DNA of 64,000 nucleotides from Liolophura sinensis (lineage: Eukaryota; Mollusca; Polyplacophora; Chitonida; Chitonidae), in the NCBI RefSeq assembly GCF_032854445.1, contig NC_088300.1, forward strand, positions 43,579,682 through 43,643,681, written 5' to 3'. The notes under the pieces are model-generated. The model was not told the origin of the DNA. It worked only from the letters and a program-made list of their open reading frames with translations, and made no database searches. Positions 1-64,000 of the stretch are shown one piece after another. The position numbers and the translations under genes are program-made. Within the stretch, counting starts at the first letter, position 1, and every line of letters begins with the position of its first letter.

Positions 1-464
1 TGTATGTTTATTATTGTACATAAAAATGAATCTATAAGCTTAAGTTACCATGTAAGGTTTGAATACCTTGTGTTCTGTCCACCAGACACAAGAACCTGAA
101 GCTGATACAAGTACAGTTCTGAAATGTAGACAAAACAGTGACTTGTCATTCATTTAATAAGCAGTTGGCCTTTTATTCCATTTATGCCACCAGAGCAGTG
201 GTTTAATTTTTTAGGTATTAGAACGATAAACAATTTCTCATCATCAGGGAAAAGTGAATTTCATGTTAAAGAATTGCCATTGAATTTTGACACTCACATT
301 GACAGTCAACAATTTAAAACCAAAATAGATGTTAATGAGTAGCTTCTGTAATGTAATGAGGTTTAGGTGATGGTCAGAGAATACACCTGGAATACATCTG
401 ACTTGTCACAGAGGTCAAATCAACAATGATATACATGTATTTATGCACAAATTCTGTGTTTCAG

Positions 465-560
465 AGGAATCACTGCTTGAGGACATGAAATATAGAGAGT
501 TTCTGCGCGAGTATTACAAAATTCCTGACACGGGCCAGAGGTTATTAGTCATCCAGCCAG
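465..560 (+). CDS. GTPBP6: GTPBP6 exon with start of HflX domain
   Basis: Acceptor gtgtttcag, donor CCAG|gtgag. Reads ESLLEDMKYREFLREYYKI...RLLVIQP and ends in phase 1, which joins the next exon as G|AG (Glu). The ATG at 443 lies in the intron and is not the start. Confidence 0.82.
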
Positions 561-3500
561 GTGAGAACAGAGGAGCTACATGTACCTCAGCACAGTTGTC
601 ACACCTACATGTATATCAGCACAGTTGTCACAGCTACATGTATATCAGCACAGTTGTCACAGCTACATGTATCTCAGCACACTTGTCACAGCACAGTTAT
701 CTCGGCACAGTTGTCACAGCTACATGTATATCAGCACAGTTGTCACAGCTACATGTATCTCAGCACAGTTGTCACAGCACAGTTATCTCAGCACAGTTGT
801 CGCAGCACATGTATCTCAGCATAGTTGTCACAGCACAGTTGTCACAGCACAGTTATTTCAGCACAGTTATCTCAGCACAATTGTCAGCACAGTTATCTCG
901 GCACAGTTGTCACAGCTACATGTATCTCAGCACAGTTGTCACAGCTACATGTATCTCAGCACAGTTGTCGCAACACATGTATTTCAGCACAGTTATCTCA
1001 GCACAGTTGTCGCAACACAGTTATCTCAGCATAGTTGTTACAGCACATGTATCAGCACAGTTGTCACAGCACATGTATCTCAGCACAGTTGTCGCAGCAT
1101 AGTTATCTCAGCATAGTTGTCACAGCTACATGTATTGTATCTCAGCACAGCTGTCACAGCACATGTATATCAGCACAGTTGTCACAGCTACATGTATATC
1201 AGCACAGTCGTCGCAGCACATGTATCTCAGCACAGTTGTTACAGCACATGCATCAGCACAGTTGTCACAGCAGTTATCTCAGCACAGTTGTCACAGCTAC
1301 ATGTATCTCAGCACAGTCGTCGCAGCACATGTATCTCAGCACAGTTGTCACAGCACATGTATCTCAGCACAGTTGTCACAGCACAGTTATTTCAGCACAG
1401 TTGTCACAGCACAGTTATTTCAGCACAGTTGTCACAGCACAGTTATTTCAGCACAGTTGTCACAGCACAGTTATTTCAGCACAGTTGTCACAGCACATGT
1501 ATCTCAGCACAGTTGTCACAGCACATGTATCTCAGCACAGCTGTCACAGCACAGTCATGACAGTTATCACAGTATAATTTTCTCGGCACACTTATCACAG
1601 TAAAACTATTTCAGCACAGTTTGTTTCAGAACAGTGATGAAAACAAATGTGTAACAAACTTTTCACAGCACAGCTATCACACCAATGGGCAATGTTCAAC
1701 TGAGTACAGTACATACCTAATTTTCGCAGCGTCTTAAGTCTGACATTTGAGTTGCAAATCATTCTAGGTCGTCACAGCTCTTTTGCCTTAGGTTTTGTTC
1801 TCTTACAGTGGATCAGGCCCTGACCAGTTAGGTCGCAAACAAATCTAGTGGACATTCCAAGAGTGAACTGCAATTCAAGTCAGCATTTCTGTATGTGAAT
1901 GTCCAAAAGCAGTTTTGTCCAAGGCCTGTGAAATTTTAACACTGTTTGATCTCATTGATAGAGGTGAAGTGGGGCCCCATGAAGCGCACCCTGACCACAG
2001 GAGAGTTACAGCTAGCGGAGGCGTGTGCCCTGGTAGACAGTATACCAAACTGGAAAGTAATTCACAAGGTAGTAACATGCAACCTTTGTTTACTTTGTTA
2101 ATTGCATGGTTGGGATAGAAAATTACTCTGATGACATTTTAGATGTACTTGTATAAAGTGGTGCATGACCTACAGTATTTATTTGATACTAACAGCGGTA
2201 AGACTATGAGTATTATAACTATAGCAAGATTGTTTTATTCTAACATGGTACATGTAGCGCAAAGGTCTCATGAAAAAAATAAAACAGTTTGAAGCAGTCA
2301 TACCATGAAACTAGTATTTGTAAATGCAATGTATTTCTATTTGAGTTTTACAGTAATATGAAAGAGTGTTTGATCCTACATGTGTGTCTGTGGGATGATG
2401 TAAGGTTTTATGTATTTTTGTTGGAGTGTGTGTTTGTCCTTCTCCATGATAAAGAAGAAAAACCGAACAAATCTCCAATGAACTTATTTTACCTTGATAA
2501 CCCGTATAAAACCAATGTGTACAGTTTAACTTGTGGGGAAACCTTGCAATAGCCACAGAATGTTTGGAGTACAAGTAACAGATAACGCAAAGATCATTTT
2601 ACCCTGGATTTACTGGCATTATAAAATTGTATTCCACCCTCATGATCTGATGTCAAAATATAAATCATCTTACATGTACATATGTGTCTACAGAGTATAC
2701 CTTTTGAATTTGTGAGCAGGAATTTATTGGTTGATAAATCATTGAGACAAATAATATTCAAAAGATCCCTGCAAACCCATTGTAAAGTGTTACATCTTCC
2801 AGTAACCTGTTACCCCTATTCAAAAAGTTCAAGTAAGATTTTCATGTTTTAATTTAAGGGAAAAGCCGTCTAAATATCGAAGTAGGCATCACTGGCATTC
2901 GAAGTAGGCATTTATGGACCACACTAACAGAGGTTGGGAACATCACAGGAAGTTTGTCCAACTCTAATCACAACACTGAATGTTGGAATAACTTTTTTTT
3001 ACCAATGAGTGAAGGATTACTGAAATCATGTTCCCAAAATTCCCTTCCTCCTGATGAACATCAGGAAAAAAGATGATGTGACGTAACAGTTCCCAGATAC
3101 TATCACTATGGCTCTTAAAGCCCACCATAGTTTTCAAGTATTTGAATGCCTTTCTCAAAAAAAACCTGAAAAAAGAAAGGAAAGCATTTTTATGCAGAGT
3201 TTTGAGTTTGTTTTTATGATGAACTTTACCTTAGCTTTCTTTTACTTTGAAGAGCTGTGCTTCACTCTTCCTTACTTTGAAGGCATTAAATGGGTGGTTT
3301 TATGTTGATCTTGTATTTCTCTTTAACTGTCATTGCCTTAGAAAATTTGCAAGACGAAGTCTTTGAACACCCGCTACATTTTTGGCCGTGGCATGCTGGA
3401 TGAGCTGACAGCAGATGTGAGGTCGAGGATGGACATATCGGCTGTGTTCATCAGTATGAATATGGTGACTGGGGAGCAACTGTCTACATTACAGAAGCTG

Positions 3501-6500
3501 TGGGGCATCCCTGTATACGACAGGTAGGAAAAGGTGAAACAAAGGAGTGTAACTCTACACCTTCACCTTCATTACCTGTTCTCAGCATTTAAAAGATAGA
3601 GATGAGGCGATAATGCCATCACACATGATAGTTTTCTGGTAACTGTACATGTAGTTAATTACTGTACGTGTAGTAATCTGGTTACTGTACATGTAGTTAA
3701 TCTGGTTACTATACATGTAGTTAATCTGCTTACTATACATGTAGTTAATCTGATTACTGAACACGTAGTTATTCTTGTCACTGTACATGTAGTTAATCTG
3801 GTTATTGTACGGGTAGTTAATCTGGTTACTGTACATGTAGTTAATCTGGTTATTGTACAGGTAGTTAATCTGGGTACTGTACATGTAGTTAATCTGGTTA
3901 CTGTACATGTAGTTAATCTGGTTACTATACATGTAGTTAATCTGCTTACTATACATGTAGTTAATCTGATCACTGAACGGGTAGTTATTCTTGTTACTGT
4001 ACATGTAGTTAATCTGGTTACTGTACATGTAGTTAATCTGGTTATTGTACAGGTAGTTAATCTGGGTACTGTACATGTAGTTCATCTGGTTACTGTACAT
4101 GTAGTTAATCTGAATGAATTCAAACATTTATAAACCTCTTTTTTTTCCAGAACATCAAATCATGGAATTTTCATGGATCTTAAAAGACAAGTTTTATTCA
4201 GGTAGACGAAATACTTAGTTTGTTTGTTATTTGTTCTCTTTACAGGTACACTGTTGTTTTGGAGATATTTAAAGAACATGCAAAGACTAAAGAAGCAAAA
4301 CTTCAAGTGGCTTTGGCAGAAATCCCTTACCTAAGGTCAGACCATCGTATCATTCACTAGTGACAAGAGATCTCAGATCTGTTTTCAATCTTCCAAACTT
4401 AGCTTTCAGAAATACAAATCTGTACTGTCCTCAGTTTGTCAAAGCTTTACCCAGGGGCCTCTGTGGCTCAGTTGGCTAACGTACTAGCGCAGCGTAATGA
4501 CCCAGGAGCCTTTCACCAGCGCGGTCGCTGTGAGTCCAGCTCATGCTGGCTTCCTCTCTGGCTGTATGTGGGAAGGACGGCCAGCAACCCTTGATGGTCA
4601 TGGGTTTTCCCCTGGCTCTGCCCAGTTTCCTCCCACCATAATGCTGGCCATTGTCGCATAAGTGAAATATTCTTGAGTATTGCATATAACACCAATCATA
4701 TAAGTAAAATAAAATCAAAGCTTTACCCAATTAAGTCATGTTTCCTTTCTGACAGTACAGAATTCCTACAGTAAATCTGACTTCGTAATTAAGTAGTTCT
4801 TCTTGAGTAATGAAGACCATAACGTTACTCTTAAAATAAATGTATTTAGCTCATCAGCAGCAAGCCAGACCTCGCTTGATCGCCAGTTTTGGATCAAGTC
4901 GGCCACACCGGCATCATCTGACAGAAAGAGAGACTAGTTGAAGATTTTGATTCAAACTATGCAGATTACTCCATTAATAGAGCCATTGACAAGTGTTAGA
5001 GAATTTTACATTATGATTTGGTTTAATAATAAAGACAAAAAGCTACAACCAGCTGTTGTGAAAAAAGAAGATTATCTTATTTTTGGATTGATTTATTTAT
5101 TTGATTGGTGTTTTATGCCGTACTGAAGAAATTTCACTTATACGACGGTGGCCAGCATTATGGTGGGTGGAAACCGGGCAGTTGCCCGGGGGGAAACCCA
5201 TGACCATCCGCAGGTTCCTGACAGATCTTCCCACTCACAGTCTTATTTTTGGTGTTTGTGATTTATGGTCCAAACTGCAGTTTAATACAGACATTTAGAC
5301 AGGTATATATTTGTACATGTATAAGATTTATAGGGTGAATGTGTGATAAATGTCATTCCAGACCCTGGATAATTTGATTTGTATGAGGTATAGGAAATTT
5401 ACAATGTTCAAAACTTAAGTTGATCACAAGTACATTCATTATACTGTGTACTAAAATACTTAAAAGTTGATTAGATGATTTAAATACATGCTTAGTTTCA
5501 GTTGTCAGTACTATTAGAAAATATAATGGTATAAGATTCACAGTAATAAAATATATCACATGTAAATGTAAACACTTCAACAGTTTCTGGAGGCTCGGAG
5601 TGTTAATTGGCATTGGTGTTGTTAACGAATCATATGAGTTCACCAACTTTTGGTCTCAGTAGAAATAAACATAGCTCATGCTGCCCTTTGTAACCATGAC
5701 TGAGAAAAAATTTGTGGAAAGTGCATCCTGATGTGACAAATGAAAATTTTCAAGATGTAATTTTCTTATTGATTACACTGTGCGCCTTTGAAAATATTTT
5801 AAATCCTAGCTAGCCATTTTCTGATTGTATTTATGATGAATTGTTCACTTATAGGAAGACATCAGTATTGTGGGTGGAGAAAAACCCAAGTAATTACAAT
5901 GACAGATGGCTCTTGAGAAGCTTAATAAAGCTTTTGACAATGATTTTTCATTGCTGACAGATCCCGACTGAGGGAAATCCATGAAGGCACTGTGAATAGA
6001 TCAGCAGGAGGCATGCATTATATTGGGGGTTCAGGAGAGACTTACCTGGAGCTGAGACATAGACTTCTTCAGGTAAAGTAACTAGGTCACCATGGATATA
6101 GGCTAGTATATCAGGGTTCAGCAGAGACTTACCTGGAACTGAGACATAGACTTCTTCAGGTAATGTAATTAGGTCACCATGGATATAGGCTATTATATCA
6201 GGGTTCAGCAGAGACTTACCTGGAGCTGAGACAAAGACTTTTTCAGGTGAAGTAACTAGGTCACCGTGGATATAGGCTGTTATATCAGGGTTCAGCAGAG
6301 AGTTACCTGGATCTGAGACATAGACTTCTTCAGGTAAAGTAACTAGGTCACCATGGATATAGGCTAGTATATCAGGGTTCAGCAGAGACTTACCTGGAGC
6401 TGAGACATAGACTTCTTCAGGTAAAGTAATCAGGTCACCAGAGATATAGTATGTCAGGGATCAGTAGAGACTTACCTGGATCTGAGACATAGACTTCTTC

Positions 6501-9500
6501 AGGTAAAGTAATCAGGTCATGAGGGATGTAGTTTATCAGGGTTCAGAAAAGATTTACCTGGAACTGCGACAAAGACTTCTTCAGGTGAAGTAACCAGGTC
6601 TCCAGAGATATAGTATATCAGGGACCAGGACAGACTTACCTGGAACTGAGACAAAGACTTCTTCAAGTATAGTAGCCAACTCATGAATCATGTAGTACTT
6701 CAGGGAACAGGAGAGACTTATATGTACGGTTACCTGGAGGTAAAGTATAGGTGTGGCACGGTGAGGTGTCTTGACTAGTGTCTTTGAAATGGAATTCCAG
6801 CAAAACAACATAACGAGAAGACATTGTAGCATTTGAAGTTATCCTCCTACTTGGACACAGTGTGTATGAAATAAAATTAAACCCAATATATTAAAGAACA
6901 TTTATTAAAACTCTTCTGAATTTGATTGTCTCTTTTTGTCAGGCCAGTCTTAGAGTGAAGTGTCAAGGTTCCACGCTGCAATGGGCAGAGGTTTCAAATG
7001 TCAGGATCATTTTTGAATCGGGTCATGTCAAACATTTTAGAATACTCGGTTTTTCCTCACTATGTGCTCAGGCCAAGTGCAGAATTTGCCAGGGCAGAAT
7101 GAGGTGTCCTATTTGGTGTGTTTACGCATATATGCTAAGACTCAAATGTAATATGAGGCACCACGGGCCTCAGTGACCTAGTGTTTAGCGTGCTAGCACA
7201 GAACAATGACCCAGGAACCAATGCAATTGTTGTGACTTCAAGTCCAAATCGTGCTGACTTCCTCCTCAGTTGTACTTAAGACGGTCTGCCAGCAACATGT
7301 AGATATTCGTTGGTTTCTTCCCCCAGTTTCTTCCCACTGTGATGTTGACCACTGTCGTATAAGCAAAATATTCTTGAATACAACGAAAACTCCAATGAAA
7401 CAAATAAATGAGTACGAGGCATCGGAGTAAAAATAACTGGCACTTGGGCTGGACTGATATGAAGAGACATTGGTATCATTTCACCATAATACCACCAATC
7501 TGCAACACACTGAAGTGGTACATGTATATCCCTCTTGCAGCAGAGGGAGCTTAAGTTGAAGAAGGCCTTGGAGAAGGTGAGGAATCAGAGGCAGATGTTA
7601 CGAGCAAACAGAGCCAGGAGAGACCTACCAGTGGTAGCTGTTGTGGGCTACACCAACTCAGGTAAGTCAGCACAAACTCTGGTAAATCTATGCAAACTCA
7701 TGTATGTCTGTACAATTTCAGGTAGACCTGCCAAAGTCAGGTAAGTCAGCCCAAACTCTGCGCAAACTCAGGTATGTCTGTACATACTCAGGTCTGCACA
7801 CAACTCTGGTAAGTTGCACGACACGGTTAAGTTTGCACAACGTGGGTAAGTCTGCACAACTAGGGGTATGTCTACACAACTCGGGTAAATTTGAACAACT
7901 CGGGTAATCTTGCACAACCTGGGTAAGCTTTCACAACCCGGATATGTCTGTACATCTCAGGTAAATCTACACTACTCAAAGTCTGCACAACCTGGATAAG
8001 TGTACACAACTCTGGTAAGTTTGGCAACTCGCGAAAGTCTACACAACTCGAGTACAACCTGGGTAAATTTGCACAACCCGGGCAAGTCTACACATATCAG
8101 GTAAGTCTGCACAACCCGGGTAAGTCTACACATATCAGGTAAGTCAGCACAACCTGGGTAAGTCTACACATCTCAGGTAAGTCTACACATCTCAGGTAAG
8201 TCTGCACAACCCAGGTAAGTCTACACAACCCAGGTAAGTCTACACAACTCAGGTAAGTCTACACATCTCAGGTAAGTCTACACATCTCAGGTAAGTCTGC
8301 ACAACTTGGATAAGAGTACACAACTCGGGTAAGCCTACACAACTCAGGTAAATCTGTTTGAACTCAGTATGTTTACATGAACTCGGGTAAGTCCAGCTCT
8401 GGTGCATTTTCACAGACACTGGTAACTCTGCGTAAACTCAAGTAAGCATACACAAATTCAGGTAGGTCTGCACTGATTTTAAATCTACACAAACTCAAAT
8501 AAGTCTACATAAAATCACATAAGTCTACACAGACTCCAGTAAGGCTAGACATACTCGGGTATTAAAGTCTATGCCGGCTCTCTCTGGATAATGTTCTACA
8601 TGTGTTCTAAAATGGGGCCATGTGATAGGAGTAAAGCAAAATGTAGAAATTCAGAAAAAATCATTTTGATGGGAACTCATTTCTTTTCAAAGGATGACCA
8701 GCATCTAGGAAATGTAATGTTGTCGAAAAATTATGAATTTATTATTTTGGGCATACATTAAATTCAAGAGAAAAAGGATAAAAAAAAGTACTGCAATACA
8801 ATGACAGTGTACTATACCATTGCGAGTTATTTTGATTTCCCAAAATATGAAGATAATATACCAAGTCAGTATTTGGTTTACTTTTCTTATAGCATTACAT
8901 GTACAAAATGCATAGGTCACAGTTTCATCACCACCCATGATCCCAGCTTATCATGCTCATGAATTCACAGTTTTATCACCCATGATCCAAGCTTACCATT
9001 CTCGTGATTTCACAGTTTTATCACCCGTGATACCAGCTTACCATGCTCATGATTTCACAGTTTTATCACCCGTGATCCAAGCTTACCATTCTCATGATTT
9101 CACAGTTTTATCACCCATCATCCCAGAATGCCATGCTCATGATTTCAGGTAAAACAAGTTTGATCAAGGCACTGACTGGAGACAAAAGCCTGGAGCCTCA
9201 AGATCAGCTGTTTGCCACACTGGATGTGACGGCCCATGCAGGTGTTCTGCCCAATCACATGACAGTTCTCTACGTGGACACTGTGGGCTTTATGTCAGAT
9301 ATTCCCACATCACTCATTGATGCATTCTCCGCTACACTGGAAGATGCTCTTGCAGCTGTATGTTTGCTTGTATTAGTATTTTAATTCTGAAATTGCCCTG
9401 AAGTAGAAAATAAAAGAATTAGTTGCTTCTGAAAGATGGAATGTTAAAACTAGCTTTTGATGAAGATTCAAGGTAATTATAGGTAACTGCTATTTGCTGG

Positions 9501-12500
9501 ACTTCTACATGTGTTCGGTGGGGTTTAAATTGACCTCTGAAATGCAGGTTTATGCTCTTCAGATTTCACCCAGGTAAGGGCTTCCAGATATCAACCTTCC
9601 AGAGGAGTACTTATTCAGGAAAACGATGAAAAAAATCTTACTGTCTTAACAAAGAATTCATTCCTGTTGAAGAAAAATTAAGATTATAACATTAAACAGC
9701 TATGGAGTAAGAAAACAGAAAATCATACATATCAAAGTGGCTGATCCCCTTTATTATAGGTGCAGCACGGATGTAGAGGTATGAACAATGTGTTTGTATG
9801 TTTTAACTAGGATGCTGTGATCCATGTGCGTGACATCAGCCATCCTGACACCCAGGCTCAGAGACATAATGTCCTCACCACCCTACAGTCCATGTTACCA
9901 GAGCAGAAGCTGGCCACGGTGATTGAGGTGTGCAACAAAGCAGATCTCCTCACACAGTGAGTAAGGTTAGAGGGGACCACCTTTAAATAAAGTATGCATC
10001 AGATCACAGTCTACAATTAATTTTCCATTTATTTACTTGTTAGCATTTGGTCTCATAGCACTGTCCTTAAATCTGTGCGCCCCAAAAGCATTGGGCCTGA
10101 TAATTCTTGTCCCCTGACACAACTCCAGTCAAATTGTCCCTAAATCTGTGTGCCCTGAAAGCATTGGGCCTGATAATCCTTGTCCCCTGATACAACTCCA
10201 GTCAAATTGTCCCTAAATCTGTGCGCCCTGAAAGCATTGGGCCTGATAATCCTTGTCCCCTGATACAACTCCAGTCAAATTGTCCCTAAATCTGTGTGCC
10301 CCAAAAGCATTGGGCCCGATGATCCTTGTCCCCTGACACAACTCCAGTCAAATTGTCACTAAATCTGTGTGCCCCAAAAGCATTGGGCCTAATAATCCTT
10401 GTCCCCTGATACAACTCCAGTCAAATTGTCCCTAAATCTGTGTGCCCCAAAAGCATTGGGCCCGATGATCCTTGTCCCCTGATACAACTCCAGTCAAATT
10501 GTCCCTAAATCTGTGTGCCCCAAAAGCATTGGGCCTGATAATCCTTGTCCCCTGACACAACTCCAGTCAAATTGTCCCTAAATCTGTGCGCCCTGAAAGC
10601 ATTGGGCCTGATAATCCTTGTCCCCTGATACAACTCCAGTCAAATTGTCCCTAAATCTGTGCGCCCTGAAAGCATTGGGCCTGATAATCCTTGTCCCCTG
10701 ACACAACTCCAGTCAAATTGTCCCTAAATCTGTGCACCCTGAAAGCATTGGGCCTGATAATCCTTGTCCCCTGACACAACTCCAGTCAAATTGTCCCTAA
10801 ATCTGTGTGCCCTGAAAGCATTGGGCCTGATAATCCTTGTCCCCTGACACAACTCCAGTCAAATTGTCACTAAATCTGTGTGCCCCAAAAGCATTGGGCC
10901 TGATAATCCTTGTCCCCTGACACAACTCCAGTCAAATTGTCCCTAAATCTGTGTGCCCTGAAAACATTGGGCCTGATAATCCTTGTCCCCTGACACAACT
11001 CCAGTCAAATTGTCCCTAAATCTGTGTGCCCCAAAAGCATTGGGCCTGATAATCCTTGTCCCCTGACACAACTTCAGTCAAATTGTCACTAAATCTGTGT
11101 GCCCTGAAAACATTGGGCCTGATAATCCTTGTCCCCTGACACAACTCCAGTCAAATTGTCACTAAATCTGTGTGCCCTGAAAACATTGGGCCTGATAATC
11201 CTTGTCCCCTGACACAACTCCAGTCAAATTGTCCCTAAATCTGTGTGCCCCAAAAGCATTGGGCCCGATGATCCTTGTCCCCTGACACAACTCCAGTCAA
11301 ATTGTCCCTAAATCTGTGTGCCCTGAAAACATTGGGCCTGATAATCCTTGTCCCCTGACACAACTCCAGTCAAATTGTCCCTAAATCTGTGTGCCCCAAA
11401 AGCATTGGGCCTGATAATCCTTGTCCCCTGACACAACTCCAGTCAAATTGTCCCTAAATCTGTGTGCCCTGAAAACATTGGGCCTGATAATCCTTGTCCC
11501 CTGACACAACTCCAGTCAAATTGTCCCTAAATCTGTGTGCCCTGAAAGCATTGGGCCTGATAATCCTTGTCCCCTGACACAACTCCAGTCAAATTGTCCC
11601 TAAATCTGTGTGCCCCAAAAGCATTGGGCCCGATGATCCTTGTCCCCTGATACAACTCCAGTCAAATTGTCCCTAAATCTGTGTGCCCCAAAAGCATTGG
11701 GCCTGATAATCCTTGTCCCCTGACACAACTCCAGTCAAATTGTCCCTAAATCTGTGTGCCCTGAAAACATTGGGCCTGATAATCCTTGTCCCCTGACACA
11801 ACTCCAGTCAAATTGTCCCTAAATCTGTGTGCCCTGAAAGCATTGGGCCTAATAATCCTTGTCCCCTGATACAACTCCAGTCAAATTGTCCCTAAATCTG
11901 TGTGCCCCAAAAGCATTGGGCCCGATGATCCTTGTCCCCTGATACAACTCCAGTCAAATTGTCCCTAACTCTGTGTGCCCCAAAAGCATTGGGCCTGATA
12001 ATCCTTGTCCCCTGACACAACTCCAGTCAAATTGCCCCTAAATCTGTGCGCCCTGAAAGCATTGGGCCTGATAATCCTTGTCCCCTGATACAACTCCAGT
12101 CAAATTGTCCCTAAATTTGTGCGCCCTGAAAGCATTGGGCCTGATAATCCTTGTCCCCTGATACAACTCCAGTCAAATTGTCCCTAAATCTGTGCACCCT
12201 GAAAGCATTGGGCCTGATAATCCTTGTCCCCTGACACAACTCCAGTCAAATTGTCCCTAAATCTGTGTGCCCTGAAAGCATTGGGCCTGATAATCCTTGT
12301 CCCCTGACACAACTCCAGTCAAATTGTCCCTAAATCTGTGTGCCCCAAAAGCATTGGGCCTGATAATCCTTGTCCCCTGACACAACTCCAGTCAAATTGT
12401 CCCTAAATCTGTGTGCCCTGAAAACATTGGGCCTGATAATCCTTGTCCCCTGACACAACTCCAGTCAAATTGTCCCTAAATCTGTGTGCCCCAAAAGCAT

Positions 12501-15500
12501 TGGGCCTGATAATCCTTGTCCCCTGACACAACTTCAGTCAAATTGTCACTAAATCTGTGTGCCCTGAAAACATTGGGCCTGATAATCCTTGTCCCCTGAC
12601 ACAACTCCAGTCAAATTGTCACTAAATCTGTGTGCCCTGAAAACATTGGGCCTGATAATCCTTGTCCCCTGACACAACTCCAGTCAAATTGTCCCTAAAT
12701 CTGTGTGCCCCAAAAGCATTGGGCCTGATAATCCTTGTCCCCTGACACAACTCCAGTCAAATTGTCCCTAAATCTGTGTGCCCTGAAAACATTGGGCCTG
12801 ATAATCCTTGTCCCCTGACACAACTCCAGTCAAATTGTCCCTAAATCTGTGTGCCCTGAAAGCATTGGGCCTGATAATCCTTGTCCCCTGACACAACTCC
12901 AGTCAAATTGTCCCTAAATCTGTGTGCCCCAAAAGCATTGGGCCCGATGATCCTTGTCCCCTGATACAACTCCAGTCAAATTGTCCCTAAATCTGTGTGC
13001 CCCAAAAGCATTGGGCCTGATAATCCTTGTCCCCTGACACAACTCCAGTCAAATTGTCCCTAAATCTGTGTGCCCTGAAAACATTGGGCCTGATAATCCT
13101 TGTCCACTGACACAACTCCAGTCAAATTGTCCCTAAATCTGTGTGCCCTGAAAGCATTGGGCCTAATAATCCTTGTCCCCTGATACAACTCCAGTCAAAT
13201 TGTCCCTAAATCTGTGTGCCCCAAAAGCATTGGGCCCGATGATCCTTGTCCCCTGACACAACTCCAGTCAAATTGTCCCTAAATCTGTGTGCCCCAAAAG
13301 CATTGGGCCTGATAATCCTTGTCCCCTGACACAACTCCAGTCAAATTGTCCCTAAATCTGTGTGCCCTGAAAGCATTGGGCCTGATAATCCTTGTCCCCT
13401 GATACAACTCCAGTCAAATTGTCCCTAAATCTGTGCGCCCTGAAAGCATTGGGCCTGATAATCCTTGTCCCCTGATACAACTCCAGTCAAATTGTCCCTA
13501 AATCTGTGCACCCTGAAAGCATTGGGCCTGATAATCCTTGTCCCCTGACACAACTCCAGTCAAATTGTCCCTAAATCTGTGTGCCCTGAAAGCATTGGGC
13601 CTGATAATCCTTGTCCCCTGACACAACTCCAGTCAAATTGTCCCTAAATCTGTGTGCCCCAAAAGCATTGGGCCTGATAATCCTTGTCCCCTGACACAAC
13701 TCCAGTCAAATTGTCCCTAAATCTGTGTGCCCTGAAAACATTGGGCCTGATAATCCTTGTCCCCTGACACAACTCCAGTCAAATTGTCCCTAAATCTGTG
13801 TGCCCCAAAAGCATTGGGCCTGATAATCCTTGTCCCCTGACACAACTTCAGTCAAATTGTCACTAAATCTGTGTGCCCTGAAAACATTGGGCCTGATAAT
13901 CCTTGTCCCCTGACACAACTCCAGTCAAATTGTCACTAAATCTGTGTGCCCTGAAAACATTGGGCCTGATAATCCTTGTCCCCTGACACAACTCCAGTCA
14001 AATTGTCCCTAAATCTGTGTGCCCCAAAAGCATTGGGCCCGATGATCCTTGTCCCCTGACACAACTCCAGTCAAATTGTCCCTAAATCTGTGTGCCCCAA
14101 AAGCATTGGGCCTGATAATCCTTGTCCCCTGACACAACTCCAGTCAAATTGTCCCTAAATCTGTGTGCCCCAAAAGCATTGGGCCCGATGATCCTTGTCC
14201 CCTGACACAACTCCAGTCAAATTGTCCCTAAATCTGTGTGCCCTGAAAACATTGGGCCTGATAATCCTTGTCCCCTGACACAACTCCAGTCAAATTGTCC
14301 CTAAATCTGTGTGCCCCAAAAGCATTGGGCCTGATAATCCTTGTCCCCTGACACAACTCCAGTCAAATTGTCCCTAAATCTGTGTGCCCTGAAAACATTG
14401 GGCCTGATAATCCTTGTCCCCTGACACAACTCCAGTCAAATTGTCCCTAAATCTGTGTGCCCTGAAAGCATTGGGCCTGATAATCCTTGTCCCCTGACAC
14501 AACTCCAGTCAAATTGTCCCTAAATCTGTGTGCCCCAAAAGCATTGGGCCTGATAATCCTTGTCCCCTGACACAACTCCAGTCAAATTGTCCCTAAATCT
14601 GTGTGCCCTGAAAACATTGGGCCTGATAATCCTTGTCCCCTGACACAACTCCAGTCAAATTGTCCCTAAATCTGTGTGCCCCAAAAGCATTGGGCCTGAT
14701 AATCCTTGTCCCCTGACACAACTCCAGTCAAATTGTCCCTAAATCTGTGTGCCCCGAAAACATTGGGCCTGATAATCCTTGTCCCCTGACACAACTCCAG
14801 TCAAATTCCTGATAGGGGTTGACTGATGAAATTTTTCTCTACATTGATGAACAGCTGATCAGGATCAAACCCACCCAGGCAGAGGCTGGTCAAACAAGAG
14901 TTTTTACTACTTTAGCCTAGTGTGCGTCTGCTACCATTCTCTGAAAAACACACAAATTTATACCTGGAATGAAATTTTGAAGCACAAATGATACCACTTA
15001 ACAAGCAGAAGATAGTGATGAAGGGCAGACCAAAGGAGCAAAAGAAAATATATCTAACAACAGCATGGGATTACATTCATCCTTCCTGACACGGAAGCAT
15101 TAATTGTGGACTGTAGCCATCATCTGAAAAGCCAGTTCATGCAGATGGTTTTCACAATTTTTTTTACGTTTTTTTAATATGTGGAAAATGCAAGAAACAT
15201 GAAGGCTTTAGTTTGAACTTTTTGGGCCATATTGAACAGGCAGAAGAGTCATGGATTTGCTTTAGAAGCTAATCATTTTAGGCTGTTATGTTTCCACATT
15301 AATACGGATATAGATGTAGTACTGCGGGTATGCTCATGCTTAACAAAAAATTCCAGCAATCTGAGCATGATTTGCAGCTGTCAAGTTACAGCTTGTTTAA
15401 AGAGGTATAAGAAGTCCACCACAGCACCTATCATCATATGCATTCAATTCCCTGTAAAAAATATCCAGAAAACCATATTCGGAATCAGCAGAAAATGCTG

Positions 15501-17521
15501 TGTTAGATGATGCATACTTTTTACAGAGGTCTGTTCTCAGTGTACCAGGGTGAAACTCTTTGGGGTTTGAACCAGCTCCACGTACCTCTACGTCTTGGCT
15601 AACACTATGGGGTGGAGCCATACAAGGTTCTATTTGATTTTCTTGTAGTAGCGCCAGAGTTCTGCCATCTCACACCTCAGGCACTTTCTCCTGCGAAAGT
15701 ACACATCAACACAAATCTGCCCACTACAATTTCAGTGGCCTCACCTTCATTCCTTAGAAGATTGCAGGTTTTGAAAATTTTCAACCGTGTGAAAACCTGT
15801 AATGGTGACTGCATCCCCGTTTGTAAACAATGACTAGTGACTTTCATAGCATTTGGCCCCAATTAAAACTTTGCAGAGTTGAATTTAATGGTGCCCTCTG
15901 ATCACACAGGTGGACCAGGTTTTTAGCTACTAGTTTTCGTCTTTGTCAGTGAAATATTGCAGCAATTGCAGGCTTCAAAATGAACTAGGTTAAGGCGGCT
16001 TCAGTGGGAACTCTCCACACATGGGAGGCAGTATTGTTTACATTCACCACGGCCATCATTGTTCACAGTCACCACGGCCATTGTTTACATTCACCATGGC
16101 CATCATTGTTTACATTCACCTCGGCCATTGTTTACATTCACCATGGCCATCATTGTTTACATTCATCACAGCCATCCTTGTTTACATGCACCAAGGCCAT
16201 CATTATGGATAGTTTCATTTTAACATGGAGCATTGATCATCAAGGCTGGTAATCTCCCCAGGAATGAAGGTGAGACCGCCAAAGTGAGAAAAATGTCTGA
16301 GGCTGTACTCCAAAAACATCACATATAACGTTGTGTTGATCTACCCATGTACTGTTAGGTGTAGAGGCACATGGAGCTAGGGTTTGAACCAACGACCAAA
16401 AGCATATTTATTTAGTGTCTGCTTGGTAGTAGACTGCCAGTACATCCTACCCTGTCGCATTAGCTCCATCTTGTCAAATAACAGCTTATTGAAATTCATG
16501 ATCAGTCATTTAGTGCTGTGGATTGATGTCATTACCCATCTCATTTTGGCATCAGGTGTGGGCATTAAGCCATTATCATTCCTTCATTTTGGCATCAGGT
16601 GTGGCGTTAAGCCATTATCATTCCTTCATTTTGGCATCAGGTGTGGCGTTAAGCCATTAACATTCCTTCATTTGGCATCAGGTGTGGTGTTAAGCCATTA
16701 TCATTCCTTCATTTTGGCATCAGGTGTGGCGTTAAGCCATTATCATTCCTTCATTTTGGCATCAGGTGTGGCGTTAAGCCATTAACATTCCTTCATTTTG
16801 GCATCAGGTGTGGCGTTAAGCCATTATCATTCCTTCATTTTGGCATCAGGTGTGGCGTTAAGCCATTATCATTCCTTCATTTTGGCATCAGGTGTGGCGT
16901 TAAGCCATTATCATTCCTTCATTGTGGCAGTGCAGATTGCGATGTTGGACTTTTGCTTTATGTGCAGGACACTGCCTCGATGGCAGAGTTAAGAAGTCAA
17001 CTTTTTTGAATCTATTTACATGTACATGTAGTTTTCAGTTCTGGAATCAGTAAAAATTAATTTCTTAAAGAAGTTTCCTGGTTTACTACGCCCACTACAG
17101 TTTTCTCCACCTGTGTAAGTGGTCACCACCATCGTAGGAGTGAATAGTTTTTAAGATGTACATGTGATAAAATAATGAAGAACGAAATAAATAAAGAAAG
17201 AAGTCTTCCCTCTCTAGCATATCTGATTATTGCATGTTCTGTTATTGTAGTTGTACAACTTCCATAGTAACATAAATTACAATTCTTTCTGTCTCAGCAA
17301 ATAGCCATGTTGTTTCATAAGGGTTCAGGAAGTATTTGGTATACAAATAGTAATGCAGTTTTTCCACTCAACAGTCCCCTTGATTCCCAGGACACGTTGA
17401 TCTCCGCCACCGCAGGTTTAGGGCTACGTGATTTGTTACACCTGGTAGAGAAGACTGTGCTAGAGGAGACAGGCATGTCCATCAGACGTCTCAAGGTTCC
17501 TATGGGTGGTTCACATCTCAG
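465..17521 (+). CDS. GTPBP6: GTPBP6, HflX-family GTPase (partial, nine exons)
   Basis: Nine exons (465-560, 1962-2068, 3342-3523, 4246-4335, 5961-6072, 7541-7661, 9149-9357, 9811-9956, 17375-17521) join in phase to about 403 residues. They follow the order of the HflX family: an N-terminal HflX domain (VKWGP, LQLAEACALVDS, NTRYIFGRG, EAKLQVALAEIPYLR), a glycine-rich linker with a coiled-coil-like basic helix, then the G domain. Visible G motifs are G1 GYTNSGKT (split by an intron), G3 DTVGF, G4 NKAD and G5 SAT. Known role of the family: ribosome-splitting or ribosome-assembly GTPase; animal GTPBP6 acts on the mitochondrial ribosome. The first exons, with any mitochondrial presequence, lie left of the window. 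The last exon (expected after SHLR, a short region of about 50 residues) was not found before IDH1. The introns are unusually loaded with tandem arrays. It is convergent with IDH1. Confidence 0.9.
561..1961 (+). repeat. intronic minisatellite of CAGCACAGTTGTCACAGC type
   Basis: From about 575 to 1620 the intron is a degenerate array that mixes cagcacagttgtcacagc, acatgtatctcagcac and cagttatctcagcac modules, giving combined periods near 15 to 30 bp. Several frames stay open through it, which produces long but meaningless reading frames with QHSCHS-type peptides. The rest, to 1961, is ordinary intron. Confidence 0.9.
1962..2068 (+). CDS. GTPBP6: GTPBP6 exon, HflX N-terminal domain
   Basis: Acceptor cattgatag, donor CACAAG|gtagta. 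Reads EVKWGPMKRTL...LQLAEACALVDSIPNWKVIHK, phase 2 in (two bases, codon completed from the previous exon) and phase 0 out. The pattern VKWG...LQLAEA matches the HflX N-terminal domain. Confidence 0.88.
2069..3341 (+). other. GTPBP6: GTPBP6 intron
   Basis: AT-rich intron. I see no array, SINE or further exon in it; the reading frames at 2289-3308 have no recognisable product. Confidence 0.6.
3342..3523 (+). CDS. GTPBP6: GTPBP6 exon, HflX N-terminal domain
   Basis: Acceptor attgccttag, donor GACAG|gtagg. Reads KTKSLNTRYIFGRGMLDEL...LWGIPVYD, phase 0 in and phase 2 out. FGRG is the conserved glycine motif of the HflX domain. An alternative acceptor (gcaag) 12 bases downstream would drop four residues and also keep the frame. 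Confidence 0.88.
3640..4115. repeat. 24-bp tandem repeat in GTPBP6 intron
   Basis: About 20 copies of a 24-bp unit, gttactgtacatgtagttaa plus tctg. Because 24 is a multiple of three and the unit has no stop in two minus-strand frames, it yields spurious reading frames with an eight-residue YMYSNQIN repeat. Confidence 0.93.
4246..4335 (+). CDS. GTPBP6: GTPBP6 exon, end of HflX domain
   Basis: Acceptor ctctttacag, donor CTAAG|gtcag. Reads YTVVLEIFKEHAKTKEAKLQ...ALAEIPYL. The motif T.EAKLQVALAE is the signature helix of HflX proteins. Phase 2 in, phase 2 out. Confidence 0.9.
4454..4714 (+). mobile_element. tRNA-derived SINE (family 1), with target-site duplication
   Basis: Complete copy. The head carries an A-box-like TGGCTCAGTTGG, here gtggctcagttggctaac. 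The B-box region reads GTGAGTCCAGC in this copy; other copies show GGTTCAAGTCC. The body runs through gctcatgctggcttcctctc and tttcctcccaccataatgctgg to the tail gtgaaatattcttgag...aaataaaa. It is flanked by a perfect 15-bp duplication, tcaaagctttaccca, at 4439-4453 and 4715-4729. Confidence 0.93.
5087..5240 (-). mobile_element. SINE family 1, 5'-truncated, reverse orientation
   Basis: Tail first (atttatttatttgattggtg), then the body to ccgcaggttcctgacag, where it is truncated before the tRNA-like head. It is flanked by a 12-bp duplication, tcttatttttgg, at 5075-5086 and 5241-5252. Confidence 0.88.
5961..6072 (+). CDS. GTPBP6: GTPBP6 exon, linker with GGSGE motif
   Basis: Acceptor ttgctgacag, donor CTTCAG|gtaaag. 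Reads RSRLREIHEGTVNRSAGGMH...GGSGETYLELRHRLLQ, the glycine-rich linker between the N-terminal and G domains (compare GSGES in vertebrates). Its last about 47 bases are copied into the array that follows. Confidence 0.9.
6026..6725. repeat. 87-bp array made of exon end plus donor
   Basis: The unit begins at gggttcagcagagacttacc in the exon, runs through the exon end and donor (cttcttcag|gtaaagtaac) and about 40 intron bases. Unit starts are at about 6027, 6114, 6201, 6288 and 6375 (exact 87-bp steps), then 6457, 6538 and later ones that are shorter and more diverged. Most copies keep the GT of the donor. Confidence 0.93.
7169..7412 (+). mobile_element. SINE family 1, old diverged copy
   Basis: Recognisable from gggcctcagtgacctagtg through caatgacccaggaacc, gtgctgacttcctcc and cgtataagcaaaatattc to aacaaataaatga. 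It has many substitutions compared with the copy at 4454. It may be flanked by an imperfect gaggca duplication. Confidence 0.8.
7541..7661 (+). CDS. GTPBP6: GTPBP6 exon ending in the P-loop
   Basis: Acceptor cctcttgcag, donor CAACTCAG|gtaagt. Reads QRELKLKKALEKVRNQRQML...RRDLPVVAVVGYTNSG. This is the basic helical linker followed by strand 1 and most of the Walker A (G1) motif, which the next exon completes as KT. Phase 0 in, phase 1 out. Confidence 0.93.
7662..8560. repeat. 19-bp array carrying a 5' splice site in each unit
   Basis: About 45 units with the consensus aactcaggtaagtctacac. The exon-intron junction itself (ccaactcag|gtaagtcagc) is the first unit, so the repeat is built from the last bases of the exon plus the donor. 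Downstream of the real donor I count ten perfect CAGGTAAGT, plus several GGGTAAGT variants. Confidence 0.93.
8930..9148. repeat. about 44-bp array abutting an acceptor
   Basis: Five units of ttcacagttttatcaccc plus tgatccaagcttaccattctc plus atga, ending exactly at the acceptor (catgctcatgatttcag|GTAAAAC) of the next GTPBP6 exon. Each unit holds a ttcacag acceptor-like site. Confidence 0.88.
9149..9357 (+). CDS. GTPBP6: GTPBP6 exon, core of the G domain
   Basis: Acceptor gatttcag, donor GCAGCT|gtatgt. Reads KTSLIKALTGD...LFATLDVTAHAGVLP...VLYVDTVGFMSDIP...AFSATLEDALAA. It completes G1, and it carries the switch I threonine region (FATLD) and G3 (DTVGF), typical of HflX. Phase 1 in, phase 0 out. 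Confidence 0.94.
9811..9956 (+). CDS. GTPBP6: GTPBP6 exon with G4 NKAD
   Basis: Acceptor ttttaactag, donor CACA|gtgagt. Reads DAVIHVRDISHPDTQAQ...MLPEQKLATVIEVCNKADLLT. NKAD is the guanine-specificity motif G4. HVRD.SHP is typical of HflX. Phase 0 in, phase 2 out. Confidence 0.93.
10061..14807. repeat. 73-bp satellite with higher-order structure
   Basis: About 65 head-to-tail copies of a 73-bp unit (ctaaatctgtgtgccc, then attgggcctgataatcc, then ttgtcccctgacacaac and tccagtcaaattgtcc), inside the GTPBP6 intron between the NKAD and G5 exons. Marker variants recur at fixed spacing. The rare acttcagtca occurs at 11071, 12531 and 13845, and gcctaataat near 10388, 11848 and 13162. The steps are 1460 bp (20 units) and 1314 bp (18 units), so blocks of 18-20 units were themselves duplicated. 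There is no open reading frame and there are no spacers. Confidence 0.97.
14808..16020. other. GTPBP6 intron, low information
   Basis: Between the satellite and the next array I see no exon. A tRNA-like ggtttgaaccagc motif at about 15567 may be a SINE scrap. The reading frames of 60 to 90 residues here have no recognisable product. Confidence 0.5.
16021..16205. repeat. short array of cattcaccatggccatcatt units
   Basis: About seven alternating copies of a 24-bp unit (attgtttacattcaccatgg plus ccatc) with variants such as tcaccacggccatt. Confidence 0.85.
16545..16925. repeat. 42-bp tandem repeat
   Basis: Nine copies of ttcattttggcatcaggtgt plus ggcgttaagccattatcatt plus cc, with exact 42-bp spacing (for example 16583 and 16625). 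The length is a multiple of three, so the open reading frame across it is a by-product. Confidence 0.93.
17375..17521 (+). CDS. GTPBP6: GTPBP6 exon with G5
   Basis: Acceptor ccactcaacag, donor ATCTCAG|gtaagg. Reads HPLDSQDTLISATAGLGLRD...VEKTVLEETGMSIRRLKVPM...SHLR. SAT is G5; GLGL followed by a helix is the usual end of the G domain. Phase 2 in and out, so one more exon is required. Confidence 0.9.
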
Positions 17522-17699
17522 GTAAGGAGTTAGGGGGAGATGTTGGGGTTGGGAGAGTAGATCTTTATCACTGAAAAAAATTTGTATGCTAATTTGTTGC
17601 ATTTATGTATGAGTCTCCTGTATCATGCTGTATCATTCACCGATGCAGTGTTCTGTAAGATGGGTCAGAAGCTAGAGACCACATGATCTCCCTAGTAAG

Positions 17700-18842
17700 G
17701 AACGGTGACTTGATTGATCCCATGTGGTGCGGATTAGCATCCCAAACCTCCCTGTCACTGACTTAATTGATCCTATGTGGTGCAGATTAGCATCCCAAAC
17801 CTCCCTGTCACTGACTTGATTGATCCCATTTGGTGCGGATTGGCATCCCAAACCTCCCTGTCACTGACTTGATTGATCCCATATGGTGCTTATTGGCATC
17901 CCAAACCTCCCTGTTGATTGACCCCATGTGGTGCGGATTGGCATCCCAAACCTCCCTGTTGATTGACCCCATTTGGTGCAGATTAGCATCCCAAACCTCC
18001 CTGTCGCTGACTTGATTGATCCCATGTGGTGCGGATTAGCATCCCAAACCTCCCTGTCGCTGACGTGATTGATCCAATGTGGTGCGGATTAGCATCCCAA
18101 ACCTCCCTGTCACTGACTTGATTGATGCCATGTGGTGCGGATTAGCATCCCAAACCTCCATGAAGCTTACGAATGAAATGATTTTTTTTCTCTGTTTTGT
18201 TTTCTTTTATAAATGGGGAAGGGCAGTAATCTTTTCCTTTTCCGTCTTCTTGTTGCCAACTCAGGACTGTGTGAAAACAACCAACTTTATTAAACAAACC
18301 TGACTTGATTGATCCAATGTGGTGCGGATTAACATCCCAAACCTCCCTGTCACTGACTTGATTGATCCCATGTGGTGCGGATTAGCATCCCAAACCTCCC
18401 TGTCACTGACTTGATTGATCCCATGTGGTGCGGATTGGCATCCCAAACCTCCCTGTTGATTGACCCCATGTGGTGCAGATTGACATCCCAAACCTCCCTG
18501 TCACTGACTTGATTGATCCCATGTGGTGCAGATTGGCATCCCACACCTCCCTGTCACTGACTTGATTGATCCCATGTGGTGCGGATTAGCATCCCAAACC
18601 TCCCTGTCACTGACTTGATTGATCCCATGTGGTGCAGATTAGCATCCCAAACCTCCCTGTCACTGACTTAATTGATCCTATGTGGTGCGGATTAGCATCC
18701 CAAACCTCCATGAAGCTTACGAATGAAATGATTTTTTTTTCTCTGTTTTGTTTTCTTTTATAAATGGGGAAGGGCAGTAATCTTTTCCTTTTCCGTCTTC
18801 TTGTTGCCAACTCAGGACTGTGTGAAAACAACCAACTTTATT
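17700..18842. repeat. 53-bp repeat arrays with a duplicated flank
   Basis: Two arrays (17700-18165 and 18300-18710) of a 53-bp unit, ttgattgatcccatgtggtg plus cggattagcatcccaaacct plus ccctgtcactgac; some units are 43 bp. Both arrays are followed by the same block of about 150 bp (18160-18296 and 18705-18842, from atgaagcttacgaatgaaat to aacaaccaactttatt). This shows that array and flank were duplicated together. Confidence 0.93.
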
Positions 18843-18987
18843 ATGAAACTTTAAGCTCTTTACTGTAATTTATCTCACGCCACCAAGGAAAAAAAAATGC
18901 AGACCGACTGACCCAACCTTAAAAATAGTCCTAGTGTCCTGCAATACACAACTCTTTAATGATGGCCTCACCAGTCTCAAAATTCTT

Positions 18988-19187
18988 NNNNNNNNNNNNN
19001 NNNNNNNNNNNNNNNNNNNNNNNNNNNNNNNNNNNNNNNNNNNNNNNNNNNNNNNNNNNNNNNNNNNNNNNNNNNNNNNNNNNNNNNNNNNNNNNNNNNN
19101 NNNNNNNNNNNNNNNNNNNNNNNNNNNNNNNNNNNNNNNNNNNNNNNNNNNNNNNNNNNNNNNNNNNNNNNNNNNNNNNNNNNNNNN
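18988..19187. other. assembly gap of exactly 200 N
   Basis: Two hundred consecutive N, a typical fixed-size placeholder, so the true length is unknown. It lies where the missing last exon of GTPBP6 would be expected. Confidence 0.98.
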
Positions 19188-19269
19188 ATCAACTCGCGAA
19201 ATCACTATTGTACAAGACATACATGTTGTTGTTGCACACAGAAACGGATAATTTCCTTCGCATTGTTTC

Positions 19270-19597
19270 GTTAGACCATCCGCTTTCGTAGATCCAGAGC
19301 CAATCCTGGGTCGAGTCACACCTAAGACCTTAAAAAAGAGGAAGTTGTAACTTCCTTGCTTGGCGTTCAGCATGAAGGAGACAGTGCAATGACTGGTTGA
19401 CCCGTATCAGTATGATGGCTCGGGCGGTGCAGCTTACTTACCTTCAGTAAGGCGTCTCAGTGAAGCAGCACTAGATTAAAAAGAGGTGAAAATCTGTCTT
19501 GCAACAAGGAGGTACATTACATACACCCCAAGGATTCCTTTGTCATATGACTGAAAAATTGTTAATTACGACGTTAAACCCCAATCACTCACTCACT
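19270..19597 (+). mobile_element. SINE family 2 with target-site duplication
   Basis: tRNA-like head (gttagaccatccgctttcg ... cctgggtcgagtcacacc, with a B-box-like GGTCGAGTC), a body, then the tail tatgactgaaaaattgtt...gacgttaaacc...cactcactcactc. It is flanked by an 11-bp duplication, cgcattgtttc, at 19259-19269 and 19598-19608. Confidence 0.87.
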
Positions 19598-19608
19598 CGC
19601 ATTGTTTC

Positions 19609-21418
19609 CTAAGATATACTTCTTTTTATATATATATATAACGAGAGCACATGGAAATGTTAACACTGAGAAACCCATGGTTTCAACTAACTCTGCTTGA
19701 TACAATGTGATACTAAGTATTGAAATGAAGAGTACAACCAACTATGTAACAGGGGTATACCTGCATTTTTTAATAATAATATCCACGTGACATCCTTATA
19801 GTAGAGTAATGCTTTAGGAGTTCGGGGAAGGATGGTGGGAAAACTTATTTTAGTGTCCCAATCTTATTTGGAGATGCCTGCCCACTCCTGGTCAGCTCTT
19901 TCATCAGACTGATAGAACAGCATGTGCACTCGGCTATAGCTTCTGTCATCCGTGTCTACAGAGTGACATCACTTACGATCCATTGCTGCGTCTCTGAATG
20001 TATCTCAGTAACTTGCCCTGCAGGGTGCAGCGCACCTGAGCAGAATGCTCCCTCTCTCTATGAAGGGAGACAACCAAGTACTACAAGTATATAGCACTGT
20101 CTTTTTTTTTTTAAACCATGCACACTATACCATTATGCTGTTATCTTTGCATTATACATGTTATGGTTTATTACTAATATAAAAAAGTTTGCCTTTTTAA
20201 GTATGTAGAATGCTATATGGCTGCATATATACATTTGGTCTGGCGGTTCTCTTTTTAAGTATGTATTTACCACAATGTTTCATGCACTGTGGTACACAAA
20301 GAACAACAACTAGAAGTCCATCCCCAAATGTGAATCATCTCTTTAATCTGGAAAATCTTTAATCTTTATCCTATTGTATGTGGCATAATGTTTGAATAAA
20401 AAGTACAATGTAGATAGCACCACCACCAGCTATAAGCACATATTATAGCCACAAAATACTCATCTTTTCCCAAATCCATATAACAGTAAATTCTTGATAG
20501 ACAAATTTAAAAAGATATAAGGAATAAATGACTATGATTCCAAATATTAAGTTAGGAAAGTTAACATAAAGCTGAGAATAAGGAAATTTCTGCTGTAAAA
20601 ATTCTGAACAATTATGTAAATTTTCTTCAACTTGAAATGACTGATCATGCAATGGGTGGGCTTAAACCAGCCTTGTTAACCTCTACACTTATGTAAATAT
20701 AACATTTCATAATAAAAATGTATAGTGGTACTAATCTGTATAAATATGATGAAAGACTTGGCCAGTTTTCTATGATAAATCATTTCAAAAGTAATGGGCC
20801 ACTAAATTTCAAACCGAGTCACTCATTTCACAAACTGGACATTATAAACGCCTGATGGAGATGTCAGTATCTGTAGAACCAGTGATACCTGTGGTTAGAA
20901 GCACAGCACGTTCTTGCACTCTTTGACAAAAAAAATAAAATACAAAAAGTGCTCCGAGGCTTTCAAAACCCACTTAAGTTGAGCGATCACAGAATATGTT
21001 GTTTTCTCGGGACACAGGAACAAATCTTCAAAATAATTCAATAAAAATTTATGATGCTAAAATCTGAGAGTATTTGGTATCACATATGGCTGAAGTTCAT
21101 GGCTGAATGGTGTAAACATTGGTACATACAATTCCTGAGGGAGTGGCAGTTTTGGTGGGGGAATAAAATGAGTTCTACAAGCTGAGAATAGTTAACAAGA
21201 ATTATTATTTACAGGAGATTTTATGCCATTTCCTTCACCATCATACTTTTTACTAAATGTAGCCCTATATACAACAACGCTACACAAAACCAATAAGAAA
21301 ATTCTTATTATTCGACTGGTGTACAAGACCGTATAAATGATACTGTAAAAAGTTTATTTTGGTAGCCTGATGTATCAGATAAAGGGTCATATTAAGGTAC
21401 CAATTTCCAATACAAAAA
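19609..21418. other. intergenic or 3' region of IDH1
   Basis: AT-rich DNA between GTPBP6 and IDH1. I see no coding exon. Part of it may be 3' untranslated sequence of IDH1. Confidence 0.5.
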
Positions 21419-21541
21419 ATTTATTTATTTATTTATTTAATTGCTGTTTTATGTCGTACTCAAGAATATTTCACTTAAAAAAAACAGGGGGAAACCCGCC
21501 ACCATCCACAGGTTGCTGGCAGACTTTCCCACGTACGGATC
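21419..21541 (-). mobile_element. SINE family 1 fragment, reverse
   Basis: Tail tttatttatttatttattta, then tgtcgtactcaagaatattt, an internal deletion, and gggggaaacccgccaccatc to ttcccacgtacgg. Confidence 0.85.
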
Positions 21542-21646
21542 ATTATTAAGTAAAGAGTAACTGCTGAGATCATTTTTAATGCTTTGATTATATGGATTCT
21601 TTTTCTTTTTTTTTGGGGGGGGGGGTTTATATTTTTTATATTGAAT

Positions 21647-21652
21647 TTTATT
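21647..21652 (-). promoter_or_regulatory. possible IDH1 polyadenylation signal
   Basis: AATAAA on the minus strand, about 96 bases after the IDH1 stop codon. It is one of several AT-rich candidates, so the call is weak. Confidence 0.3.
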
Positions 21653-21747
21653 TCATCAACTTGTTTCGATGTCGAGGTGTGTGCAATGAACTGTGACTAG
21701 TGACGTATTCATTATGACACCTACAGTTGACTTGAGCGTTTGCGCAG

Positions 21748-32631
<10,884 letters not shown>

Positions 32632-33071
32632 TTTAATGAATAAATCAGCGAAAACTCTGCCCAGAAATCACACCACCGTCGTCTTCAGATGCCGGTAATT
32701 TCACAGTGAACTTTGCCCCGCTATTTCACTGGATGCGCCTTCCCGTCATCCTGTCATCCCGCCCACATGACCCCTGGCCTGGTACACGTGACTCGTCAGC
32801 TGCTCCATGTCTAGCGTGCGTTCTGTCAATTTAACCATGGAGGAATATATAGGCCTATATACCTCCATGACTTAACAGACATGAACACCCATAATGAAAT
32901 AATAATAATCAAGTTAATTTGCTTAACGCAACATGTAAGTCCGAATACTTTATGTTTCCTTTCACAAGGCGGGTTTAGTGCTAAGACAATCTTAGTTATT
33001 GTAATTGTTTTATTTCAAATTGCCTGAATGAGGATTCCATAGTTGTTTTTCCGGTATTGATGCCTATATAA

Positions 33072-33204
33072 GTTTAGTACGTACACTGTATGCTTTATTT
33101 CTTGAGACAGAAGATTCTCATAATTTGAACCAGCCCCAGGTGGCTATTTCAACTCCTCTCTTAATACTGGGCTGGCGGAGCATTACAGCCATAGCGGCAA
33201 CCAA
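33072..33204. repeat. inner inverted repeat, right arm
   Basis: Reverse-complement partner of 32108-32240 (tttagtacgtac, tttatttcttgagacagaag, ccagccccaggtggctattt, aatactgggctggcggagca). Between the arms lie the IDH1 start exon and its presumed promoter. Confidence 0.9.
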
Positions 33205-33580
33205 GGTATAGGCCTATATATTAAAACCTGTCCATCCAAGCGCTTTTGCCCTTTTCTGTAACATGCCACTATATAACGGTTCATGTGCAGTTGTGCTTGT
33301 AAAGCTAAGAGGTATCGTTCACAAACACAGTGTCAGAGAATAGTGCGCTGGAAATCGTTACACGAAAGATCGAGGTGAGGGTGCGGAAAACCGCTTAATC
33401 GTTAATGTTTATTTACGTATTTCCATTTCTCACACGCTTACAATCTTTTCCACACTTTTGAAAATACACAAGACAATATCAATATATAGTAGGTTCATTT
33501 ATTTATTTCATTGCAATTTTATACGGTATGCTACACGGGTGTATTTCACTGCGACGCTGGTCGGGTAAGTTGACGATGGA

Positions 33581-33841
33581 TTTATTTATTTATTTATTTG
33601 ATTGGCGTACTCAAGAATATTTCACTTCTACGACGGCGGCCAGCATTATGGTGGGAGGAAACCGGGCAGAGCCCGGGGGGAAACCCACGACCATCCGCAG
33701 GTTGCTGGCAGACCTTCCCACGTACGGCCGGAGAGGAACCCAGCATGAGCTGGACTTGAACTCACAGCGACCGCATTGGTGAGAGGCTGCTGGGTCATTA
33801 CGCTACGCTAGCGCGCTAACCATGTGAGCCACGGAGGCCCA
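33581..33841 (-). mobile_element. SINE family 1, full length, with target-site duplication
   Basis: tttatttatttatttatttg through cagcattatggtgggaggaa and gcgctagcgcgctaacc-like sequence to gagccacggaggccc. It is flanked by a 14-bp duplication, aagttgacgatgga, at 33567-33580 and 33842-33855. Confidence 0.95.
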
Positions 33842-34263
33842 AAGTTGACGATGGAAATGGAAAAGGCACCAGAGAAGACCTTCGACAAGCCTGCCATTCT
33901 TTATTCACTGAGTTCATTTGGTAGAGGACGCGACAGTCAGTTCATTTGTAATAATAATATAATCGGTATCTTTACCGCGCCTACAAGTGAGCCGCCCTAT
34001 TGAGCCTACATGTACATGTATATCACTCTTCGTCACTCACATGCATGCTTGCATGTAACTTTTGTTTGCAAGATATACGATACCTGATCTGGATTTTACT
34101 ACATCTCAATATACCTTTATTATTTTGGAAGAAGGATGGAAACAGACCTAATCGCCTACAGCCATTTTTTTTTCTGACGTGATCTGTACATTAACCGTGT
34201 ATTTTCTGGAATTCTTATGAGGCCATGGGATATATGAAATGTTCGAGAAACCGGAAACACGAT

Positions 34264-34579
34264 CACGTCATTCGTACCCCACACCCACATGGTTACCAGG
34301 CGGAAACAGCTGCGTTCTCTGGTTATGGGCAATGTGAATGGACCTTAACTCTTGCTTAATTAGTTAAAATTCGTAGCATGGAAGCGCTTTCTATTGTCTC
34401 AATGAGTGGGAGTTTTTTTACCTTGCTCAGCGTTATCTTTGTTATAAATCACAAAAATAAAAAGTTATGTTTTTTAAAACAGATGTGGGATGTATTTTCG
34501 GTGCAAAGGCGATATTGACATATGGCCTAGTGATGTCTTGTCTTTTAAGCAACCATATGAAAGTACATGCCACAAACAG
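34264..34579. repeat. outer inverted repeat, right arm
   Basis: Reverse-complement partner of 30958-31235 (cgtaccccacac, gaagcgctttctattgtctc, ttaccttgctcagcgttatc, tatgaaagtacatgccacaa). Confidence 0.88.
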
Positions 34580-35899
34580 GGCCTTTATTTTCGCTGTCGC
34601 TGCATGTATATGGAAACATATATAGGCTTTGCCAGTGCCCTGACAGCGAGCTGAATGTGCCTACCTACACGTAATCCTATTGTTCCTCTACCTAGATATG
34701 CTCATAGATCTGAATAATGAACGTTACGTGGATCCTCAAAGCAACAAAGTGTATTGTTCTGAACAGTGGTGGTTACGTCACGCTCAGTACAGACTGACGT
34801 CAGTGCTAACAAAATGGTCAAAGACGAGAACATGGCGACATCTGTGCTTGTCATGGTAACGTGTCGTGATGGTTACCTATCAGAATTTAATTTGGCACAT
34901 CCAACAGGTCATGATTGTGGTCACGTGACCAAGTTGTGTAGGTTGAAGTCTGTTTTGATACTTACCAATGTGACAGGATATTATATGGCTTGTTCTGAGT
35001 TGTTATATATAGAGCGTGCTATTTCCCTTTTTTTGTATAAACTAAATAATATATACATTAACTGTCACTCCTTGGTGACAGATATTTTGTTTATCAGCCA
35101 TATATATATATATATAGCCCATACATTTGCGTAGTAACTTATAGCTTGGTCTAATGTAACAGATCGGTTAGGTTATAGTCCCAGTTTACAGTTACTTTCT
35201 GCTGTGAATATCAGATTTATTTGTGTGCGCCTCGATATAATGACTCTATCCATGTCTTAGTCAGTAATGAAATAAATTGATCAGGCTTAATAATTTGCCC
35301 GTATGTATTTGGGAAATAAATGTTTAATAAGTATGGTGTAAACAAGTAACTGTTTGGTATATCTGAAGGCTCAGTATAGTTGGGTATACATGCATTTCCA
35401 TTTACACAGTCCTTTCGTTCTTTGAATAATCAACTTGGAATTAAGTGAATACCGCGAACTGTATTACCATGACATCGCGTTGTTAACCATACTTTGAACA
35501 AACAACAGCGAGTTATTGTCCCAGTATTAAAATCTAAACATCAATCCCCAACAAAGAACAAAGCACATTCGGTAACTATGTACGGGGTGTTGAGGTAATT
35601 AAGAGAGCACGGAGTCAGTGAAGTGTGACAAATCCCATGGTGATAAGCGGAAAGTTCGCCTAACTGTAGGGTAGGTCTACAGCCGTAGGCATAGCCGGAC
35701 TGGTCAGCACTGACCACTGGTCATCACTCAGAGCGTGTTGATACCTGATCCTAGATCCCACTAACCCGATCCTGGCTTGACAACCTACATATAAAATACG
35801 ACTACACAAAAGTATTAGGATAACAGATAAAGAGACACGTGTGGATGTCCTCGTGTAGCTGAGCGAAGCTTGAATGGCGTTGAGACCCATATACCTTGA

Positions 35900-35979
35900 T
35901 AACGTAACTGTGTGCACTGGTAGTTAAACAACGAGGCAAAGTTCGGATCCAGGACACCGCTGATAGCGTCTACGCTACG
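35900..35979 (+). other. possible 5' untranslated exon of the 37021 gene
   Basis: The sequence gcgtctacgctacg|gtgagtatatg holds a good donor, and the coding exon of the gene at 37021 begins behind an acceptor at 37011-37012. The exon's own start cannot be seen. Inference only. Confidence 0.35.
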
Positions 35980-36531
35980 GTGAGTATATGTATGTATTTA
36001 TATACACAAAGGTCACACATGGCACACTGATACATTTGGTTGAATGTTCCGGGTGACCTGTCACATACTGACTGACAGTCATTGTATATCGGTATACCTT
36101 AATTCTTTTTTTTTATATATATATATTTAGTCGATTGTCATTGATGCATGCATGATGTGTTACATGTGATAATCCAAGAGCTGCATATATACATGGTTAC
36201 GTAATTATAATTAGAATATCAAGTATACATGCATACTGGGTGTATTATGGAAAACAGTTAATATCTAACAACAAAAATTCACATGACTACTTTTCGACCG
36301 TCTAAAACTGACCTGTATTATGCTTGATATTATATCAGTACGTGATGTACACGTGTACATACATCGTCTCCGACAAGGATGTGTTTTCCTCTTATTTCAT
36401 TACATCCTGGTGCGTGTCTTACACCATGAGTTTCTGGAAGTACTGCGCCTCACATGTATAGTTATAGACCTCCACCTCTTGCCACCAACCCTACCGGTAA
36501 CATGCCAGCTGCTAAAGCCCAAATAACCCAT

Positions 36532-36560
36532 TACCCCCCCCCCCCCCCCCACCCCCCCCA
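36532..36560. repeat. poly-C tract
   Basis: A run of about 19 C, then A and a further C run, in the presumed 5' intron of the 37021 gene. Such tracts are error-prone in sequencing. Confidence 0.9.
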
Positions 36561-37020
36561 TCGACCAGCTCACGCATGCAGAGATCACAGCTCGTTGCTA
36601 GTGTAGCAAACTGAAAGTTAACTGATGCAAGGACATATGTTCTTCTATTGATCTATAACAGTTGGATTTAAAGTGTTAATATATTTGAAGACTGACACAT
36701 CACATGTGACGACCCTGGCCTATCTGCTGTACGTAAGAAGAAAGACATTAGGCATGCATGCTATGTTGACGTTTTATTGTCGTATCTTGAGAACAGATGA
36801 TAAAATATACTTTCAGAACAAAATACTGGACTAAACAGCCTGAAAACAACAACAAAAAAAAAGAAAGAAAGAAAAAAAAAGAAAAAGAAAAAAAATCAGA
36901 AAGAAAAAAATTCCTACTATGCAGTTTCATCAATTTTTAAATTGTTACAATGTTTTGTTTCTTCTTAAGGAAGGTTTATGTGTACTTTATTATGTATCGC
37001 TGGCTGTTTCAGATTTCACC

Positions 37021-39807
37021 ATGGAATGTCTGCCCCAAGACTGGGCCAAGACATTTAGCCTTCTGCCCCCGGCATGTCAACAACCGCTTGCTGTAGATGG
37101 GGATTTGGGAAGCTCGATGTTAAGGTACCAGCCCATTCTACCAAAAGGGTGCAACCAGGATGCTCCAGTGTTTAGTGTGGTGCAACCCAACATGCTGAAG
37201 TCGCTAAACACTGCTAACAGTATTGACCCTATTGTGTGGATTCATGAGGACGGTTCGGTAACGAGGAGGAGTGCTCGCATACGCGCATTACAACAATGCC
37301 AGAGTGTCCAACAACAACAGCGGCTTATCCCTGTTCCGTGGGCAGGGGAGGCTCAGGTAGTCTCCGCTCCATGGCAACCACCCCTATGTTCTAACATGGC
37401 TTTGCCAGGTGTTCCCAAGACCCAAATTGCAGTGCCGGAGGTCGTCGGCTTTACGCGACCATGGCACAGACCAGGCGTGTACACGAGACAAAACAACTGT
37501 AACACCCAGCCAAGAGGTGGCAAGAAAGTGGAGAATGAGTGTACCGCAAAGGAAAACGTGACTCATCAGGGAGGAGAATCCACGTATGACAACAAAAGGA
37601 CAGAAATAACGGGAAAAATTTGTATTCAGCCGAAAAAAGCAATTGGTGAAACCGATGAATCCTCTGAGATCCAAAGTATCACTGAAAGTGAAAAATCTTC
37701 CAAAAAGGAAACCAACAACAACGTGCTAGATGGTGGTGTGCAACATATCGCTGACCTTTCAAACAAGACGAAAACGGACAGTAATACTCTAATGTCCTGT
37801 GAAAGCCTGCACAGTAATGTGGGTAATGACATTGGTCATGGTACAGATGTTTCTTCTGAAACATCTATGCCCGACCCCAAGACATTTGCCGGGAGTTTGG
37901 GGCTAATCTCTGTGGACGTTATTGAAAAACCTTCAGTGTGGCTCAATGTTACCTTACAGGTAGACACAAGCGGTGAGATCAAACGAGGCCAACAGGGTGT
38001 GCTATATCGTAGCCTGATCACTAACATTGTCACGGAGTTATTTTACCCGCCAAACCTGTGTCCTCCTGAGGACCTTGTAGCGGACGTTCTTACAGCTACT
38101 GTTAGTTATGACGACAGGGGTCGCCTCACCGTGCTTCAGGTTGAGTTTATCACCCCAGGGATATATCAAGTGCATAACATAGATGATGGTGGCAAAAGCA
38201 CGCCGACTGGTAAATCCTACACCAAGTGTGTCACTCTGACTAGGCTGGACTCGCTAGAGACTTTGTGTCCAAGTTCACAGTACTTGATGATAGGTGACCT
38301 ATGTCCAGTGCCAAGAAAAATTCAAAAATGCCACCGAAATGCTCAGACGTTACACAAGAAGCTCATGGAATATTTGTATACCCGCGAATTCAGGAAGTAC
38401 ACGTTGCCACTTTTACTGGAACATGGCGAGGAGGATGTGTGGTCTGCTGCGCTGAAGGCACCCAGGACGAGATCAAGAGCTGCTGAGAACGCCGAACCTA
38501 GCATAACTGTATTCGTGAAAAGACGACCAACTTCACCGTCTCCAGCGGATGCCGAGGGTCGCCAGAACAGCGTGCTGCCACCAAGGCGAAAAAGGCCAAG
38601 GCGCTGTGTGGAAAGTTCCTCAACATCAGGCGACTCAGTGTGCTCCTTCCCGTCTCCACCACCGTCGCCCACATGCAGTCAGAGAGTTGGAGGTTCATCC
38701 AAGGAGTATACGCCGACAGGTGCTGTCGGGATAAACCATGGTCTAATTCTTCCTTCATCCCATTGTCGGCCATCTTCTTTGGTTACATCCAATGGGTTTC
38801 AGAGAAGTTCGTCGCCGACCAGTTCAATTCCAGCCTTATTTCCCGTGCGTGTGGACTCGGCCAGTTCGTTCCCCGAAAACATTTGTTCTACTGCTTCATC
38901 TCAAACCTCGAAAACGCCACCATCTATAGGTCTTTCTGGAAATGCGAATGATCTATCACCGATCCACACCTCATCTTCTTCCAGGCCTCCCTTCATGCCG
39001 TCCGATAATACGTCATTGTCAAATTCTGTTATCTTAAACCAAAACTCTAGCAACCCATTACCGTCAACCTCCGGCAACTCATCACCGTCAAACTCCGGTT
39101 ACTCATCACCGCCAGACTCTAGACCGTTATTCCAAAAGTCTTGCAACTCATCACCTTCAAACTCAGACAACTCATCACCGTCAACCTCCGGCAACTCATC
39201 ACCGTCAAACTCCGGTTACTCATCACCGCCAGACTCTAGACCGTTATTCCAAAAGTCTTGCAACTCATCACCTTCAAACTCAGACAACTCATCACCGTTA
39301 AACTCCAGCAACTCTTCACCGTCGAACTCCGGCAACTCGTCACCGTCAGATTCCGTGACATTATATCAGAACTCTACCAACCCATCCCCTTCAAACTCCG
39401 GAAATTCATCAGCGTCAGATTCCGTGACGCTATATCTGAACTCTGGCAACTCATCACCGTCGGACTCTCTACCGCTGTATCAGAATTCTGGCAACTCATC
39501 ACCGTCGGACTCTCTACCGCTGTATCAGAATTCTGGCAACTCATCTCCATTAACATCTGTTCAGTTTAATCAGGATTCTGGCCTCTCATCGTCATTATAT
39601 CCTGCTTCATTATTCCAGGATTCCGGAATCCTGTCTCCCACCAATGACTCTTTAACTTTTGCGGACACTTTTTTTGAACCACTAGATCTGCCCGAGCTTT
39701 GTCTTGGAGACGAATTAATGTTTGATTTTCCCTTGAATTTAACAAAGGACCGCCATTCAGTTCCGTTAGATTTATCATTATCACATTCTAAACGTCGAAC
39801 CAGGTGA
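37021..39807 (+). CDS. unrecognised nuclear-regulator-like protein, paralog A
   Basis: A single coding exon of 928 residues. The start is the ATG at 37021 in a strong context (CACCATGG) just after an acceptor (ggctgtttcag); an in-frame ATG at 36919 lies in the presumed intron. Residues 1-300 are low complexity. Residues about 302-474 (KPSVWLNVTLQVDTSGEIKR...LCPPEDLVADVL...DSLETLCPSSQYLMIGDLCP...CHRNAQTLHKKLMEYLYTRE) form a compact domain shared with the gene at 43945-46041; I cannot place it in a known family. A basic cluster, PPRRKRPRR (about 520), could be a nuclear localisation signal. Residues about 675-850 are a Ser/Asn/Pro repeat of NSSPS type. The acidic tail (EPLDLPELCLGDELMFDFPL) ends with PLDLSLS at 915-921, a CtBP-type PxDLS motif. 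Inferred role: transcriptional regulator. No membrane segment or signal peptide. Confidence 0.85.
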   Translation: MECLPQDWAKTFSLLPPACQQPLAVDGDLGSSMLRYQPILPKGCNQDAPVFSVVQPNMLKSLNTANSIDPIVWIHEDGSVTRRSARIRALQQCQSVQQQQRLIPVPWAGEAQVVSAPWQPPLCSNMALPGVPKTQIAVPEVVGFTRPWHRPGVYTRQNNCNTQPRGGKKVENECTAKENVTHQGGESTYDNKRTEITGKICIQPKKAIGETDESSEIQSITESEKSSKKETNNNVLDGGVQHIADLSNKTKTDSNTLMSCESLHSNVGNDIGHGTDVSSETSMPDPKTFAGSLGLISVDVIEKPSVWLNVTLQVDTSGEIKRGQQGVLYRSLITNIVTELFYPPNLCPPEDLVADVLTATVSYDDRGRLTVLQVEFITPGIYQVHNIDDGGKSTPTGKSYTKCVTLTRLDSLETLCPSSQYLMIGDLCPVPRKIQKCHRNAQTLHKKLMEYLYTREFRKYTLPLLLEHGEEDVWSAALKAPRTRSRAAENAEPSITVFVKRRPTSPSPADAEGRQNSVLPPRRKRPRRCVESSSTSGDSVCSFPSPPPSPTCSQRVGGSSKEYTPTGAVGINHGLILPSSHCRPSSLVTSNGFQRSSSPTSSIPALFPVRVDSASSFPENICSTASSQTSKTPPSIGLSGNANDLSPIHTSSSSRPPFMPSDNTSLSNSVILNQNSSNPLPSTSGNSSPSNSGYSSPPDSRPLFQKSCNSSPSNSDNSSPSTSGNSSPSNSGYSSPPDSRPLFQKSCNSSPSNSDNSSPLNSSNSSPSNSGNSSPSDSVTLYQNSTNPSPSNSGNSSASDSVTLYLNSGNSSPSDSLPLYQNSGNSSPSDSLPLYQNSGNSSPLTSVQFNQDSGLSSSLYPASLFQDSGILSPTNDSLTFADTFFEPLDLPELCLGDELMFDFPLNLTKDRHSVPLDLSLSHSKRRTR
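39049..39560. repeat. coding minisatellite for Ser/Asn/Pro repeats
   Basis: Nested repeats inside the 37021 gene. A 120-bp block (ccgtcaacctccggcaactc to tcaaactcagacaactcatc) occurs twice, at about 39060 and 39180. A shorter unit with ctcatcaccgtcggactctc and taccgctgtatcagaattctg is duplicated near 39450 and 39510. All changes keep the frame. Confidence 0.88.
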
Positions 39808-40317
39808 ATTCCATGTTTGTATTTATATCATCTATATGTGCCATAAATCTGATTTGCCGTGCTTGGGTGCGAAGTGCTGTACCCAGGTACCAAGTGCTCT
39901 TGATAATTTATTAAGCAGCAGACAGCTGTTATTGTACCTATGTACATAGTTATACCATATATCAAAATTATTTAACAGCTGCCATGGCCTTGGTTTCATT
40001 TCGTCTATTCATTTACACTTGCCATCCTCAGGAAATAACATAAGTTTACACCTCATCCATGTCTTGGCAAGTGTATGGATCCAGTCGGATATCAGAGTGT
40101 ATAATTAGAATGTCTTTCGATCACATTGCTCTATATCTAGAAACGTGAACCCTGAACAGACTTAGACAATGGATAATGGTATGCATGTATAGGTGCTTAG
40201 GATCTATGAAGTTACTCTGATGACTAGAAGAAAAAAATATGGTTGTTAAGTGATCTCACAAAAACAGCCCTTATAAGACAATAATATCACCACGTGGTTA
40301 TTTATCTAGTACCTCTG
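39808..40317. other. 3' flank of the 37021 gene
   Basis: Follows the TGA at 39805-39807. I see no clear AATAAA and no other feature here. Confidence 0.5.
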
Positions 40318-40562
40318 CTATGCGCGGCGAAATTAATGACCCAGGAGCCGCTCACCATTGCGGTCGCTGTGGGTTCAAGTCCAGCTCATGCTGGCTTCCT
40401 CTCCGGACCGTACATGAAAACGTCTGTCAGCAACGCACGAATGGTGGTTTGTTTCCCCCGGGACTCTGTCGGGTTTCCCCACACCGTAGTGCTGGTCGCC
40501 GTCGTAAAAGTGACTTAGTATTTGAGTACGGCGTAATACACCAATCAAATAAATAAATAAAT
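40318..40562 (+). mobile_element. SINE family 1
   Basis: Head from gctatgcgcggcgaaattaa through gtgggttcaagtccagctca (a good B box) to gtacggcgtaatacaccaat and caaataaataaataaat. The first bases with the A box are degraded. Confidence 0.9.
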
Positions 40563-41022
40563 ACAACGTGTGCGTCCAAACTGTGTACCTGTGATACACA
40601 TTTTATTTAAGCTAAGGGAATTTTAATTGTATGTCAGGGGTCAGATCTGTGCGCCCTGAAGGCCGGCCAGGCCTCGGGGTAAAGCACTTCACCTTGAAGG
40701 TACCTGATAAACCATCTGAAGTTGAAAGAAAACATCAAGTTTTTGTTTTTATTTCTTTATATACGTATACATCTAGATTAGGATGGGTCCTAACATATAA
40801 AATAACAAAAAAAAAGCTTATTAACGTTCTTCTTGGCTCGTAAAAGTTACCTTACACTACAGTTGCCTTTCCCAGAGTGAATGTGGAAATGTATTAAGTT
40901 GTCAGGAACCCAGTCAGGTGTTATTCAAACGAATAACGACAATTGTGTCTACTCCAGGAAGTTCTTCGTTAGACAACTGACAACTGAAAACGCGAACAAG
41001 GGTATTTATGTCATGCGGCTTA

Positions 41023-41273
41023 TTTATTTATTTGATTGGTGTTTTACACTGTACTCAAGAATATTTCACTTATAGGACGGCGGCCAGCATTATGGTGGGA
41101 GGAAACCTGGCCGAGACCGGGGGAAACCCACGACCATCCGCAGGTTGATGGCAGATCTTCCCACGTATGGCCGGAGAGGAAGCCAGCATGAGCTGCACTT
41201 GAACTCACAGCGACTGCATTGGTGAGACACTGCTGGGTCATCACGAAGCGCTAGCGCGCTAACCAACTGAGCC
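41023..41273 (-). mobile_element. SINE family 1, full length, with target-site duplication
   Basis: tttatttgattggtgtttta through cggccgagac-like body and gcgctagcgcgctaaccaac to tgagcc. It is flanked by a 12-bp duplication, tcatgcggctta, at 41011-41022 and 41274-41285. Confidence 0.94.
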
Positions 41274-41285
41274 TCATGCGGCTTA

Positions 41286-42058
41286 AAGTCAGGAGGTTTG
41301 TCGGGTACCTTACTAGAGGAGGTGATTTCTTCCTCACATTTACCGCCATCATATAGATAAGCATTTCTTGAGTTTGGTATTAAACAACGATTAAATATAT
41401 AAATGAATAGATTAAGATTAAAATTTGCTCAGTTTGTTTTATATCATCTGCATAGTATTAAAAATCAATCCAAAAAGGATACAAATTTCAGATATGGTGT
41501 ACAAGACTTACATTGAGGTAAACAAGGTTCCTACTTAAACTTACTTGTTAGATCAAATGTCTGGTATTGTTGAGTACTTGAGTAATTCTTGATTAGAAAT
41601 GGCCAGTTTGAATGACGTGGACGATACTGATGTCATACCATTTTACATACAGATTCGACAGCAGACCCTATGATATTTCTGGTTTTCATGGCGGCCAGCT
41701 GAAAATACTTGCCTACAACAACGTGACCAAAACAGATCGAACTCTTCATTACCATTCCACACAGGTATTCCAAATTTGATACAGATGCAGGTCCATAGAT
41801 AATTTCCAATATAAACGGGGAATGACTCCATCACATTTATGCTTTCTATAGCAACCGACTGAAAAGAGCATCATGGAAACCATATCTCTTTGCATGGGTA
41901 TTTCAGATTTGATATGGATATTGGGTTAATCTACTTTCATATTAGTTGTTCTTTTTCAATAAGGAATGTTCCAGTTGATGGTTACTTTTTATTTGATTGT
42001 TTTGCATGCATGTTACAATTCATGTGTTTGGCAAATCCAAAGCTGTTAAACCCTATGT
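41286..42058. other. intergenic, nothing recognised
   Basis: AT-rich sequence between two SINE copies. The reading frames of 60 to 75 residues here show no family features. Confidence 0.5.
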
Positions 42059-42270
42059 CTGTCGCTGTGGGTTCAAATCCAGCTCATGCTTGCTTCCTCT
42101 TCGGCCGTATGTGAGAAGGTCTTTCAGCAAACCTGCGGATGGTCGTGGGTTTCCCCCGGGCTCTGCCCGGTTTCCTCCCACCATAATACTGGCCGCCGTC
42201 GTATAAGTGAAATATTCTTGGGTACGGCGTAAAACACCAATCTTATAAATAAATAAATTAATTAATTAAT
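42059..42270 (+). mobile_element. SINE family 1, 5'-truncated
   Basis: Starts inside the head (gtcgctgtgggttcaaatcc), then the full body to acggcgtaaaacaccaatct and aaataaataaattaattaat. It is flanked by aaaccctat at about 42048 and 42271. Confidence 0.9.
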
Positions 42271-43484
42271 AAACCCTATATGTGTGCATGTCACATGTCA
42301 CACAAGTTTTGTTACGAAGTGAAAATAAGTCAAAATAAATTTTAAAGTTCTGTCAGACAGCCCTGATCCTTAAAAAGAGAACAACAGAAATGCAGTTTGA
42401 ATAATCAGCCCATTTATGTTATTGTTACTTTGAAATACAAGCATAAATATGACAAATGCCATATACAGTGTTTCTGAGTGTTTTTCTGACGGTTGGTATA
42501 CTCGCCAAGCAGATTAAATATAGCCCTGAACTGACCAGCGGATCATGACGTAATTAACCGGATGTATACATAACCTTACAAAGGAGTCAAGTACCGGACA
42601 ATGGGACACTACATAACGACCTTCATGGGGGTTTGCAGAATTTAGTTTGTATTCACATTGTAGATTAGAAGGTTTTATCACGTTGTCCGTACTGAGCATT
42701 TCCGGCAGATTGCACGGCTGGTCTACATGGATAAACTGATATGGGTCTGTGACTGTAATAAACATGCCTCTATACAGGCAGATGCCATAACAAAGGTCAG
42801 GTGGACTAACATTTCAGAGCGGACACTCAATACTTTGTCTATAACGATTTCAAAAGTATACCCAAACACTTTTGAAGGCTATGCTGTGTATAATCCCCAT
42901 TATTATACCACGTGCACATCCCCATACCCAGCCGACCCATGTCGAACACTGTTTTTGAACACGGGTAGTAGAATGTACAAAATCGTACTTAAAAATACTT
43001 TGCAAACATTTTTGCGGTTTGGATACTTTTGGTGTTGTGATAGACAATGATTTAAAAGCTTTCTTTCGAACGAGAATATATGAGTGTTAGATTTTGAAGA
43101 TGTCAGATATACCATCATGTACGCATATATTCACCTATTAGTGAATACTTTGATTTACTCAATGATCACATACTTAAACAACATTTTATGTTATTTCATA
43201 TCTATTTTTTCTAAATGTAAATTTCTTCCTTATGTAATACCTGATGTAAGCTGGAAGTTTTCTAAAGTTGACTAAGTATTACTTAGTGCCCAACAATACA
43301 GATTTAATCCGATTAAGATTAACTGGACCAGGGTGACATTCAACCAACTGATGCGAACAAGTTGCTGAAGGACATGTTAAGCCACACATTCTGGTGAAGC
43401 TAGATCTACAAAAAACGTACATTTCAAAACCTGATATATATAGATACCAACCACAACTGCAGGTGAGAATGTTCGTCAATAACG
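42271..43484. other. intergenic, nothing recognised
   Basis: The longest frame (42727-43050, 107 residues) has no recognisable motif and no paralog in the window. Confidence 0.45.
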
Positions 43485-43605
43485 TGCCAAAGGTCTGTGG
43501 TTTAACTTGGGCACTCTGGTTTTCTCCGTCCATAGTACTGGCCACCATCATAAAGGTGAAAAACTCTTAGGTATGGCATTTTAAACATCAATCAAATAAA
43601 TATGT
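43485..43605 (+). mobile_element. SINE family 1 remnant
   Basis: ccaaaggtctgtggtttaac, ctggttttctccgtccatag, tactggccaccatcataaag, then acatcaatcaaataaata. Heavily diverged 3' half. Confidence 0.75.
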
Positions 43606-43733
43606 AGAATATAAGCATGGGAATTTCACCGGTGCGAGTTAGGTCTTTGTTCAGGACCTCGAGTTTCAAATATAAAAATTTCTTGTCAACTCAATCCCAA
43701 AAATCAAACCGAAAACAATTTGTACTTGAGTTG

Positions 43734-43739
43734 TTTATT
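43734..43739 (-). promoter_or_regulatory. possible polyadenylation signal of paralog B
   Basis: AATAAA on the minus strand, about 206 bases beyond the stop codon at 43945. Confidence 0.4.
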
Positions 43740-43944
43740 TTAAAATCCTACAGACATTTATGAATTAAATACAGAACAAATATCACTAGCATCTCAAAGC
43801 TATAAAATGTTTGTTTGTAATATATTAAGATCATTGATATATAACATATTGCACACGTTTTTACAGGTCAGAATTTCCGTGGACAAGGATAGCACTAGGA
43901 CCATACTTTTGCAGAATAATGCTAAAACGAAGATTTTTCTGCGG

Positions 43945-46041
43945 CTATACAGAATTGTAAATATTTGTTCTCTGACCACGTGATCTCTGAAGTCGAAGAC
44001 GAGGGGGAGAGCTGTACAGATTGTTTGAGCAAGGGAACTGGTCAACCTCCTTCTGAAGTTTAGGTGGGCTGATCGGGACAAAAGGACACTCTGGAGGATT
44101 TGAACCCACGGTGTCACGTGACTCATCTGATAACAAGTCCGCTGCTTCTATGGACGGGAACGAAATCAAAGATGGTGTTGGTGATGTGCAAGGTGATGAA
44201 GTTCGTGAAGAGTGGCACGAGGACCCGGATGATGATGTTGAGATAATGGAAGTTTCTGAAGAGGCACGTGAGAGTTTCTTCCTCCTTTTCAACGTAAATA
44301 ACGTTTTGGTGATATCCGGGCTGTGACTTCTTTCCGAATCTGACGAAGCCTTTCTCTTGAGTGACTGTTCTCCCACTGCTAAGTCGTCATAGTCCGAAAC
44401 CCTAGACCGTGTGCGGGGGACTTTCAAACTCGTTGTCCACACGTCTTCCTCGCCGTTCTTTAGGAGCAGAGGCAGTGTGTACTTTCTGAATTCCTTCGTA
44501 TACAGATACTCAGTGAGCTTTTTGTACAATGTCGGCGCATTTCGATGACATTTCTGGAACGTTCTCGGGACTGGACAAAGGTCACCAATCATCCAGTATT
44601 GCGATTTAGGACACAAAGTTTCCAGCGAGTCTAATCTCGTCAAAGTTACAACTTTGCGGGAACATTTTCCAGATGCGGTCGTTTTGCCATGTCCATCCTG
44701 ACAGTCCACTTTGAATATTCCCGGAGTGATATATTTTACCTCGAGCACGGTGAGGCGCCCCCTGTCGTCATAACTAGCTGTGGCTGTCAGAACATCCACT
44801 ACAAGGTCATCAGGAGGACAGAGGTTTGGCGGATAAAATAACTCCGTGACTATGTTGGTAATCAGACTACGATATTGCACACCTTGTTGGCCTCGTTTGA
44901 TCTCACCGCTTGTGTCTACCTGTAAGGTAACATTGAGCCACACTGAAGGTTTCTCCACCATTTTCGCCGGGACTAAGTCTAATGCAGATGCACGGGATGG
45001 TGACATTGTGGCCGGTGTTTCTGGAGTTGACGTCCGTGGAAAGGTGTTTATGTCATCAGCCAGGCTTTTGTTACTGGATATGGGCAGAGCAGATTGTCTT
45101 GAATAAGGTACTTTTTTGTGGACATTGTCCTTCGGTATTTCCTGTAGCAAAGACACAGTTGACAAGAGGTCCAAGTTACTGAAATCTGTCAAACTAGCGG
45201 AATGTCTCTGAGAGTTAATACTGCTATTGGCAGAGGTGGGTCGAGATGTATCAAAGACCACACCAGCATTCGGGGAGTCCCTACTCTGCTGCACGGGCGC
45301 CGATGTCTCCACTGCACCATTCACGGGCGTCTGCAATGGTTGAGGATTGCTGGGGAATGCCGCAGGCGAATGGCTGAGGTAATTCACGTTGGAGCCCTGG
45401 ATTATCACACGGTGACACCCATCGGTTTTGGATAAAGCAGATCTGGAGTTGTAAGAAGCAAAGTTACCGAGTGTTGATGTCAGAGGCGAGATTTGAGAGG
45501 TCCACGATATTGGCGATGGTAAAATTGTCACGTGGGAGGCCTGGGGTTTAGGCGCAAGCGGCTTAGGAATTTGGCTGGGTGAAGTGGTTGGTACTGGTGA
45601 TGATGAGATGGCTTTGGACGCTGGCGTTGACATGGACGCCGGAGATGTTGAGATCTGTGGGACTGGCGTCTGTGGGAGTTTGTACGCTGGGATCTCATGG
45701 GATAATGATGTCACTGGGGTCTGAGCGGCCGGTAGCTGTAGTGATGAATTCTGATCAGGGTATGTCATGAAGGTCGATGACGACGATGATAAAGACGCTG
45801 GCAACGTGGATGTCACCGGAGCATGGAAAGGCGACAGAGTGTTATGCATCTGTGGATATAAGATGTACATCGGCTTGATTTGATCGCACTGCGCCATGGT
45901 GCGTGTATGGAGTCCAGTGCCGTATGTAGGGAAACCATGGAACCCATTGAAGTATTGATAAGGTACATGTGGAAATCCTGGTGTCTGAGGATACTGCATC
46001 ATGGGCAGTATTGTACGCCAGTCCTGTTCGTGGACTGCCAT
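43945..46041 (-). CDS. unrecognised nuclear-regulator-like protein, paralog B
   Basis: A single coding exon of 698 residues, starting at the ATG at 46041 (MAVHEQDW, similar to MECLPQDW of paralog A), just after an acceptor (tttctttaacag at 46050). The N-terminal 350 residues are rich in Pro, Ser, Thr and aromatic residues (YPQTPGFPHVPYQYFNGFHG). Residues about 361-535 (MVEKPSVWLNVTLQVDTSGE...LCPPDDLVVDVL...DSLETLCPKSQYWMIGDLCP...CHRNAPTLYKKLTEYLYTKE) are nearly identical to the domain in the gene at 37021-39807. Basic clusters (SLKRKAS, LKRRKKLSR) suggest nuclear location. The tail is Ser-rich and lacks the PLDLS motif of paralog A. The gene converges on paralog A with 4.1 kb between the stops. 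Inferred role: regulatory nuclear protein; the domain's function is unknown to me. Confidence 0.85.
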   Translation of the reverse strand: MAVHEQDWRTILPMMQYPQTPGFPHVPYQYFNGFHGFPTYGTGLHTRTMAQCDQIKPMYILYPQMHNTLSPFHAPVTSTLPASLSSSSSTFMTYPDQNSSLQLPAAQTPVTSLSHEIPAYKLPQTPVPQISTSPASMSTPASKAISSSPVPTTSPSQIPKPLAPKPQASHVTILPSPISWTSQISPLTSTLGNFASYNSRSALSKTDGCHRVIIQGSNVNYLSHSPAAFPSNPQPLQTPVNGAVETSAPVQQSRDSPNAGVVFDTSRPTSANSSINSQRHSASLTDFSNLDLLSTVSLLQEIPKDNVHKKVPYSRQSALPISSNKSLADDINTFPRTSTPETPATMSPSRASALDLVPAKMVEKPSVWLNVTLQVDTSGEIKRGQQGVQYRSLITNIVTELFYPPNLCPPDDLVVDVLTATASYDDRGRLTVLEVKYITPGIFKVDCQDGHGKTTASGKCSRKVVTLTRLDSLETLCPKSQYWMIGDLCPVPRTFQKCHRNAPTLYKKLTEYLYTKEFRKYTLPLLLKNGEEDVWTTSLKVPRTRSRVSDYDDLAVGEQSLKRKASSDSERSHSPDITKTLFTLKRRKKLSRASSETSIISTSSSGSSCHSSRTSSPCTSPTPSLISFPSIEAADLLSDESRDTVGSNPPECPFVPISPPKLQKEVDQFPCSNNLYSSPPRLRLQRSRGQRTNIYNSV

Positions 46042-46048
46042 GGGCTTA

Positions 46049-47688
46049 TCTGTTAAAGAAAAAATGGATATACATTTGTAAATATGAAGTGTACACCTAT
46101 ATTTATAATATTTGTGCCAACTATGCTCACGTCATTAAAACGAATGTTATCGTATTAGTTACAAGACATTATTATAGTGAAAAAAAACTATACAACAGTC
46201 AACATCGGCTGAGTTGTATTTTTATAGGACTCATGAATTCACGATAAAACTGATTCTCACTCTAGGTAAAACTATATTGACTTCTTCGGCTTTCAGGCAA
46301 GCTGACTAAAATTGTATGATCTTTACTGATAATCGATAGGTTCTTTAACCATTGAAACTATATAGTCCCTGTGGTGATTTGCCCAGCTGAGACACTATAG
46401 AATATTTACATTTGGCTTTAGACTCAGATTTGGGACAGTGGTTATGCCACAGTGGTCAGTGGTGTGTAACAGCTGGTGCATGCTCGCAACACAGGTGGTC
46501 AGAGCTGTTACACGTGGAGACAGTGTCTCACTGTTAGGGGAAATATAGCAGATGGATTCACCTTTTTTACATTATTTAATTGGTGTTTTACACCCTCCTT
46601 ACAAAGTGGACATTAACCATCAACTCAGCAGACATTTTACGCAGGGAACATTTCTTGGTTCTGCAGGCATAGACTATATGCTACACATAATAGTATATAG
46701 CAACATTTCTGTCGCATCATGCGTATGATTACCACAAGCGACACACTGAGCTGTCATGTTAATTAACAGTTTTAACCTGTCAAATCAACCTAAATCTACA
46801 TGTCATACTAATACTGTATCAACTGCGAGTAAGGTTGAGCAATCTAAATACACTCATAATGTTGATACAAATGTTTTGCGTGCATCTATACCAGTACACA
46901 GGTCAATCAGAAGGCCATGTTTAGTGCACTCTGCGGTGGTATATTACACGAATTTTGCCCTGATTGAATTTCCTCCTTTCGACACTCTCTACACATGTTA
47001 TACACAGCCACATACTGATCTTGAACTGTTCAGAATATTGATGTTAATAATTGGGTATATTTTAATAATTTGGTAACTCAAATGCATCAATACGGTGAAA
47101 ACAAAATTATGCATCACTTAATTTTTAAGTTTTTAATTCTGGTCGCCGTCGTATAAATGAAATATCCTCGAGTACAACATAAAACAACAATCAAATAAAC
47201 AAATAAAAGTTGGACAGAATATTTCAGGATTAAAATCAAGTTTATAAAACATTGGGGATGATTAACTGCTTTAACTCACCAATACATATTAAACAACTGC
47301 GAGTACATGTTCTATAAATTAGGCTTGGGGCCCTTCTATTTGTGCTTGTGCCGTACTTGGCGTACTGCAAGTGTGAACGACTGCAGGGGCCGGTGCATAC
47401 ATATACAGTAGAAACTGCGGGCAGCGAAATGAATCACTGAAATCCTGCCAACACATAATGATATTAAGTCTCTGTTGTCCATTGTGACAGTGACAGAAAA
47501 CGTACGTAGGCCTACATTTTCACACTCCAGACTCCTTGATTTACACATACCGTCAATGTATGTGTTACAGCACTAAGCATACTTGCCGTCAGATACACAC
47601 AGACAACATAGCTGGGTCAAAATGACAGCTACAGCTGTATATAGCAGGAAGATGGCCTAGTCTACGGCATTGTACACAATGACTTACC
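46049..47688 (-). other. probable 5' untranslated intron of paralog B
   Basis: A strong minus-strand donor (GCCTTGAAG|gtaagtcatt) ends a candidate 5' exon at 47688, and the coding exon starts at 46049 behind ctttaacag. The pairing is inferred; it mirrors the layout of paralog A. The intron holds a SINE tail at 47140-47212. Confidence 0.45.
47140..47212 (+). mobile_element. SINE family 1 tail only
   Basis: tggtcgccgtcgtataaatg, aaatatcctcgagtacaac, then caatcaaataaacaaataaa. Confidence 0.85.
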
Positions 47689-47739
47689 TTCAAGGCTGCT
47701 GTAGGTTATGGATTGATCAATTCAGGCTATTGGTGCTGA

Positions 47740-48000
47740 TGTGATCACAGGCAAATGTCTGTCTTATCTGGCTATCATCTTGAGACTCTTCTGTTTTAAA
47801 TATCGCCTGGTGCCCCGGCCGGGTATCGTCTCTACCTGATCACCTCGTGAACGGACACGTCCTCCCGCCCCTACACACCCGTTATTGCCAGCCACGCTAA
47901 GCGGCCTTTTCTTCCGCACTCGTCATGGGGGGAGAATCAGCGAGGAGAGTTTGCTGATCTAACCCAGGGGGGCGTGTACCGTCCCGGTGACTACAGCTCA
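47740..48000 (-). promoter_or_regulatory. possible promoter region of paralog B
   Basis: A locally GC- and CpG-richer stretch (gccccggccgggtatcgtct, cctcccgcccctacacaccc) just upstream of the candidate 5' exon. No TATA box was assigned. Inference from position and composition. Confidence 0.3.
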
Positions 48001-48410
48001 CTTGTTTGTATCCAACACAAAGACGACTGAAACATGTGTTTCTGCTATCACGGACACAATTTTTTTAATCCGTTAACAGCTGCGATCTATGGCCAGCTCA
48101 AAGCTAAATATCGTAATTAATTTATATACCGGTATATAGAATATATACATATTATATTTAAATTTTAAAAACAATAATTTGTCCATGCACATACGCCTTT
48201 GTTTTATTGTCTTGTTTCTCACGAAATTGGTTTGAGTGGGAGAATTAAGGCACAGTAAAAAATAATTGTCCTAAAAGTGTGTATATAAAACAGAATTATA
48301 CAGCATAATAGTAAATAACCAAAAGAAACTTACAAAACTTACATATTTGATGCATACCCAAGGTTTTGCAGATTTTTTTCTTCAGTTGCATATAATACTT
48401 TTGAACATAT

Positions 48411-48560
48411 ATTTATTCATTTGATTGGTGTTTTACGCCGTATTCAAGAATATTTCACTTATACGACGGCGGCCAGCATTATGGTGGGAGGAAACCGGGC
48501 AGAGCCCGGGGGAAACCCACGACCATCCACAGGTTGCTGGAAGACCTTCCACATATGGCC
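48411..48560 (-). mobile_element. SINE family 1, 5'-truncated, reverse
   Basis: tatttattcatttgattggt through gacggcggccagcattatgg to gctggaagaccttccacata. Confidence 0.9.
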
Positions 48561-48964
48561 GGATACTCATGTATACGTATATACACCATGTATAAACATG
48601 GAATTATGAATGAATTACAAGCGTCTTTCAGTGCCTCATACACATACGTATGACCTTATGTATAGGCCTAACGCATCGCACACTGGGGAACTTTGGCATC
48701 AAAACTCTATGATTAAATCTACGTCTCTATACAGATATGCTATATATTGTGTAAACATGAGTTCATGTACCTACTAAATCACATCAAAACCACCTACTAA
48801 ATCACATACAAAACCTCTTGTCTGTGATTGTAAGATGCTAAATACATAAGCAAACAACTACAGGCTGGTCACGGATACGACGAATGTCCTTTTTGGCCAC
48901 TTGACTGACCTTTGGTCTAGCAGAGCTATCGCAGCCATTGCAAATTAGACCCCATAATGTTTAA

Positions 48965-49262
48965 TTGGAAGCACAGTTAGTGTGGACGTGAAATGGCTGT
49001 GCAGTGACCAGGCTACAACCTTTGGCAGCACAGTTAGTGTGGACGTGAAATGGCTGTGCAATGACCAGACTACAACCTTTGGCACCACAGTTAGTGTGGA
49101 CGCGAAATGGCTGTGCAGTGACCAGGCTACAACCTTTGCCAGCACAGTTAGTGTGGACGTGAAATGGCTGTGCAGTGACCAGACTACAACCTTTGCCAGC
49201 ACAGTTAGTGTGGACGTGAAATGGCTGTGTTGTGACCAGACTACAACCTTTGCCAGCACAGT
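48965..49262. repeat. 57-bp tandem repeat
   Basis: Five full copies and part of a sixth of agcacagttagtgtggacgt plus gaaatggctgtgcagtgacc plus aggctacaacctttggc, with exact 57-bp steps (48971, 49028, 49085, 49142, 49199). It is open in several frames on both strands because 57 is a multiple of three. Confidence 0.94.
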
Positions 49263-49711
49263 CAGAACGTCTCACAGATCACATGACGTGAATATTCATC
49301 TTACAAACGGCTGATTCATGACAATGTAAAGAAGACAGAACAAATCATGTCAGCGTACCAATTTACAACACATACACGGTTATAAGCTCTGGGCTGCATG
49401 TCAGTGGTGGGATATTAAAACATCAATCAGCGAGTGCAACAGTTATTTAGAAATGTCAAATAACGCATGGCAATTATGTACGTTGTCAGAGTAATTACTT
49501 TCAAACAGCTTTGATAAGCAAACAGCCCTTCACGACCAATCGAGATCTGACGTATGCATGGTGTTATATATATGTATATGTATGATATGTATGTTTCATA
49601 TTTTAATCGATCGCGTCACCAGTTTTGTTTATACTGATATATGACATGATGCTCTTGTATATAACTGACAAGAGAATGAACTGGTACATTATATACATAA
49701 TATACATACAT

Positions 49712-49866
49712 ATATATAAGCTCATGCTGGCTTCCTCTCCGGTATTAGGTGGGAAGATGTGTGCTCTGGTTCCCTCCCACCATAATGCTGACCGCCGTAG
49801 TATATGTGAAATATTCTTGAGTACGGCGTAAAACACCAATCAAATAAATAAATAAATAAATAAATA
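49712..49866 (+). mobile_element. SINE family 1, 5'-truncated with internal deletion
   Basis: agctcatgctggcttcctct, then ggttccctcccaccataatg, gtgaaatattcttgagtacg, and a tail of six ataa units. Confidence 0.9.
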
Positions 49867-52430
49867 TGTGTGTGTGCGAAGATATTTTACAGGGTGTAAT
49901 TAAAACCCTTGGTCAAAAGATAATCAATCTGAGAAAATGTGATAGGGTTTTTTTCAGACAGGAAGTTCAAACTGTATGATTTAGCTGTATATGTAAAAAC
50001 AAAGTGGAAATCAATTTAAAGATGTGTATATAAACAATCAAAATATCATGCCCTTGAAGGTAAATATTCGTGTTATTCCATCAGATTTTTGCTCATTTTT
50101 TTTTAAAAAACTTAATTTAAAGAAGACTCACAGAGACACTTATTCGTACATGTACACTTATATAATATTGGAATGATATCGTTCTTGCATATATTGTAAA
50201 GTAGCGCGGAGGTTTTTGTTATAATTTTCTGTTTTAACGTTTTGAATTGCAAATGTTTGGTTGACACCACATGTATATTCCAAAGTGTACCAACTTCCAG
50301 TGATTAAAGCTGTTCGATGTGATAAGGGGCTTGCTATCTAGGCCTATCGCTACATGTATATTTCAGAGACTTCAACATTAACATATTTCATTCTGAATGT
50401 TTAATAGTAAATCTTAAATCATATAGAAATCTCAAATTCTGATCTGTTAATAGGTTAAGCCCATTTAAGCTGAGTATTAATTTTCACGTATTTAAACCAG
50501 TATTGTACATCAGTCATAGGCCTAATCCCTGTTGTGCACTAGTTAACACTAGGCTAAATGGGCGTGGAACCATGCATTGTGTATACATACTCGGGATTAT
50601 ATCCTGCATGTCAGGTAAGCAGTTTGGGTCTCAACCGTTTGTCTAACACGGCGTCCATATATATTCTATACAAACAATATTGACGCCAAACTGACATGTC
50701 ACAGGTTTTTTTCCCTTTCACATGCATGTGGACTCACGAACGAAATCCAAGAAGTACGCAACATCCTTTACCTCTGTGTAGTTGTTGTCACAAATGTACA
50801 TCACTCACAACATTGCAAGTGTTTTAAAAATCGAAAGACGAGACGAACAAGTCCGATATACAGTCCAGGTTTATCAATTATCTCAGGCAAACTAAACCCA
50901 AAAGTGATCAGTATCTGTTAGACCATTTAAAGCTCTCTCCCCTCCCCTCCCCTCTCCCCTCCCCTCTCCACCCCATTGCACCCCAACAGAGCTAACCAGT
51001 AAATCAGTTGAATTCTGTGATATTAATATGGTCTTCATGCACATAACTGATAATAAATGTTCAGTAAAGGCAGGTTCAGTTTTCAAATGAATCCCAATAT
51101 TTGTGTGGGATATTGGCGACAATTAAAGTATTTCGGCTATTCATTTAGGTGGAAATTTTGAAGGAAAAGACGTTTGTAGGCAAGGTTTGGGCATGGGGTA
51201 GGGGTGGTGAAGTAAATGAACATGTATACCTCTGAGCAGCTAACCTACGACACTAATTTGAGGATACATTTAACAAATTCGCTGAGAACTCAGCCATACA
51301 TCGGAAATACAAGATTAGACTGACATAGTATGAATGCATGCAAGAAGGTAAAAATCTCTCTTCTTACATCACCTGGGATTAAGATATCTTAATCTCAGAT
51401 ACGACTTAAATGACCGCTAGGCTCCTAAATACAAAGCCGAAAATTATTAATTTCCATGAAAGCTGCTTGTACTATACAGCACAAGACTGAAGTAAGTCGA
51501 GGAAACTGTAAATATTGCAATGCTCGTATAAAGACCTACTGAAAGTATGTCCATAGTCTCTATGCAGTATACCCACTACTCCAGCTACCATGTCAATGCC
51601 ACCATTCATTTATACCAGAAATGCACGCCAATGAAGAATAGTAAGAATGGATATACATGTACATGTAGAATTGCTATAAACGCTATAGGCTTTTGTACAA
51701 TTTCTGATGTATGGACATCTATGGAAAACCCTAAGCTCATGACTGAGCGAGAACTGTACAACTATCGCCATCCTATTTTCCATTGACAATCTGTACTGAC
51801 CATTGTGACTTTGCTGGTTGAAGTAACAAAAGTACTGAAAAAGTTTATTGGTGCAAGAACATTGTCAGCATTTAGAGATAGTGCAGCAACGGTACAGGTA
51901 GTCAGTATTTTCCAACCTTCCATCGGTAAACAATAATTGAGACATACGAGATCGCCAATTCTAGCTTTGTACATTTTCCTGCATACACTTTTCCCAAGCA
52001 ATGGGGACATGCCCAAGTTTCGGTGAACGCTGTTCCTTTGTAATACGGGAGGAATGCACTACCAGTTTGTTGTACTGTTATCGCAAATGCCTGAATTAAG
52101 AACTGACTACACAGCTTTGGTAGCAATAAATGTAGGCGGCAAAGGTTCGCTGTTGTCCAGTTTCATTGTTTACTCATGATTAGCTACCCCTGTAAACATT
52201 ATTCATTTGAGTGTCAAAAATGTTGAAAAAGGATACATTAATCTGAGTAATATGGCGCTTAAAACCACTAAATAATGAGGTTGCTTGGATGCATTTTTCC
52301 CGCCAACACTAGGTGGTCTCTGCCGAATTACGCCATACAAGTCCAACCTCCACGAGCTGTCAGACCTTCGCCATTTAGTTTAGTGTTAAAAAGAAAGCTA
52401 ACGTAGTGGTAATAAGTTTATCGACTTTCT
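49867..52430. other. intergenic, AT-rich
   Basis: No coding exon seen. A pyrimidine tract of repeated ctcccctcccct lies at 50936-50978. Confidence 0.5.
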
Positions 52431-52437
52431 CCACGAA

Positions 52438-52530
52438 ATGGTTTGCTGTTCTGCATACGATTGCAAACAAATCGTTGAAGAATCGAGGAGTTGGTTTTTA
52501 TGGGTCTATTGGTGAGAATCACCAGAGACC
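52438..52530 (+). pseudogene. possible THAP-domain scrap
   Basis: The ATG at 52438 reads MVCCSAYDCKQIVEESRSWF and then stops within a few codons. The start resembles the N-terminus of THAP zinc fingers (C-x4-C with SAY). No further THAP residues or transposase sequence can be followed, so this is a remnant at most, or chance. Confidence 0.3.
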
Positions 52531-53154
52531 CATTATAGAGGCATGAAAAAATGTGAAGAAATTGCCGGAAGTAGTTTCACCCAAGCACGACGTGTAAGTG
52601 CACGTAACGAAATAGATCGTGTGTTATGGTCAAATATTAGCTTCCTTTTGCGATGTTTTCTTCATTGTTTTGTTGGGATTTATATGCTATGATTATGCAC
52701 TGACTAAAATTTTTAATTATGTTTCGTGGCGTGCTTTCATTTATTATTCGTTTAGTTTCGTGTCACGAAAGGTTATTGAATGCGCTTGCGCTATTTTGAG
52801 GATCGTGAAGGTAAATGTCACAGACCAGTCGTGGTATAAAATGCAGACTACGACCAAGAAACTTGGTGTCGCTAAAGCACTCGTCCGCACAATAAACATG
52901 TAGTTTTCAACATACGTCACATTGCTCAGGACTGTCTATAGCGTAGCAAACACAGCATCTTATTATAAAGAAAGAATATAGACAAAGTTTCATGATACAT
53001 AGTGGAATAATTAAAGTTTTATTCTTCATATTCTCTAACAAAATAAAAAAACAAAAAAAAACAAAAAAAAAACACACAGGATTTTCCGCGTTGGTCAGAG
53101 AGCACATTTACAGTGCCGTGTTTCACCTATACATGTGCAAGAAACAAAAAGCGC

Positions 53155-53233
53155 CCTGTTAAGTGGGATTATCAGTTAATTTGATACACCCGATACATCC
53201 TGTTAAGTGGGATTATCAGTTAATTTGATACAC
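53155..53233. repeat. direct duplication of about 42 bp
   Basis: cctgttaagtgggattatca plus gttaatttgatacacc occurs twice in tandem, with almost no changes. Confidence 0.9.
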
Positions 53234-53239
53234 CTGAAA

Positions 53240-55500
53240 TCAGGTAGGCCTGTATCGTTTTACCTTGATCAGTGAAATATACCAATCAATATATTGAGGA
53301 TTTAGTGTTTGATTATATACGAAATGGTTAGAATTTTAATCAGGTTTTGAAAGAGGATGTGCTAAATAACTTGTTAAACAATTCACTTGAAACTTCAATT
53401 AAGAAATCTAGTTTGGACACTATTATAAACGACTTCAGTTAGTCAAGTACTAATTAAGCAAACTGTACATTCATCAGTAAACAACATAATCAAATAATGT
53501 TGGATTTAAAAAACAAACAGTCTGAAACAAAATTGAGTGATAAAATTGTTATTTCTGGAGAAATGTATTCTCATTGATAACTCAACAGAACTTTTACTCT
53601 TCATCAATTCCTCATGACATAACATTTTTTTCTGGAATATACCCATTCTAAACCGGCGGCTAAAATCAGCCATACTGGAATATGTTTTCCCGCTTACCTA
53701 AGTTCCCACCTAAGTTAATATTTAATAAGTTTAAATAAATAAACAGTTTATCAATAACACTAAGACATATGGACAAGTTTTAGTCCAGTTTTTAGTGCGA
53801 TTTCACAAGTCACAGGTATGGAAGCTGACAAGTCTTAATGCAAATTCTGAAATGCACTATAACCAGATTCATGGGCGGTTTACAGTTATCATGATCTGGG
53901 ACTAATATCCACATTAGAACTAGTCATGACACGCTATGACCAGCCTAACTGTATTATTTATTTTTTCGCATAATTACAATGTATTTTCAACAAGTATCAA
54001 CATAAACTGAAATATCCTCTACTTTCTTTAAATAGCGTACTCTAATTCAGATTCAGATCTTTCCATTCGAATTTATTATACAATTGACAGAAAAAAAAAA
54101 CAATTTTTTTGGTGAAATTTCCTCATACATTAGACCTGTGCACTTATTAAAGCATAATATTGTATCCTATACCCACAGTAGAAAGGCATTTCAATTTTTT
54201 ACTGTGATATAACATATTCAGCTGTGATACTAGTCAGTACACATACACACTGTAATGTTAAATTCTACCACAGACAAAACCACTGTGCATGAAACAAACA
54301 ATTAACTTGAAACAATTACATGATATGGCACTGTCTACAGTTTAGCACGCGCTTGAGATTGTGGCATCAGAAATTCATTAGATTTGATCCCTGGTTCATA
54401 CAGATTTGATCCCTGGTTCATACAGATTTGATCCCAAGCTCATACAGATTTTATTCCAAACTCACACAAAACCCATGTTGGCAAATACATTTTCCAAACT
54501 CTGTAATACGATGGTGGTAGTGTAAGTTGAGGTAACTACAGCAGAAAGCACCACTATGTTTAACATCATCAGTTTGACTTTGATGTTGCTATACCTGTAG
54601 TCTACACTGACCCAAGACATGCTAATTCTACAATGTCACCATTTATCCACAATTATTATTATTTTTTTTCACAAAAAATAGTAACGATTATACATACTGT
54701 ACATATAATCTACAATATAGTGAAGTTTTAACAAAGGATGGCCCATAATGTTAATATTATTCATTACAAATGTGTACATCTTTCAAAAATCACTAATGAA
54801 ATTACTAAATTATTGTCATTTAAACTATTTAAATCAACAATTTTCTTTAACAACAACCCAAAATAGCCTAATAATTTTAATTACCAAAGACAAAATTACT
54901 GAAATACCATTTTGATTGGTCATGGAATGAAAACTACAACAATAAAATATTCTTAACAAATTTAAATGCTAAAAAAATATATAATGATAAATATGTGATA
55001 AAATTTTTATACAAAAAGAATAAAAAAAGTAAATGAAGACAGAACACAGCCTTTCTCCAAACCTGTTTCATTGAGCTCATGAAAACATTCGTGAAGATTA
55101 TAAAATGCACTTATTAATAAATAAATAACGTCACATGAAAAAAAAAAACATAGTAAAAATAAAACAAGAAAGTAAATTTCAATTTGTGCATGTTAATGTC
55201 ATGTTAATGAAAGCATAAACATTAGGATATCAAAAATCCTATACAGGAAAAATTCTATACAAATAAGAATGTGAGACATATATAAATAATTGTACAAGTA
55301 GATCTGTACATGTAGGAATGGTTTTAATAGACTCAGTCAACTGACATTTCTTATCACAGACTCAGGACCAATGGTTGTACAAGGACGGTGTCCAACACAG
55401 GACAATATAAGATAACATCACAAATATACATTGTAAACATTACATAAATAGTGTATAAAACACATGTTTTTTATAAAGATATACACAAATGTAAACTTGT
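53240..55500. other. AT-rich non-coding region
   Basis: A small 24-bp repeat (gatttgatccctggttcata) lies at 54383-54455. Nothing else recognised. The right end may include 3' sequence of the LOXHD1-like gene. Confidence 0.5.
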
Positions 55501-55509
55501 CTTTGTATT

Positions 55510-55680
55510 TGGTTGTGATATACATGTAATCAAACATGCAATACAATAATGTGATTGTGATATACATGTAATCAAACATGCAATGCATTAATGTGATTGT
55601 GATATACATGTAATCAAACATGCAATGCAATAATGTGATTGTGATATACATGTAAACACACATGCAATACAATAATGTGA
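55510..55680. repeat. 42-bp tandem repeat
   Basis: Four copies of gtgatatacatgtaatcaaa plus catgcaatgcaataatgtga plus tt, just downstream of the LOXHD1-like stop codon, possibly within its 3' untranslated region. Confidence 0.9.
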
Positions 55681-55737
55681 CTGGACATTAACTATACTTA
55701 TACAGTTTTGATATTTGGTTTTAATCATCATAATGGA

Positions 55738-55743
55738 TTTTAT
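55738..55743 (-). promoter_or_regulatory. possible polyadenylation signal of the LOXHD1-like gene
   Basis: AATAAA on the minus strand, about 82 bases past the stop. One of several AT-rich candidates. Confidence 0.3.
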
Positions 55744-55824
55744 TCATCTAAAATATACACATCTACACTATTCCATTTGTGGCATTTCATAAAAAAACAC
55801 TTGGCAAGTTTAAAAGTGAAGATC

Positions 55825-56009
55825 TCAGTCGATCTGGGGCAGTAGGACTCTGGCAATTTCTCCGTCGCCTTTCTTGCGGTCAAGCCACTGATGACAAGGA
55901 AAGACTGTCTTCGAGTTAGTGGCCATATTGATCACCTCCACCTTCTCTAGAAACCAGCCAGCGCCCAGACCAGCATTGTCATGCTCAATGTATAACTTGG
56001 TTAACTCCC
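55825..56009 (-). CDS. LOXHD1: LOXHD1-like last exon
   Basis: Acceptor gttgattgacag. Reads [20 protein letters not shown]...[20 protein letters not shown]...LPQID then TGA. It is the second half of PLAT domain 4, with the standard FPCxxWL. Phase 1 in. Confidence 0.92.
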
Positions 56010-59000
56010 CTGTCAATCAACAACAAGCCTTTATTAACAAAGCCTACTACTACATGTTACACATGTATAACATGACAGGATATCCATCAATCACACTGAT
56101 CGTATCATAAACTCACAATGCCTGACACTAAAATAAGTAACACTAAAGCACAAAAAGGCAAAAGTATTCAATATCAAGTTCTGTTATGTTAATTGCTCTC
56201 ACAAACATTACTTTGTGCACATGTACAATTCAAGGATTTCTCAGGTTCAACTTTCAGTTTCATTGCTATAGTATTTAATGGTAAAGCATTTAATCATAGA
56301 ACAATGCCAATGCTAACTTTAAACCAAAATAACGATGCTGTGTCTTACCAAGGTCAAGAGCTTCTATCTGGAATTTGTCTATTTGATTTTTCTCAAAAAG
56401 ATCCCGAAAACGTTGTTTGAGCGGGCGTTTGCCGGTGTCCCCATTTGTCCCGTAAATAATGATAGAGACATTAGCATCTGTACCAGCTCCTGGCAAGTCC
56501 CCGGTTATCACTACTACCTCATACTTCACAGCAGCTAGTTCTGGCAACAACAACAACATTAGCACACATATAATACTGCAATTGATTCTCTGTAATAGGT
56601 ATGGTGCTGTCTATGATGTCCTTAAATAACAACACATTTCTCTAGAAGATGTAAGTTTATATGTGTCTTTAAATAACAAATCGCTACTCTGTGAGGTATT
56701 GTTTAAACTCACATGCAGTGATGTTAACAACCCTTACAGACATGAGGTGTACATCTCAGTGTGATGTACGGATGAGGTGTATATGGGGTGTACGCCTCAT
56801 GTACACCTTAGTGTGATGTATAGATGAGGTGTGCACCCTATCTATATTATCTGAGGTGTACTGTACCTCAAGTACACCTTAGCCATATGCCTCTACCTCA
56901 GGTGTACCTCAGGAAATTGGAAAAAAATCTGCACTTAGACATGTTAGAAGATGTACCTCAGGTACACTTCAGAAACTTTGAAAGTTAAAAAAATTAATGA
57001 TGTACGTCAGGTACACCTTGGTAGCTTTGAGAGCTTTTGAGCAGTTTTAGAACATGAGATGATGTATCTCAAATACACCTCAGCAACTTTTAAAAAAAAA
57101 TCAACACTTAGAAGATGTACCTCAGGTACACCTTAGAAACTTTGAAAGCTAAAAAATGTAAATGATGTACCTCAGGTACACCTCAGCCACTTTTCAAGTT
57201 TTAAAACAAGAGATCAAATTTATATTTCACTTCAGACAAATTGGTGAGTGCAAAATTACAAATACTTTTGTGCAAAAGATTATTCAAGATGGGTACCCTG
57301 AACAACATGCATATATATTCCAGGCTGTGGGAAATCACACAATGACTGATGCTTTCTGGGACAGAATTTGTAACATGTTTGGGCACATGAACAGCCCTAA
57401 CAGGCATAGAAAAGGAGTAGAACTCATTTTTAATCAAGCAGGTAGAAAGCCTCATGCAAATTTATATCATTGTTGTTGTTGTAAGTGATCTAAGATTTAC
57501 AGATACTGTAGACAAAGGACAGCATGCACTTACAAACTTGCCTGTAATTTATACAGCTAATGTTTAAGTGTTTTGAGTTTGTTTTGTATCAAAATAAAAA
57601 GTGAACATCCATATTGCCTATAAACATGTACCTCAGCTATGCCTCACTTGTACCTCAGATACACCTCAGGCATCATATTTTTTACCCAATATTTACAGGG
57701 TACAGAACAGGTACACCTTGAATACACCTCAGATACACTTCAAGTATACCTTAGACACACCTCAGTTCAGATATGCTACACTCCAATGGTACACCTCAGG
57801 AAGTATCTTAAGTATACCTCTAGTACACCTTATGAGAGTGAGCGAACGTGTTACTTCGTGAGATGTAGAATAAATGTAATGATCTTGTAGATCACTACAT
57901 AATGTATGTAGTACATCTTATATTTTGGTGACCGTTAAATAACACATGTGTACCATACACTGTGAGGTGTATACCATATATACCATGATATAATTTTATT
58001 TATTTATTTATTTGATTGGTGTTTTACGCTGTACTCAAGAATATTTCACTTATACGACGGCGGCCAGCATTATGGTGGAAGGAAACCGGGCAGAGCACGG
58101 GTGAAACCCACGACCATCCGCAGGTTGCTGGCAGACCTTCCCACTTACGGCCGGAGAGGAAGCCAGCATGAGCTGGACTTGAACTCACATTGGTGAGGGG
58201 CTTCTGGGTCATTACGCTGCGCTAGCGCGCTAACCGACTGAGCCACGGAGGCCCCACCATGATATAAAGACTCCCACCTAACCTCAGGCACATCTACACT
58301 GTACTTCTGATCAACTCCATGTCCTATCTGTGTTTCAATAAATGGATTCCACGACCTATATTTGTGTATTCAGGCTAACTCAGCACCCACAGTGTAATCA
58401 CTCAGAGGAATCCTTAATATTACTGAATACTTTTGTATGCTACACCCCAGCGATCCCTGACATCAGAAGGCTTAATCACATAAATTAGGACAAGTTTTCC
58501 AGGTTAGGACTGATGCTTACGTCTGACTAAGGCCACTTGACTCTCCTCCACAGACTTCACCTCCAACTCTTTGGCGTCTCGCCGTGAGATTCGATCGCTG
58601 ATAGGAATCCAGTCCTTACACATGAACACATACCTGAAGGAGCAAACATGCGGCAGATATTTATATACAACATCATAGCCTCGAAAAAATCATTTTAGAA
58701 ATAGAATTTCTTACATTAGTACTTTGATCATTTTAACCTAAGCATGTCAATTCAAAGAAAACTCAAAATGGCATGCTTACCACATCAGCCAGGTTAAATA
58801 ATATAGCTGTAAGTAAATTTTCATCAGAAACCATTATTCCAAAGGAGACTTCCATTAAACTACAATGTTAAATCTGCAGCACGATCTCTGGTGTTACTTG
58901 CTCTGAAATTTGTGTATCAGAGATGAGCACACTTACTTGGCACCAGTTGATGTGTCAGTGATGGTCACTTGATGACAGTGCCACTGGGCCTCTCTGGCTC

Positions 59001-62000
59001 CTCTGTCACTCAGGGGTTTGTCTTCACGCTCCACAGCACCCACAATGCACTTCTCCAGTTTCCCAAGATTCCTGGTGGAGTACTTGAAGTAATCCGTCTG
59101 TCCTCTACAAGAGAAAACATTAAAAAGCCAAAAATTCAACCAAATACAGCATCATCGTTCATATATACCAAATTTAACAAACTCTACCTGATTTTAGCCA
59201 CCATAAACCTGACCTGAATATAAATGAAACACCTCGACCAAAAGAATAATTGCATTAACTGTTACCTGCGGAGTATTTTGTTCTGAGCACTGTTCTCCAG
59301 GATGTATGGTTTGGAAGTGCGCACAGAGCCTTCCAGCAGAATCCAGCCATTGTGGATTGTCCCTCCTTCTTTCTTGTCTGTTGTGATTACCTCTATCTCA
59401 TAAGCTGTATAAACAATGGAGAGTTTTAATAAATACGTATTGGTCTTACTCTGGACAATTAGCAAGTTACCATGATCATCAATAGCATGTACATACACAT
59501 GAACTAATGGTTTGGGTACAGGTTCATACACTCTCTCTGTCTCTATGCTTTCTATCAAAAATACAAAAAGATTTGTAGACAAAATAACTTTGGCAGAGTC
59601 TAGTTACATGTAGCTCATCATAGGGTCACTATGAGTTTTTGGTGAAGTTTGAATCTACTCTTTTCAGAAAAAAGTAAGCGATGGCCTCAAAAGTGTCATT
59701 TTAAGGCCCTGTTATGCTTCTGAAAGCATATTTTTACAGGTGCCTGGTTTCCAACCCACCATACTGCTGGCCGTCGTCGTATAAGTGAAATATTCTTGAG
59801 TATTGTGTAAAACACCAATCAAATAAATAAGCAAATATTTTTACAGGTCAAACTTTTTACAATAAAAAACATCACTTTCATGCAGCCTTTGCTAAGGGTG
59901 TATGCTGCATGAGTGTGTGTGAATGTGACTTACTGACTCTCCCTGGCTGTATGCTGTGTAAATGAGTGTAAATAAGGCTTACTGACTCTCCCTCTTCCTG
60001 GAAGTATGCTGCATGAATGTGTTTGAATGTGACTTACTGACTCTCCCTCTCCCTGGTAGTATGCTGTGTGAATGTTTGTCAATGTGACTTACTGACTCTC
60101 TCCTTTTCCCTGGCTGGTGAGTCAGGACTGTTCTGGTTAGCACAGGTCAACTCCCTTACTATCTGTTTGTCATCTTCACGCGTTGATAACCATTTGTCAC
60201 AGGGGAACATGAACTTCTTCTTGGTGTTTAGGTCTGTCACCTCGATGTAGGACAGGTGCCATGCAGCTCCCAAACCTGACAAATACACAAATATACCTAC
60301 TTGTATCACTGAACTTCAAATGATTACAGGTTTACACTGTAGTATATCAATCCTCACAACATGATGACCCAAACCTCTTATAACTATGTCACAAAAGCTA
60401 CTGAAATAAAAAAACAATACGTGTGTTACATTAGTCATCTAAAAGACACGTGATGACATCCAAAGAATAATATATATTTAAAAAAAAAATATCCATCAAA
60501 AGCTGCAAATAAAATAGTTTTTTTTTTTTTTGAAGTTTTCTAAGTCAGTTAAAAGGAATTATAGTATTGGACTCTAAAATGGTATGTTACAGACTCGAAC
60601 TCCCCCATATGAAAATCCAAAATTTTCTGCAGTGACCTGTTATGACTCGCTGACTTAAATAATAAAACAAACTATTTTCGAAGAAAGCATCCTTAACAGA
60701 TGTACAGACAACATTTGTAACCTCCATATTTTGCTAGATGCCATCGATAAAAGACAAATCCCAAGCATCAAAACAGCATTTCTTACTTTCATTCAAAATA
60801 GTGGGGAATAAAGACTTTCATGTTATCAGATAATGAGTACCTTTATTGTCATGCCAGACCCTGAGTTTACTGAGCTCTCCCACGCTCAGTATATCAGAGA
60901 TGGTGAACTCATCCAGCTGATCATTGTCAAACGGACTTTTGTTTGTCTCAGAGCTCTTCAGGTGGAGATCTCCTGAGTTACCATTCTCCCCAAACAGGCT
61001 GATGAAGACGTTAGCATCCGTGCCGGCACCTCTGATAGCTGATGTCTTTACCTTCACCTTGTAGGAAGTCACTGAGCAGAGAAACACAGCAAAGGGCATG
61101 AGATACAATTTATTTATTGCAACTTAATTGTTCCAATTTATGCCCTCCCAGGAGTTAATTTTTAAGTTTACCTATGAAAATGAATTTACGTATACTATAA
61201 TCTGAGAATATCTTTGGATATAAATATGTACACTATTAAACCATGGTCTCTACAAAAGGATTTATCTACAATACTGACTTCAAAGATTGCAGATATTAAG
61301 AGTTAGGAGTTTTTAAAAGTTCTCCACTCACTTCCTATAACTTGTTTCCCTTTGATGAAAGCTGGTAGGTCTCGCACAATTTTCCCATCTTCTGCTTTCT
61401 TGCGACTGAACCACTTGTTACATTTGAACACTGTCAAGTCCCCTGTTTCCATGTTACGGAAGTCCACCTGGTCAACAGTACAGGTGTCAAAGGTAAAGAT
61501 GAGGCAAAGATCGTAACAGTGTGGGCCTATCTACCACAACAGAAACTTTGTGTACATCAATTATCAAGAATATCTACTAAATCAGCAAAATAACTTCAAA
61601 AAATTAATTCTGCTGATCTCAGTATCTGAACTTTAATCAAGTCATCCACAGGAGGTTGAATTTCGTTGGAGTTTTTTCTTAAGTTATTTTATTAAGTCAA
61701 GGGATCAGCCAGGTTAAGAAAATGGGAATGTTTGACATGGGGAATGCCATTTATGACAAGTTTTGCTCAAGACAGTGTGTTGAATTTCAATGTGAAATAT
61801 TCTTTGAGTCTAGACACTGACTCATCATGTACAGATGCCACCATGTATGTTGTCTTGTTAACAAAGTGCATTTGACATTAACTGATACGATGTATGTATT
61901 AGAGAAAGGCAAAACATTGATGAACTTGATACAAACAGCTGTTAAGAGTTAAATGCTAGTCTGAAATAAGTGTCTATTTACCTTTTCCAGATACCAGTCT

Positions 62001-62817
62001 GGTCGGCTTCCCTTTCCATCATGGCCAATTCTCAGCTTCCTCAGTGGGGCTATGTCCTCCAGTTCCAACTGCATCAACAGGTAATCAAACAGGTAGTGAT
62101 TAGCAAGGAAACTTTGTAAACATGAACAATATTTATATTAAGTTTTAAACTTTAAAATTTATGTGTACACCTTACAGCAAATTCAGACGGAGGCTATGCT
62201 TACTTACTTCAACATATATTAGTTTATATGATTTCTGTTTCACCCTTCATTGAACATATTATTTCACTTACATATATGATGTCAAATCTACTGGTAAAGT
62301 CAGACGCTATGCTTGAGGGTATATGTAGGAAGGGTGGATGCTTTTGGATGCATACACCGAAACACTTTACCCCGCATAAATGCTGATTCTGCACAGCTGT
62401 ATTCACTTAGGGAATAGTGGCCTTGAGTGTACTGCTTTTGCTCGCTTCGCCATCAATAGCCAATCTTAGTTTCTGATAATATTTCCTTGAGTTTAAAATG
62501 TGACAAAAACCAAACAATGCATTTTAACTCAACACGTCAGTTTCTTGGAGGAATATGCATTTTCATGGTATCCTTTATACATTCTCTAACCTGGAAGTTA
62601 TCAGCCATTCTAAACCTTCACACCACCAGACACAATACGTCTGATTAATTACTGACCTTGATGAGATCACTTCTTCCTCTCTCAAACCGATCTCCACTTT
62701 TATCAAGAGGGATGATGGATGAAGAGCCCTTTGTGCCAAACACAGTGAGTGTGATAGGGCAGTCTGTGCCAGCCTGGTCCACATCTCCAGTGTACACCGT
62801 CACCTCGTACTGTACCA
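55825..62817 (-). CDS. LOXHD1: LOXHD1-like protein, C-terminal PLAT domains (partial)
   Basis: Ten exons in phase (62817-62657, 62068-61982, 61467-61332, 61071-60841, 60275-60093, 59404-59266, 59104-58937, 58633-58521, 56540-56349, 56009-55825) give 530 residues and a stop. They form four tandem PLAT beta-sandwich domains. Domains 1, 2 and 4 show the PLAT pattern: [21 protein letters not shown] at the start, LxKLxIxHDNxG in the middle and FPCxxWL near the end. The third is diverged and longer. Tandem PLAT repeats are the hallmark of LOXHD1, a protein of hair-cell stereocilia in vertebrates with about 15 PLAT domains. PLAT domains bind membranes or protein partners, often with Ca2+. The 5' part lies right of the window. 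Other multi-PLAT proteins remain possible, so the symbol is provisional. Confidence 0.85.
56349..56540 (-). CDS. LOXHD1: LOXHD1-like exon, first half of PLAT 4
   Basis: Acceptor tgttgttgccag, donor CTTG|gtaaga. Reads [20 protein letters not shown]...[20 protein letters not shown]. Typical PLAT opening. Phase 1 both ends. Confidence 0.92.
56735..57860. repeat. dispersed acctcaggtacacc motif repeat
   Basis: Dozens of copies of gatgtacctcaggtacacct and shorter variants (acctcagatacacctcag), clustered at 56735-57195 and 57600-57840 in a LOXHD1-like intron. Between some copies lies agaaactttgaaagctaaaa, giving a loose unit of about 70 bp. Confidence 0.85.
57994..58255 (-). mobile_element. SINE family 1, full length, with target-site duplication
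   Basis: tttatttatttatttatttg through gaccatccgcaggttgctgg and ctgcgctagcgcgctaaccg to cacggaggcccc. It is flanked by a 12-bp duplication, accatgatataa, at 57982-57993 and 58256-58267. A short piece of the head is deleted (cagcgaccg). Confidence 0.95.
58521..58633 (-). CDS. LOXHD1: LOXHD1-like exon, end of PLAT 3
   Basis: Acceptor ctccttcag, donor CAGAC|gtaagc. Reads [20 protein letters not shown]...[22 protein letters not shown] replaces the usual FPCxxWL. Phase 2 in, phase 1 out. Confidence 0.88.
58937..59104 (-). CDS. LOXHD1: LOXHD1-like exon, middle of PLAT 3
   Basis: Acceptor tctcttgtag, donor GCCAA|gtaagt. Reads [20 protein letters not shown]...[37 protein letters not shown] keeps the outline of a PLAT strand. 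Phase 2 both ends. Confidence 0.88.
59266..59404 (-). CDS. LOXHD1: LOXHD1-like exon, start of PLAT 3
   Basis: Acceptor gtttatacag, donor CGCAG|gtaaca. Reads [20 protein letters not shown]...[20 protein letters not shown]. The AGTDANV stretch of normal PLAT domains is replaced by GGTIHNGW. Phase 1 in, phase 2 out. Confidence 0.88.
59740..59838 (+). mobile_element. SINE family 1 tail fragment
   Basis: gcctggtttccaacccacca, tactgctggccgtcgtcgta, taagtgaaatattcttgagt, then caatcaaataaataagcaaa. Confidence 0.88.
59905..60118. repeat. about 53-bp array made of LOXHD1-like exon end plus donor
   Basis: Three intronic copies and the real exon end. On the minus strand each reads ccagggagagggagagtca|gtaagtcacattca...catgcagcatac. 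The real junction is cagggaaaaggagagagtca|gtaagt at 60093. One copy has gtaagcc in place of gtaagtc. Confidence 0.9.
60093..60275 (-). CDS. LOXHD1: LOXHD1-like exon, second half of PLAT 2
   Basis: Acceptor tatttgtcag, donor GAGTCA|gtaagt. Reads [20 protein letters not shown]...[20 protein letters not shown]...SPAREKERV. Phase 1 both ends. Its end seeds the 53-bp array. Confidence 0.92.
60841..61071 (-). CDS. LOXHD1: LOXHD1-like exon, first half of PLAT 2
   Basis: Acceptor ctctgctcag, donor ATAAAG|gtactc. Reads [20 protein letters not shown]...[14 protein letters not shown]...[11 protein letters not shown]. Typical PLAT. Phase 1 both ends. Confidence 0.93.
61332..61467 (-). CDS. LOXHD1: LOXHD1-like exon, end of PLAT 1
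   Basis: Acceptor tgttgaccag, donor AGGAA|gtgagt. Reads [20 protein letters not shown]...[27 protein letters not shown] corresponds to FPCxxWL. Phase 0 in, phase 1 out. Confidence 0.9.
61982..62068 (-). CDS. LOXHD1: LOXHD1-like exon, middle of PLAT 1
   Basis: Acceptor gttgatgcag, donor GGAAAAG|gtaaat. Reads [20 protein letters not shown], then SRPDWYLEK. Phase 0 both ends. Confidence 0.9.
62069..62656 (-). other. LOXHD1-like intron
   Basis: No array or mobile element recognised here. Confidence 0.5.
62657..62817 (-). CDS. LOXHD1: LOXHD1-like exon, start of PLAT 1
   Basis: Acceptor ctgtgtttcag, donor ATCAAG|gtcagt. Reads [20 protein letters not shown]...[20 protein letters not shown]. Phase 1 in, which fits an upstream exon ending in one base (A), as seen at the repeated donor CCCA|gtaagt in the array beyond it. 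Confidence 0.9.
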
Positions 62818-63119
62818 CTGAAACACAGAATCATAAGAACATCATTACACAGACTTGAATACAGTACATGTAGGTCCTTCCCCTTACAACTTCTGATGTA
62901 CGCTGGCTGGAGACAGCTTGGAAGGCTACTACTTCATGATATTCCAATCACTTCACACATGGGTAACACATATTCACTTGAAACCTATGTACCTGAACCT
63001 TGGTTAAACCTATCAACTTACACACACCTATCTTGCTACATGCAGCTGCTGTTTGCATGTATTATTTAGTGATGAAACTATTTCTTCACATCATGATTAA
63101 CTCCACTCACATAAGAACA

Positions 63120-64000
63120 TGATACTAGTGTCACTTTCCATTATAAACATCCAGCTAATTCTACATGTGCCATGTCACACCCAACTCCTGTCAGGTCCTA
63201 TTTGAGTGTGTGACTTACTGGGTCTGTAGAACATGGTACTAGTGCCATCCTCCACTGTGAACACCCAGCTAATTCTACATGTGCCATGTGACACCCAACT
63301 CCTGTCAGGTCCTATTTGAGTGTGTGACTTACTGGGTCTGTAGAACATGGTACTAGTGCCATCCTCCACTGTGAACACCCAGCTAATTCTACATGTGCCA
63401 TGTCACACCAAACTCCTGTCAGGTCCTGTTTGAGTGTGTGACTTACTGGGTCTGTAGAACATGGTACTAGTGCCATCCTCCACTGTGAACACCCAGCTAA
63501 TTCTACATGTGCCATGTGACACCCAACTCCTGTCAGGTCCTATTCGAGTGTGTGACTTACTGGGTCTGTAGAACATGGTACTAGTGCCATCCTCCACTGT
63601 GAACACCCAGCTAATTCTACATGTGCCATGTGACACCCAACTCCTGTCAGGTCCTATTTGAGCATGTGACTTACTGGGTCTGTAGAACATGGTACTAGTG
63701 CCATCCTCCACTGTGAACACCCAGCTAATTCTACATGTGCCATGTGACACACATAACTCCTGTCAGGTCCTATTTGAGTGTGTGACTTACTGGGTCTGTA
63801 GAACATGGTACTAGTGCCATCCTCCACTGTGAACACCCAGCTAATTCTACATGTGCCATGTGACACACATAACTCCTGTCAGGTCCTATTTGAGTGTGTG
63901 ACTTACTGGGTCTGTAGAACATGGTACTAGTGCCATCCTCCACTGTGAACACCCAGCTAATTCTACATGTGCCATGTCACACCCAACTCCTGTCAGGTCC
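63120..64000. repeat. 114-bp array made of LOXHD1-like exon end plus donor
   Basis: Seven units plus a diverged one at the left, with steps of 114 bp (tgacttactg at 63211, 63325, 63439, 63553, 63667), then 116 bp (63783, 63899). On the minus strand each unit reads agctgggtgttcacagtgga, ggatggcactagtaccatgt, tctacagaccca|gtaagtcac. In frame this is SWVFTVEDGTSTMFYRP, and its phase fits the exon 62657-62817. The array runs past the window, so the genuine exon lies outside or is one of these units. Confidence 0.92.

Follow-up and report, generated by a model that had tools for sequence, protein, structure and literature searches.

Minisatellites that span exon/intron boundaries have been described in amphioxus under the name 'mirages', and in the cited sections of that work they can occupy either boundary (PMC3087553). 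The cases presented there are Adh3 and the globins BflGb6 and BflGb9 (PMC3087553), and an excerpt of a second source adds PGBD5 and troponin C (PMC3902484). According to the same excerpts, unit lengths range from 10 to about 160 bp, many splice signals are intact, and splicing is reportedly undisturbed (PMC3087553, PMC3902484). A related process is intron gain by tandem duplication of a segment that carries AG/GT (a slash marks the junction), for which the cited portion of the source gives potato RdRp and fission yeast genes with several copies of a repeated 24-bp AGGT exonic segment (PMC4974935).

Six arrays in the introns of three unrelated genes on both strands (GTPBP6, IDH1 and a LOXHD1-like gene) were confirmed by Tandem Repeats Finder and by reading of the sequence in a 64-kb window, that is, the whole stretch of DNA analysed, from the chiton Liolophura sinensis (Mollusca). 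Each lay within tens of bases of the position given in an earlier note on this DNA. As in the amphioxus mirages, tandem copies span the exon/intron boundary in the five arrays whose exon lies in the window, and many, though not all, of the copies keep their splice signals (7 of 11 in the 22-bp array). The arrays have the structure by which mirages are defined, and we class them as mirage-type arrays from a further phylum; the kind is already described in amphioxus, a literature that the earlier note had missed. Among the matches listed from the open-access literature, no title reported a boundary-spanning array in a mollusc. The chiton cases all lie at donors, whereas mirages, in the sections cited, occur at both boundaries, and five or six cases fall within 64 kb of a mollusc genome, whereas the host of the mirages is a cephalochordate. 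The same sections describe length polymorphism and somatic instability in amphioxus, whereas the chiton arrays are known from one sequence. They also describe concerted evolution inside the mirages with the cluster edges excluded, beside which stand the repeated A-B-C unit order of one chiton array and the diverged intron-side copies of two others.

The likeness to intron gain, as far as the cited portion of that source goes, is that the duplicated segment carries AG/GT (PMC4974935). The chiton copies, however, extend the 5′ ends of introns that are already accounted for and no new intron was seen: exon order, phase and protein were all explained with no extra intron between copies. Ordinary intronic minisatellites share repeat turnover, multi-unit duplication and diverged ends with these arrays, and nine arrays, none of which crosses a boundary, occur in introns of these three genes. 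The boundary arrays differ from them in a founding unit that spans coding exon and donor.

Gene models and array structure

The exon models of the three genes were drawn from reading phase and splice signals, and arrays were detected by running Tandem Repeats Finder over the window. The spliced IDH1 model was identical to a deposited L. sinensis protein (P0003) at 410 of 410 positions, and it aligned with a solved cytoplasmic isocitrate dehydrogenase over residues 3-409 (entry 1t09, which we take to be the human enzyme). The GTPBP6 model contained the GTP-bdg_N, GTP-bdg_M and MMR_HSR1 domains of an HflX-type GTPase and matched the deposited L. sinensis protein P0123 with 397 identities in 402 aligned positions. 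Of the five gapped residues, four precede exon 3354-3523 and one precedes exon 7544-7661; they fit alternative acceptor choices and not alternative donors. The modelled acceptor of exon 3354-3523 differs from that of the deposited protein, and exon 7544-7661 has a 3-nt acceptor choice at which the deposited protein carries one extra Gln at the exon start. Because the deposited GTPBP6 protein ends at exon 17375-17521, the donor after 17521 is doubtful, and 28 donors is a safer total for the three genes than 29. The C-terminal part of GTPBP6 proteins from four relatives gave no significant tblastn match in the window, a weak test since exon 17375-17521 was missed too. A run of N follows near 18988. 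The modelled part of the LOXHD1-like gene contained four PLAT/LH2 domains; this model rests on exon reading and on those domains, and the comparison with deposited proteins covered IDH1 and GTPBP6.

Table 1. Exons and arrays in the window (positions counted from its first base; a slash marks the exon/intron junction)
Feature	Positions	Strand	Structure	Basis
GTPBP6 exon	5961..6072	+	last 46 nt part of the 87-bp unit; donor CTTCTTCAG/GTAAAG	exon model, phase, deposited protein P0123
87/82-bp array (GTP87)	6027..6718	+	46 nt exon end plus 41 (or 36) nt intron start; 8 donor copies
GTPBP6 exon	7544..7661	+	ends CCAACTCAG/GTAAGT	exon model, deposited protein
19-20-bp array	7651..8556	+	about 42 anchored donor copies, type ACAACTCAG/GTAAGTCTAC
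45-bp array	8932..9147	+	abuts acceptor of next GTPBP6 exon (starts 9149); acceptor self-match score 14
IDH1 penultimate coding exon	23030..23192	-	source of the 94/96-bp unit	identical to deposited protein P0003
94/96-bp array (IDH95)	22493..23116	-	about 84-86 nt exon end plus about 10-12 nt intron start; 6 donor copies CATGAACAG/GTACGTTAG
IDH1 exon	24016..24156	-	ends CTCTGTGG/GTAAGT	exon model, deposited protein
22-bp array	23785..24020	-	11 donor copies, type ACTTGTGG/GTAAGTCAACT
LOXHD1-like exon (PLAT domain gene)	60093..60275	-	donor GAGAGTCA/GTAAGT	exon model, PLAT domain match
55-bp array	59937..60113	-	about 20 nt exon end GGAGAGTCA/ plus 35 nt intron; 4 donor copies
114/116-bp array (LOX114)	63114..64000	-	unit CAGACCCA/GTAAGTC; 7 donor copies; runs off the window

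The arrays had been noted as starting at the donor, but at all five junctions with an authentic exon in the window the start lies inside the exon, reaching 46, 11, 87, 5 and 21 nt into it for the 87-, 19-, 96- (IDH95), 22- and 55-bp units, respectively. The authentic donors follow positions 6072 and 7661 on the forward strand and, on the reverse strand, lie at the low-coordinate boundary of the exons that begin at 23030, 24016 and 60093; the phase of each of the five junctions fits the next exon. A unit composed of exon end and donor, as had been claimed for all six, was found in these five; LOX114 shows the same structure with its exon and its own donor beyond 64000, and by reading it appears phase-compatible with the next exon. 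The array given as about 53 bp at 59905-60118 was present with a period of 55 bp according to Tandem Repeats Finder. The proportion of about six in some 30 donors had a fair total, and the count here was five of 29 modelled donors (28 being safer), with the donor of LOX114 outside the window. The constant sense orientation had been offered as evidence; it follows from tandem duplication and adds no weight.

Some array ends were set by hand. Tandem Repeats Finder placed the 87-bp array at 6027-6674 with 7.6 copies, and the end was extended to 6718 by eye, while the 19-20-bp array joins two program rows (7651-8356 and a tail at 8480-8556). The final three units of the 87-bp array are set apart as a group by a common 5-nt deletion, and the first three copies in the intron are close to the authentic intron part (0.91-1.0); the low resemblance of the distal copies is partly an alignment effect of the unaligned 82-bp units.

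Probable array growth and choice among donor copies

We consider it probable, at roughly 0.8, that these arrays are boundary-spanning minisatellites of the mirage type that expanded through repeat turnover and are tolerated as part of the intron. The starting event would have been a short tandem duplication across the end of an existing exon and its 5′ splice site, followed by growth into the intron, presumably by slippage or unequal exchange. The exon-attached copy would be held by its coding role, and the deposited models of IDH1 and GTPBP6 splice at this copy; the other copies would be intron, probably neutral, and free to vary, to homogenise and to lose GT. With its exon half held while its intron half drifts, the first copy may repeatedly seed the array. 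The exon came first, since what the units carry from it is protein-coding sequence that relatives also have.

The units of IDH95 repeat in the order A-B-C-A-B, a sign of multi-unit duplication, and both LOX114 and GTP87 carry diverged copies at the intron-side end; the unit order of IDH95 together with the diverged end of LOX114 shows repeat turnover. When the variable columns of the intronic copies were divided into exon and intron parts, three of four arrays varied less in the exon part, which is what repeated seeding from a fixed exon would produce: 0/57 against 7/59 in LOX114 (p 0.013), 10/46 against 15/41 in GTP87 (p 0.16) and 2/20 against 11/35 in the 55-bp array (p 0.10). The order was reversed in IDH95 (6/86 against 0/10, p 1.0), and only one of the four comparisons fell below 0.05; the 19- and 22-bp units were too short for this division. 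In the intronic copies of IDH95 the residue before Met-Thr would be Phe, against Ser in the real exon; of 102 protein records that match the motif, 41 have Phe at this site, 37 have Ile and 4 have Ser. The intronic copies may therefore preserve an older state of the exon.

Use of the first donor, which had been proposed to make the extra copies tolerable, held at the annotation level for four array junctions in IDH1 and GTPBP6. Because use of a later donor would change the protein, the deposited proteins imply the first donor at all four, as read from protein models that may themselves be predictions. In test genes with a duplicated donor, splicing often prefers the copy nearer the intron, which speaks against such first-donor tolerance. 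Above the score threshold there were 9, 32, 6, 10 and 6 donor rows in the 87-, 19-, 96-, 22- and 55-bp arrays, two of the last being out of register. With the authentic donor included, donors equal to it made up 6 of 6 in IDH95 (identical over 16 bases), 11 of 32 rows in the 19-bp array (CAG/GTAAGT) and 7 of 10 in the 22-bp array (TGG/GTAAGT). Many downstream copies thus score as high as the authentic donor, and the choice of the first is not explained by the nine-base score.

Reading through the authentic donor led to the first in-frame stop at +6, +80, +100, +5 and +11 nt in the 87-, 19-, 95-, 22- and 55-bp arrays, and nearly all read-throughs met a stop or a frame shift. Copies in the 19-bp array nevertheless lie at +20, +40, +60 and +79, before the stop at +80, with the one at +60 in frame, and IDH95 has a copy at +94, before the stop at +100, with the frame shifted. 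Use of a downstream donor in these two arrays would thus not always be punished by a stop.

Placement at donors and rival explanations

One alternative is chance: the introns are so rich in minisatellites that some arrays fall on exon ends. Arrays with a period of at least 10 cover 35% of intron bases overall (53% in GTPBP6, 19% in IDH1 and 5% in the LOXHD1-like gene). At a threshold of 18, a strong local repeat of the site's own 30-mer within the intron was found at 5 of 29 donors and 0 of 28 acceptors (1 of 28 acceptors at the lowest threshold), and random intron positions exceeded the donors with 402 of 1217 (33%), in a measure whose positions are not independent and to which a few very long arrays, such as 10062-14807, contribute heavily. 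The picture was different when the 14 arrays in introns bounded by two modelled exons were each placed at random within their own intron, with an overhang of up to about one unit: donor overlaps numbered 5 against 0.66 expected (P about 1.1e-4, approximate since array ends were merged by hand and random seeds were not fixed) and acceptor overlaps 0 of 14 against 0.66 expected. An estimate from founding units (19 Tandem Repeats Finder rows, a few arrays counting as two, and 30 donors) gave 0.73 expected, with P 1.1e-4 for the six observed and 9.5e-4 for five when LOX114 was left out. The placement test treats an array as one event, and we judge it the fairer measure of where arrays are born. 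The earlier claim that chance would not favour donors accordingly stands for placement within introns and not for base coverage. Chance is an unlikely account, given also that the units contain coding sequence and were thus founded on the boundary, and that one array spans a donor in the LOXHD1-like gene despite its low array content. The enrichment of arrays at donors is itself suggestive, since it comes from a single window picked after the pattern had been seen. For the same reason there is some doubt about a donor-linked hotspot, at which transcription- or splicing-coupled events such as breaks or template switching start tandem duplications at 5′ splice sites more often than in the rest of the intron, the arrays being the trace they leave. 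Such a hotspot is compatible with mirage-type growth and would add a cause to it; it is a real possibility, though we lean against it. It would account for both the excess over placement and the founding-unit result, and the units differ in length and sequence, so that the events were taken as independent. Against it stand the lower base coverage at donors than at random intron positions and the nine non-spanning arrays, which show no significant donor bias: 11 of 14 intron arrays lay nearer the donor than the acceptor (p 0.057), but a general 5′ bias was rejected, as only 6 of 9 did so once the boundary-spanning arrays were removed (p 0.51). The R-loop or spliceosome-linked breaks proposed in the earlier note found no support, as GC skew at array donors did not differ from that at other donors (p 0.93, 5 vs 23). 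Exploratory comparisons of the 100 nt around donors (5 vs 23) gave a GC content of 0.476 at array donors and 0.410 at the others (p 0.006) and no difference in TA skew (p 0.12). Selection against duplicated acceptors may also explain part of the donor/acceptor asymmetry, though not the excess over the intron interior; such a filter is conceivable because duplicating an acceptor could bring extra exon sequence into the mRNA. It would not be absolute, since BflGb6 of amphioxus has an acceptor-side mirage in the section cited (PMC3087553). A broader proposal, that 5′ splice sites in chitons, and perhaps in other repeat-rich invertebrates, are hotspots of minisatellite birth through a transcription or splicing process, with the exon as a fixed master re-seeding the array and introns growing from their 5′ ends, is one that we put forward tentatively and rather doubt. 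The interpretation in the earlier note was, overall, partly supported.

Two further accounts concern the copies themselves. They could be functional clusters of splice sites, kept to recruit U1 snRNP, to buffer loss of the authentic donor or to suppress premature polyadenylation. The full consensus is kept in many copies, and in all six arrays the nine donor columns varied less than the remaining columns of the unit (donor/rest 0.079/0.148, 0/0.034, 0.037/0.138, 0/0.033, 0.044/0.092 and 0.187/0.256, the first value for the rest being inflated by unaligned 82-bp units). However, 21-68% of the nine-column windows in the same arrays were equally or less variable, and donor columns are therefore not special; GT is lost in 4 of 11 copies of the 22-bp array, and many copies of the 19-bp array are degenerate. 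Selection on the donor copies was rejected on this per-column comparison, in which the donor had no special protection, and a functional role is improbable. Alternatively, the donors could have been recruited from a pre-existing array by intron sliding, with array copies supplying ready-made donors, instead of the array having grown from the exon. This is barely credible, because the exon-derived portion of the units is coding sequence that relatives conserve, the alignment of the IDH1 model with the solved cytoplasmic enzyme runs across the junction, and both the IDH1 and the GTPBP6 model align with deposited proteins.

A donor excess that held across the whole genome would tie the birth of minisatellites to splice sites, offer a route for intron lengthening and for new exons or introns, and provide natural ladders of tandem donors for asking how the cell picks among equal 5′ splice sites. 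If it fails genome-wide, the arrays would be tolerated repeats in a repeat-rich genome. The occurrence in a mollusc would show that the amphioxus mirages are not a cephalochordate oddity.

Other arrays and elements in the window

Several further arrays were seen. At 10062-14807, 4.7 kb of one GTPBP6 intron is taken up by a single 73-bp minisatellite (65 copies, 95% matches), and the GTPBP6 arrays at 574-1555 and 3623-4112 start 13 and 99 nt past a donor and do not reach the exon. The 45-bp array at 8932-9147 had been considered as an acceptor-spanning case and was dropped, because by eye its unit is free of exon sequence. At 17706-18294 and 18300-18844 a 53-bp array plus its downstream flank is present twice in tandem (by eye), and arrays here therefore also move as larger blocks.

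Six inverted-repeat pairs, mostly nested, surround the first IDH1 coding exon at 30958-34579 and resemble a large foldback element; the arms of the longest pair (30958-31158 and 34379-34579) are 201 nt long and 91% identical. Two long open frames, 36844-39807 on the forward and 43945-46131 on the reverse strand, are paralogues in opposite orientation with a 200-residue stretch that is 76.5% identical; neither gave a significant Pfam match (best E 0.08), and the frame at 36844-39807 carries an Asn-Ser-Ser-Pro-type repeat. A dispersed SINE-like element with a CAATCAAATAAATAAA-type tail was recognised by eye in both orientations at 4450-4700, 31325-31600, 33580-33850, 48405-48570 and 57985-58260.
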